Assembly: GCF_024713975.1 (NCBI RefSeq)
Contig: NC_091112.1
Location: 851,001 to 915,000, forward strand
Direction: 5' to 3'
Origin: Paralichthys olivaceus
Lineage: Eukaryota; Chordata; Actinopteri; Pleuronectiformes; Paralichthyidae
Length of the DNA: 64,000 nucleotides
Shown: positions 1-64,000 of the stretch, piece by piece
How the letters are laid out: each line of letters opens with the position of its first letter
Position numbering within the stretch: position 1 is the stretch's first letter
Program-made: the position numbers and the translations under genes
Notes under the pieces: model-generated
What the model was told of the DNA's origin: nothing
What the model saw: the letters and a program-made list of their open reading frames with translations, nothing else
Database searches by the model: none

Positions 1-187
1 AGACTAGAAAACACTTTAGAAACACTGACCATTTACCGTTACGTTTTTAAAAGTGTAACTTAAACAGGAGGAACTTGTGCATCTGTCTATTTTCAGCAGT
101 GTATTAATACACATTTGGTTCTGTAGTGAATAGTCCTGGCAGAACTTTGAGTCCTTCACGCTGTAGCGTGACTGACAAACACCGTCA

Positions 188-3100
188 CTATGGCGACAGG
201 CGGGACAGCTTGAAATTGCGTGGCCGTATCATCATGGCGACGGCCCTCAGAGAATAGAAGTCTGAATCCTTCCAGGAGAACCACACGATGCCGTCCGGCC
301 CAAGCAGATTCTGGGCTTTCAGAGTGTAGCGCCCCCCCTGGTCGGAAAAAAAACAATTTCCACATTAACATATCACAGTCATCAGACCCACGTCCCTCCC
401 TCAACTCCGCCTCTATCGTTAAACACTGATTGGATTTATTTTAGTGGAGATTCTAATTTTCACGTCATGTTCGCTAACGACTGTTTCCCTGGTTGACATC
501 AGCTTTGAGGGGGTGTAGTTCAAACAATCGTAGCAGGAAGCTGCAAGCAACAACGAGAAATGCTATTGTGACGTGACACAGCTCGACCTACCTAGCCTCC
601 ATGTTTTCCTGTGTGCAGTTGGCGTGTCCTGGTTGTACTCTGTTTTCGACCGTTGTGTTTAGAATTAAACGGTATTGGGCTGTTTGGTAAATCGCTTTGT
701 GACTTTGATTCAGCTCATTGAGAGCTTGAAGACAGCCCAACGGGATTCGCTACTGTCCGATAGCCAGCGGGGATCGCTTCTCGTGCACTGCATATTGAAT
801 TTATCCAACTCTAAAACAAGTTGTGAAATCTGGTCAAAATCAGAGAGGTCCCTGTCCTCGTGTAGAAATACTCTGTGAGACGTTGGCCGGACACTCGCTC
901 AATTTGATTACAGCGATAGCACGTTAGCCAGATTATCAGACGTCATCCATCCGTCCCCAGATGTTCGTGGCGGGACAGAACGAACACACGTTGTTCGTGA
1001 CCCACCTTGTAGTAGACGCCGTTGAGGTTAGCGTAGAAACATTGGCGGAACCACCAGCCCGAGTGACTGATTTCGGCGCAGATGTTGCCCGTGTCTGGCG
1101 TGCTGAAACCCTGCTGGTCATGGTACCACCCGAACGAATCCTCCGCCGAGCCACTGAAACCGGACACGTGGAGGCGGTACTGGTTGTCCTCGTTCTCTGT
1201 CCTGCAGGGAAACAGAGAAAAAACCTTGTGTCAGCTGAGTTGTCAGCAAAGCAGCTAATTTTACAGACTGAAAAGAAGCAAAGATTTTTCGATTCTCTTC
1301 TGACTTGTGAACACTTGCGTCCGAGGTGGTCTTGACTTTACTGTTGGCTCCTACGATTTAATCATTCTAGACTTTTCAGATGTTGTTCGACCAAACTGAT
1401 CAAATTCTGATTTATTTCACAGGATCTGTGACACTCAAAAAAATCTATCCACCGTTTCATAGCGGATTCAAAAGTTGCAATACCTCTTGCGGCCACTACA
1501 CCATGCCCAGCTCTGTCCGGATGTCGTCCTCGATGGTTCACATTCGGACAGTAAGAAAAGTAATGTCATGGGGTTTACGACGTATTCATCATTTCAGAGC
1601 TGAGTTCTGATTCACACAGCTCCGTCCCCGAGGGCTTGAATAAGCTAGTTAGCTTGATGTGGACTCTTGTGTCGTGTTTCTACGTCTTCGGTGTCTCTTT
1701 AGCGTTTCCTACGACTCATCTACGTCACACGTCTTTTTCTACCTGAAGCTGTGGTAGAGGGCGTGTCTCTGGGCGTGGCTCCAGTCCTGCAGGTCGATGC
1801 GGAGGCTGTACTGTCCCTGGTTGGATAGAAGATGGAGCTGCTGGTTTCCCAGCCAGTGTTCTCCTCGCGGATCACCAAAGCCATCGCGGTACTCTGACCA
1901 GCCGCGGTTAAAACTGACTGTGCCGTCGCGCCGTCGCTGAAACACTGTCCAGCCTCCACCTGTTGTCCAATCATACATGTATTCATGCCTCTATCATGTG
2001 TATCCATGTAATATTCACATGCTGCAAATACACGTGTGAATAACTGAGTTTTGTGTGTTTATGAACAGTGCGTGTTTTACCTTCTGCCTCCATGTCGCAG
2101 TAGACGGGCAGAGTGGTGCCTGGCGACAGGACGATGGTGTAAACACCAGAACGACGAACACCATTGTGATACAGAGACGCACAGTCTGAAGGACAGAAAG
2201 ACAGGTACTGTCCACCTGAGGGAGAGATGGAGGGACAGACAGGGTTTTACACAGTATCAATAAATCTGTGTTTGTGGTTTTTAAGCAGAGCCGTGAAGTT
2301 TGGGTTTCTCTAATTAGATGGGTCCACTTTGTATTTTAACTTCAACCTTCCCAAATCAGAATTTTTTAAGTGTATGAGATTTTTTTCTCATTCGATTAGA
2401 GGTTAAGATTTAATTCATGAGTTTTGTTCTCAGTATTTTATATTATTACAACTCTATCTTATTGTTTTCTGTAAATGGATTCTTTAGTTTTTTATGTTGA
2501 TTCAGACTTGGATTGGACTCGGACAGACTCAGCTCTTGTTTATCTGTTGTTTACGTTCTGTTGAGGGTTGATTGGTTTTCCTTTCTTAAGGTAACAGTCT
2601 TCAGTCGATTCTACACAAACATGCAGACCTGCAGGACCGTTACGACCAACATGAGGAGTTTGTTGTGTGTCTGTTTACTGACATGGCTGCAGGTTTGACT
2701 TCTTTTTCTAAGACCTGAAGTTATTACAGCTCATTACAACAAGATGTGTTTTGTGCACTGCAGAAAAAAAAGCTGCTGTCGTGTGTTGTTTTGTTTCATG
2801 AGCGTCATGCAACACGCAACTCACCGCTGTGTTTGTTGCATGTGTACCTGGTGGCAGTGTGTCTCGCATGCCGCGCGGTGGTGTGGTTCTGGCGACCTTG
2901 ACCGCGCAGCCTGTGTTGCGGCTCACGCGCTGCACGGCGGCCGACAGGTTGCGTAGCTGCGCCTGCAGCTCGTACAGCAGCGCCGCGTGCACGTGGAGCA
3001 GCGTGTCGAACTTAGCGTGACGCAGCTCCAGAGAACGCAACCGCTGGTCAAAGGTTGAGTTCAGAGTAACGTCATCCTGAGAGAAAGAAAAGAAGAAACG

Positions 3101-4595
3101 AGGGTTCGATGAGGTTGTTATAAACAAATCCATTATTTACCATAGTTTAAAGTAGAGTGTCGGATTTAGTGGCAACTAGTGGAGAAGTTGTATATTACAA
3201 CCAACTGAATATTCCCCCTTGCATTTCAAGTATGGTAAGTATTATACACAAGATGGCTGCTTCACGTATCCTGTGTCTGTTGGGTGCGTAAGTTGTGCAT
3301 GTCCCCAGAAGCAAACACAAAATGCAATACCCACTTAATAGGTCGGGGCACTAGCGAGTCCTTGACCTGTTTGTCCTGTTTGACCACGTCCAGAATTACC
3401 CACGATTGTCGCCCTCTTTGTTCCGCACTCCGTTCTGTAACTATGAAAACATGGCGGAGTCTGTGGAAGATGAACACGCTCCTAACGTAGAGATAAAGGG
3501 CTTATTCTAAAATAAAAACAGTTTGAATATTCTATCTCTAAATCTTTAAACTAACGGAAATGCTTCAGATCATGTGATTCACATCATGTTTTCATCAGGT
3601 TGAAAGAGATGCTAATTCAGGCACCGCGGACAGAGAGCCTGCAGCTAATCTCGTTAGCATTCAGGGTTAAGGAGGAATTAGGAGGTGTCAAGACAAAGAG
3701 ATAAAGGTGGACAGAGATAATCAGACGAAGAGAGAGAAGAGGGCATATGACTGTAAATAAAGAAAGGACAGCTCCCTTAAGTGAAGCAGAATCATCTGGA
3801 TCGCCCCCTGGTGGTTGGCTGCAGTATGCACACAGCTTCACGACACTGCTGCACAGACCCTGCTTCCAAATTACATCAGAAGAGCAAGATGCCAGTCGGA
3901 GACGTGACGTCCATCTTTATTTACAGTCTATGCTTTAAACAAACATGTAGCACACGAGCTACATCTACCTGCACCTCCAGGGCTCTGACTTTATGCCGGT
4001 GGTTCCTCAGCTCCACCTGCAGCTCCGACATCGTCTCTCTCAGCTCCTCCAGCTGGTGCTTCCTGTTCTGGTTCTCGTGCAGCCAATAGGAGACGTCGTC
4101 TGTACAGCGGAACATATCTGGGCAGCGATTCTGCGATGTTCCCACAGGGGGCAGCGTTGCCATCACCCGGCACTGGCCGTTGGACATCAGCTGGCTGCTG
4201 TACTCACCGCACTGAGGTGATGAAGTAGCAGTGATTGGGTTGGTGTTGTTGACAGCAGGGAGGACACTGCGAATCACCGGTGTGGCATCAGGGGACAGAA
4301 CGAGGTGTGTTTCCTGAAGGGAGGTCGGAGGATGCCAGTCTGCGTCCTCATAGTCGTCCTTGTTAATGTCCAGTCTGTCCCAGTTTGTTTCAATATTCGT
4401 GTCTGGCACTTCCCTGCTTGTTTGGAAATTCATGTCGAGTACGTCCCCATTTGTTTCTCGCAGGTTGTTGGGGTGTACGTCCTCATCGTGACCTATGTCT
4501 GAGTGTTCGTCAGAGGCCACGACGTCACCGGTGAAACATCGGAAACACCGGCCGCTCAGAGAGATGAAAACCAGGAACACACATTTCCACTTCAT
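188..4595 (-). CDS. Secreted fibrinogen-domain protein (angiopoietin-like/FGL-like), six exons
   Basis: Coding exons, 5' to 3' on the minus strand: 4595-3969, 3076-2848, 2215-2081, 1959-1743, 1201-1006 and 337-188. All introns have GT/AG ends, and the phases join to one 517-residue frame (1,554 nt with stop). Residues 1-18 or so look like a signal peptide (MKWKCVFLVFISLSGRC). Residues 46-78 are three 11-residue repeats in an acidic linker. C129, C142, C158 and C164 precede a likely coiled coil (about 170-275). A fibrinogen C-terminal domain fills about 293-517, with family hallmarks such as GGGWTVFQRR, WLGNQ, SGWWFRQCFYANLNGVYY and AMMIRP. FReD proteins of this layout are secreted oligomers acting as ligands or pattern-recognition lectins. 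The end resembles FGL1/ANGPTL members, but I cannot assign a named orthologue. The polyadenylation signal is not in the window. Confidence 0.85.
3802..3814 (-). promoter_or_regulatory. CTCF-consensus-like site in fibrinogen-domain gene intron 1
   Basis: On the minus strand the sequence reads CCACCAGGGGGCG, a full match to the known vertebrate CTCF core CCASYAGRKGGCR. It lies in intron 1 of the fibrinogen-domain gene. Binding is inferred from sequence only. Confidence 0.4.
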
Positions 4596-5033
4596 CCTTC
4601 ACAGCCACTAACTCCTCCTCCCTGGTTTCAGTCACAAGTAGAGTCGGTGTCAATAGATCGACATCAGTGTCTGACCTCATCGCAGCAGGATGAGGTTCCA
4701 GCTTGAGTGGTTTGGTTCAGGATGAAGAGAACCTGCTGAAGAACTGAGAATAGGTTGATTTAAGTCTTTACTTTATTCAGTGGTTCACATTTGCTTGACA
4801 TTTAAATGCTGTAACTTATTTGAGTTTACGTGTCTGAGCCGCTTCAGAAGCTGATGGATCCTCTGAGAAATGAACTGTGGGACCTGGTCAAGCTAAAAAC
4901 CCAGAAGCCATTGCAGCCAAGTGTGTTCTATAAGTTATGATCTCGAGGCGACCATGAATTTGAAACACAAAGAATACGTTTGAACCATAATTCCTACCTG
5001 ATACGTCCCAGTTCACCTCCGTGGAAAACACAC

Positions 5034-5072
5034 TGTGTGTGTGTGTGTGTATGAGAGTGTGTGTGTGTGTGT
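5034..5072. repeat. TG microsatellite, interrupted
   Basis: Two TG runs separated by a short ATGAGA-type interruption. Confidence 0.9.
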
Positions 5073-5473
5073 GACATCTTATCCTGATAAACCTCAAGGG
5101 GATTTGCAGTCCTGGAAATGAATAGCTTACATATAATGGGATTAGAGTAACTGACATAACGCAGCATGAAAGAGGCCGAGCGAGAGAATAACGTGTGTTT
5201 AGAATTTCACCAAAAAACGAGTCCGACCGATCATCAACGGGGGGACGCGTGAAAGTTCCCGTGAGAGTTGAGGAAACGCTTTCACCGACTCCAGGTCCAC
5301 AAACTGAAGCTCGTGCGGAAGTGCCTGACACCTGTATTCTCGGTCATGGCCAGCGGAGGGCGACTTCACATTCACATTGTTTCTGTGGAACTTGTTGAGC
5401 AACAAACTTGTTTCTCTGCTTTACTGTGATGGAAAAGTTGGATCATCAGAGAAACTTTCACGTAACTGAAAGT

Positions 5474-5475
<2 letters not shown>

Positions 5476-5513
<38 letters not shown>
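5476..5513. repeat. TG microsatellite
   Basis: About 19 uninterrupted GT units. Confidence 0.95.
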
Positions 5514-5516
<3 letters not shown>

Positions 5517-6691
5517 TGATGGTACAGAGGTTCAAGGCCTGATCGCTCCTCTAATGGGTTTTTATTTATCCTCCGCCTCCAGACGCTGCTCAGTTTGTTC
5601 CATTAGAGGAACATTTAAAAAAACCCTCAGAACTTAGAACTAAGTGACATGAAGGTTCACTTTAGTTGAAAGAATAAACTCGTAGACCAACAAACAACGA
5701 TTGATACTCAGCGTCTGTGGTGCTGCAGCTTTTCTCTCTGAAACTGTAAAAGTGAGCCGCAGCAAACAAACCTGCTGCTGGACGGAGAACAGGTTGTTGT
5801 TGCTGTAACCTCATCATTTATCCTGATGAGCCACTGGTTCACTCATTCATTCAAAGTTTATTGATATTGAAAAGATCTCGTGTCTACATGGAACTCTCAA
5901 CACACAGGACAACAGGGCAGTTGTCGAGGCCAAAAAGAAACTACTTGAATTCTTCATCAGAAAAACCGATGGTCCAGTTGAACACGGAGCTTTTACGAAG
6001 AGTTCGTCCTCTTCACCCTGTTTCCACCGTGATCCGGTGAGACTCACCATTAGTCACCCTGACGGCTCAGACAAAGGAGCGTGTGTAACTGTAGACTCTG
6101 AGCCGCAGGTTTGAATCCCCTCTTCCCCTCCGTGACAACATGGCGCGGCCGTGCTAATCTGCCAGAGACGTCAGCGGACATTTCACACTGAAGGATGCTT
6201 CATCAGAGCAGCTCGGACATCGTCCGATTAGTGTGTGTGTGTGAATGAAGCTTTATAATTGGAAAACAATTTTTACCATATAAATGTCACTGCATTAATT
6301 TGGGACCGGCTCGTGACTGCCCCCTATGTGCCGCGGTTGTGAGAGTGGAAGTTCTCCCAATATTTGAAATCCTCTGATAAAACAAATGATGTATTACAAA
6401 TATTTAAATTGTTTCGATCAAGTCTAACAGCAAAATACTCCAAAACACAAATGTCAACCTCCTGATGGCGCTAGAGACGAGCCTGCAGGGCCGTCCTGTA
6501 GCGCCCCCTGTCTCATCTGTGCAGTTTTTCTGGGCTCATTTCACTTGAAAGCTTTCGAGTTTACGAGGTTTTAATTTGCGTGCGTGTGTGGAGCAGAGCG
6601 AAGCGGTGTGATATTTCATTGATTGTCCATTTTCATGCATCCGTGTGTGTTTACCAGCGTGAATGAGAGAATGATGGGGAGATTTCAGGTA

Positions 6692-6699
6692 TGACGTCA
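6692..6699 (+). promoter_or_regulatory. CRE palindrome in the pomc promoter
   Basis: Perfect cAMP-response element TGACGTCA, about 60 bp upstream of the TATA box and separated from it by a TG microsatellite (6711-6735). CREs respond to CREB-family factors, and CRH/cAMP control of pomc is well known. Use of this site here is inferred. Confidence 0.7.
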
Positions 6700-6710
6700 T
6701 TGTCCGTCCC

Positions 6711-6735
6711 TGTGTGTGTGTGTGTGTGTGTGTGT
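6711..6735. repeat. TG microsatellite inside the pomc promoter
   Basis: A (TG)n run between the CRE and the TATA box; length changes here would alter CRE-TATA spacing. Confidence 0.9.
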
Positions 6736-6750
6736 CCTTGGCTGACAGGA

Positions 6751-6758
6751 TATATAAG
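6751..6758 (+). promoter_or_regulatory. pomc TATA box
   Basis: TATATAAG sits about 30 bp before the inferred start of transcription (near 6780) and about 100 bp before a good donor (GTGAGC at 6853) that ends non-coding exon 1. Confidence 0.75.
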
Positions 6759-6779
6759 TGGACGCTCAGTTGCAGGGAA

Positions 6780-6852
6780 ACAACTTAAATCTTTGTCCAG
6801 CGGCCGAACGACAAGAAAACTGCAGGGAGAGAGAGAGAGACAGGACAGTGTG
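6780..6852 (+). other. pomc: pomc non-coding exon 1 (predicted)
   Basis: The interval starts about 25-30 bp after the TATA box and ends at a GTGAGC donor. Vertebrate pomc genes have a short untranslated first exon followed by two coding exons, which matches the acceptor just before the start codon at 7744. The exact 5' end is a guess. Confidence 0.55.
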
Positions 6853-7743
6853 GTGAGCATCTTCATCATCGTCATCATCATCTGTTCATATGATTTAATT
6901 ATTTCACAAATTTTAATTGATTTGAAATCTTGAAGTATCGGATAAGATCTGAAATGATTTTCCATAGAAACAGAAATATAAAAGTTTGTATTAATGTTAA
7001 CTGTTTAAAAATACTAAATTTCATAAAACAATGTATAAATGTGCAAAGATAAAAAAAACAGCAACTAAATACTGATAAATTAAAGATGAACTATACAATT
7101 CAAGTTTTCATCTTCAATTTCTCATCATTATTATTATTATTGTTAATTTATTTTGAAAAATGTGAACAAAACAAAAGGAACAGTAACTTTTAAAAAAGTT
7201 TTCTGTTGAGATCATCTGAATTAAATTATCTTCGGGTTTAATTGTTGAAATTAAAGTAAATTTGTTAAAAAGTCATTTCAGCTCCTAACAATATGTTTAT
7301 ACAAAATAGTTATTTTCTTTCTTTTTGTGATTACAACATTTTTATTCAGTAACAAATCATCTGTGTGATGTTTCAGGAATTGAACATATGCTTCAATATT
7401 GTATAATTACAAAATATTATCTTTTGAAAGTTGCATTTCAAAGCTCTTCAGTCAGCTTTTTAATTTTTTTAAATATCTGTAATGTATAATATAAATTTAT
7501 AACATTCTTATAATTATATTATAATTGTGTATTTGTTTTCTTTTCGTATGTTGGGAATAAACTTTGAATTTAACTACAAATGTTTAAAGTGCTTTACAAA
7601 TAAATGTTATTGTTGTTAAAATAAATTCATCTTGTTATTGTCATCGGCCGTTTTTCAGTCTTAATATCGAACAGTCAAAAACAGTTTGAGGAGTAACGAC
7701 GATGATGAATGTGTGCTGTTGTCTCTGATTGGCCGGCAGGAGA

Positions 7744-8442
7744 ATGTGTCCTGTGTGGCTATTGGTGGCTGTGACTGTGGTGGGTGTGGTCAGCGGAGAC
7801 GCCAACCAATGCTGGGACCATCCGAGCTGCCAGGAGGTCAACGATGAGAGCAGCATGATGGTGACACGCACAATAATAAGAATACATTTTTTAGTAAAGC
7901 ACCAACAAATACTTTAGAGCCGGGGTTCAATGTTCTGTGAACCTGTAACCAGCAGAATGTTTCTCCTCCTGCAGGAGTGTATCCAGCTCTGTCAGTCTGA
8001 CCTCACTGCAGAGGCCTCCTCCTCCTCCACCCCTCAGGCCAAGCGCTCCTACTCCATGGAGCATTTCCGCTGGGGGAAGCCGGTCGGACGAAAGCGTCGC
8101 CCGGTCAAAGTCTACACCTCCGATGGCGTGGAGGAGGAGTCGGCCGAGGTGTTCCCTGAAGAGATGCTCAGGCGGGAACTCGCAGAGGCAGAAGACCAGG
8201 AGACGGTGGCAGCGGGGGAGCAGGAGAAGCTCCATGATGTCCACGAGAAAAAAGACAGCACATACAAGATGAAGCACTTCCGCTGGAGCGGCCCACCGGC
8301 CAGCAAACGCTACGGTGGCTTCATGAAGAGCTGGGACGAACGCAACCAGAGGCCGCTACTCACACTCTTCAAAAACGTCATCAAAGACGAAGGACGGGAG
8401 ACAACGGGGAAGCAGACGGGAGAGATCGGAGGGAAGAGATAG
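7744..8442 (+). CDS. pomc: Pro-opiomelanocortin precursor
   Basis: Two coding exons, 7744-7860 and 7975-8442, encode 194 residues. The ATG at 7744 is chosen because an acceptor (ggcag) ends just before it and it opens a hydrophobic signal peptide (1-18). The four N-POMC cysteines are present (C23, C29, C41, C45). After KR (62-63) come alpha-MSH (64-76, [13 protein letters not shown]) within ACTH (64 to about 102). Beta-MSH follows (about 135-149, core [11 protein letters not shown]). After KR (150-151) comes beta-endorphin (152-194, starting YGGFMK). Dibasic sites for prohormone convertases separate the peptides. Gamma-MSH is absent, as in teleosts generally. The N-POMC joining stretch is very short: 16 residues between C45 and K62. 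The frame is intact, so this should make a pituitary prohormone. Whether it is the pomca or pomcb copy cannot be settled here. Confidence 0.96.
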
Positions 8443-8649
8443 ATGGAAGATGAGCCGAGAGAGAGAGAGAGAGTTTTTCCACAGCAACACCTTCATGTGA
8501 TCGACCAACAAATCAAACTAAAACACAGTTTGAGACAAACCAAACACAAAAGATGTCATTTTCTCCCTGAACGACAGACGAGCCCAAAGTCTCCAAACTG
8601 AGTCTGTTCACAAGTGGTTTGTACTTTAACTGCTTTGATTTCAGCTGCA

Positions 8650-8655
8650 AATAAA
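8650..8655 (+). terminator. pomc polyadenylation signal
   Basis: AATAAA about 210 bp after the stop codon; a second AATAAA lies at 8768-8773. Confidence 0.6.
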
Positions 8656-8773
8656 TGTTCTTTACATTTATTAAACTTCTTTAAGCTTTGATTGTTGCTC
8701 ATTTAGTCATAAACGTGTATGTGTAATGTTTTGAAGACGTTCTGTGAAAACATGTAAAAACACAAACAATAAA

Positions 8774-8975
8774 AAAGTTGAATCATGCTTGAATTGCTGT
8801 TTGTTTGTGTTGCAGCAGCAGAAAAGAAAAAACCTGCCGTGCAATTATGAATTTAAACAAGTTAGTGAGAGACAAGGAGTCAAATAAATCAATAAAACCA
8901 AAGTTAGAAGTTAAAACTCATTTTCAGTGTAAAGTTTTAAACGAGGACACTGAGGTGATGTGGGTGTGATTCTTC
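8774..8975. other. Short spacer between pomc and the IgL locus
   Basis: No gene or repeat recognised. Homology to the IgL units begins at 8976. Confidence 0.5.
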
Positions 8976-9339
8976 TTTTTCAAACTCTATTTGCTGTTGT
9001 AAAGAATTCGTATATTAAAGTTCCTGGGACGCTGAAAGTCCTTCAGGGTTGTGGGTATCAGAGCGAGTCTTCATACCTATTCCCACTAGAAACTCTTCAT
9101 CCTGAAACGTGTGTATTTGCTCCGTTCATGCAGTTCTCTGACTTTATTGTACTGATCATTTGTTGAACAACAAGTTGAAACAGAGCAAACCCTCCTCTGG
9201 TCTGCAGGGAGCCTCAGGTGCTGCTCCAGCTGCAGTGGTCCTACTTTAGCTGCTCCAGATGGGACATGTTCATGTAGAGGCAGAAAATCTCCGTCTGATT
9301 CTTCAACTTGATGCTGACGATGTCCCGTCTTTCATTTCT
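8976..9339. repeat. IgL C-flank duplication block, left-edge copy
   Basis: Nearly identical to 41522-41879, the block just right of the C5-side LINE. It ends abruptly near 9340, where sequence switches to the right half of a V downstream flank (palindromic block, CTCF-like motif, minisatellite). It contains the C-exon relic at 9201-9242. The block marks an old breakpoint where a C-containing unit was truncated at the edge of the locus. Confidence 0.8.
9201..9242 (-). pseudogene. Fragment of an immunoglobulin light-chain C exon
   Basis: About 42 bp closely match the C-exon stretch coding [14 protein letters not shown] on the minus strand. Against the intact exons it has a one-base loss (cacc-tgagg for caccctgagg) and a TAC-to-TGC change, so it is out of frame. 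Nothing else of the exon remains beside it. A second copy lies at 41741-41782. Confidence 0.7.
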
Positions 9340-9413
9340 AATTTTATAGATCTAGATATCTAGAATTCATCTATAGAACAAGATGTGGCAGACCTCCCCT
9401 CATGCAGCTCCTC

Positions 9414-9429
9414 CCTGCAGGGGGCAGCA
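9414..9429 (+). promoter_or_regulatory. CTCF-like motif, first of 13 in IgL V flanks
   Basis: CCTGCAGGGGGCAGCA fits the known CTCF core CCASYAGRKGGCR with one mismatch (T at the third position). The same motif, same strand, recurs in each V flank: starts 11051, 16492, 19597, 21451, 26902, 32349, 34030, 39490, 46597, 48274, 51376 and 53104. No ChIP data were used; binding is inferred. It also sits in a larger repeated block, so it could be a passenger of that repeat. Confidence 0.45.
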
Positions 9430-9792
9430 CCATCAGGCTGTGGGCAGCTCGAGCAGAGAGAGAACAAGTCAAACAAAAACTGAGAGTTGGGATGAAACTG
9501 CTCGTCAGTGTTTCACTTCCCTCTCGGAGCTCTGTAGCCATGGCAACAGACAGGCATCACTGCTGGACCACGGCAACAGACGGGTTTCAGTGCTCCAGAT
9601 AAAAAAGTGGAGAAAAGTCAAAGTTCAAACAGTGAATAAATTCTTAACTGGTACAAGCTGCCTCCGATAAGTCCAATTAATTAGATTGTGTTCATTTCAA
9701 TTAGCACAAGAAAAACATCCAAACATGTTTCAACTAATGTTTTTTAATCCAACAAAAGAGAAACAACCAAGAGAATTTAATGGACCTCAATC

Positions 9793-9870
9793 ATGATGTA
9801 CATGAGGACGAGGACTTATCTGTGGACATGATGTACATGAGGACGAGGACTTATCTGTGGACATGATGTA
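9793..9870. repeat. Pre-V minisatellite, V1
   Basis: About two units of a 35-bp repeat (core ATGTACATGAGGAC plus GACTTATCTGTGG) ending about 30 bp before the V1 octamer region. Confidence 0.9.
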
Positions 9871-9897
9871 ACATCACAGCATTTCCATAGAGAGTCA

Positions 9898-9944
9898 CTT
9901 TGCATCAGCAGCTCCATGCTCCAGTGCTCTGGGAGAGTTTATAG
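9898..9944 (+). promoter_or_regulatory. V1 promoter: octamer-like and TATA elements
   Basis: CTTTGCAT at 9898-9905 matches the Ig octamer ATTTGCAT in 7 of 8 bases, and TTTATAG at 9938-9944 is a TATA-like box. The leader ATG is 71 bp further on. The same pair at the same spacing precedes all 13 V segments; positions are in each V entry. Confidence 0.65.
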
Positions 9945-10014
9945 TCCAGAGAGGTGAAGACTGGATGACTGACAGCTGTCCCTCATGACCACAGAAATCC
10001 TGCTCATCAGAAAC

Positions 10015-10483
10015 ATGAGCTTTACCTCCGTCCTCGTCTGGACTCTCCTCTGCTGCTGCTTCACAGGTAAAGTCCAGAGCATCAGACTCCTCTGTCCACA
10101 TCGCTACCTCTGAAATGAAGCTGACAAAACCACCGCGCTGCTTCTTGTTTCTGTCTCTGTGTCCTCAGAGTCCAGAGGACAAGTCACAGTGTCTCAGCCT
10201 GGAGCAGTGACATCGACTGTGGGAAGCTCCGTCACCATCTCATGTAGAACCAGTCAGGCTGTTTATAATTCAAACTATTTAGCCTGGTACCAGCAGAGAG
10301 ATGGAGAAACTCCTAAACTGCTTATTTACACTGCTTCAACTCGAGCATCAGGGATTCCAGGACGTTTTTCAGGCAGTGGAGGAAACTCTGACTTCACTCT
10401 GACCATCAGTGGAGTCCAGGCTGAAGATGCTGCAGTTTACTATTGTCAGAGTTTTCACTATCCCAACAGTAAGCATCTGTTCA
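10015..10483 (+). CDS. IgL V segment V1
   Basis: Leader exon 10015-10066 ([17 protein letters not shown], donor GTAAAG) and V exon 10169-10483 join in phase 1 to give ...[17 protein letters not shown]. An in-frame ATG at 9984 would add 10 residues, but the shorter start gives the usual teleost V leader. Framework cysteines (ISCRTSQ and VYYCQS) and the WYQQ tryptophan are present. CDR1 is [12 protein letters not shown]2 TAS, germline CDR3 [13 protein letters not shown]. The exon ends at a consensus 12-RSS: CACAGTG 10484-10490, 12-bp spacer, ACAAAAACC 10503-10511. A (CA)n tract follows at 10561-10596. The 12-RSS on V is the kappa-like arrangement. V1 lies left of C1, whose J segments are on the other strand, so joining must invert DNA. 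Confidence 0.93.
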
Positions 10484-10559
10484 CACAGTGAAAAACCATC
10501 GTACAAAAACCTCATGAACAGAAACTGAATCTACTGCTGCAGCTGGAAGCTACTGCAGA

Positions 10560-10598
<39 letters not shown>

Positions 10599-10623
10599 TT
10601 GTCATCATGAAACACACTAACGA

Positions 10624-10725
10624 TTGTTCAGAGTTTCACATCATGAAATCCTCTTTTTTGCAGACGACATCTTACTTTATAGAACAAATCCTCTCAATAA
10701 CCAGATCCTCTTCTCTGATCCACTC
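10624..10725 (+). mobile_element. LINE reverse-transcriptase scrap in V flank (first of 13)
   Basis: One frame reads FADDILLYRTNPLNNQILF, the catalytic F/YADD box of a LINE reverse transcriptase, in a stretch of about 100 bp just after the (CA)n tract. It recurs after every V, at starts 16065, 17741, 21024, 26475, 31922, 33603, 39063, 44745, 47847, 49527, 52677 and 54425. It predates the V amplification and is too short to assign to a family. Confidence 0.6.
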
Positions 10726-11254
10726 ACTCCTCTGTGATATGAACAGGAACATTTCATTCAGAGTTTACGTTTCAGCACATGATGATCTTCATTATAACAG
10801 AATAATACTTGTTATAATCCTAGGAGCTTTATTTGTACAGCACTAAACAAGGTTACAAAGTGTATATCCTCTGACTGAGATCAAGACTCAAACATATATT
10901 TGATATAAACACATGTTCTCTGAGCCGTAGTAAGATGGAGCCATGCAGATATAGATCTACATGTAGATATAGATACGCTTCTATAGATCTAGATATCTAG
11001 AATTCATCTATAGAACAAGATGTGGCAGACCTCCCCTCATGCAGCTCCTCCCTGCAGGGGGCAGCACCATCAGGCTGTGGGCAGCTCGAGCAGAGAGAGA
11101 ACAAGTCAAACAAAAACTGAGAGTTGGGATGAAACTGCTCGTCAGTGTTTCACTTCCCTCTCTGAGCTCTGTAGCCATGGCAACAGACAGGCATCACTGC
11201 TGGACCATGGCAACAGACGGGTTTCAGTGCTCCAGATAAAAAAGTGGAGAAAAA

Positions 11255-13163
11255 CTGGTCATGCCCAAAATATCCGGCAGCGACCGTGAGATACTTGATG
11301 CCCCCGTACAACTCTCCGAGATTAAAGAGGCAACACAGTCAATGACTACTGGCAAATCCCCGGGACCCGATGGATACCCGGTTGAACTTTCTAAGAAATT
11401 CTCAGACCACTTGGCTCCGTGATTATGAGCAATGTTCAATCACTCATACCGCCAGGGTTCTCTGCCGCCCACTCTTACGCAGGCTTCTCTCTCTCTGATT
11501 TTTAAAACAGTCAGGGACCCTCTGGACTGTACATCTGTCCGCCCAATCTCGCTTCTACCTGTGGATGTTAGAATACTCACAAAGGCCTTGGCCCGCAGAT
11601 TAGAGCCTATCATGCCTTCAGTGATATCGGAGGACCAGACAGGGCTCATAAGGGGGAGGCACTCGTTGTCTAATGTCAGACGACTTCTCGGCGTCATCCA
11701 CACTCCACATTCTCCTACAGAACCAGAGGTTGTTATATCTCTTGACGCTGAGAAGGCTTTTGACAGGGTGCAGTGGGCCGATCTGTTCTCCTCTCTGCAA
11801 CGGTTTGGTTTTGGTGCAGGCCTCATCACCTGGATTCGATGACTTCACCCCTCCCCCTATGCATCAGTCTGTACTAACACCCAGCGCTCCGAATCCTTCC
11901 CTCTTTCCCACGGAACGCGTCAGGGGTGCCCGCTCCCCCCGCTTTTATTCACGGTCGCTATCGAGCCGCTCTCAATTGCGTTAAAGACGGAGAAAGGAAT
12001 TAAGGGAATTCAGAGATGGGGCACAGACCATAAGGTCTCGCTATATGCTGACGATCTTCTTTCATATGCTCGCGACCCTCTAACTAGTATACCATATATT
12101 CTGTCACTGCTGGAATCCTTCGGTGCGCTCTCAGGTTACAAACTAAACATTTTAAAAACTGAGTGTTTTGCCATCAACCAATTAGCTGCAGAACTGCCTT
12201 CGTCATTAAAACCCTTCAGATTCTCTGATACAGGATTTAAATATTTAGGCATTGTAATTACAAAATCTATTGGCACATTACGGGAACGGAATCTTACGAC
12301 AACAGTCAGATCTGATTTACAGAGGTGGAGCCGTCTACCGCTCTCTCTGGCTCGGAGGGTACAGGCGGTCAAGATGAATTTACTTCCTCTGTACTTATAT
12401 ATTTTTCAGTCTCTTCTTACCCAGGTCTTTTTCCACTAACTTAGCATCGTGTCTTCGTTCATTTGGTCTGGTAAGCATGCAAGAGTCTGTAGATCTGTTT
12501 TGCAGAGGAGTAAATCCCTTGGGGGGCTTGGGTTGCCTCGTCTTATCGGCTACTACTGGGCATCAAACGCCCATAAGGTTATGCTATGGTTCACCTCAGC
12601 TCAGAGTGACTGGTGCCAGATGGAAGCTAAGTCATGTCCCTCTTCCTCGCTTCAGGCCCTGGTTTGTAGTCACCTTCCTTTCTCCTTCACTACATTTCAC
12701 ATCTAATCCTATAGTGAGTGGCACCTTGAAAATCTGGGCTCAAATCAGGCGTCACTCCGGCTGGCTTACTCTCCCTCAGACAACTCCATTTGCAATAGTC
12801 ATTTATTCATGCCTGCTAAAATTGACCCTCGATATAAGTCCTTGGATAGGAATGGCCTCCGCAGCTTGAGAGATGTGTACACAGGCGGCTTATTTGCACG
12901 TTTTGAACGATTGCACGCGACCTTTAAGTTGACTAGCTCAGATTTCCTAAGATATTTTCAGCTACGTGATTTTGCGTAGACTTACTCCTCCCAGTTCCCT
13001 CAAATCCCACCTCCGAATGGTGCGGATCTAATACTCAAAGCTAAAACTCTTCCTAAGGGCCTTATCTCTTATTTTTATAACCTCCCTTCTCCGTCTATAG
13101 ACTCCGTGGTTAACAAAATTAGGGTCAGCTGGGAGAACGACCTGCAGATTACTTTGTCAGAGA
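11255..13163 (+). mobile_element. L1/Tx1-like LINE relic, copy A (C1 unit)
   Basis: A 5'-truncated non-LTR element in plus orientation. The RT domain is recognisable: PISLLPVDVRILTKALARRL, then SLDAEKAFDRV and a catalytic LYADDLLS near 12040. The frame is broken several times, including a TGA after the residues LITWIR near 11838, and no EN domain is present. The left end interrupts the V flank right after a gtggagaaaa run; the right end abuts the C 3' flank. The same breaks occur in the other three copies, so one insertion was duplicated with its unit. Confidence 0.85.
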
Positions 13164-13442
13164 GAGGCAGAAAATCTCCGTCTGATTCTTCAACTTGATG
13201 CTGACGATGTCCCGTCTTTCATTTCTGATCCTGAACATTTGGGGGATTTGCTGGGTTCATGTGGGCGATATCTCCCTTTATCTGACCAATCATGTCAAAC
13301 TCTTGAAGATTTGTCTGGAGCTCATTTCAGAGGAGCTTCACTCAACCTCTGTGCTCACCTGGTTTATTAGACCACGGCAAAATGAAAACGTCTGTTTGAC
13401 TCACAAATCCAAGGAAACGTTTTTGATTCAAACACAAACATC
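13163..13442. other. C1 3' flank with an open plus-strand reading stretch
   Basis: Conserved in every C unit. On the plus strand it can be read as about 65 codons (containing LDADDVPSFISDPEHLGDLL). The reading ends at TAG here but stays open (TGG) in the C5 unit. No known family was recognised; see findings. Confidence 0.4.
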
Positions 13443-13448
13443 TTTATT
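13443..13448 (-). terminator. C1 polyadenylation signal
   Basis: AATAAA on the minus strand about 120 bp past the C1 stop. Equivalents: C2 23843-23848, C3 29294-29299, C4 36422-36427, C5 42096-42101. Confidence 0.65.
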
Positions 13449-13565
13449 CTCTGAAAGGATTTCAAGCAAGAAATCATCACTACATGAAGATTGATTTGGA
13501 TCAGACTCCGAGCCGTGAAGAGACTGAGACCAGGAGCAGAGCAGAACCAGCAGCAGAGTGCCAGG

Positions 13566-13891
13566 TCAGGACTGGGAACACTGGTCTCTCCTCAGTGTCT
13601 CTGACAGCGGAGTCTGGGAGCCCTGGGAGGCCTCGCAGGTCACAGAGCCCACCTTCCTCCACTGCTCTGCAGGGAGCCTCAGGGTGCTGCTCCAGCTGTA
13701 GTGGCCGTCCTTCTCCAGCACCCCGGGGCTCCTGCTCTCCTCCCAGCTGCCACCGCTGCTGCCGTCCACCTTCCAGGACAGTCTCCAGTCGGAGGGGAAG
13801 CCCTTGTTGGCCAGGCACATGAGCGAGGCCGTCCCCTGCTGCAGCTCCTCGCTGGAGGGGGTTAGCACCGTCAGGGTGGGACGGACATCAC
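13566..13891 (-). CDS. IgL constant exon C1
   Basis: One exon, acceptor ctacag just before 13891 and stop TGA at 13568-13566. The first two bases complete a serine codon with the J donor base, giving [17 protein letters not shown]..., 108 residues. It is a C1-set Ig domain: C26 and C86 form the intradomain pair, WRLSWKV is the C-strand tryptophan, and C105 in the tail DQCSQS should bond the heavy chain. This copy has H in EKDGHYSW, as do C4 and C5. C1 serves the J pair at 14597-15002. The kappa-like RSS layout suggests the teleost L1/L3 group; I do not assign the exact isotype. Confidence 0.93.
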
Positions 13892-14249
13892 CTGTAGGAC
13901 ACAGCCATCGACTTAGAGCACAGGGAGCAGGCAGCTGTCAGTCAAACACCACACACTCTTTAGCTTTCTGCTCCAGTCGCTGTTTCACTTCCCTTTAACA
14001 AGCCTCTCATGCACATCAGCACAGAATCAGCACACACCTCAAATACATCCACGCTGGAAACGGATTCTGCTCAATTATTAAACACACAAAACCATCACAA
14101 ATCTAAAACACACACAACATGGACACAAACATCAAATGATGTGAGTTCTTCACGAGGGATTCAATCGCTGGTTTGAACAAAAGAAACTAGGATCAAAACC
14201 ACGTCTGTTACAACATTAGGACATAACGTTCACTCAGTGTAGTTCATAC

Positions 14250-14294
14250 AGGACAAGATGGTGTTTGTCCCGGGGACGTTCACCATCTTGTCCT
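14250..14294. repeat. Inverted repeat in the C1-J intron
   Basis: AGGACAAGATGGTG (14250-14263) and its exact reverse complement CACCATCTTGTCCT (14281-14294) flank a near-palindromic GTCCCGGGGAC. A strong hairpin or MITE remnant is possible. It is kept in all five C units. Confidence 0.8.
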
Positions 14295-14596
14295 ATATTC
14301 TAAAACATGTGAACAAAGGGAAACTTGGTTCATCTTGAAACAGTCGATCTTCTAGATTAGAAAGGAATCCTAAAAAAACCCTTCCGCTGACTTTATATCT
14401 TTTCTACGGTTCAACTTAAATTTCAGCCGGACTGTGTGAAGTGAAGCTGATCTGAGTTCAGCTGCAGGATGAAGGAGGAGAAATAAAAACAGTGTAAAGA
14501 ATAAAAGTGTAAAGAATGAAACAAGGGAGCTTCATCTTCTGCAGACATTTCAAAACTGAATTTACAATGTGAACTTGAATCTGAACAGAAACTTAC

Positions 14597-14634
14597 TTCC
14601 AACATCCAGTCTGGTTCCTCCACCAAACGTCCAC
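14597..14634 (-). CDS. IgL J segment J1-proximal
   Basis: A 38-bp J reading WTFGGGTRLDVG, donor GTAAGT (14596-14591). Consensus 23-RSS: CACTGTG at 14641-14635, 23-bp spacer, GGTTTTTGT at 14673-14665, all on the minus strand. Splices to C1. Confidence 0.9.
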
Positions 14635-14964
14635 CACAGTGACACAGACTCACTGAGCCGTCGTACAAAAACCTCCGACTGCAGAGACTCGACTCTCTGA
14701 CTCTGTTTGACGCAGCTAAAGCAGCAAAGCCTCAAGATGCAACTTCATAATGAAACGTGGGGGAAATGCTTCATCCTATAATCTTAATGTTTGTTCTTCA
14801 TTACAGGGACTTTGTACAGTTTCTGCTGCTCAAACTAACTTTGTTGAGAAGGTTTGAAAAAGCTTCAATCCACGTGGAAACACAGCTTCTCTTCCTGCGC
14901 TTGATGAATATGAAGGAAATAAAAAGAGAGAGGAAATAAAAGAGTTTATAAATATTTGACTTAC

Positions 14965-15002
14965 TTCCAACATCCAGTCTGGTTCCTCCACCAAACGTGT
15001 AC
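14965..15002 (-). CDS. IgL J segment J1-distal
   Basis: A 38-bp J reading YTFGGGTRLDVG, donor GTAAGT (14964-14959), 23-RSS heptamer 15009-15003 and nonamer 15041-15033. It lies 368 bp upstream (minus-strand sense) of the proximal J. Confidence 0.9.
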
Positions 15003-15467
15003 CACAGTGACACAGACTCACTGAGCCGTCGTACAAAAACCTCCGAGGACACGACTCTCTGACTCTGAAACAAACAAAGTCACCAGAAGGACTGTTTGTG
15101 AGATTTGTCTGAGAAGAACAAAAATCAATCAACAGGAAGAAGAACGAAGAAAAGAAATGTTGGAAACTTTGTCTGTAGATTTTCAAGAAAACCAAGCTGT
15201 TGTAAAAATACATTCAAAGAGGAGAAGTGGTCCTGAAACATGAAATCAAAACTACATGATGATGAGTGTTAACACCTCCTGATCAATACTCTGATCAAAT
15301 CATTGATTTATTGATGAGCAGCATCATCACAGCATTTCCATAGAGAGTCACTTTGCATCAGCAGCTCCATGCTCCAGTGCTCTGGGAGAGTTTATAGTCC
15401 AGAGAGGTGAAGACTGGATGACTGACAGCTGTCCCTCATGACCACAGAAATCCTGCTCATCAGAAAC

Positions 15468-15936
15468 ATGAGCTTTACCTCCGTCCTCGTCTGGACTCTC
15501 CTCTGCTGCTGCTTCACAGGTAAAGTCCAGAGCATCAGACTCCTCTGTCCACATCGCTACCTCTGAAATGAAGCTGACAAAACCACCGCGCTGCTTCTTG
15601 TTTCTGTCTCTGTGTCCTCAGAGTCCAGAGGACAAGTCACAGTGTCTCAGCCTGGAGCAGTGACATCGACTGTGGGAAGCTCCGTCACCATCTCATGTAG
15701 AACCAGTCAGAATGTTTATAGCTCAAACAGGTTAGCCTGGTACCAGCAGAGAGATGGAGAAACTCCTAAACTGCTTATTTACGATGCTTCAACTCGAGCA
15801 TCGGGGATTCCAGGACGTTTTTCAGGCAGTGGAAGAAACTCTGACTTCACTCTGACCATCAGTGGAGTCCAGGCTGAAGATGCTGCAGTTTACTATTGTC
15901 AGAGTTTTCACATTCTCAACAGTCAGTATCTGTTCA
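15468..15936 (+). CDS. IgL V segment V2
   Basis: Leader 15468-15519 and V exon 15622-15936, intact. CDR1 [12 protein letters not shown]2 DAS, germline CDR3 [13 protein letters not shown]. Octamer-like CTTTGCAT 15351-15358 and TTTATAG 15391-15397. 12-RSS: heptamer 15937-15943, nonamer 15956-15964. Short (CA)n tract 16014-16037. V2 starts only about 430 bp right of the J1-distal RSS and has the J-side upstream flank instead of the minisatellite. Confidence 0.93.
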
Positions 15937-16870
15937 CACAGTGAAAAACCATCGTACAAAAACCTCATGAACAGAAACTGAATCTACTGCTGCAGCTGGA
16001 AGCTACTGCAGAGACACACACACACACACACACACACTGTTGTCATCATGAAACACACTAACGATTGTTCAGAGTTTCACATCATGAAATCCTCTTTTTT
16101 GCAGACGACATCTTACTTTATAGAACAAATCCTCTCAATAACCAGATCCTCTTCTCTGATCCAGTCACTCCTCTGTGATATGAACAGGAACATTTCATTC
16201 AGAGTTTACGTTTCAGCACATGATGATCTTCATTATCACAGAATAATACTTGTTATAATTCTAGGAGCTTTATTTGTACAGCACTAAACAAGGTTACAAA
16301 GTGTATATCCTCTGACTGAGATCAAGACTCAAACATATATTTGATATAAACACATGTTCTCTGAGCCGTAGTAAGATGGAGCCATGCAGATATAGATCTA
16401 CATGTAGATATAGATACGCTTCTATAGATCTAGATATCTAGAATTCATCTATAGAACAAGATGTGGCAGACCTCCCCTCATGCAGCTCCTCCCTGCAGGG
16501 GGCAGCACCATCAGGCTGTGGGCAGCTCGAGCAGAGAGAGAACAAGTCAAACAAAAACTGAGAGTTGGGATGAAACTGCTCGTCAGTGTTTCACTTCCCT
16601 CTCTGAGCTCTGTAGCCATGGCAACAGACAGGCATCACTGCTGGACCACGGCAACAGACGGGTTTCAGTGCTCCAGATAAAAAAGTGGAGAAAAGTCAAA
16701 GTTCAAACAGTGAATAAATTCTTAACTGGTACAAGCTGCCTCCGATAAGTCCAATTAATTAGATTGTGTTCATTTCAATTAGCACAAGAAAAACATCCAA
16801 ACATGTTTCAACTAATGTTTTTTAATCCAACAAAAGAGAAACAACCAAGAGAATTTAATGGACCTCAATC

Positions 16871-16971
16871 ATGATGTACATGAGGACGAGGACTTATCTG
16901 TGGACATGATGTACATGAGGACTTATCTGTGGACATGATGTACATGAGGACTTATCTGTGGACATGATGTA
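16871..16971. repeat. Pre-V minisatellite, V3
   Basis: About three units, one 35-bp and two 29-bp forms (the 29-bp form lacks GAGGAC). Confidence 0.9.
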
Positions 16972-17115
16972 ACATCACAGCATTTCCATAGAGAGTCACT
17001 TTGCATCAGCAGCTCCATGCTCCAGTGCTCTGGGAGAGTTTATAGTCCAGAGAGGTGAAGACTGGATGACTGACAGCTGTCCCTCATGACCACAGAAATC
17101 CTGCTCATCAGAAAC

Positions 17116-17590
17116 ATGAGCTTTACCTCCGTCCTCGTCTGGACTCTCCTCTGCTGCTGCTTCACAGGTAAAGTCCAGAGCATCAGACTCCTCTGTCCAC
17201 ATCGCTACCTCTGAAATGAAGCTGACAAAACCACCGCGCTGCTTCTTGTTTCTGTCTCTGTGTCCTCAGAGTCCAGAGGACAAGTCACAGTGTCTCAGCC
17301 TGGAGCAGTGACATCGACTGTGGGAAGCTCCGTCACCATCTCATGTAGAACCAGTCAGGATGTTTATTTCTATAACTCAAACTATTTATCCTGGTACCAG
17401 CAGAGAGATGGAGAAACTCCTAAACTACTTATTTACTTGACTTCAACTCGAGCATCAGGGATTCCAGGACGTTTTTCAGGCAGTGGAAGAAACTCTGACT
17501 TCACTCTGACCATCAGTGGAGTCCAGGCTGAAGATGCTGCAGTTTACTATTGTCAGAGTTATCACTATCTCAACAGTCAGCATCTGTTCA
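17116..17590 (+). CDS. IgL V segment V3
   Basis: Leader 17116-17167 and V exon 17270-17590, intact. CDR1 is two codons longer than V1 ([11 protein letters not shown]); CDR2 LTS; CDR3 [13 protein letters not shown]. Octamer-like 16999-17006, TATA-like 17039-17045. 12-RSS: 17591-17597 and 17610-17618. (CA)n 17668-17713. Its downstream flank is interrupted by an L2-like LINE. Confidence 0.93.
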
Positions 17591-17666
17591 CACAGTGAAA
17601 AACCATCGTACAAAAACCTCATGAACAGAAACTGAATCTACTGCTGCAGCTGGAAGCTACTGCAGA

Positions 17667-17715
<49 letters not shown>

Positions 17716-17843
17716 TTGTCATCATGAAACACACTAACGATTGTTCAGAGTTTCACATCATGAAATCCTCTTTTTTGCAGACGACATCTTACTTTATAGA
17801 ACAAATCCTCTCAATAACCAGATCCTCTTCTCTGATCCACTCA

Positions 17844-19268
17844 ATCAATCAATCAATCAAATGTATTTATATAGCACGGTATCACAACAAGCAGTTGTCT
17901 CAGGGTGCTGCACAAAAGTCCAAGATCTTAAAAAAGACTAAATCCAACTTGTTCCACATCGAGCAAGCATGAGCAACAGCGGGGAGGAAAAACTCCCAGG
18001 GTGAAGACACATCCGGCAGAACCGGGCTCGGTGTGGACGGCCTCTGCCAGGACCGGTTGGGGTGAGGGGAACAAAAAGAAGAGGGGGGAGGGAGTCACAA
18101 TCTCAGGTCATGGGCTTGAATCCAGCCCGGGAATCTCCACGTGGACGTTGGCGTGGTCTTCCAAAGGCGCGTTGGCCCCCCCGGGCACTCCTGCCTCCCT
18201 CATGGTCCAACATGTGAAGCAGGTGGACCCATGGCCCCAAAGGTGAGAGGTCCTCAGGTGAGAGTGCTGGTGGTTGCATGACCCTCCATGTTGGCAACCT
18301 CCACTAGGTCCATCCCTCATCAGGACCCGAGCCAGGATGGGCTCCAGAGAGCCGCACAGCATGGACCAAGGAGGGGAGGAGAAGACCCAAGGAATTAGAG
18401 ATATGTAATAAGATACAACAAAATAAACCAGGCAGAGAGAGAAGAAGAGAGAAGGTGCTGGTTTCTGGTGCCTGATGGGTAATCCCCCAGCAGTGTAGGC
18501 CTATAGCAGCATAGCTATGGATGACTATGCTTCAGGGTTGAGCTAAAAGCTTTATCAAAAAGGAAGGTTTTAAGTCTAGCCTTAAATGTAGAGACTGTGT
18601 CTGCCTCCCTCACTGAGAGTGGGAGCTGGTTCCACAGGAGAGGAGCTTGGTGACTAAAAGTTCTACCACCCATTCTACTCTCAGTAACTCTAGGCACTAC
18701 AAGGAGTCCAGAGGTCAGGGAGCGAAGTGGTCTGTGGGGCAGTCAGGGGTTAAGAGCTCTTTAATGTAGGATGGGGCCTGATTGTTCAGGGCCTTGTAGG
18801 TCGGTAGGAGGATTCTGAAATCTATCCTCTGTTGAACAGGGAGCCAGTGAAGTGAAGCTGAGACAGGAGTAATGTGATCCCGTCTTCTGGTTCTTGTCAG
18901 TGCTCATGCAGCAGCGTTCTGCACTAACTGAAGGGTTCTTGAGGATCTGCTGGGACACCCTGATAACAGGGAGTTGCAGTAGTCTAGTCTAGACGTAATA
19001 AAGTCATGAATCAGTTTTTCAGAATCCTGTTTTGACAGGATTTGTCTGATTCTCTTGATATTACGCAGGTGAAAGAAAGCTGTTCTGGAGGTTTGACTAA
19101 TGTGTTGGTTAAATGACAGATCTTCATCAATGATAACTCCTAGGTTCTTCACAGTGGGTTCAGAACCAGGCGGATGTCATCTAGGTTCACCGACTGGTTA
19201 GACAGAGTTTCTCTGAGATGCCTAGGACCCAGGATTATGACCTCACTTTTGTCTGTGTTTAGCTCACA
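17844..19268 (-). mobile_element. L2/Maui-like LINE 3' fragment, copy 1
   Basis: Minus-strand, 5'-truncated. The C-terminal RT region is readable in pieces: LGVIIDEDLSFNQHI, FITSRLDYCNSLLSGCPS, RDHITPVSASLHWLPVQQRI and WNQLPLSVREADTVSTFKA. The 3' end is a TTGA repeat (seen as ATCA on the plus strand from 17844), typical of L2-type tails. A short CACTCA is found at both edges and may be the target duplication. Copies 2 and 3 sit at the same flank position in the V9 and V11 units. Confidence 0.85.
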
Positions 19269-19975
19269 CTCACTCCTCTGTTATATGAACAGGAACATTT
19301 CATTCAGAGTTTACGTTTCAGCACATGATGATCTTCATTATCACAGAATAATACTTGTTATAATTCTAGGAGCTTTATTTGTACAGCACTAAACAAGGTT
19401 ACAAAGTGTATATCCTCTGACTGAGATCAAGACTCAAACATATATTTGATATAAACACATGTTCTCTGAGCCGTAGTAAGATGGAGCCATGCAGATATAG
19501 ATCTACATGTAGATATAGATACGGTTCTATAGATCTAGATATCTAGAATTCATCTATAGAACAAGATGTGGCAGACCTCCCCTCATGCAGCTCCTCCCTG
19601 CAGGGGGCAGCACCATCAGGCTGTGGGCAGCTCGAGCAGAGAGAGAACAAGTCAAACAAAAACTGAGAGTTGGGATGAAACTGCTCGTCAGTGTTTCACT
19701 TCCCTCTCTGAGCTCTGTAGCCATGGCAACAGACAGGCATCACTGCTGGACCACGGCAACAGACGGGTTTCAGTGCTCCAGATAAAAAAGTGGAGAAAAG
19801 TCAAAGTTCAAACAGTGAATAAATTCTTAACTGGTACAAGCTGCCTCCGATAAGTCCAATTAATTAGATTGTGTTCATTTCAATTAGCACAAGAAAAACA
19901 TCCAAACATGTTTCAACTAATGTTTTTTAATCCAACAAAAGAGAAACAACCAAGAGAATTTAATGGACCTCAATC

Positions 19976-20267
19976 ATGATGTACATGAGGACGAGGACTT
20001 ATCTGTGGACATGATGTACATGAGGACTTATCTGTGGACATGATGTACATGAGGACGAGGACTTATCTGTGGACATGATGTACATGAGGACTTATCTGTG
20101 GACATGATGTACATGAGGACGAGGACTTATCTGTGGACATGATGGACATGAGGACTTATCTGTGGACATGATGTACATGAGGACTTATCTGTGGACATGA
20201 TGTACATGAGGACTTATCTGTGGACATGATGTACATGAGGACGAGGACTTATCTGTGGACATGATGT
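19976..20267. repeat. Pre-V minisatellite, V4 (longest array)
   Basis: About nine units mixing 29- and 35-bp forms, with a TGTACATG/TGGACATG variant. Confidence 0.9.
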
Positions 20268-20412
20268 CACATCACAGCATTTCCATAGAGAGTCACTTTG
20301 CATCAGCAGCTCCATGCTCCAGTGCTCTGGGAGAGTTTATAGTCCAGAGAGGTGAAGACTGGATGACTGACAGCTGTCCCTCATGACCACAGAAATCCTG
20401 CTCATCAGAAAC

Positions 20413-20881
20413 ATGAGCTTTACCTCCGTCCTCGTCTGGACTCTCCTCTGCTGCTGCTTCACAGGTAAAGTCCAGAGCATCAGACTCCTCTGTCCACATC
20501 GCTACCTTTGAAATGAAGCTGACAAAACCACCGCGCTGCTTCTTGTTTCTGTCTCTGTGTCCTCAGAGTCCAGAGGACAAGTCACAGTGTCTCAGCCTGG
20601 AGCAGTGACATCGACTGTGGGAAGCTCCGTCACCATCTCATGTAGAACCAGTCAGGCTGTTTATAGCTCAAACAGTTTATACTGGTACCAGCAGAGAGAT
20701 GGAGAAACTCCTAAACTGCTTATTTACGATGCTTCAACTCGAGCATCAGGGATTCCAGAACGTTTTTCAGGCAGTGGAAGAAACTCTGACTTCACTCTGA
20801 CCATCAGTGGAGTCCAGGCTGAAGATGCTGCAGTTTACTATTGTCAGAGTTTTCACTATCCCAACAGTCAGGCTCTGTTCA
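20413..20881 (+). CDS. IgL V segment V4
   Basis: Leader 20413-20464 and V exon 20567-20881, intact. CDR1 SQAVYSSNS followed by LYW (others LAW or LSW), CDR2 DAS, CDR3 [13 protein letters not shown]. Octamer-like 20296-20303, TATA-like 20336-20342. 12-RSS: 20882-20888 and 20901-20909. (CA)n 20959-20996. Protein identical to V5. Confidence 0.93.
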
Positions 20882-20957
20882 CACAGTGAAAAACCATCGT
20901 ACAAAAACCTCATGAACAGAAACTGAATCTACTGCTGCAGCTGGAAGCTACTGCAGA

Positions 20958-20998
<41 letters not shown>

Positions 20999-21654
20999 TT
21001 GTCATCATGAAACACACTAACGATTGTTCAGAGTTTCACATCATGAAATCCTCTTTTTTGCAGACGACATCTTACTTTATAGAACAAATCCTCTCAATAA
21101 CCAGATCCTCTTCTCTGATCCACTCACTCCTCTGTTATATGAACAGGAACATTTCATTCAGAGTTTACGTTTCAGCACATGATGATCTTCATTATCACAG
21201 AATAATACTTGTTATAATTCTAGGAGCTTTATTTGTACAGCACTAAACAAGGTTACAAAGTGTATATCCTCTGACTGAGATCAAGACTCAAACATATATT
21301 TGATATAAACACATGTTCTCTGAGCCGTAGTAAGATGGAGCCATGCAGATATAGATCTACATGTAGATATAGATACGGTTCTATAGATCTAGATATCTAG
21401 AATTCATCTATAGAACAAGATGTGGCAGACCTCCCCTCATGCAGCTCCTCCCTGCAGGGGGCAGCACCATCAGGCTGTGGGCAGCTCGAGCAGAGAGAGA
21501 ACAAGTCAAACAAAAACTGAGAGTTGGGATGAAACTGCTCGTCAGTGTTTCACTTCCCTCTCTGAGCTCTGTAGCCATGGCAACAGACAGGCATCACTGC
21601 TGGACCACGGCAACAGACGGGTTTCAGTGCTCCAGATAAAAAAGTGGAGAAAAA

Positions 21655-23563
21655 CTGGTCATGCCCAAAATATCCGGCAGCGACCGTGAGATACTTGATG
21701 CCCCCGTACAACTCTCCGAGATTAAAGAGGAAACACAGTCAATGACTACTGGCAAATCCCCGGGACCCGATGGATACCCGGTTGAACTTTCTAAGAAATT
21801 CTCAGACCACTTGGCTCCGTGATTATGAGCAATGTTCAATCACTCATACCGCCAGGGTTCTCTGCCGCCCACTCTTACGCAGGCTTCTCTCTCTCTGATT
21901 TTTAAAACAGGCAGGGACCCTCTGGACTGTACATCTGTCCGCCCAATCTCGCTTCTACCTGTGGATGTTAGAATACTCACAAAGGCCTTGGCCCGCAGAT
22001 TAGAGCCTATCATGCCTTCAGTGATATCGGAGGACCAGACAGGGCTCATAAGGGGGAGGCACTCGTTGTCTAATGTCAGACGACTTCTCGGCGTCATCCA
22101 CACTCCACATTCTCCTACAGAACCAGAGGTTGTTATATCTCTTGACGCTGAGAAGGCTTTTGACAGGGTGGAGTGGGCCGATCTGTTCTCCTCTCTGCAA
22201 CGGTTTGGTTTTGGTGCAGGCCTCATCACCTGGATTCGATGACTTCACCCCTCCCCCTATGCATCAGTCTGTACTAACACCCAGCGCTCCGAATCCTTCC
22301 CTCTTTCCCACGGAACGCGTCAGGGGTGCCCGCTCCCCCCGCTTTTATTCACGGTCGCTATCGAGCCGCTCTCAATTGCGTTAAAGACGGAGAAAGGAAT
22401 TAAGGGAATTCAGAGATGGGGCACAGACCATAAGGTCTCGCTATATGCTGACGATCTTCTTTCATATGCTCGCGACCCTCTAACTAGTATACCATATATT
22501 CTGTCACTGCTGGAATCCTTCGGTGCGCTCTCAGGTTACAAACTAAACATTTTAAAAAGTGAGTGTTTTGCCATCAACCAATTAGCTGCAGAACTGCCTT
22601 CGTCATTAAAACCCTTCAGATTCTCTGATACAGGATTTAAATATTTAGGCATTGTAATTACAAAATCTATTCGCACATTACGGGAACGGAATCTTACGAC
22701 AACAGTCAGATCTGATTTACAGAGGTGGAGCCGTCTACCGCTCTCTCTGGCTCGGAGGGTACAGGCGGTCAAGATGAATTTACTTCCTCTGTACTTATAT
22801 ATTTTTCAGTCTCTTCTTACCCAGGTCTTTTTCCACTAACTTAGCATCGTGTCTTCGTTCATTTGGTCTGGTAAGCATGCAAGAGTCTGTAGATCTGTTT
22901 TGCAGAGGAGTAAATCCCTTGGGGGGCTTGGGTTGCCTCGTCTTATCGGCTACTACTGGGCATCAAACGCCCATAAGGTTATGCTATGGTTCACCTCAGC
23001 TCAGAGTGACTGGGGCCAGATGGAAGCTAAGTCATGTCCCTCTTCCTCGCTTCAGGCCCTGGTTTGTAGTCACCTTCCTTTCTCCTTCACTACATTTCAC
23101 ATCTAATCCTATAGTGAGTGGCACCTTGAAAATCTGGGCTCAAATCAGGCGTCACTCCGGCTGGCTTACTCTCCCTCAGACAACTCCATTTGCAATAGTC
23201 ATTTATTCATGCCTGCTAAAATTGACCCTCGATATAAGTCCTTGGATAGGAATGGCCTCCGCAGCTTGAGAGATGTGTACACAGGCGGCTTGTTTGCACG
23301 TTTTGAACGATTGCACACGACCTTTAAGTTGACTAGCTCAGATTTCCTAAGATATTTTCAGCTACGTGATTTTGCGTAGACTTACTCCTCCCAGTTCCCT
23401 CAAATCCCACCTCCGAATGGTGCGGATCTAATACTCAAAGCTAAAACTCTTCCTAAGGGCCTTATCTCTTATTTTTATAACCTCCCTTCTCCGTCTATAG
23501 ACTCCGTGGTTAACAAAATTAGGGTCAGCTGGGAGAACGACCTGCAGATTACTTTGTCAGAGA
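21655..23563 (+). mobile_element. L1/Tx1-like LINE relic, copy B (C2 unit)
   Basis: Same ends and same internal breaks as copy A, offset 10,400 bp. It differs by scattered substitutions (for example DRVEWADL versus DRVQWADL). Confidence 0.85.
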
Positions 23564-23965
23564 GAGGCAGAAAATCTCCGTCTGATTCTTCAACTTGATG
23601 CTGACGATGTCCCGTCTTTCATTTCTGATCCTGAACATTTGGGGGATTTGCTGGGTTCATGTGGGCGATATCTCCCTTTATCTGACCAATCATGTCAAAC
23701 TCTTGAAGATTTGTCTAGAGCTCATTTCAGAGGAGCTTCACTCAACCTCTGTGCTCACCTGGTTTATTAGACCACGGCAAAATGAAAACGTCTGTTTGAC
23801 TCACAAATCCAAGGAAACGTTTTTGATTCAAACACAAACATCTTTATTCTCTGAAAGGATTTCAAGCAAGAAATCATCACTACATGAAGATTGATTTGGA
23901 TCAGACTCAGAGCCGTGAAGAGACTGAGACCAGGAGCAGAGTAGAACCAGCAGCAGAGTGCCAGG

Positions 23966-24291
23966 TCAGGACTGGGAACACTGGTCTCTCCTCAGTGTCT
24001 CTGACAGCGGAGTCTGGGAGCCCTGGGAGGCCTCGCAGGTCACAGAGCCCACCTTCCTCCACTGCTCTGCAGGGAGCCTCAGGGTGCTGCTCCAGCTGTA
24101 GCGGCCGTCCTTCTCCAGCACCCCGGGGCTCCTGCTCTCCTCCCAGCTGCCACCGCTGCTGCCGTCCACCTTCCAGGACAGTCTCCAGTCGGAGGGGAAG
24201 CCCTTGTTGGCCAGGCACATGAGCGAGGCCGTCCCCTGCTGCAGCTCCTCGCTGGAGGGGGTTAGCACCGTCAGGGTGGGACGGACATCAC
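23966..24291 (-). CDS. IgL constant exon C2
   Basis: Same exon structure as C1: acceptor before 24291, stop 23968-23966. It differs in one residue, R for H in EKDGRYSW. Intradomain and terminal cysteines are kept. Serves J pair at 24997-25402. Confidence 0.93.
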
Positions 24292-24649
24292 CTGTAGGAC
24301 ACAGCCATCGACTTAGAGCACAGGGAGCAGGCAGCTGTCAGTCAAACACCACACACTCTTTAGCTTTCTGCTCCAGTCGCTGTTTCACTTCCCTTTAACA
24401 AGCCTCTCATGCACATCAGCACAGAATCAGCACACACCTCAAATACATCCACGCTGGAAACGGATTCTGCTCAATTATTAAACACACAAAATCATCACAA
24501 ATCTAAAACACACACAACATGGACACAAACATCAAATGATGTGAGTTCTTCACGAGGGATTCAATCGCTGGTTCGAACAAAAGAAACTAGGATCAAAACC
24601 ACGTCTGTTACAACATTAGGACATAACGTTCACTCAGTGTAGTTCATAC

Positions 24650-24694
24650 AGGACAAGATGGTGTTTGTCCCGGGGACGTTCACCATCTTGTCCT
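24650..24694. repeat. Inverted repeat in the C2-J intron
   Basis: Same 14-bp arms as in the C1 unit. Confidence 0.8.
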
Positions 24695-24996
24695 ATATTC
24701 TAAAACATGTGAACAAAGGGAAACTTGGTTCATCTTGAAACAGTCGATCTTCTACATTAGAAAGGAATCCTAAAAAAACCCTTCCACTGACTTTATATCT
24801 TTTCTACGGTTCAACTTAAATTTCAGCCGGACTGTGTGAAGTGAAGCTGATCTGAGTTCAGCTGCAGGATGAAGGAGGAGAAATAAAAACAGTGTAAAGA
24901 ATAAAAGTGTAAAGAATGAAACAAGGGAGCTTCATCTTCTGCAGACATTTCAAAACTGAATTTACAATGTGAACTTGAATCTGAACAGAAACTTAC

Positions 24997-25034
24997 TTCC
25001 AACATCCAGTCTGGTTCCTCCACCAAAAGTCCAC
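24997..25034 (-). CDS. IgL J segment J2-proximal
   Basis: Reads WTFGGGTRLDVG, with a silent-position change (ACTTTT for ACGTTT). 23-RSS heptamer 25041-25035, nonamer 25073-25065. Confidence 0.9.
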
Positions 25035-25364
25035 CACAGTGACACAGACTCACTGAGCCGTCGTACAAAAACCTCCGACTGCAGAGACTCGACTCTCTGA
25101 CTCTGTTTGACGCAGCTAAAGCAGCAAAGCCTCAAGATGCAACTTCATAATGAAACGTGGGGGAAATGCTTCATCCTATAATCTTAATGTTTGTTCTTCA
25201 TTACAGGGACTTTGTACAGTTTCTGCTGCTCAAACTAACTTTGTTGAAAAGGTTTGAAAAAGCTTCAATCCACGTGGAAACACAGCTTCTCTTCCTGCGC
25301 TTGATGAATATGAAGGAAATAAAAAGAGAGAGGAAATAAAAGAGTTTATAAATATTTGACTTAC

Positions 25365-25402
25365 TTCCAACATCCAGTCTGGTTCCTCCACCAAACGTGC
25401 AC
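25365..25402 (-). CDS. IgL J segment J2-distal (starts with Cys)
   Basis: Reads CTFGGGTRLDVG: the first codon is TGC where J1-distal has TAC. 23-RSS heptamer 25409-25403, nonamer 25441-25433. An untrimmed join would put a free cysteine in CDR3. Confidence 0.88.
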
Positions 25403-25863
25403 CACAGTGACACAGACTCACTGAGCCGTCGTACAAAAACCTCCGAGGACACGACTCTCTGACTCTGAAACAAACAAAGTCACCAGAAGGACTGTTTGTG
25501 AGATTTGTCTGAGAAGAACAAAAATCAATCAACAGGAAGAAGAACGAAGAAGAGAAATGTTGGAAACTTTGTAGATTTTCAAGAAAACCAAGCTGTTGTA
25601 AAAATACATTCAAAGAGGAGAAGTGGTCCTGAAACATGAAATCAAAACTACATGATGATGAGTGTTAACACCTCCTGATCAATACTCTGATCAAATCATT
25701 GATTTATTGATGAACAGCATCGTCACAGCATTTCCATAGAGAGTCACTTTGCATCAGCAGCTCCATGCTCCAGTGCTCTGGGAGAGTTTATAGTCCAGAG
25801 AGGTGAAGACTGGATGACTGACAGCTGTCCCTCATGACCACAGAAATCCTGCTCATCAGAAAC

Positions 25864-26332
25864 ATGAGCTTTACCTCCGTCCTCGTCTGGACTCTCCTCT
25901 GCTGCTGCTTCACAGGTAAAGTCCAGAGCATCAGACTCCTCTGTCCACATCGCTACCTTTGAAATGAAGCTGACAAAACCACCGCGCTGCTTCTTGTTTC
26001 TGTCTCTGTGTCCTCAGAGTCCAGAGGACAAGTCACAGTGTCTCAGCCTGGAGCAGTGACATCGACTGTGGGAAGCTCCGTCACCATCTCATGTAGAACC
26101 AGTCAGGCTGTTTATAGCTCAAACAGTTTATACTGGTACCAGCAGAGAGATGGAGAAACTCCTAAACTGCTTATTTACGATGCTTCAACTCGAGCATCAG
26201 GGATTCCAGAACGTTTTTCAGGCAGTGGAAGAAACTCTGACTTCACTCTGACCATCAGTGGAGTCCAGGCTGAAGATGCTGCAGTTTACTATTGTCAGAG
26301 TTTTCACTATCCCAACAGTCAGGCTCTGTTCA
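25864..26332 (+). CDS. IgL V segment V5
   Basis: Leader 25864-25915 and V exon 26018-26332, identical to V4 in all residues. Octamer-like 25747-25754, TATA-like 25787-25793. 12-RSS: 26333-26339 and 26352-26360. (CA)n 26410-26447, same length as V4. Its upstream flank is the J-side type because it follows the J2 pair. Confidence 0.93.
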
Positions 26333-26408
26333 CACAGTGAAAAACCATCGTACAAAAACCTCATGAACAGAAACTGAATCTACTGCTGCAGCTGGAAGCT
26401 ACTGCAGA

Positions 26409-26449
<41 letters not shown>

Positions 26450-27105
26450 TTGTCATCATGAAACACACTAACGATTGTTCAGAGTTTCACATCATGAAAT
26501 CCTCTTTTTTGCAGACGACATCTTACTTTATAGAACAAATCCTCTCAATAACCAGATCCTCTTCTCTGATCCACTCACTCCTCTGTTATATGAACAGGAA
26601 CATTTCATTCAGAGTTTACGTTTCAGCACATGATGATCTTCATTATCACAGAATAATACTTGTTATAATTCTAGGAGCTTTATTTGTACAGCACTAAACA
26701 AGGTTACAAAGTGTATATCCTCTGACTGAGATCAAGACTCAAACATATATTTGATATAAACACATGTTCTCTGAGCCGTAGTAAGATGGAGCCATGCAGA
26801 TATAGATCTACATGTAGATATAGATACGGTTCTATAGATCTAGATATCTAGAATTCATCTATAGAACAAGATGTGGCAGACCTCCCCTCATGCAGCTCCT
26901 CCCTGCAGGGGGCAGCACCATCAGGCTGTGGGCAGCTCGAGCAGAGAGAGAACAAGTCAAACAAAAACTGAGAGTTGGGATGAAACTGCTCGTCAGTGTT
27001 TCACTTCCCTCTCTGAGCTCTGTAGCCATGGCAACAGACAGGCATCACTGCTGGACCACGGCAACAGACGGGTTTCAGTGCTCCAGATAAAAAAGTGGAG
27101 AAAAA

Positions 27106-29014
27106 CTGGTCATGCCCAAAATATCCGGCAGCGACCGTGAGATACTTGATGCCCCCGTACAACTCTCCGAGATTAAAGAGGAAACACAGTCAATGACTAC
27201 TGGCAAATCCCCGGGACCCGATGGATACCCGGTTGAACTTTCTAAGAAATTCTCAGACCACTTGGCTCCGTGATTATGAGCAATGTTCAATCACTCATAC
27301 CGCCAGGGTTCTCTGCCGCCCACTCTTACGCAGGCTTCTCTCTCTCTGATTTTTAAAACAGGCAGGGACCCTCTGGACTGTACATCTGTCCGCCCAATCT
27401 CGCTTCTACCTGTGGATGTTAGAATACTCACAAAGGCCTTGGCCCGCAGATTAGAGCCTATCATGCCTTCAGTGATATCGGAGGACCAGACAGGGCTCAT
27501 AAGGGGGAGGCACTCGTTGTCTAATGTCAGACGACTTCTCGGCGTCATCCACACTCCACATTCTCCTACAGAACCAGAGGTTGTTATATCTCTTGACGCT
27601 GAGAAGGCTTTTGACAGGGTGGAGTGGGCCGATCTGTTCTCCTCTCTGCAACGGTTTGGTTTTGGTGCAGGCCTCATCACCTGGATTCGATGACTTCACC
27701 CCTCCCCCTATGCATCAGTCTGTACTAACACCCAGCGCTCCGAATCCTTCCCTCTTTCCCACGGAACGCGTCAGGGGTGCCCGCTCCCCCCGCTTTTATT
27801 CACGGTCGCTATCGAGCCGCTCTCAATTGCGTTAAAGACGGAGAAAGGAATTAAGGGAATTCAGAGATGGGGCACAGACCATAAGGTCTCGCTATATGCT
27901 GACGATCTTCTTTCATATGCTCGCGACCCTCTAACTAGTATACCATATATTCTGTCACTGCTGGAATCCTTCGGTGCGCTCTCAGGTTACAAACTAAACA
28001 TTTTAAAAAGTGAGTGTTTTGCCATCAACCAATTAGCTGCAGAACTGCCTTCGTCATTAAAACCCTTCAGATTCTCTGATACAGGATTTAAATATTTAGG
28101 CATTGTAATTACAAAATCTATTCGCACATTACGGGAACGGAATCTTACGACAACAGTCAGATCTGATTTACAGAGGTGGAGCCGTCTACCGCTCTCTCTG
28201 GCTCGGAGGGTACAGGCGGTCAAGATGAATTTACTTCCTCTGTACTTATATATTTTTCAGTCTCTTCTTACCCAGGTCTTTTTCCACTAACTTAGCATCG
28301 TGTCTTCGTTCATTTGGTCTGGTAAGCATGCAAGAGTCTGTAGATCTGTTTTGCAGAGGAGTAAATCCCTTGGGGGGCTTGGGTTGCCTCGTCTTATCGG
28401 CTACTACTGGGCATCAAACGCCCATAAGGTTATGCTATGGTTCACCTCAGCTCAGAGTGACTGGGGCCAGATGGAAGCTAAGTCATGTCCCTCTTCCTCG
28501 CTTCAGGCCCTGGTTTGTAGTCACCTTCCTTTCTCCTTCACTACATTTCACATCTAATCCTATAGTGAGTGGCACCTTGAAAATCTGGGCTCAAATCAGG
28601 CGTCACTCCGGCTGGCTTACTCTCCCTCAGACAACTCCATTTGCAATAGTCATTTATTCATGCCTGCTAAAATTGACCCTCGATATAAGTCCTTGGATAG
28701 GAATGGCCTCCGCAGCTTGAGAGATGTGTACACAGGCGGCTTGTTTGCACGTTTTGAACGATTGCACACGACCTTTAAGTTGACTAGCTCAGATTTCCTA
28801 AGATATTTTCAGCTACGTGATTTTGCGTAGACTTACTCCTCCCAGTTCCCTCAAATCCCACCTCCGAATGGTGCGGATCTAATACTCAAAGCTAAAACTC
28901 TTCCTAAGGGCCTTATCTCTTATTTTTATAACCTCCCTTCTCCGTCTATAGACTCCGTGGTTAACAAAATTAGGGTCAGCTGGGAGAACGACCTGCAGAT
29001 TACTTTGTCAGAGA
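27106..29014 (+). mobile_element. L1/Tx1-like LINE relic, copy C (C3 unit)
   Basis: Appears identical to copy B, offset 5,451 bp. Confidence 0.85.
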
Positions 29015-29416
29015 GAGGCAGAAAATCTCCGTCTGATTCTTCAACTTGATGCTGACGATGTCCCGTCTTTCATTTCTGATCCTGAACATTTGGGGGATTT
29101 GCTGGGTTCATGTGGGCGATATCTCCCTTTATCTGACCAATCATGTCAAACTCTTGAAGATTTGTCTAGAGCTCATTTCAGAGGAGCTTCACTCAACCTC
29201 TGTGCTCACCTGGTTTATTAGACCACGGCAAAATGAAAACGTCTGTTTGACTCACAAATCCAAGGAAACGTTTTTGATTCAAACACAAACATCTTTATTC
29301 TCTGAAAGGATTTCAAGCAAGAAATCATCACTACATGAAGATTGATTTGGATCAGACTCAGAGCCGTGAAGAGACTGAGACCAGGAGCAGAGTAGAACCA
29401 GCAGCAGAGTGCCAGG

Positions 29417-29742
29417 TCAGGACTGGGAACACTGGTCTCTCCTCAGTGTCTCTGACAGCGGAGTCTGGGAGCCCTGGGAGGCCTCGCAGGTCACAGAGCC
29501 CACCTTCCTCCACTGCTCTGCAGGGAGCCTCAGGGTGCTGCTCCAGCTGTAGCGGCCGTCCTTCTCCAGCACCCCGGGGCTCCTGCTCTCCTCCCAGCTG
29601 CCACCGCTGCTGCCGTCCACCTTCCAGGACAGTCTCCAGTCGGAGGGGAAGCCCTTGTTGGCCAGGCACATGAGCGAGGCCGTCCCCTGCTGCAGCTCCT
29701 CGCTGGAGGGGGTTAGCACCGTCAGGGTGGGACGGACATCAC
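29417..29742 (-). CDS. IgL constant exon C3
   Basis: Acceptor before 29742, stop 29419-29417; protein identical to C2 (EKDGRYSW). Serves J pair at 30448-30853. Confidence 0.93.
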
Positions 29743-30100
29743 CTGTAGGACACAGCCATCGACTTAGAGCACAGGGAGCAGGCAGCTGTCAGTCAAACAC
29801 CACACACTCTTTAGCTTTCTGCTCCAGTCGCTGTTTCACTTCCCTTTAACAAGCCTCTCATGCACATCAGCACAGAATCAGCACACACCTCAAATACATC
29901 CACGCTGGAAACGGATTCTGCTCAATTATTAAACACACAAAATCATCACAAATCTAAAACACACACAACATGGACACAAACATCAAATGATGTGAGTTCT
30001 TCACGAGGGATTCAATCGCTGGTTCGAACAAAAGAAACTAGGATCAAAACCACGTCTGTTACAACATTAGGACATAACGTTCACTCAGTGTAGTTCATAC

Positions 30101-30145
30101 AGGACAAGATGGTGTTTGTCCCGGGGACGTTCACCATCTTGTCCT
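30101..30145. repeat. Inverted repeat in the C3-J intron
   Basis: Same 14-bp arms as in the C1 unit. Confidence 0.8.
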
Positions 30146-30447
30146 ATATTCTAAAACATGTGAACAAAGGGAAACTTGGTTCATCTTGAAACAGTCGATC
30201 TTCTACATTAGAAAGGAATCCTAAAAAAACCCTTCCACTGACTTTATATCTTTTCTACGGTTCAACTTAAATTTCAGCCGGACTGTGTGAAGTGAAGCTG
30301 ATCTGAGTTCAGCTGCAGGATGAAGGAGGAGAAATAAAAACAGTGTAAAGAATAAAAGTGTAAAGAATGAAACAAGGGAGCTTCATCTTCTGCAGACATT
30401 TCAAAACTGAATTTACAATGTGAACTTGAATCTGAACAGAAACTTAC

Positions 30448-30485
30448 TTCCAACATCCAGTCTGGTTCCTCCACCAAAAGTCCAC
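30448..30485 (-). CDS. IgL J segment J3-proximal
   Basis: Reads WTFGGGTRLDVG; identical to J2-proximal. Heptamer 30492-30486, nonamer 30524-30516. Confidence 0.9.
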
Positions 30486-30815
30486 CACAGTGACACAGAC
30501 TCACTGAGCCGTCGTACAAAAACCTCCGACTGCAGAGACTCGACTCTCTGACTCTGTTTGACGCAGCTAAAGCAGCAAAGCCTCAAGATGCAACTTCATA
30601 ATGAAACGTGGGGGAAATGCTTCATCCTATAATCTTAATGTTTGTTCTTCATTACAGGGACTTTGTACAGTTTCTGCTGCTCAAACTAACTTTGTTGAAA
30701 AGGTTTGAAAAAGCTTCAATCCACGTGGAAACACAGCTTCTCTTCCTGCGCTTGATGAATATGAAGGAAATAAAAAGAGAGAGGAAATAAAAGAGTTTAT
30801 AAATATTTGACTTAC

Positions 30816-30853
30816 TTCCAACATCCAGTCTGGTTCCTCCACCAAACGTGCAC
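30816..30853 (-). CDS. IgL J segment J3-distal (starts with Cys)
   Basis: Reads CTFGGGTRLDVG; identical to J2-distal. Heptamer 30860-30854, nonamer 30892-30884. Confidence 0.88.
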
Positions 30854-31314
30854 CACAGTGACACAGACTCACTGAGCCGTCGTACAAAAACCTCCGAGGA
30901 CACGACTCTCTGACTCTGAAACAAACAAAGTCACCAGAAGGACTGTTTGTGAGATTTGTCTGAGAAGAACAAAAATCAATCAACAGGAAGAAGAACGAAG
31001 AAGAGAAATGTTGGAAACTTTGTAGATTTTCAAGAAAACCAAGCTGTTGTAAAAATACATTCAAAGAGGAGAAGTGGTCCTGAAACATGAAATCAAAACT
31101 ACATGATGATGAGTGTTAACACCTCCTGATCAATACTCTGATCAAATCATTGATTTATTGATGAACAGCATCGTCACAGCATTTCCATAGAGAGTCACTT
31201 TGCATCAGCAGCTCCATGCTCCAGTGCTCTGGGAGAGTTTATAGTCCAGAGAGGTGAAGACTGGATGACTGACAGCTGTCCCTCATGACCACAGAAATCC
31301 TGCTCATCAGAAAC

Positions 31315-31783
31315 ATGAGCTTTACCTCCGTCCTCGTCTGGACTCTCCTCTGCTGCTGCTTCACAGGTAAAGTCCAGAGCATCAGACTCCTCTGTCCACA
31401 TCGCTACCTCTGAAATGAAGCTGACAAAACCACCGCGCTGCTTCTTGTTTCTGTCTCTGTGTCCTCAGAGTCCAGAGGACAAGTCACAGTGTCTCAGCCT
31501 GGAGCAGTGACAACGACTGTGGGAAGCTCCGTCACCATCTCATGTAGAACCAGTCAGGATGTTTATGACTCAGACAGTTTATCCTGGTACCAGCAGAGAG
31601 ATGGAGAAACTCCTAAACTGCTTATTTATGAAGCTTCAACTCGAGCATCAGGGATTCCAGGACGTTTTTCAGGCAGTGGAGGAAACTCTGACTTCACTCT
31701 GACCATCAGTGGAGTCCAGGCTGAAGATGCTGCAGTTTACTATTGTCAGAGTTTTCACTATCCCAACAGTCAGTATCTGTTCA
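31315..31783 (+). CDS. IgL V segment V6
   Basis: Leader 31315-31366 and V exon 31469-31783, intact. Has AVTTTVG where most have AVTSTVG. CDR1 [12 protein letters not shown]2 EAS, CDR3 [13 protein letters not shown]. Octamer-like 31198-31205, TATA-like 31238-31244. 12-RSS: 31784-31790 and 31803-31811. (CA)n 31861-31894. Follows the J3 pair. Confidence 0.93.
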
Positions 31784-31859
31784 CACAGTGAAAAACCATC
31801 GTACAAAAACCTCATGAACAGAAACTGAATCTACTGCTGCAGCTGGAAGCTACTGCAGA

Positions 31860-31896
<37 letters not shown>

Positions 31897-32727
31897 TTGT
31901 CATCATGAAACACACTAACGATTGTTCAGAGTTTCACATCATGAAATCCTCTTTTTTGCAGACGACATCTTACTTTATAGAACAAATCCTCTCAATAACC
32001 AGATCCTCTTCTCTGATCCACTCACTCCTCTGTGATATGAACAGGAACATTTCATTCAGAGTTTACGTTTCAGCACATGATGATCTTCATTATCACAGAA
32101 TAATACTTGTTATAATTCTAGGAGCTTTATTTGTACAGCACTCAACAAGGTTACAAAGTGTATATCCTCTGACTGAGATCAAGACTCAAACATATATTTG
32201 ATATAAACACATGTTCTCTGAGCCGTAGTAAGATGGAGCCATGCAGATATAGATCTACATGTAGATATAGATACGGTTCTATAGATCTAGATATCTAGAA
32301 TTCATCTATAGAACAAGATGTGGCAGACCTCCCCTCATGCAGCTCCTCCCTGCAGGGGGCAGCACCATCAGGCTGTGGGCAGCTCGAGCAGAGAGAGAAC
32401 AAGTCAAACAAAAACTGAGAGTTGGGATGAAACTGCTCGTCAGTGTTTCACTTCCCTCTCTGAGCTCTGTAGCCATGGCAACAGACAGGCATCACTGCTG
32501 GACCATGGCAACAGACGGGTTTCAGTGCTCCAGATAAAAAAGTGGAGAAAAGTCAAAGTTCAAACAGTGAATAAATTCTTAACTGGTACAAGCTGCCTCC
32601 GATAAGTCCAATTAATTAGATTGTGTTCATTTCAATTAGCACAAGAAAAACATCCAAACATGTTTCAACTAATGTTTTTTAATCCAACAAAAGAGAAACA
32701 ACCAAGAGAATTTAATGGACCTCAATC

Positions 32728-32857
32728 ATGATGTACATGAGGACGAGGACTTATCTGTGGACATGATGGACATGAGGACTTATCTGTGGACATGATGTAC
32801 ATGAGGACTTATCTGTGGACATGATGTACATGAGGACTTATCTGTGGACATGATGTA
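32728..32857. repeat. Pre-V minisatellite, V7
   Basis: About four units of the 29/35-bp repeat, including a TGGACATG variant. Confidence 0.9.
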
Positions 32858-33001
32858 ACATCACAGCATTTCCATAGAGAGTCACTTTGCATCAGCAGCT
32901 CCATGCTCCAGTGCTCTGGGAGAGTTTATAGTCCAGAGAGGTGAAGACTGGATGACTGACAGCTGTCCCTCATGACCACAGAAATCCTGCTCATCAGAAA
33001 C

Positions 33002-33470
33002 ATGAGCTTTACCTCCGTCCTCGTCTGGACTCTCCTCTGCTGCTGCTTCACAGGTAAAGTCCAGAGCATCAGACTCCTCTGTCCACATCGCTACCTCTGA
33101 AATGAAGCTGACAAAACCACCGCGCTGCTTCTTGTTTCTGTCTCTGTGTCCTCAGAGTCCAGAGGACAAGTCACAGTGTCTCAGCCTGGAGCAGTGTCAT
33201 CGACTGTGGGAAGCTCCGTCACCATCTCATGTAGAACCAGTCAGGCTGTTTATAATTCAGACCGTTTAGCCTGGTACCAGCAGAGAGATGGAGAAACTCC
33301 TAAACTACTTATTTACTCTGCTTCAACTCGAGCATCAGGGATTCCAGGACGTTTTTCAGGCAGTGGAAGAAACTCTGACTTCACTCTGACCATCAGTGGA
33401 GTCCAGGCTGAAGATGCTGCAGTTTACTATTGTCTAGGTGAATTTGAGTCCAACAGTCAGTATCTGTTCA
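33002..33470 (+). CDS. IgL V segment V7
   Basis: Leader 33002-33053 and V exon 33156-33470, intact. AVSSTVG in framework 1. CDR1 [12 protein letters not shown]2 SAS. CDR3 is of a different family, [13 protein letters not shown], so the cysteine is followed by LG and not QS. Octamer-like 32885-32892, TATA-like 32925-32931. 12-RSS: 33471-33477 and 33490-33498. (CA)n 33548-33575. Confidence 0.93.
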
Positions 33471-34233
33471 CACAGTGAAAAACCATCGTACAAAAACCTC
33501 ATGAACAGAAACTGAATCTACTGCTGCAGCTGGAAGCTACTGCAGAGACACACACACACACACACACACACACACTGTTGTCATCATGAAACACACTAAC
33601 GATTGTTCAGAGTTTCACATCATGAAATCCTCTTTTTTGCAGACGACATCTTACTTTATAGAACAAATCCTCTCAATAACCAGATCCTCTTCTCTGATCC
33701 ACTCACTCCTCTGTTATATGAACAGGAACATTTCATTCAGAGTTTACGTTTCAGCACATGATGATCTTCATTATCACAGAATAATACTTGTTATAATTCT
33801 AGGAGCTTTATTTGTACAGCACTAAACAAGGTTACAAAGTGTATATCCTCTGACTGAGATCAAGACTCAAACATATATTTGATATAAACACATATTCTCT
33901 GAGCCGTAGTAAGATGGAGCCATGCAGATATAGATCTACATGTAGATATAGATACGCTTCTATAGATCTAGATATCTAGAATTCATCTATAGAACAAGAT
34001 GTGGCAGACCTCCCCTCATGCAGCTCCTCCCTGCAGGGGGCAGCACCATCAGGCTGTGGGCAGCTCGAGCAGAGAGAGAACAAGTCAAACAAAAACTGAG
34101 AGTTGGGATGAAACTGCTCGTCAGTGTTTCACTTCCCTCTCTGAGCTCTGTAGCCATGGCAACAGACAGGCATCACTGCTGGACCATGGCAACAGACGGG
34201 TTTCAGTGCTCCAGATAAAAAAGTGGAGAAAAA

Positions 34234-36142
34234 CTGGTCATGCCCAAAATATCCGGCAGCGACCGTGAGATACTTGATGCCCCCGTACAACTCTCCGAGA
34301 TTAAAGAGGCAACACAGTCAATGACTACTGGCAAATCCCCGGGACCCGATGGATACCCGGTTGAACTTTCTAAGAAATTCTCAGACCACTTGGCTCCGTG
34401 ATTATGAGCAATGTTCAATCACTCATACCGCCAGGGTTCTCTGCCGCCCACTCTTACGCAGGCTTCTCTCTCTCTGATTTTTAAAACAGGCAGGGACCCT
34501 CTGGACTGTACATCTGTCCGCCCAATCTCGCTTCTACCTGTGGATGTTAGAATACTCACAAAGGCCTTGGCCCGCAGATTAGAGCCTATCATGCCTTCAG
34601 TGATATCGGAGGACCAGACAGGGCTCATAAGGGGGAGGCACTCGTTGTCTAATGTCAGACGACTTCTCGGCGTCATCCACACTCCACATTCTCCTACAGA
34701 ACCAGAGGTTGTTATATCTCTTGACGCTGAGAAGGCTTTTGACAGGGTGCAGTGGGCCGATCTGTTCTCCTCTCTGCAACGGTTTGGTTTTGGTGCAGGC
34801 CTCATCACCTGGATTCGATGACTTCACCCCTCCCCCTATGCATCAGTCTGTACTAACACCCAGCGCTCCGAATCCTTCCCTCTTTCCCACGGAACGCGTC
34901 AGGGGTGCCCGCTCCCCCCGCTTTTATTCACGGTCGCTATCGAGCCGCTCTCAATTGCGTTAAAGACGGAGAAAGGAATTAAGGGAATTCAGAGATGGGG
35001 CACAGACCATAAGGTCTCGCTATATGCTGACGATCTTCTTTCATATGCTCGCGACCCTCTAACTAGTATACCATATATTCTGTCACTGCTGGAATCCTTC
35101 GGTGCGCTCTCAGGTTACAAACTAAACATTTTAAAAACTGAGTGTTTTGCCATCAACCAATTAGCTGCAGAACTGCCTTCGTCATTAAAACCCTTCAGAT
35201 TCTCTGATACAGGATTTAAATATTTAGGCATTGTAATTACAAAATCTATTCGCACATTACGGGAACGGAATCTTACGACAACAGTCAGATCTGATTTACA
35301 GAGGTGGAGCCGTCTACCGCTCTCTCTGGCTCGGAGGGTACAGGCGGTCAAGATGAATTTACTTCCTCTGTACTTATATATTTTTCAGTCTCTTCTTACC
35401 CAGGTCTTCTTTCACTAACTTAGCATCGTGTCTTCGTTCATTTGGTCTGGTAAGCATGCAAGAGTCTGTAGATCTGTTTTGCAGAGGAGTGAATCCCTTG
35501 GGGGGCTTGGGTTGCCTCGTCTTATCGGCTACTACTGGGCATCAAACGCCCATAAGGTTATGCTATGGTTCACCTCAGCTCAGAGTGACTGGTGCCAGAT
35601 GGAAGCTAAGTCATGTCCCTCTTCCTCGCTTCAGGCCCTGGTTTGTAGTAACCTTCCTTTCTCCTTCACTACATTTCACATCTAATCCTATAGTGAGCGG
35701 CACCTTGAAAATCTGGGCTCAAATCAGGCGTCACTCCGGCTGGCTTACTCTCCCTCAGACAACTCCATTTGCAATAGTCATTTATTCATGCCTGCTAAAA
35801 TTGACCCTCGATATAAGTCCTTGGATAGGAATGGCCTCCGCAGCTTGAGAGATGTGAACACAGGCGGCTTATTTGCACGTTTTGAACGATTGCACACGAC
35901 CTTTAAGTTGACTAGCTCAGATTTCCTAAGATATTTTCAGCTACGTGATTTTGCGTAGACTTACTCCTCCCAGTTCCCTCAAATCCCACCTCCAAATGGT
36001 GCGGATCTAATACTCAAAGCTAAAACTCTTCCTAAGGGCCTTATCTCTTATTTTTATAACCTCCCTTCTCCGTCTATAGACTCCGTGGTTAACAAAATTA
36101 GGGTCAGCTGGGAGAACGACCTGCAGATTACTTTGTCAGAGA
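34234..36142 (+). mobile_element. L1/Tx1-like LINE relic, copy D (C4 unit)
   Basis: Same ends and breaks as copy A, offset 22,979 bp, with a few private substitutions (for example cttctttcac for ctttttccac near 35407). Confidence 0.85.
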
Positions 36143-36544
36143 GAGGCAGAAGATCTCCGTCTGATTCTTCAACTTGATGCTGACGATGTCCCGTCTTTCA
36201 TTTCTGATCCTGAACATTTGGGGGATTTGCTGGGTTCATGTGGGCGATATCTCCCTTTATCTGACCAATCATGTCAAACTCTTGAAGATTTGTCTGGAGC
36301 TCATTTCAGAGGAGCTTCACTCAACCTCTGTGCTCACCTGGTTTATTAGACCACGGCAAAATGAAAACGTCTGTTTGACTCACAAATCCAAGGAAACGTT
36401 TTTGATTCAAACACAAACATCTTTATTCTCTGAAAGGATTTCAAGCAAGAAATCATCACTACATGAAGATTGATTTGGATCAGACTCCGAGCCGTGAAGA
36501 GACTGAGACCAGGAGCAGAGCAGAACCAGCAGCAGAGTGCCAGG

Positions 36545-36870
36545 TCAGGACTGGGAACACTGGTCTCTCCTCAGTGTCTCTGACAGCGGAGTCTGGGAGC
36601 CCTGGGAGGCCTCGCAGGTCACAGAGCCCACCTTCCTCCACTGCTCTGCAGGGAGCCTCAGGGTGCTGCTCCAGCTGTAGTGGCCGTCCTTCTCCAGCAC
36701 CCCGGGGCTCCTGCTCTCCTCCCAGCTGCCACCGCTGCTGCCGTCCACCTTCCAGGACAGTCTCCAGTCGGAGGGGAAGCCCTTGTTGGCCAGGCACATG
36801 AGCGAGGCCGTCCCCTGCTGCAGCTCCTCGCTGGAGGGGGTTAGCACCGTCAGGGTGGGACGGACATCAC
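36545..36870 (-). CDS. IgL constant exon C4
   Basis: Acceptor before 36870, stop 36547-36545; protein identical to C1 (EKDGHYSW). Serves J pair at 37576-37981. Confidence 0.93.
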
Positions 36871-37228
36871 CTGTAGGACACAGCCATCGACTTAGAGCAC
36901 AGGGAGCAGGCAGCTGTCAGTCAAACACCACACACTCTTTAGCTTTCTGCTCCAGTCGCTGTTTCACTTCCCTTTAACAAGCCTCTCATGCACATCAGCA
37001 CAGAATCAGCACACACCTCAAATACATCCACGCTGGAAACGGATTCTGCTCAATTATTAAACACACAAAACCATCACAAATCTAAAACACACAAAACATG
37101 GACACAAACATCAAATGATGTGAGTTCTTCACGAGGGATTCAATCGCTGGTTCGAACAAAAGAAACTAGGATCAAAACCACGTCTGTTACAACATTAGGA
37201 CATAACGTTCACTCAGTGTAGTTCATAC

Positions 37229-37273
37229 AGGACAAGATGGTGTTTGTCCCGGGGAAGTTCACCATCTTGTCCT
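37229..37273. repeat. Inverted repeat in the C4-J intron
   Basis: The 14-bp arms are intact; the centre has one change (GGGGAAG for GGGGACG). Confidence 0.8.
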
Positions 37274-37575
37274 ATATTCTAAAACATGTGAACAAAGGGA
37301 AACTTGGTTCATCTTGAAACAGTCGATCTTCTAGATTAGAAAGGAATCCTAAAAAAACCCTTCCACTGACTTTATATCTTTTCTACGGTTCAACTTAAAT
37401 TTCAGCCGGACTGTGTGAAGTGAAGCTGATCTGAGTTCAGCTGCAGGATGAAGGAGGAGGAATAAAAACAGTGTAAAGAATAAAAGTGTAGAGAATGAAA
37501 CAAGGGAGCTTCATCTTCTGCAGACATTTCAAAACTGAATTTACAATGTGAACTTGAATCTGAACAGAAACTTAC

Positions 37576-37613
37576 TTCCAACATCCAGTCTGGTTCCTCC
37601 ACCAAACGTCCAC
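37576..37613 (-). CDS. IgL J segment J4-proximal
   Basis: Reads WTFGGGTRLDVG, as J1-proximal. Heptamer 37620-37614, nonamer 37652-37644. Confidence 0.9.
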
Positions 37614-37943
37614 CACAGTGACACAGACTCACTGAGCCGTCGTACAAAAACCTCCGACTGCAGAGACTCGACTCTCTGACTCTGTTTGACGCAGCTAAAG
37701 CAGCAAAGCCTCAAGATGCAACTTCATAATGAAACGTGGGGGAAATGCTTCATCCTATAATCTTAATGTTTGTTCTTCATTACAGGGACTTTGTACAGTT
37801 TCTGCTGCTCAAACTAACTTTGTTGAGAAGGTTTGAAAAAGCTTCAATCCACGTGGAAACACAGCTTCTCTTCCTGCGCTTGATGAATATGAAGGAAATA
37901 AAAAGAGAGAGGAAATAAAAGAGTTTATAAATATTTGACTTAC

Positions 37944-37981
37944 TTCCAACATCCAGTCTGGTTCCTCCACCAAACGTGTAC
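37944..37981 (-). CDS. IgL J segment J4-distal
   Basis: Reads YTFGGGTRLDVG, as J1-distal. Heptamer 37988-37982, nonamer 38020-38012. Confidence 0.9.
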
Positions 37982-38446
37982 CACAGTGACACAGACTCAC
38001 TGAGCCGTCGTACAAAAACCTCCGAGGACACGACTCTCTGACTCTGAAACAAACAAAGTCACCAGAAGGACTGTTTGTGAGATTTGTCTGAGAAGAACAA
38101 AAATCAATCAACAGGAAGAAGAACGAAGAAAAGAAATGTTGGAAACTTTGTCTGTAGATTTTCAAGAAAACCAAGCTGTTGTAAAAATACATTCAAAGAG
38201 GAGAAGTGGTCCTGAAACATGAAATCAAAACTACATGATGATGAGTGTTAACACCTCCTGATCAATACTCTGATCAAATCATTGATTTATTGATGAGCAG
38301 CATCGTCACAGCATTTCCATAGAGAGTCACTTTGCATCAGCAGCTCCATGCTCCAGTGCTCTGGGAGAGTTTATAGTCCAGAGAGGTGAAGACTGGATGA
38401 CTGACAGCTGTCCCTCATGACCACAGAAATCCTGCTCATCAGAAAC

Positions 38447-38930
38447 ATGAGCTTTACCTCCGTCCTCGTCTGGACTCTCCTCTGCTGCTGCTTCACAGGT
38501 AAAGTCCAGAGCATCAGACTCCTCTGTCCACATCGCTACCTCTGAAATGAAGCTGACAAAACCACCGCGCTGCTTCTTGTTTCTGTCTCTGTGTCCTCAG
38601 AGTCCAGAGGACAAGTCACAGTGTCTCAGCCTGGAGCAGTGACATCGACTGTGGGAAGCTCCGTCACCATCTCATGTAGAACCAGTCAGGATGTTTATTT
38701 CCATAGCTCAGCCAGTTCATACTGGTTAGCCTGGTACCAGCAGAGAGATGGAGAAACTCCTAAACTGCTTATTTACTCTGTTTCAACTCGAGCATCAGGG
38801 ATTCCAGAACGTTTTTCAGGCAGTGGAAGAAACTCTGACTTCACTCTGACCATCAGTGGAGTCCAGGCTGAAGATGCTGCAGTTTACTATTGTCTAGGTC
38901 AATTTGATTCCAGCAAGTGGGATCTGTTCA
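38447..38930 (+). CDS. IgL V segment V8
   Basis: Leader 38447-38498 and V exon 38601-38930, intact. CDR1 is five codons longer than V1 ([14 protein letters not shown]); CDR2 SVS; CDR3 [13 protein letters not shown], the most divergent in the locus. Octamer-like 38330-38337, TATA-like 38370-38376. 12-RSS: 38931-38937 and 38950-38958. (CA)n 39008-39035. Follows the J4 pair. Confidence 0.93.
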
Positions 38931-39868
38931 CACAGTGAAAAACCATCGTACAAAAACCTCATGAACAGAAACTGAATCTACTGCTGCAGCTGGAAGCTAC
39001 TGCAGAGACACACACACACACACACACACACACACTGTTGTCATCATGAAACACACTAACGATTGTTCAGAGTTTCACATCATGAAATCCTCTTTTTTGC
39101 AGACGACATCTTACTTTATAGAACAAATCCTCTCAATAACCAGATCCTCTTCTCTGATCCACTCACTCCTCTGTTATATGAACAGGAACATTTCATTCAG
39201 AGTTTACGTTTCAGCACATGATGATCTTCATTATCACAGAATAATACTTGTTATAATTCTAGGAGCTTTATTTGTACAGCACTCAACAAGGTTACAAAGT
39301 GTATATCCTCTGACTGAGATCAAGACTCAAACATATATTTGATATAAACACATGTTCTCTGAGCCGTAGTAAGATGGAGCCATGCAGATATAGATCTACA
39401 TGTAGATATAGATACGGTTCTATAGATCTAGATATCTAGAATTCATCTATAGAACAAGATGTGGCAGACCTCCCCTCATGCAGCTCCTCCCTGCAGGGGG
39501 CAGCACCATCAGGCTGTGGGCAGCTCGAGCAGAGAGAGAACAAGTCAAACAAAAACTGAGAGTTGGGATGAAACTGCTCGTCAGTGTTTCACTTCCCTCT
39601 CTGAGCTCTGTAGCCATGGCAACAGACAGGCATCACTGCTGGACCATGGCAACAGACGGGTTTCAGTGCTCCAGATAAAAAAGTGGAGAAAAGTCAAAGT
39701 TCAAACAGTGAATAAATTCTTAACTGGTACAAGCTGCCTCCGATAAGTCCAATTAATTAGATTGTGATCATTTCAATTAGCACAAGAAAAACATCCAAAC
39801 ATGTTTCAACTAATGTTTTTTAATCCAACAAAAGAGAAACAACCAAGAGAATTTAATGGACCTCAATC

Positions 39869-40012
39869 ATGATGTACATGAGGACGAGGACTTATCTGTG
39901 GACATGATGTACATGAGGACTTATCTGTGGACATGATGTACATGAGGACGAGGACTTATCTGTGGACATGATGTACATGAGGACTTATCTGTGGACATGA
40001 TGGACATGAGGA
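39869..40012. repeat. Pre-V-type minisatellite with no V after it
   Basis: About five 29/35-bp units, cut off in GGACATGAGGAC by the Rex-like LINE that starts at about 40013. Elsewhere this array is always followed by a V segment; here the V is missing. Confidence 0.9.
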
Positions 40013-41515
40013 CAAGCTATCATACCAGCATGCTTCAAAGCCACCACCATCATACCGCTGCCCAAGAAATCCCCAGCCTCAACACTGAATGACTACCGGC
40101 CCATAGCACTCGCCCATCATGATGAAGTGCTTTGAAAGGTTGGTCAAGGCCAACATAACATCCAGTCTCTCCTCTACACTTGACCCATTCCAGTTTGCAT
40201 ACCGTCCCAAACGTTCCACTGATGATGCCATAGCAACAGCACTCCACCGAAGCCTGGCTCACCTGGAAAACAAAAACAGCTCCGTGCAGATGCTGTTCAT
40301 CGACCTCGGCTCCGTCTTCAACACAGTCATCCTCCAGCACCTGGTGAATAAACTCGGCGAAATAGGCGTCAGCAGCCCACTATGCAACTGGTTACTGGAC
40401 TGTCTCACCGACAGACCACAGACAGTTAGAGCTGGCAACAACTCCTCGAAGACCACCATCATGAACACCGGGGTCCCCCAGTGATGTGTGCTGAGCCCTC
40501 TGTTGTTCACGCTGATGACCCATGACTGTTGTGCTAAACACACTTTGAACCATATCATCAAGTTCACAGATGACACGACAGCGGTGGTGCTCATCAACCA
40601 CGATGACGACTCAGCACACAGAGAGGAGGTACAACAACTCATCAACTGGTGCGACATCAACAACCTTCAGCTCAATGTCAATAAAACTAAAGAAATGACT
40701 GTGGACACCACACACCCCACTCACCATCAATGGCAGTGCAGTGGAGTCTGTGCAAAGCACTAAGTTCCTGGGAGTGCACATCTCAGATGACCTGACATGG
40801 ACCACCAACACCACATCCATAGTCAAGAAGGCCCAGCAACGCCTCCACTTCCTTCGCCGGATGAGGAGAGCTGACCTCCCCCCTTCTGCCCTCACCACTT
40901 TTTACAGGGGGGCCATTGAGAGCATTCTCACCAGCAGTCTCTCAGTCTGGTATGACAAGAAGGTCCTACAGAGGGTGGTGAGGACAATGCAGAAGATCAC
41001 CAGATCACCCTGAAAGTGCTACCGCAGCACGCGCAGCAAAACCACCAGCCTCAGAATCAGCTTCTTCCCCCATCAGACACTCAACTCACTCAAGAAAATA
41101 CCATGAACATTACACAAACAAAGACCAACTGACTGTCAGAATAACTTAAAATAACTCATTGTTTGCACTATTCTGTTGATATGCACAACATCTTAAATGT
41201 TTACAATTGCTGCTCTGCACTTTGCACTTTTCCATATTGCATCTTCATTATAGCACCTCGATACTATACCTGAATATTTGAATACACTCTGGCACACTGT
41301 GAATTTAATTTTATTTATTTATTTATTTTTTCTTATACAACTCATAGGTCCATTGTCTGTCTGTATATGTTGTTTCCATTGTTGTTGTTTGTTTGCACTA
41401 TTTGTTGTGTGTTATATATTACTTGCACATTTGGGGTATGGGGAAATGGAATTTCAATCCTCTGTGTAACTACCTGTTGCATTGTTTGATTGACAATAAA
41501 GTTCACTGAGACTAA
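40013..41515 (+). mobile_element. Rex1/Babar-like LINE, 5'-truncated
   Basis: Plus-strand non-LTR relic. Readable pieces include RPKRSTDDAIATALHRSLAH, LFIDLGSVFNTVIL, a catalytic FTDDTTAVV near 40561, INWCDINNLQLNVNKTKEM and FLGVHISDDLTWTTNT. There is a TGA directly after TGVPQ near 40482 and a frame break near 40700. The 3' end has an AATAAAGTTC-type tail close to 41500. It lies between the V8-side minisatellite and the C5 flank block. Confidence 0.8.
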
Positions 41516-41521
41516 GACTTG

Positions 41522-41879
41522 TTTTTCAAACTCTATTTGCTGTTGTAAAGAATTCGTATATTAAAGTTCCTGGGACGCTGAAAGTCCTTCAGGGTTGTGG
41601 GTATCAGAGCGAGTCTTCATACCTATTCCCACTAGAAACTCTTCATCCTGAAACGTGTGTATTTGCTCCGTTCATGCAGTTCTCTGACTTTATTGTACTG
41701 ATCATTTGTACAAGTTGAAACAGAGCAAACCCTCCTCTGGTCTGCAGGGAGCCTCAGGTGCTGCTCCAGCTGCAGTGGTCCTACTTTAGCTGCTCCAGAT
41801 GGGACATGTTCATGTAGAGGCAGAAAATCTCCGTCTGATTCTTCAACTTGATGCTGACGATGTCCCGTCTTTCATTTCT
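41522..41879. repeat. IgL C-flank duplication block, C5 copy
   Basis: Nearly identical to 8976-9339. Differences include a small change near 41709 (ttgtacaag versus ttgttgaacaacaag). It runs directly into the C5 3' flank, so this is the more complete version. Confidence 0.8.
41741..41782 (-). pseudogene. Fragment of an IgL C exon, second copy
   Basis: Same 42-bp C-exon remnant as at 9201-9242, with the same one-base loss, about 0.4 kb beyond the end of C5. Confidence 0.7.
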
Positions 41880-42218
41880 GATCCTGAACATTTGGGGGAT
41901 TTGCTGGGTTCATGTGGGCGATATCTCCCTTTATCTGACCAATCATGTCAAACTCTTGAAGATTTGTCTGGAGCTCATTTCAGAGGAGCTTCACTCAACC
42001 TCTGTGCTCACCTGGTTTATTGGACCACGGCAAAATGAAAACGTCTGTTTGACTCACAAATCCAAGGAAACATTTTTGATTCAAACACAAACATCTTTAT
42101 TCTCTGAAAGGATTTCAAGCAAGAAATCATCACTACATGAAGATTGATTTGGATCAGACTCCGAGCCGTGAAGAGACTGAGACCAGGAGCAGAGCAGAAC
42201 CAGCAGCAGAGTGCCAGG

Positions 42219-42544
42219 TCAGGACTGGGAACACTGGTCTCTCCTCAGTGTCTCTGACAGCGGAGTCTGGGAGCCCTGGGAGGCCTCGCAGGTCACAGAG
42301 CCCACCTTCCTCCACTGCTCTGCAGGGAGCCTCAGGGTGCTGCTCCAGCTGTAGTGGCCGTCCTTCTCCAGCACCCCGGGGCTCCTGCTCTCCTCCCAGC
42401 TGCCACCGCTGCTGCCGTCCACCTTCCAGGACAGTCTCCAGTCGGAGGGGAAGCCCTTGTTGGCCAGGCACATGAGCGAGGCCGTCCCCTGCTGCAGCTC
42501 CTCGCTGGAGGGGGTTAGCACCGTCAGGGTGGGACGGACATCAC
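42219..42544 (-). CDS. IgL constant exon C5
   Basis: Acceptor before 42544, stop 42221-42219; protein identical to C1 and C4. This is the only C unit without the L1-like relic. Serves J pair at 43250-43655. Confidence 0.93.
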
Positions 42545-42902
42545 CTGTAGGACACAGCCATCGACTTAGAGCACAGGGAGCAGGCAGCTGTCAGTCAAAC
42601 ACCACACACTCTTTAGCTTTCTGCTCCAGTCGCTGTTTCACTTCCCTTTAACAAGCCTCTCATGCACATCAGCACAGAATCAGCACACACCTCAAATACA
42701 TCCACGCTGGAAACGGATTCTGCTCAATTATTAAACACACAAAATCATCACAAATCTAAAACACACAAAACATGGACACAAACATCAAATGATGTGAGTT
42801 CTTCACGAGGGATTCAATCGCTGGTTCGAACAAAAGAAACTAGGATCAAAACCACGTCTGTTACAACATTAGGACATAACGTTCACTCAGTGTAGTTCAT
42901 AC

Positions 42903-42947
42903 AGGACAAGATGGTGTTTGTCCCGGGGACGTTCACCATCTTGTCCT
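42903..42947. repeat. Inverted repeat in the C5-J intron
   Basis: Same 14-bp arms and centre as in the C1 unit. Confidence 0.8.
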
Positions 42948-43249
42948 ATATTCTAAAACATGTGAACAAAGGGAAACTTGGTTCATCTTGAAACAGTCGA
43001 TCTTCTAGATTAGAAAGGAATCCTAAAAAAACCCTTCCGCTGACTTTATATCTTTTCTACGGTTCAACTTAAATTTCAGCCGGACTGTGTGAAGTGAAGC
43101 TGATCTGAGTTCAGCTGCAGGATGAAGGAGGAGAAATAAAAACAGTGTAAAGAATAAAAGTGTAGAGAATGAAACAAGGGAGCTTCATCTTCTGCAGACA
43201 TTTCAAAACTGAATTTACAATGTGAACTTGAATCTGAACAGAAACTTAC

Positions 43250-43287
43250 TTCCAACATCCAGTCTGGTTCCTCCACCAAACGTGCAC
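43250..43287 (-). CDS. IgL J segment J5-proximal (starts with Cys)
   Basis: Reads CTFGGGTRLDVG, while the proximal J of the other units begins with W. Heptamer 43294-43288, nonamer 43326-43318. Identical in coding sequence to J5-distal, as if one J had been copied over the other. Confidence 0.88.
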
Positions 43288-43617
43288 CACAGTGACACAG
43301 ACTCACTGAGCCGTCGTACAAAAACCTCCGACTGCAGAGACTCGACTCTCTGACTCTGTTTGACGCAGCTAAAGCAGCAAAGCCTCAAGATGCAACTTCA
43401 TAATGAAACGTGGGGGAAATGCTTCATCCTATAATCTTAATGTTTGTTCTTCATTACAGGGACTTTGTACAGTTTCTGCTGCTCAAACTAACTTTGTTGA
43501 GAAGGTTTGAAAAAGCTTCAATCCACGTGGAAACACAGCTTCTCTTCCTGCGCTTGATGAATATGAAGGAAATAAAAAGAGAGAGGAAATAAAAGAGTTT
43601 ATAAATATTTGACTTAC

Positions 43618-43655
43618 TTCCAACATCCAGTCTGGTTCCTCCACCAAACGTGCAC
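43618..43655 (-). CDS. IgL J segment J5-distal (starts with Cys)
   Basis: Reads CTFGGGTRLDVG. Heptamer 43662-43656, nonamer 43694-43686. Confidence 0.88.
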
Positions 43656-44120
43656 CACAGTGACACAGACTCACTGAGCCGTCGTACAAAAACCTCCGAG
43701 GACACGACTCTCTGACTCTGAAACAAACAAAGTCACCAGAAGGACTGTTTGTGAGATTTGTCTGAGAAGAACAAAAATCAATCAACAGGAAGAAGAACGA
43801 AGAAAAGAAATGTTGGAAACTTTGTCTGTAGATTTTCAAGAAAACCAAGCTGTTGTAAAAATACATTCAAAGAGGAGAAGTGGTCCTGAAACATGAAATC
43901 AAAACTACATGATGATGAGTGTTAACACCTCCTGATCAATACTCTGATCAAATCATTGATTTATTGATGAACAGCATCATCACAGCATTTCCATAGAGAG
44001 TCACTTTGCATCAGCAGCTCCATGCTCCAGTGCTCTGGGAGAGTTTATAGTCCAGAGAGGTGAAGACTGGATGACTGACAGCTGTCCCTCATGACCACAG
44101 AAATCCTGCTCATCAGAAAC

Positions 44121-44589
44121 ATGAGCTTTACCTCCGTCCTCGTCTGGACTCTCCTCTGCTGCTGCTTCACAGGTAAAGTCCAGAGCATCAGACTCCTCTG
44201 TCCACATCGCTACCTCTGAAATGAAGCTGACAAAACCACCGCGCTGCTTCTTGTTTCTGTCTCTGTGTCCTCAGAGTCCAGAGGACAAGTCACAGTGTCT
44301 CAGCCTGGAGCAGTGACATCGACTGTGGGAAGCTCCGTCACCATCTCATGTAGAACCAGTCAGGCTGTTTATAGCTCAAACTATTTATCCTGGTACCAGC
44401 AGAGAGATGGAGAAACTCCTAAACTGCTTATTTACTATACTTCCTCTCGAGCATCAGGGATTCCAGGACGTTTTTCAGGCAGTGGAGGAAACTCTGACTT
44501 CACTCTGACCATCAGTGGAGTCCAGGCTGAAGATGCTGCAGTTTACTATTGTCAGAGTCAGCACTATCTCAACAGTCAGGCTCTGTTCA
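44121..44589 (+). CDS. IgL V segment V9
   Basis: Leader 44121-44172 and V exon 44275-44589, intact. CDR1 [12 protein letters not shown]2 YTS followed by SRAS (others TRAS), CDR3 [13 protein letters not shown]. Octamer-like 44004-44011, TATA-like 44044-44050. 12-RSS: 44590-44596 and 44609-44617. (CA)n 44667-44716. Follows the J5 pair; an L2-like LINE interrupts its flank. Confidence 0.93.
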
Positions 44590-44665
44590 CACAGTGAAAA
44601 ACCATCGTACAAAAACCTCATGAACAGAAACTGAATCTACTGCTGCAGCTGGAAGCTACTGCAGA

Positions 44666-44718
<53 letters not shown>

Positions 44719-44846
44719 TTGTCATCATGAAACACACTAACGATTGTTCAGAGTTTCACATCATGAAATCCTCTTTTTTGCAGACGACATCTTACTTTAT
44801 AGAACAAATCCTCTCAATAACCAGATCCTCTTCTCTGATCCACTCA

Positions 44847-46268
44847 ATCAATCAATCAATCAATCAAATGTATTGATATAGCACGGTATCACAACAAGCA
44901 GTTGTCTCAGGGTGCTGCACAAAAGTCCAAGATCTTAAAAAAGACAAAATCCAACTTGTTCCACACCGAGCAAGCATGAGCAACAGCGGGGAGGAAAAAC
45001 TCCCAGGGTGAAGAAACATCCGGCAGAACCGGGCTCGGTGTGGACGGCCTCTGCCAGGACCGGTTGGGGTGAGGGGAACAAAAAGAAGAGGGGGGGTGGA
45101 GTCACAATCTCAGGTCATGGGCTCGAATCCAGCCCGGGAATCTCCACGTGGACGTTGGCGTGGTCTTCCAAAGGCGCGTTGGCCCCCCTGGGCACTCCTG
45201 CCTCCCTCATGGTCCAACATGTGCAGCAGGTGGACCCATGGCCCCAAAGGTGAGAGGTCCTCAGGTGAGAGTGCTGGTGGTTGCATGACCCTCCATGTTG
45301 GCAACCTCCACTAGGTCCATCCCTCATCAGGACCCGAGCCAGGATGGGCTCCAGAGAGCCGCACAGCATGGACCAAGGAGGGGAGGAGAAGACCCAAGGA
45401 ATTAGAGATATGTAATAAGATACAACAAAATAAACCAGGCAGAGAGAGAAGAAGAGAGAAGGTGCTGGTGCCTGATGGGTAATCCCCCAGCAGTGTAGGC
45501 CTATAGCAGCATAGCTATGGATGACTATGCTTCAGGGTTGAGCTAAAAGCTTTATCAGAAAGGAAGGTTTTAAGTCTAGCCTTAAATGTAGAGACTGTGT
45601 CTGCCTCCCTCACTGAGAGTGGGAGCTGGTTCCACAGGAGAGGAGCTTGGTGACTAAAAGTTCTACCACCCATTCTACTCTCAGTAACTCTAGGCACTAC
45701 AAGGAGTCCAGAGGTCAGGGAGCGAAGTGGTCTGTGGGGCAGTCAGGGGTTAAGAGCTCTTTAATGTAGGATGGGGCCTGATTGTTCAGGGCCTTGTAGG
45801 TCAGTAGGAGGATTCTGAAATCTATCCTCTGTTGAACAGGGAGCCAGTGAAGTGAAGCTGAGACAGGAGTAATGTGATCCCGTCTTCTGGTTCTTGTCAG
45901 TGCTCATGCAGCAGCGTTCTGCACTAGCTGAAGGGTTCTTGAGGATCTGCTGGGACACCCTGATAACAGGGAGTTGCAGTAGTCTAGTCTAGACGTAATA
46001 AAGTCATGAATCAGTTTTTCAGAATCCTGTTTTGACAGGATTTGTCTGATTCTCTTGATATTACGCAGGTGAAAGAAAGCTGTTCTGGAGGTTTGACTAA
46101 TGTGTTGGTTAAATGACAGATCTTCATCAATGATAACTCCTAGGTTCTTCACAGTGGGTTCAGAACCAGGCGGATTTCATCTAGGTTCACCGACTGGTTA
46201 GACAGAGTTTCTCTGAGATGCCTAGGACCCAGGATTATGACCTCACTTTTGTCTGTGTTTAGCTCACA
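44847..46268 (-). mobile_element. L2/Maui-like LINE 3' fragment, copy 2
   Basis: Same element, orientation and insertion point as at 17844-19268, with small differences (for example a six-base loss near 45466 and one more ATCA unit). Confidence 0.85.
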
Positions 46269-46975
46269 CTCACTCCTCTGTTATATGAACAGGAACATTT
46301 CATTCAGAGTTTACGTTTCAGCACATGATGATCTTCATTATCACAGAATAATACTTGTTATAATTCTAGGAGCTTTATTTGTACAGCACTAAACAAGGTT
46401 ACAAAGTGTATATCCTCTGACTGAGATCAAGACTCAAACATTTATTTGATATAAACACATGTTCTCTGAGCCGTAGTAAGATGGAGCCATGCAGATATAG
46501 ATCTACATGTAGATATAGATACGGTTCTATAGATCTAGATATCTAGAATTCATCTATAGAACAAGATGTGGCAGACCTCCCCTCATGCAGCTCCTCCCTG
46601 CAGGGGGCAGCACCATCAGGCTGTGGGCAGCTCGAGCAGAGAGAGAACAAGTCAAACAAAAACTGAGAGTTGGGATGAAACTGCTCGTCAGTGTTTCACT
46701 TCCCTCTCTGAGCTCTGTAGCCATGGCAACAGACAGGCATCACTGCTGGACCACGGCAACAGACGGGTTTCAGTGCTCCAGATAAAAAAGTGGAGAAAAG
46801 TCAAAGTTCAAACAGTGAATAAATTCTTAACTGGTACAAGCTGCCTCCGATAAGTCCAATTAATTAGATTGTGTTCATTTCAATTAGCACAAGAAAAACA
46901 TCCAAACATGTTTCAACAAATGTTTTTTAATCCAACAAAAGAGAAACAACCAAGAGAATTTAATGGACCTCAGTC

Positions 46976-47076
46976 ATGATGTACATGAGGACGAGGACTT
47001 ATCTGTGGACATGATGGACATGAGGACTTATCTGTGGACATGATGTACATGAGGACTTATCTGTGGACATGATGTA
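46976..47076. repeat. Pre-V minisatellite, V10
   Basis: About three units; shares the TGGACATG second unit with the V11 array. Confidence 0.9.
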
Positions 47077-47220
47077 ACATCACAGCATTTCCATAGAGAG
47101 TCACTTTGCATCAGCAGCTCCATGCTCCAGTGCTCTGGGAGAGTTTATAGTCCAGAGAGGTGAAGACTGGATGACTGACAGCTGTCCCTCATGACCACAG
47201 AAATCCTGCTCATCAGAAAC

Positions 47221-47704
47221 ATGAGCTTTACCTCCGTCCTCGTCTGGACTCTCCTCTGCTGCTGCTTCACAGGTAAAGTCCAGAGCATCAGACTCCTCTG
47301 TCCACATTGCTACCTCTGAAATGAAGCTGACAAAACCACCGCGCTGCTTCTTGTTTCTGTCTCTGTGTCCTCAGAGTCCAGAGGACAAGTCACAGTGTCT
47401 CAGCCTGGAGCAGTGACATCGACTGTGGGAAGCTCCGTCACCATCTCATGTAGAACCAGTCAGGATGTTTATTTCGATAGCTCAGCCAGCTCATACAGGT
47501 TAGCCTGGTACCAGCAGAGAGATGGAGAAACTACTAAACAGCTTATTTACTATACTTCCACTCGAGCATCAGGGATTCCAGAACGTTTTTCAGGCAGTGG
47601 AAGAAACTCTGACTTCACTCTGACCATCAGTGGAGTCCAGGCTGAAGATGCTGCAGTTTACTATTGTCAGAGTTTTCACTATCCCAACAGTCAGTATCTG
47701 TTCA
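47221..47704 (+). CDS. IgL V segment V10
   Basis: Leader 47221-47272 and V exon 47375-47704, intact. Long CDR1 [14 protein letters not shown], framework 2 with ETTKQLIY where others have [11 protein letters not shown]2 YTS, CDR3 [13 protein letters not shown]. Octamer-like 47104-47111, TATA-like 47144-47150. 12-RSS: 47705-47711 and 47724-47732. (CA)n 47784-47819. Matches V12 up to CDR3. Confidence 0.93.
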
Positions 47705-47782
47705 CACAGTGAAAAACCATCGTACAAAAACCTCATGAACAGAAACTGAATCTACTGCTGCAGCTGGAAGCTACTGCAGAGA

Positions 47783-47821
<39 letters not shown>

Positions 47822-48652
47822 TTGTCATCATGAAACACACTAACGATTGTTCAGAGTTTCACATCATGAAATCCTCTTTTTTGCAGACGACATCTTACTT
47901 TATAGAACAAATCCTCTCAATAACCAGATCCTCTTCTCTGATCCACTCACTCCTCTGTTATATGAACAGGAACATTTCATTCAGAGTTTACGTTTCAGCA
48001 CATGATGATCTTCATTATAACAGAATAATACTTGTTATAATTCTAGGAGCTTTATTTGTACAGCACTAAACAAGGTTACAAAGTGTATATCCTCTGACTG
48101 AGATCAAGACTCAAACATATATTTGATATAAACACATGTTCTCTGAGCCGTAGTAAGATGGAGCCATGCAGATATAGATCTACATGTAGATATAGATACG
48201 GTTCTATAGATCTAGATATCTAGAATTCATCTATAGAACAAGATGTGGCAGACCTCCCCTCATGCAGCTCCTCCCTGCAGGGGGCAGCACCATCAGGCTG
48301 TGGGCAGCTCGAGCAGAGAGAGAACAAGTCAAACAAAAACTGAGAGTTGGGATGAAACTGCTCGTCACTGTTTCACTTCCCTCTCTGAGCTCTGTAGCCA
48401 TGGCAACAGACAGGCATCACTGCTGGACCACGGCAACAGACGGGTTTCAGTGCTCCAGATAAAAAAGTGGAGAAAAGTCAAAGTTCAAACAGTGAATAAA
48501 TTCTTAACTGGTACAAGCTGCCTCCGATAAGTCCAATTAATTAGATTGTGTTCATTTCAATTAGCACAAGAAAAACATCCAAACATGTTTCAACAAATGT
48601 TTTTTATTCCAACAAAAGAGAAACAACCAAGAGAATTTAATGGACCTCAATC

Positions 48653-48753
48653 ATGATGTACATGAGGACGAGGACTTATCTGTGGACATGATGGACATGA
48701 GGACTTATCTGTGGACATGATGTACATGAGGACTTATCTGTGGACATGATGTA
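48653..48753. repeat. Pre-V minisatellite, V11
   Basis: About three units, same pattern as the V10 array. Confidence 0.9.
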
Positions 48754-48897
48754 ACATCACAGCATTTCCATAGAGAGTCACTTTGCATCAGCAGCTCCAT
48801 GCTCCAGTGCTCTGGGAGAGTTTATAGTCCAGAGAGGTGAAGACTGGATGACTGACAGCTGTCCCTCATGACCACAGAAATCCTGCTCATCAGAAAC

Positions 48898-49366
48898 ATG
48901 AGCTTTACCTCCGTCCTCGTCTGGACTCTCCTCTGCTGCTGCTTCACAGGTAAAGTCCAGAGCATCAGACTCCTCTGTCCACATCGCTACCTCTGAAATG
49001 AAGCTGACAAAACCACCGCGCTGCTTCTTGTTTCTGTCTCTGTGTCCTCAGAGTCCAGAGGACAAGTCACAGTGTCTCAGCCTGGAGCAGTGACATCGAC
49101 TGTGGGAAGCTCCGTCACCATCTCATGTAGAACCAGTCAGGCTGTTCATGGCTCAAACTATTTAGCCTGGTACCAGCAGAGAGATGGAGAAACTCCTAAA
49201 CTGCTTATTTATGAAGCTTCAACTCGAGAATCAGGGATTCCAGAACGTTTTTCAGGCAGTGGAAGAAACTCTGACTTCACTCTGACCATCAGTGGAGTCC
49301 AGGCTGAAGATGCTGCAGTTTACTATTGTCAGAGTTTTCACTATCTCAACAGTAAGAATCTGTTCA
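48898..49366 (+). CDS. IgL V segment V11
   Basis: Leader 48898-48949 and V exon 49052-49366, intact. CDR1 SQAVHGSNY (H for the usual Y), CDR2 EAS followed by TRES, CDR3 [13 protein letters not shown]. Octamer-like 48781-48788, TATA-like 48821-48827. 12-RSS: 49367-49373 and 49386-49394. (CA)n 49444-49499, the longest in the locus. Confidence 0.93.
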
Positions 49367-49442
49367 CACAGTGAAAAACCATCGTACAAAAACCTCATGA
49401 ACAGAAACTGAATCTACTGCTGCAGCTGGAAGCTACTGCAGA

Positions 49443-49501
<59 letters not shown>

Positions 49502-49629
49502 TTGTCATCATGAAACACACTAACGATTGTTCAGAGTTTCACATCATGAAATCCTCTTTTTTGCAGACGACATCTTACTTTATAGAACAAATCCTCTCAA
49601 TAACCAGATCCTCTTCTCTGATCCACTCA

Positions 49630-51047
49630 ATCAATCAATCAATCAAATGTATTGATATAGCACGGTATCACAACAAGCAGTTGTCTCAGGGTCCTGCACA
49701 AAAGTCCAAGATCTTAAAAAAGACAAAATCCAACTTGTTCCACATCGAGCAAGCATGAGCAACAGCGGGGAGGAAAAACTCCCCGGGTGAAGAAACATCC
49801 GGCAGAACCGGGCTCGGTGTGGACGGCCTCTGCCAGGACCGGTTGGGGTGAGGGGAACAAAAAGAAGAGGGGGGAGGGAGTCACAATCTCAGGTCATGGG
49901 CTTGAATCCAGCCCGGGAATCTCCACGTGGACGTTGGCGTGGTCTTCCAAAGGCGCGTTGGCCCCCCTGGGCACTCCTGCCTCCCTCATGGTCCAACATG
50001 TGCAGCAGGTGGACCCATGGCCCCAAAGGTGAGAGGTCCTCAGGTGAGAGTGCTGGTGGTTGCATGACCCTCCATGTTGGCAACCTCCACTAGGTCCATC
50101 CCTCATCAGGACCCGAGCCAGGATGGGCTCCAGAGAGCCGCACAGCATGGACCAAGGAGGGGAGGAGAAGACCCAAGGAGTTAGAGATATGTAATAAGAT
50201 ACAACAAAATAAACCAGGCAGAGAGAGAAGAAGAGAGAAGGTGCTGGTGCCTGATGGGTAATCCCCCAGCAGTGTAGGCCTATAGCAGCATAGCTATGGA
50301 TGACTATGCTTCAGGGTTGAGCTAAAAGCTTTATCAGAAAGGAAGGTTTTAAGTCTAGCCTTAAATGTAGAGACTGTGTCTGCCTCCCTCACTGAGAGTG
50401 GGAGCTGGTTCCACAGGAGAGGAGCTTGGTGACTAAAAGTTCTACCACCCATTCTACTCTCAGTAACTCTAGGCACTACAAGGAGTCCAGAGGTTAGGGA
50501 GCGAAGTGGTCTGTGGGGCAGTCAGGGGTTAAGAGCTCTTTAATGTAGGATGGGGCCTGATTGTTCAGGGCCTTGTAGGTCAGTAGGAGGATTCTGAAAT
50601 CTATCCTCTGTTGAACAGGGAGCCAGTGAAGTGAAGCTGAGACAGGAGTAATGTGATCCCGTCTTCTGGTTCTTGTCAGTGCTCATGCAGCAGCGTTCTG
50701 CACTAGCTGAAGGGTTCTTAAGGATCTGCTGGGACACCCTGATAACAGGGAGTTGCAGTAGTCTAGTCTAGACGTAATAAAGCCATGAATCAGTTTTTCA
50801 GAATCCTGTTTTGACAGGATTTGTCTGATTCTCTTGATATTACGCAGGTGAAAGAAAGCTGTTCTGGAGGTTTGACTAATGTGTTGGTTAAATGACAGAT
50901 CTTCATCAATGATAACTCCTAGGTTCTTCACAGTGGGTTCAGAACCAGGCGGATGTCATCTAGGTTCACCGACTGGTTAGACAGAGTTTCTCTGAGATGC
51001 CTAGGACCCAGGATTATGACCTCACTTTTGTCTGTGTTTAGCTCACA
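49630..51047 (-). mobile_element. L2/Maui-like LINE 3' fragment, copy 3
   Basis: Same insertion point as copies 1 and 2 and closest to copy 2 (shares the six-base loss near the 5' side of GGTGCTGGTGCC). Private changes include attagag to gttagag near 50181. Confidence 0.85.
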
Positions 51048-51756
51048 CTCACTCCTCTGTTATATGAACAGGAACATTTCATTCAGAGTTTACGTTTCAG
51101 CACATGATGATCTTCATTATCACAGAATAATACTTGTTATAATTCTAGGAGCTTTATTTGTACAGCACTAAACAAGGTTACAAAGTGTGTATCCTCTGAC
51201 TGAGATCAAGACTCAAACATATATTTGATATAAACACATGTTCTCTGAGCCGTAGTAAGATGGAGCCATGCAGATACAGATCTACATGTAGATATAGATA
51301 CGGTTCTATAGATCTAGATATCTAGAATTCATCTATAGAACAAGATGTGGCAGACCTCCCCTCATGCAGCTCCTCCCTGCAGGGGGCAGCACCATCAGGC
51401 TGTGGGCAGCTCGAGCAGAGAGAGAACAAGTCAAACAAAAACTGAGAGTTGGGATGAAACTGCTCGTCAGTGTTTCACTTCCCTCTCTGAGCTCTGTAGC
51501 CATGGCAACAGACAGGCATCACTGCTGGACCATGGCAACAGACGGGTTTCAGTGCTCCAGATAAAAAAGTGGAGAAAAGTCAAAGTTCAAACAGTGAATA
51601 AATTCTTAACTGGTACAAGCTGCCTCCGATAAGTCCAATTAATTAGATTGTGTTCATTTCAATTAGCACAAGAAAAACATCCAAACATGTTTCAACTAAT
51701 GTTTTTTAATCCAACAAAAGAGAAACAACCAAGAGAATTTAATGGACCTCAATCAT

Positions 51757-51890
51757 GATGTACATGAGGACGAGGACTTATCTGTGGACATGTTGTACAT
51801 GAGGACTTATCTGTGGACATGATGTACATGAGGACTTATCTGTGGACATGATGTACATGAGGACGAGGACTTATCTGTGGACATGATGTA
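51757..51890. repeat. Pre-V minisatellite, V12
   Basis: About four units, one with a private TGTTGTACATG variant. Confidence 0.9.
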
Positions 51891-52034
51891 ACATCACAGC
51901 ATTTCCATAGAGAGTCACTTTGCATCAGCAGCTCCATGCTCCAGTGCTCTGGGAGAGTTTATAGTCCAGAGAGGTGAAGACTGGATGACTGACAGCTGTC
52001 CCTCATGACCACAGAAATCCTGCTCATCAGAAAC

Positions 52035-52518
52035 ATGAGCTTTACCTCCGTCCTCGTCTGGACTCTCCTCTGCTGCTGCTTCACAGGTAAAGTCCAGAGC
52101 ATCAGACTCCTCTGTCCACATCGCTACCTCTGAAATGAAGCTGACAAAACCACCGCGCTGCTTCTTGTTTCTGTCTCTGTGTCCTCAGAGTCCAGAGGAC
52201 AAGTCACAGTGTCTCAGCCTGGAGCAGTGACATCGACTGTGGGAAGCTCCGTCACCATCTCATGTAGAACCAGTCAGGATGTTTATTTCGATAGCTCAGC
52301 CAGCTCATACAGGTTAGCCTGGTACCAGCAGAGAGATGGAGAAACTACTAAACAGCTTATTTACTATACTTCCACTCGAGCATCAGGGATTCCAGAACGT
52401 TTTTCAGGCAGTGGAAGAAACTCTGACTTCACTCTGACCATCAGTGGAGTCCAGGCTGAAGATGCTGCAGTTTACTATTGTCAGAGTTTTCACTATCCCA
52501 ACAGTAAGCATCTGTTCA
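52035..52518 (+). CDS. IgL V segment V12
   Basis: Leader 52035-52086 and V exon 52189-52518, intact. Same CDR1, ETTKQLIY framework 2 and CDR2 as V10, but CDR3 is [13 protein letters not shown] as in V1. Octamer-like 51918-51925, TATA-like 51958-51964. 12-RSS: 52519-52525 and 52538-52546. (CA)n 52596-52649. Confidence 0.93.
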
Positions 52519-52594
52519 CACAGTGAAAAACCATCGTACAAAAACCTCATGAACAGAAACTGAATCTACTGCTGCAGCTGGAAGCTACTGCAGA

Positions 52595-52651
<57 letters not shown>

Positions 52652-53482
52652 TTGTCATCATGAAACACACTAACGATTGTTCAGAGTTTCACATCATGAA
52701 ATCCTCTTTTTTGCAGACGACATCTTACTTTATAGAACAAATCCTCTCAATAACCAGATCCTCTTCTCTGATCCACTCACTCCTCTGTGATATGAACAGG
52801 AACATTTCATTCAGAGTTTACGTTTCAGCACATGATGATCTTCATTATAACAGAATAATACTTGTTATAATTCTAGGAGCTTTATTTGTACAGCACTAAA
52901 CAAGGTTACAAAGTGTATATCCTCTGACTGAGATCAAGACTCAAACATATGTTTGATATAAACACATGTTCTCTGAGCCGTAGTAAGATGGAGCCATGCA
53001 GATATAGATCTACATGTAGATATAGATACGGTTCTATAGATCTAGATATCTAGAATTCATCTATAGAACAAGATGTGGCAGACCTCCCCTCATGCAGCTC
53101 CTCCCTGCAGGGGGCAGCACCATCAGGCTGTGGGCAGCTCGAGCAGAGAGAGAACAAGTCAAACAAAAACTGAGAGTTGGGATGAAACTGCTCGTCAGTG
53201 TTTCACTTCCCTCTCTGAGCTCTGTAGCCATGGCAACAGACAGGCATCACTGCTGGACCATGGCAACAGACGGGTTTCAGTGCTCCAGATAAAAAAGTGG
53301 AGAAAAGTCAAAGTTCAAACAGTGAATAAATTCTTAACTGGTACAAGCTGCCTCCGATAAGTCCAATTAATTAGATTGTGTTCATTTCAATTAGCACAAG
53401 AAAAACATCCAAACATGTTTCAACTAATGTTTTTTAATCCAACAAAAGAGAAACAACCAAGAGAATTTAATGGACCTCAATC

Positions 53483-53653
53483 ATGATGTACATGAGGACG
53501 AGGACTTATCTGTGGACATGATGTACATGAGGACTTATCTGTGGACATGATGTACATGAGGACTTATCTGTGGACATGATGTACATGAGGACGAGGACTT
53601 ATCTGTGGACATGATGTACATGAGGACGTGGACTTATCTGTGGACATGATGTA
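53483..53653. repeat. Pre-V minisatellite, V13
   Basis: About five units, one with GAGGACGTGGAC, a variant also found in the right-edge remnant at 54753. Confidence 0.9.
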
Positions 53654-53797
53654 ACATCACAGCATTTCCATAGAGAGTCACTTTGCATCAGCAGCTCCAT
53701 GCTCCAGTGCTCTGGGAGAGTTTATAGTCCAGAGAGGTGAAGACTGGATGACTGACAGCTGTCCCTCATGACCACAGAAATCCTGCTCATCAGAAAC

Positions 53798-54266
53798 ATG
53801 AGCTTTACCTCCGTCCTCGTCTGGACTCTCCTCTGCTGCTGCTTCACAGGTAAAGTCCAGAGCATCAGACTCCTCTGTCCACATCGCTACCTCTGAAATG
53901 AAGCTGACAAAACCACCGCGCTGCTTCTTGTTTCTGTCTCTGTGTCCTCAGAGTCCAGAGGACAAGTCACAGTGTCTCAGCCTGGAGCAGTGACATCGAC
54001 TGTGGGCAGCTCCGTCACCATCTCATGTAGAACCAGTCAGGATGTTTATAGCTCAAACTATTTATCCTGGTACCAGCAGAGAGATGGAGAAACTCCTAAA
54101 CTGCTTATTTACGATGCTTCAACTCGAGCATCAGGGATTCCAGGACGTTTTTCAGGCAGTGGAAGAAACTCTGACTTCACTCTGACCATCAGTGGAGTCC
54201 AGGCTGAAGATGCTGCAGTTTACTATTGTCAGAGTCAGCACTATCTCAACAGTCAGTATCTGTTCA
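53798..54266 (+). CDS. IgL V segment V13
   Basis: Leader 53798-53849 and V exon 53952-54266, intact. CDR1 [12 protein letters not shown]2 DAS, CDR3 [13 protein letters not shown]. Octamer-like 53681-53688, TATA-like 53721-53727. 12-RSS: 54267-54273 and 54286-54294. (CA)n 54344-54397. It is the last V on this side; its downstream flank is cut at 54753, before the palindromic block and CTCF-like motif. Confidence 0.93.
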
Positions 54267-54342
54267 CACAGTGAAAAACCATCGTACAAAAACCTCATGA
54301 ACAGAAACTGAATCTACTGCTGCAGCTGGAAGCTACTGCAGA

Positions 54343-54399
<57 letters not shown>

Positions 54400-54752
54400 T
54401 TGTCATCATGAAACACACTAACGATTGTTCAGAGTTTCACATCATGAAATCCTCTTTTTTGCAGACGACATCTTACTTTATAGAACAAATCCTCTCAATA
54501 ACCAGATCCTCTTCTCTGATCCACTCACTCCTCTGTTATATGAACAGGAACATTTCATTCAGAGTTTACGTTTCAGCACATGATGATCTTCATTATCACA
54601 GAATAATACTTGTTATAATTCTAGGAGCTTTATTTGTACAGCACTCAACAAGGTTACAAAGTGTATATCCTCTGACTGAGATCAAGACTCAAACATATAT
54701 TTGATATAAACACATGTTCTCTGAGCCGTAGTAAGATGGAGCCATGCAGATA

Positions 54753-54785
54753 TGAGGACGTGGATTTATCTGTGGACATGATGTT
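54753..54785. repeat. Minisatellite remnant at the right edge of the IgL locus
   Basis: One degenerate unit (GAGGACGTGGATTTATC...) fused directly to the V13 flank after CATGCAGATAT. The stretch in between, about 0.5 kb in other units, is deleted. Confidence 0.75.
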
Positions 54786-55163
54786 TCAAAATAAAAACAA
54801 AGTTGATCCAGCAACTTATATTTTTACACAGAAATATTTTTGAACTTTTTCATTATTATATTTAACACATGTCTTGATGACCATGTCTTGAGGTGTGAGT
54901 CTGTACATGTCATTAGGAAAATAAAGTTCTCATCCTATCAGGTGTCACTGACGATTCGAATGCAGGTGGAGAAAGTGAAAAGTGTAACTGAGGTAGTTTC
55001 ACTCTGAACATATTCACGTTTTCACTGCGGCTGAGCGTCAGGGTCAAACTCTTGGTTATTGTTGACATCTTCTGGATGAACAGTGTCACTGCAGATGTTT
55101 CCGCTCCGAGGAGAACAGCAGCAGCACAGCGACGTCACCACATCTTTTAATATTTGGGTACTT
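54786..55163. other. Spacer right of the IgL locus
   Basis: No gene or known repeat recognised. Confidence 0.5.
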
Positions 55164-56530
55164 CAGAAATCAGAAATCAGAAATCTTTATTGCCATTGTA
55201 ACATTGTGACATTGTACAACGAACTCTAGGTGCCGTCTTTACAGTGCAGGTAAAAAAGTGAAAAGAAATATATGAAAGGTCAGTAATACAAAAGTAAAAA
55301 ATATAAATACACTATGCTTTAAAGAAAGGGATGAGAAAAACCTAAACTGACAGCAATCATACAGTCGTGCAGTCATACATTTATCAAAAATATGATGTAT
55401 TGCACGTGGGATTGTGTTTCACATGTCGATGATGTATTGCACATGGTAGGTTATCTAGCAGCGTTTAGTGATGTAACGGCTGATGGGTAAAAACTATTCC
55501 TCAGTCTGTTTGTCTTTGCTTTTATGGATCTGAACCGTCTGCATGAGGGCAGACGTTCAAACAGTCCATGGTGCTCCAACGGGAGCTGTGTAGTTCTTCA
55601 AGGGGCAGGAGACGGCGGCTGACTATTCGCTGGAGCTGGAGAACCATGCACAGAGACAGTAGGTCGGGACGCTCTCTACTGTGCAGCGATTGAAGGACAC
55701 CAGACGTTTCTCTGAGATGTTGTTCCTCCTGAGAACCCTCAGGATGGAGAGTCTCTTCTGGACCTTCTTCACCAGCTCCGCAGTGTGCAGTCCCCAGGTC
55801 AGGTCGTCACTGATGTTTACCCCCTCTGACCCTCTGGGTGCGCTCCGTGAGGAAGTCCTTAATCCAGAGGCAGGTAGAGTGTGGTAGTCCTATGTCCGAC
55901 AGCTTGGACACCGGTCTGTGGGGGAGGATGGTGTTAAAGGCAGAGCTGTAGTCTATGAAGAGCATCCGTGCATAGCTCCCCTGCTGCTCCAGGTGGGATA
56001 AGACAGCATGGAGAGCAGTGGTCACAAGTCATGATGTGGTTCCTGATGAGCTTCTCGAAGAACTTCATCACCACGGGGGTCAATGCTTCTGGCCATTAGT
56101 CATTGAGACTGTCGATGGTCTGTTTTTTGGGAAGAGGGACTATGATGGAGGATTTCGGACAGGGCGGGACGATGGACTGGCGCAGAGATTGGTTAAATAT
56201 TCTGGTGAGGACCCCAGCCAGTTGATCTGCGCAGTCCTTCAGCACACGTCCTGAGATGCCGTCGGGTCCGGCTGCCTTCCGTGGGTTGACAGACCGCAGG
56301 GTGCGCTTCACCTCATGCTCCTCCACCCTGAAGGTGGAGTTGTTGTTTTGGATGAGGTCCGGGTGCCTCTGGTGTTTCCACCTCGAACCGGGCAAAGTAG
56401 TGGTGAAGCTCCTCTGCCAGTGATACGTCACCTCCTGCAGCACCGAGGTTGGTCCTGTAGTTGGTGATGTGCTGAACACTCAACCACACCTGCCTGCTGT
56501 TGTTGCTCTCCAGCTGGTCCTCGAGGTGTA
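55164..56530 (-). mobile_element. Rex-like LINE, broken, minus strand
   Basis: Readable pieces on the minus strand: [55 protein letters not shown] and LFIDYSSAFNTILPHRPVSK. The frame shifts between the pieces. The 3' end, at the left, is a CAATAAAGATTTCTG tail followed by repeated CAGAAAT. The 5' edge near 56530 runs into an ATT microsatellite and is not sharp. Confidence 0.75.
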
Positions 56531-56547
56531 CCATCACACTTACCAAG

Positions 56548-57029
56548 TTACTATTATTATTATTATTATTATTATCATTATTTATATTTTTTTATTTATT
56601 TTCATTATCATTATATTATTATTATCAATAGTATTATCAATAGTATTAGTATTATTATTATTACCATTATATTATTATTATTATCAACAATAGTATTATT
56701 ATCATTATTATTATCATTATCATTATTTATATTGTAATTTTCATTATTATCATATAATTAATTAGTTCCATTATTATTATTATTATTATTATCAACCTTA
56801 TTATTATTATCAATATTAATTATTATTATGATTAGTAGCATTATTATTATTATTATTATCAATATTAATTATTATTCTAATTCGTATCATAATTATTATT
56901 ATTATTATTATTATCATCATCATTATTATTATTATTATTATTATCATCATCATTATTATTATTATTATTATCATCATTATTATTATTATTATTATTATCA
57001 ATATTAATTATTATTATAATTAGTAGCAG

Positions 57030-57074
<45 letters not shown>

Positions 57075-57118
57075 CAACCTTATTATTATCAACCTTATTA
57101 TAATTATTAGCAGTATTA
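56548..57118. repeat. Long ATT-rich trinucleotide microsatellite
   Basis: About 570 bp made almost entirely of ATT/ATC units. Long asparagine-, isoleucine- or methionine-rich readings inside it are artefacts. Confidence 0.95.
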
Positions 57119-57306
57119 ATATTATGTTCTGCCATTCTAGGGTAAAGAAAACAACAATCGTCACCATGATTCTTTTTTTAGATCAATTTCATTACCATTG
57201 TGAGTGCTTTTATTTTGAAACGCAGTCGGATGTGAGGTGGTGTTACTCTGTGGCTCTTGACTTTAGGGGTCTGGTTGTAAACAGACTGAAGTTTCTTCTC
57301 TTGACT

Positions 57307-57376
57307 CTGGATCTTCTCTGGATCTTCTCTGGATCTTCTCTGGATCTTCTCAGGATCTTCTCTGGATCTTCTCAGG
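57307..57376. repeat. 12-bp tandem repeat before the lectin start codon
   Basis: About six units of GGATCTTCTCTG (some GGATCTTCTCAG) ending 5 bp before the lectin ATG at 57381. It probably forms the 5' untranslated region, or a polypyrimidine tract if an upstream exon splices in at a CAG within it. Confidence 0.85.
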
Positions 57377-57380
57377 TGAG

Positions 57381-60300
57381 ATGACGACCTCCACCTCCAC
57401 CTCCACCTCCACCTCCGGCTTCGACGGGATGTACTCGCAGCTGATCGAGGCCGAGGACGAGCTGCAGCGCAGGACAGATGTGGAAGGTGAGAATCAGATC
57501 CAGCTGCTGGACTCAATAACAACCTGAAACACAAGTCAAGCTGCATTCTGTCTCCTCCTGTTTCTATGGAACTGCACCAAACAATCATTCTGGTTCTAAT
57601 GAACGTTTTGTTTGCAGCACTTTGCAAAACTAAACAAAGTCACATGAACAAACAAGGTTCAGGACATTTCAGTCAAATCAATTCAGGGAGTTGAAATAAT
57701 ACAGAAAATAAGATGGACTGATCCACCAACAGTAAAAAAAAAAACAGCTGAGAAGAAACAAAGAGGAATAAAATCAATACAAATCTGTAAATATTAGATT
57801 TTCTTATAGTCTATAAACCATCAAATCACAGGAGAAGATGAAAAGTTTTTAACTGCTTGAACAATGGTTGTAATTATAATTAATTGATCGTGAAAACAGT
57901 TGCAGATAAATGTTCAATGAACTAACCTGAACTAATTGTTTCAGCTCCAAATAAATGAGGTAAAATAATCCTTACTGCTACTGCTACTGCTAAAAACCTG
58001 AATCTGTGGTGATTTCCGACTCACATCCACACGAGTGAAAGTCATTTGTGCTTCGTTCGGTAATTGAGGTGCAGTTCACATTTCCCACGTCCCTGAAGCT
58101 GTTCTGACACGTTTCACACACAAGCCTGAACTTTTCCCTCGTGGACAAAAGGCTCCACGTTTAAGAAAATAAGTGATGAATACTTTACACAGAGTTCTGG
58201 AAGCCGTGAAGAAGTTTTCACATGTTCTTTTTTTTAATTTGCCAGGAAACAATGTTTTCCATGGTGAAGTTAAAGACTCTGATATTTGGTAGAGGTGTGA
58301 TTCTCACTTCTCTGATCGATTGTCTACAATGAGGTTTCTGTAACTTTAATATCTCTGGTTATGTGAGGACACCGTGCGAATCAATGAACGAGACTCTCCC
58401 CTCAGTCTCCCAGGTCAGACTGGCCCCCAGGCTGAGCGTCCCCGGGCCCTACCGCCTCGCCACCATCTGCCTGGCTACGCTCTGCGCCATCCTGCTGATC
58501 TCCATCATAGCCGTGGCTGCACACTGTGAGTACACGTGTCACCGACCCGCTCTGTGCTCGGTGGTATTTATTGTCCACACGCGTTGAAGTTGGTTCCTCG
58601 TGTGGTTTGTGTGCTGATTGAGGTGTTTGACAACATTTTGTCTCATGTCTGTTGACGGCGAAGACTCCAGATGAATTCACACGTCAACAGTCCGCGTGTT
58701 ACGGTTCATGTGCTCCACCTCTCGGACTGTTGACCTGCTCGGACGTGATTGGTCCAGCTACACACACGCTGCGATGAATTGTGAACTGCTGAATTTACAC
58801 TTTCAATCAAGGAAAGAGGATCTAGTGGTTTTGAGCATTGCAACACATAAAGCATTTTAAGATGAAAAGCTGATTCTGCTTATTCAGCTTCCTGACGTGT
58901 TCCTGACGTGTTCCTCACATGTTCTGCAGGTTCTGTATTCGAAAACAAATGTCTGAGTCAGTGTCTCTGGACATTTTCTGGATCTTCTCCTGCAGCCTCT
59001 TAGTAAAATGTAAAATGTCAGAATGAGTCCATGTGAGAAAACATCTGGAAACCTCTCGGTGAGCGACATGAAAGACGTGAAACTGGAAGAACACGAATCT
59101 CTCAGGATGAAGAAGAGGAGCCGTACGCGTAGAAGACGAAGACGTTGATGATTTCACTCTCTTTCTCCTGGTCCATGGTTCCACAGATAAAAACAAGCCT
59201 CAGGGAAGCGGTGGAGTCGCCTCGGAGACACAGAAGCAGACGCAGGATGCGAACGTGTCGGCTCTGATCGCCACCATCAGCGCTCTGCGGCAGGAAACGC
59301 AGCAGCTGCAGAGAGAGAAGGACGAGCTGCTCGTCAAACTGTCCACCAAGACGGCCACGAGAGGTACGAAGGTCTTCAAACGGACGTTTAATTTAAGTTT
59401 GAGATCGGATCATTCTTACTGACATGTTTTCTACTTGATGACGATGTAATTAATCAAATACTTCAGATTCATGGTACTGTGTGTGTGTGTGTGTGGGGGG
59501 GTTAACTTTGTTTAATGTGTTTCATGTCTGCGTCCTTCTTCAGCACCTGAGGTGAACAAACCGACCGAGGCGCCGCCGCTCTGCCCCGTGGATTGGCTTC
59601 TCTTCAACAACAGCTGTTACCACATCTCCAGACTGTCCAGGGATTGGCCGGAGAGTCAGTCGTTCTGCCAGAGCAAAGGAGCTCACCTGGCCATCATCCA
59701 CACGGCCGAGGAGCAGGTACGTCCCAACGCATCGTCCGCTGCTGGACCTTCATGGAGTCTCGAGGGTTTTATGAGGATCGTCCAGTTTGATGACTGAAAC
59801 GTGTTGGATACGCTTTGTCCTCCTCAGAAGTTTCTGTGGGATCTTCTGCCCAGAGGCCACTGGAACGCCTTCTGGTTCGGGATCACTGACGAAGACACAG
59901 AGGATCAGTGGAAATGGGTGGATGGTTCTCCACTGGTCGGAGGGTAGGTTCATCGCTACTCTTAACTTTGGCCAGTAGTTCGATTCCGCTGGTGACTGAT
60001 TCAATGAGGAACTCGTGATTTATCATTAATGAAGCGTTGTGTAATGTGTGTTGGCTCTTGTGTATCTTCTCAATCTTGCTCCTGTCAGCAGGGGAATCAT
60101 CGGTTCATGAACCAGCACCGATGTTTGATGAGCTGGTGGCTTTGGTTCTTCAGACGTATTTCTTTGAGTCGGTTTCTGAGGTTGATCTCGAGGTGAATCC
60201 TCTGGTGTCAAAGTCTCGATCGTTGACACGGAAACATCCAAATGTTTTTTTGGATGTCCTCCTCCTCGTCCTAACAGCTGTTTTGAAAATGTCCAGTTTT

Positions 60301-62379
60301 CCTTTTACACATCTGCTTGTTTACAAAGCGTCCAACTGTGGTTCAGCCTGAAAGGCTTCTCTTCACCCTCATGTTGCAATGACACAAGAAACAAGTCACC
60401 AACAAGTGTCCATCACTTTTAAACCCTTGAAATGTGGATCTCCTCAAATTAAAACTTTTATTATTTGATTCAACTTGCTCAACAACAGAACACAGAGGAC
60501 CAGAAGGAAGGAGACGCTTCAAATGTGGCTTTGAAAGATATTTGAGACAAATTGAGACAGACGGTTTTTTCTGGCTCCAGATTGTCTGTGATACACAAAC
60601 ACGACTGACACCGACTGACCCATGGACTCTGATAAACATTGACCGGTCACATGGCCACAGACACGTTTTCTTCTTTTGGAAAAACTGGAAGAAAATGAGT
60701 GAACTCCAGCGCAGCACTTCCTGTTTCCCTGGGGAGTCATCGCTGAGGAATAGAAAATGTCTCAGTTCCATCAGGATGTATCGTCCGTGTGCTGGGAGAG
60801 GGATCCTCACATGTGACTCTCTGAGCTTTAGTTACTGTTCAGTATCTTTGGTAGTTTTACTCCAGATCCACGAGAAACACTGTGATTTGTGGGTAATTGA
60901 TTGATTGAAGTTTCCGGGCTCTCAAACGTCCCTGGATTCCCTGGAAGACGTCCTCACACTGAGACATCTGGACTTCACTTTATTTTTCCTTCTCTTTCCT
61001 CTCACACCACCATCTCGTCGAAATGTTGATTTGTCCTTTAAGACTAAAGATTCTTATGTCCCAAAAAAAAGCTGTCATTCTTTGTTTGGTGCTGTTAGTT
61101 AATGTTAGCGTGCTAAGGCGCTAAATGAAGAGCTGTTTGTTAATCCTTTAAATTTGTAGATTGCACTAAATTGAGTCAAGCCAGGAGAACAATGCAGATC
61201 GAGAAATCATCGTTGGTTTGTTGAGGAAATGATCTGAAGCGATGGGACGGTCAGTCAGGAGTTAAGGTTTTAAGTTACAGATGTGAGGCAACAGCTGGAG
61301 GGGGGGGGGGGGGGGGGGCGGGATCTGCAAACAGCAGCTGACCTCTGACCTCTGATGGAAAAACAAATGAACTCGCTCCAAAGAGAGAGGAGCTGAAATG
61401 TGTCAAACAGCCTCGTCTCGCTCGTGTCTTGTTTTGTGTCTGTGTCTTATTAAGAGAAAGGACGAGATCACGGATCAGAAACTGGCCTCGGGGACCGTGC
61501 ACGACACCTGGGTTTTATATTGTCGTCCAAAATCAAGCTCATGTTAGATCAACAAAGATTTAAGAATAAAAAGTAAATATGAATATGAAGAATATGATCC
61601 TGTAAACTCCCAGGTCTCCAGTGTTTTTATTAAATATCATCTGATGTTTCTTCCTCGTTTTGAAAATGTGTTTTGATGACAGATGTTTTTTCATCCCTCT
61701 CTCGGCCCCTCATTCCTTCCCTTCCTCTTTTCCTGCTCACATGTTTTTCTTACTCAGAAGGAACTCAGACGAGAAGGGCTTCAGCTTGTTTTTCATTTCT
61801 GATTGATCGCTGATTAATTAGAAACCTTTACGATTATTGAACAAAGTATAATTTTGACCAGACGATGGCGCTAGATAAAAACGTTTTTTTACGGATCATT
61901 AAAGTTTTTACAATAAATCCTGTGTTAATATCCGGTTTTAGGAAACATCCACAGGGGAACAAGAGGAATACACAGTTCCAGTTGTAATCCATCTGTTATT
62001 CCCACCAATGATTTAAAAACTCTCTCTAACATAAAGCGCTGCACATCTTATATGGAAACTCAACATTGGCTGTAATCCTTGTCTCTGGGCGTAAATAATG
62101 AACTTGTGCTCTCGTGGGAAAATAATTCCTCTGGGTTCTGAACAGAAATCAAAATGTTTATGGATGAATTGACCGTTTTGAATTTTCTGTCCCGACAGTT
62201 TCTGGGAGGTCGGCGAGCCCAACAACCACATCAACGAGGACTGCGGCTACATGATCAAGACTCGGGTGTTGGCGCGAGTGGCCATACGGAGCTGGTACGA
62301 CGCCCCCTGCACCATGCCTTTGCCGTTCATCTGCGAGAAGGAGATGGGCGCCGGTGGCAGCACGGCCATTCCACACTGA
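57381..62379 (+). CDS. Type II membrane C-type lectin receptor, six exons
   Basis: Exons 57381-57486, 58406-58525, 59187-59363, 59544-59716, 59828-59943 and 62199-62379 join in phase to 290 residues. The cytoplasmic tail (1-53) opens with a TS repeat from an ACCTCC microsatellite and contains a YSQL tyrosine motif. A transmembrane helix spans about 54-74, and a stalk with a heptad-like stretch about 95-128. The C-type lectin domain runs from about C148 to C276, with C246 and C268 as expected. It has the EPN motif (237-239) known for mannose-type, Ca2+-dependent sugar binding. The later WND motif is W263-Y264-D265, so one Ca2+ ligand is replaced and binding may be weak or altered. The layout is that of CD209/ASGR/CLEC4-type receptors; no orthologue is named. 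Intron 5 is 2.25 kb. Confidence 0.9.
61300..61318. repeat. Poly-G run in lectin intron 5
   Basis: About 19 consecutive G; prone to sequencing error and to G-quadruplex formation. Confidence 0.95.
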
Positions 62380-64000
62380 GGCGCCAGGAAAACCGGTGGC
62401 TGGTTTATCAGGTTTTAGCTGCATTTACAAATATCTTACGTCATTCAAATTCTTTTAAAACCTCAACTTTTAATTCCCATTATTTTGATCTGAAGAAATT
62501 CAGATGTTGATTTTGCCTTAAAAATCCAAAACGATGGACACACAGGTTAAAAGTTGTTGTTTAACCTTCACATATTATTTTGCGTTAACCCTTTAATGGC
62601 CTCTCATTACACCATGAATCACGAGACAACAGATCTCAGAGAACGGTGCTAAAGACAAAATGTGAAGCAGCAAACAACAATATTTAGTCTAACATGTCAG
62701 CAGGTAAAGTTTTTTATTGGAAAAGTTAAACTTGTAGTAAATAACTCCAAGTAATCCCATGATTTAACTCGTTTGTAAATCAAAGGGTGTAATTTTCCAC
62801 CTGTGATATATATGTAGAAGGAAATGGCTTAAAATGTAAGATTATAAAAATATACTTCCACCATCGATATAATTTACAATTAACATCGATAAATCAGGGA
62901 TTCAAGATCTTTTTATGTTTTCACTTACTTCTAGCGTGAAATTGTATTTAGCATATTAGCACATTAACTGTCCGTAAAGGAATAATGATAATAAAGGTGC
63001 CGACGGTAGATTTGAGATCATCAGATCTGATGTTTTGGTGAATCTGATGCACTTTTGCTGATTGTTGATTGAGTCATCGTTAATCAAACATGTGAAATGG
63101 AGGAGGCGTGTCCTGTGGATCATGTAAATAAACAGCCAACTTCATTTTGTGGATGTGAATCTGTCACCGCGCTGTGATGGAGGTTTTCTGGTGAAGCAGA
63201 GTTGATTTGTCGGTGGTCGTGAAGATTAGATTATAAAAACTAAACACGCACCCTGTTGACTGTATTAATCCTGTGTCTCATTTGTGCAGCTGTGATGTGA
63301 CAAAAAATGTGACTTCAAAATCATTTTTATATAAAAAAAACTATATTAGACATTAAGCTGACACGCATAACACAAATAAACACGTGAGTCCAGCTCACAC
63401 TGTCGTTCTTACCCCTCGTTTATAGTTCGGACTCCAAAAATACAACATTTTCAGTTTGATAAATTGCATCCAGGAGTTTCCAGGAGACACGGACAGCTGA
63501 TTAATTTGCTTGTGATTTAAGGTTGAAGGCTTATTGTTCAAATGAATTTGTTTATTTGCTAGTTTCATAAAAACGTGGCCACAAATTTTTTTTTTTGTAA
63601 TTGTCAAATAAATGCTGAAATAATGAAAAATAAATAACCTCTGAAAAATAAATTATCCTCTAATCATTTAATGTATGAAAAACACAACCTGGTTTGAAAC
63701 GATAGTTATGTGTTGTCTGTGATGTTGTAGTCGGCCAGCAGGTGGCGCTGCTCACACAAACAACCTAGAGACACCTTAACGGAGGTTTTCCTCCTGTTGC
63801 AGGTTCAGACCTTTCAAAGTAAAAGCATATTCAGACTCTAACACGTCAACATTTATTCATCGTGTGAATTATTTAGTTGTTTGAAAAATTAAAAATCAGG
63901 GTTTCAGGCAAAGTTAATATCTGTTAATACTAATAAATAAAGTTTAAAGAGGAAACTTGGGTTCATCTAAATAACTGTTTTACATAAACAAAACAAGATC
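62380..64000. other. Lectin 3' region and downstream DNA
   Basis: No further gene recognised. Several AATAAA sites occur (for example 63127-63132), and which one ends the lectin mRNA is unclear. AT-rich toward the right. Confidence 0.5.
63735..63747 (+). promoter_or_regulatory. CTCF-consensus-like site right of the lectin gene
   Basis: CCAGCAGGTGGCG is a full match to the known CTCF core CCASYAGRKGGCR, plus strand. Binding is inferred. Confidence 0.4.

Follow-up and report, generated by a model that had tools for sequence, protein, structure and literature searches.

The window analysed here, a stretch of 64,000 nucleotides of the Paralichthys olivaceus genome (C20:851001-915000), almost certainly carries an apparently complete and intact-looking kappa-like light-chain locus of the teleost L1 type, which would have grown by direct tandem duplication of V(+)/C(-)/J(-)/J(-) units together with V-only units and in which RAG joins are predicted to invert first (Table 1). 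The name L1 is presumptive: it leans on the published criteria of V12-23J and opposite polarity, and not on a comparison with named C sequences.

A strict scan of the window for recombination signal sequences (RSS; heptamer with an invariant CAC and no more than 1 mismatch, nonamer with no more than 2 mismatches, spacer of 11-13 or 22-24 bp) returned 23 sites, of which 13 have a spacer of 12 bp and 10 a spacer of 23 bp; all 23 match CACAGTG/ACAAAAACC with 0 mismatches and have their heptamer on the plus strand; by the author's arithmetic, about 6e-5 perfect sites would be expected in the window by chance. A looser scan of both strands (spacers limited to 12 and 23 bp, CAC again invariant, a total of up to 3 mismatches) yielded no additional site in the window and no RSS of opposite orientation at up to 3 mismatches, and the same scan of 5 mononucleotide shuffles gave 0, 1, 1, 0 and 2 sites, each at 3 mismatches. 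One spacer sequence is common to the 12-RSS of all 13 V and a different one to the 23-RSS of all 10 J. Each 12-RSS sits 3' of an open plus-strand V exon (13/13), and each 23-RSS, reading plus, adjoins a J that reads minus (10/10) and carries the core TFGGGTRLDVGS followed by a GTAAGT donor on the minus strand (10/10). Five C exons, taken from the ORF list of the window, all lie on the minus strand, with two J at each. Pfam assigned a V-set domain to one V (7.6e-19) and a C1-set domain to one C (9.5e-13); 7 of the ten proteins searched, all flanking ORFs, had no Pfam match. When the V exon, leader, J and C were compared with the window by BLASTN, no full-length copy in opposite orientation appeared, and the opposite-strand matches were 13-19 nt long. 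The locus thus shows the features by which kappa-like (L1/L3) loci are recognized: a 12-RSS at V and a 23-RSS at J, at perfect consensus in 13/13 and 10/10; V of opposed polarity to the linked J-C (13 V plus; 10 J and 5 C minus); several C in close linkage, each having J of its own; and V-set and C1-set domains in open frames (domains assigned by Pfam in one V and one C; exons open in all 13 V and all 5 C). The segment census of an earlier note, 13 V all on the plus strand with 12-RSS and 10 J with 23-RSS and 5 C on the minus strand, is confirmed by the RSS scans and V exon reading for the former and by the RSS scan, J cores, ORFs and BLASTN for the latter.

Table 1 Segments of the light-chain locus in window coordinates. 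Leader starts of V2 were placed from the V-unit alignment, which also underlies the rows V3-V13.
Segment	Position	Strand	Basis
V1: leader, V exon, 12-RSS at 10484	10015..10511	+	RSS scan, exon reading, promoter/splice reading
V2, 12-RSS at 15937	15468..15964	+	RSS scan, exon reading, alignment
V3, 12-RSS at 17591	17116..17618	+	RSS scan, exon reading, alignment
V4, 12-RSS at 20882; V exon protein identical to that of V5	20413..20909	+	RSS scan, exon reading, alignment
V5, 12-RSS at 26333	25864..26360	+	RSS scan, exon reading, alignment
V6, 12-RSS at 31784	31315..31811	+	RSS scan, exon reading, alignment
V7, 12-RSS at 33471	33002..33498	+	RSS scan, exon reading, alignment
V8, 12-RSS at 38931, long CDR1	38447..38958	+	RSS scan, exon reading, alignment
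V9, 12-RSS at 44590	44121..44617	+	RSS scan, exon reading, alignment
V10, 12-RSS at 47705, long CDR1	47221..47732	+	RSS scan, exon reading, alignment
V11, 12-RSS at 49367	48898..49394	+	RSS scan, exon reading, alignment
V12, 12-RSS at 52519, long CDR1	52035..52546	+	RSS scan, exon reading, alignment
V13, 12-RSS at 54267	53798..54294	+	RSS scan, exon reading, alignment
J, C1-proximal, 23-RSS	14597..14673	-	RSS scan, J core
J, C1-distal, 23-RSS	14965..15041	-	RSS scan, J core
J, C2-proximal, 23-RSS	24997..25073	-	RSS scan, J core
J, C2-distal, 23-RSS	25365..25441	-	RSS scan, J core
J, C3-proximal, 23-RSS	30448..30524	-	RSS scan, J core
J, C3-distal, 23-RSS	30816..30892	-	RSS scan, J core
J, C4-proximal, 23-RSS	37576..37652	-	RSS scan, J core
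J, C4-distal, 23-RSS	37944..38020	-	RSS scan, J core
J, C5-proximal, 23-RSS	43250..43326	-	RSS scan, J core
J, C5-distal, 23-RSS	43618..43694	-	RSS scan, J core
C1 exon	13566..13891	-	ORF list, Pfam, BLASTN, acceptor/poly-A reading
C2 exon	23966..24291	-	ORF list, BLASTN, acceptor/poly-A reading
C3 exon	29417..29742	-	ORF list, BLASTN, acceptor/poly-A reading
C4 exon	36545..36870	-	ORF list, BLASTN, acceptor/poly-A reading
C5 exon	42219..42544	-	ORF list, BLASTN, acceptor/poly-A reading

The expression signals of the locus also look intact. An octamer-like TTTGCAT, followed 39 bp on by a TATA-like TTTATAG, precedes 13/13 V, the leader ATG, leader donor and V acceptor were read directly in V1, and the alignment shows the leader and splice region of the 12 other V to be almost unchanged relative to V1. 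A TACAG acceptor and two AATAAA sites are kept at 5/5 C, whose proteins are 99-100% identical. The ends formerly given for the locus, 9898 and 54294, fit the first octamer-like TTTGCAT, at 9899 and 585 bp ahead of the first V-RSS, and the 3' end of the final V-RSS (54294). In the 10 kb flanking the window on each side, BLASTN and TBLASTN gave no V, J or C match, and no RSS-like site was present at up to 3 mismatches; lone V may still occur farther away on C20. Plus-strand J-C units just beyond the window, which the earlier note had named as the finding that would speak against it, were looked for in these flanks and not found; J-C of the other polarity are absent from the window, from the C20 matches listed in the genome search below and from the 10 kb outside. 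A search for Kde-like deleting signals, confined to 13300-15200 and allowing up to 5 mismatches, gave three weak plus-strand sites with 5 mismatches each beside two J-RSS. Exons found to the left of the locus include one of POMC (Pfam) and one encoding a fibrinogen domain, for which angiopoietin-related protein 2 is the best match among solved structures.

The whole genome (588 Mb, 25 contigs) was searched with the C domain; as the search scores the best candidates, its match count is a lower bound. It gave at least 25 matches, 5 on C20, 13 on contig C12 and 7 on contig C5. Those listed on C20 are the five C of the window, all on the minus strand. The window C are 65-67% identical to nine of the C12 copies; identity is 37% with the remaining four on C12 and with five on contig C5. 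The matches at 16.29 Mb on contig C5 (E 2.1e-4 and 9.4e-4) are presumably heavy-chain domains and were excluded from the light-chain comparison.

Self-comparison of the window revealed direct repeats and no inverted repeats, with unit periods of about 5.45-5.67, 3.1-3.3 and 1.65-1.76 kb. Positions 20272-27104 and 25723-32551 are 99.7% identical over 6,833 bp, which marks the pair as an apparently recent duplication. A 47-nt relic of a C exon (83%, minus strand) follows 12/13 V, with one further copy to the left of V1; V-C-J units are the likely ancestors of the V-only units, their J-C having been lost. Because the locus grew by direct tandem duplication, which copied one ancestral orientation, the orientations of the 23 RSS are not independent, and their uniformity is one inherited layout rather than 23 separate facts.

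The layout, perfect RSS, open frames, splice signals and geometry are seen directly in the sequence; use of the locus by RAG in B cells is presumed. RAG would pair the 12-RSS of a V with the 23-RSS of a J and, because both RSS point the same way, the DNA between them would be flipped and both joints would stay on the chromosome. When V lies right of the J-C, V would be flipped into it; when V lies left, the J-C would be flipped to the V. Later joins could invert, delete or send the coding joint to a circle. We enumerated these joins by tokens, giving all pairs equal weight and ignoring chromatin, distance and signal-joint reuse. All 130 primary V x J pairs proved inversional, with V left of J in 50 and right in 80, and each product reaches its own C. 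Their spans range from 0.9 to 39.6 kb (median 13.6 kb, shortest 930 bp). V lie on both sides of each C, as had been proposed, with 1, 4, 5, 7 and 8 to the left and 12, 9, 8, 6 and 5 to the right of successive C. The 14,040 second joins comprise 9,356 that invert, 2,342 that delete and 2,342 that leave the coding joint on a circle. The claim that every join must be inversional therefore holds for the first join (130/130) but fails for the second, and the locus is not purely inversional in the sense that first and later joins all invert: a germline layout allowing only inversion turns mixed after one join, which corrects a tempting shortcut.

The same enumeration contradicts the idea that successive inversions could rescue or reshuffle segments without losing any. 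Each of the 2,342 deletional second joins (of 14,040) removes the first VJ, and a median of 7 other V or J are lost with it, 58 of these joins losing none. Among the 9,356 inversional second joins, the first VJ keeps a C in 8,966 and is cut off in 390; the 8,966 do not by themselves replace that VJ, so that retention of segments cannot be equated with rescue. The paired J at each C, and likewise the spare V, may serve receptor editing. An earlier paper by Hsu and Criscitiello (2006) reportedly dealt with light-chain organisation and receptor revision. Since signal joints are predicted to stay in the chromosome after each first join, a joint-by-joint test of inversion-based receptor editing would be feasible here, at one contiguous, N-free light-chain locus in which each C has two J and all 13 V and 5 C have open frames.

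How far V and J would choose among one another is less certain. The locus may work as five mini-clusters, in which nearly all joins link a J pair with the V about 0.9 kb to its right and other V are rarely used; one V does lie just right of each J pair, the shortest V-J span (930 bp) is far below the median of 13.6 kb, and published fish loci have been termed mini-clusters (PMC11223323). We regard this as possible though doubtful: zebrafish chr19 cDNAs fit V and C up to 81 kb apart (PMC3014032), and identical RSS in all V here imply that the RSS itself sets no preference. A different concern is that polarity or copy number might be partly an artefact of assembly, near-identical units having been wrongly multiplied or oriented, given that tandem units are as alike as 99.7% over 6,833 bp and that the V exons of V4 and V5 encode the same protein. 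This seems to us extremely improbable, as the window contains no N, CDRs, insertions and unit length vary among the copies, so that most are not one read path copied, and the C12 locus obeys the same polarity rule within its blocks.

The earlier note considered this layout less described, yet opposed V and J-C have been published for zebrafish, torafugu and cod, and inversion between clusters has been inferred from cDNAs in zebrafish, so that the flounder locus adds a well-formed example to a known kind and does not represent a system of a new type. In zebrafish, 'VL opposite to JL and CL (chr1,19)' is reported by Zimmerman et al. 2008, whose cDNAs were read as inter-cluster inversions, the farthest from chr19 V1 to C5 over 81 kb, and who argue that inversion retains segments for secondary joins (PMC3014032). 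The flounder locus resembles zebrafish chr19 and chr1 in having VL opposed to JL and CL with 12-RSS at V and 23-RSS at J, and chr19 in having several C (J5/C5 being named there) (PMC3014032). It differs in its two J per C, its compactness (primary spans of 0.9-39.6 kb) and its V units, which are far more alike than chr19 V1 and V2 (about 69%) (PMC3014032). Zebrafish L3 clusters are given in a review as V4-J-C-V2 and V2-J-C-V2 (PMC5192425). In torafugu, V flank one J-C on both sides and inversional joining is expected (PMC5241823). The flounder locus shares with torafugu L1 and L3 the V12-23J arrangement and V of opposite polarity on both sides, there of one J-C, but it is one contiguous stretch whereas torafugu is split over scaffolds, and one torafugu assembly (chromosome 2) puts three V in C orientation (PMC5241823). 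On Atlantic cod chromosome 5, most V of the kappa locus are likewise opposed to J-C, with recent duplications, conserved promoters, canonical heptamer and nonamer and a conserved spacer; in contrast, cod has 104 V, 98 J and 99 C against 13, 10 and 5 here, and five cod V share the orientation of J-C, as none does here (PMC11223323).

Within the same genome, a second L1/L3-like locus lies at C12:8.86-8.94 Mb. In the 110 kb examined there, 23 V-type RSS (one with a single mismatch, the other 22 perfect) and 11 J-type RSS, all perfect, were found, the J-type RSS at 8923398 being counted despite having no readable J core; the 13 C from the genome search outnumber the J-type RSS. A main block has 21 V on the minus strand and 10 J and 12 C on the plus strand, and a small left block has 2 V on plus and one J and one C on minus. 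As in the window, V are opposed to J-C inside each of the two blocks and nearly all RSS are perfect. Because the small block is turned round, however, 41 of the 253 primary V x J pairs would delete (212 invert), against 0/130 in the window. On contig C5, the region examined (12.185-12.225 Mb), beyond which the locus may extend, holds 7 V on plus and 5 V, 5 J and 5 C on minus; of its 60 primary pairs, 35 invert, 15 delete and 10 face away. Sites with 3 mismatches, 15 in the C12 scan and one in the scan at 12.19 Mb on contig C5, were excluded from these counts; 13 of the 15 are one repeated site, 381-384 bp from family A V.

More striking than the joining layout is the near-invariance of the V units outside the three CDRs. 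Nucleotide diversity among the 13 units (ungapped columns) is 0.0015 in the 287 bp of 5' flank, leader and intron, 0.0055, 0.0251 and 0.0096 in FR1, FR2 and FR3, and 0 both in the 74 bp of RSS and 3' flank and in the next 112 bp; it reaches 0.166, 0.142 and 0.189 in CDR1, CDR2 and CDR3, and CDR1 differs in length between units as well. Read most simply, duplication and conversion would have homogenised the units, with diversifying selection acting on the CDRs. A literature search judged by titles brought up no recognisable description of CDR-confined germline diversity in fish light chains. The V units offer a clean natural case for setting selection against inter-copy exchange as sources of germline antibody diversity.

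It is rather likely that plain diversifying selection on recent duplicates, with no special germline process, accounts for the CDR-only diversity. Pooled pairwise pN exceeds pS in the CDRs (0.192 and 0.099) and not in the frameworks (0.0106 and 0.0129), and CDR3 is the most diverse region in both C12 V families. CDR pS is nevertheless far above the diversity of the flanks (0.0015 and 0), and this hints at short-tract exchange between V copies, because selection on amino acids alone would leave it unexplained; 115 of 325 biallelic site pairs fail the four-gamete test and CDR blocks are shared as a mosaic, which points to exchange between copies too. Pressed furthest, the three CDRs would be exempt from a near-total homogenisation of V, with CDR blocks both diverging and being swapped, and a germline process, not selection alone, would introduce or move CDR-sized tracts while an inversion-only first join keeps every V in play; this boldest form we hold to be very unlikely. 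The two C12 V families (14 and 9 copies) show a pattern similar to that of the 13 V of the window but less clean, with diversity of 0.0039 and 0.0014 in leader and intron and of 0.253 and 0.218 in CDR3; in family B, CDR2 (0.037) is no more diverse than FR3 (0.042).

An alignment of the 13 V units in the window indicated that they are nearly invariant from the octamer to the 3' flank, and that this uniformity is broken only in CDR1, CDR2 and CDR3. Diversity was 0.0015 across the 5' flank, leader and intron, 0 in the 3' flank and 0.14-0.19 in the CDRs, and CDR blocks are shared among units in a mosaic pattern. Adjoining the V units are C-exon relics of two types, a short one (47 nt, 83%, 13 copies) and a longer one (71 nt, 83%, 2 copies). 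These relics hint that the V-only units, tandem repeat units with V but without J-C, formerly contained J-C. Candidate reverse-transcriptase-like ORFs, recognized in the ORF list by eye, are situated between V and C. To the left of the locus, ~1.5 kb separates a POMC exon from the first V promoter.

Features of the window locus and of the C12 locus (positions are window coordinates unless a contig is given)
Feature	Position	Strand	Remark
POMC exon	7918-8442		ACTH and opioid domains
V unit compared	9884-10720 and 12 matching units		
47-nt C-exon relics	9395-9440, 11032-11077, 16473-16518 and 10 further places	-	
71-nt C-exon relics	9180-9246, 41720-41786	-	
Reverse-transcriptase-like ORF, one element, four copies	11429-12869, 21829-23269, 27280-28720, 34408-35848	+	by eye
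Reverse-transcriptase-like ORF, different element, one copy	40107-41013	+	by eye
V segments, families A and B	C12:8861230 to 8943554		

Orientations are mixed in another light-chain locus of this genome (C5, 12.19-12.22 Mb), which we take to be L2-like. There, all five J have a same-orientation V whose RSS lies 297 bp away, predicting deletional joining, and the remaining seven V are oriented opposite to J, predicting inversional joining.

In the second light-chain locus, on C12, Ala (IGAR) replaces the expected first conserved Cys of FR1 in 14/14 family A V segments. Despite this replacement, all 14 are open, and all keep a 12-RSS, which is perfect in 13 and carries one mismatch in the segment at 8930386. 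Family B has extra Cys in CDR1, two in eight of its nine members and one in the ninth.
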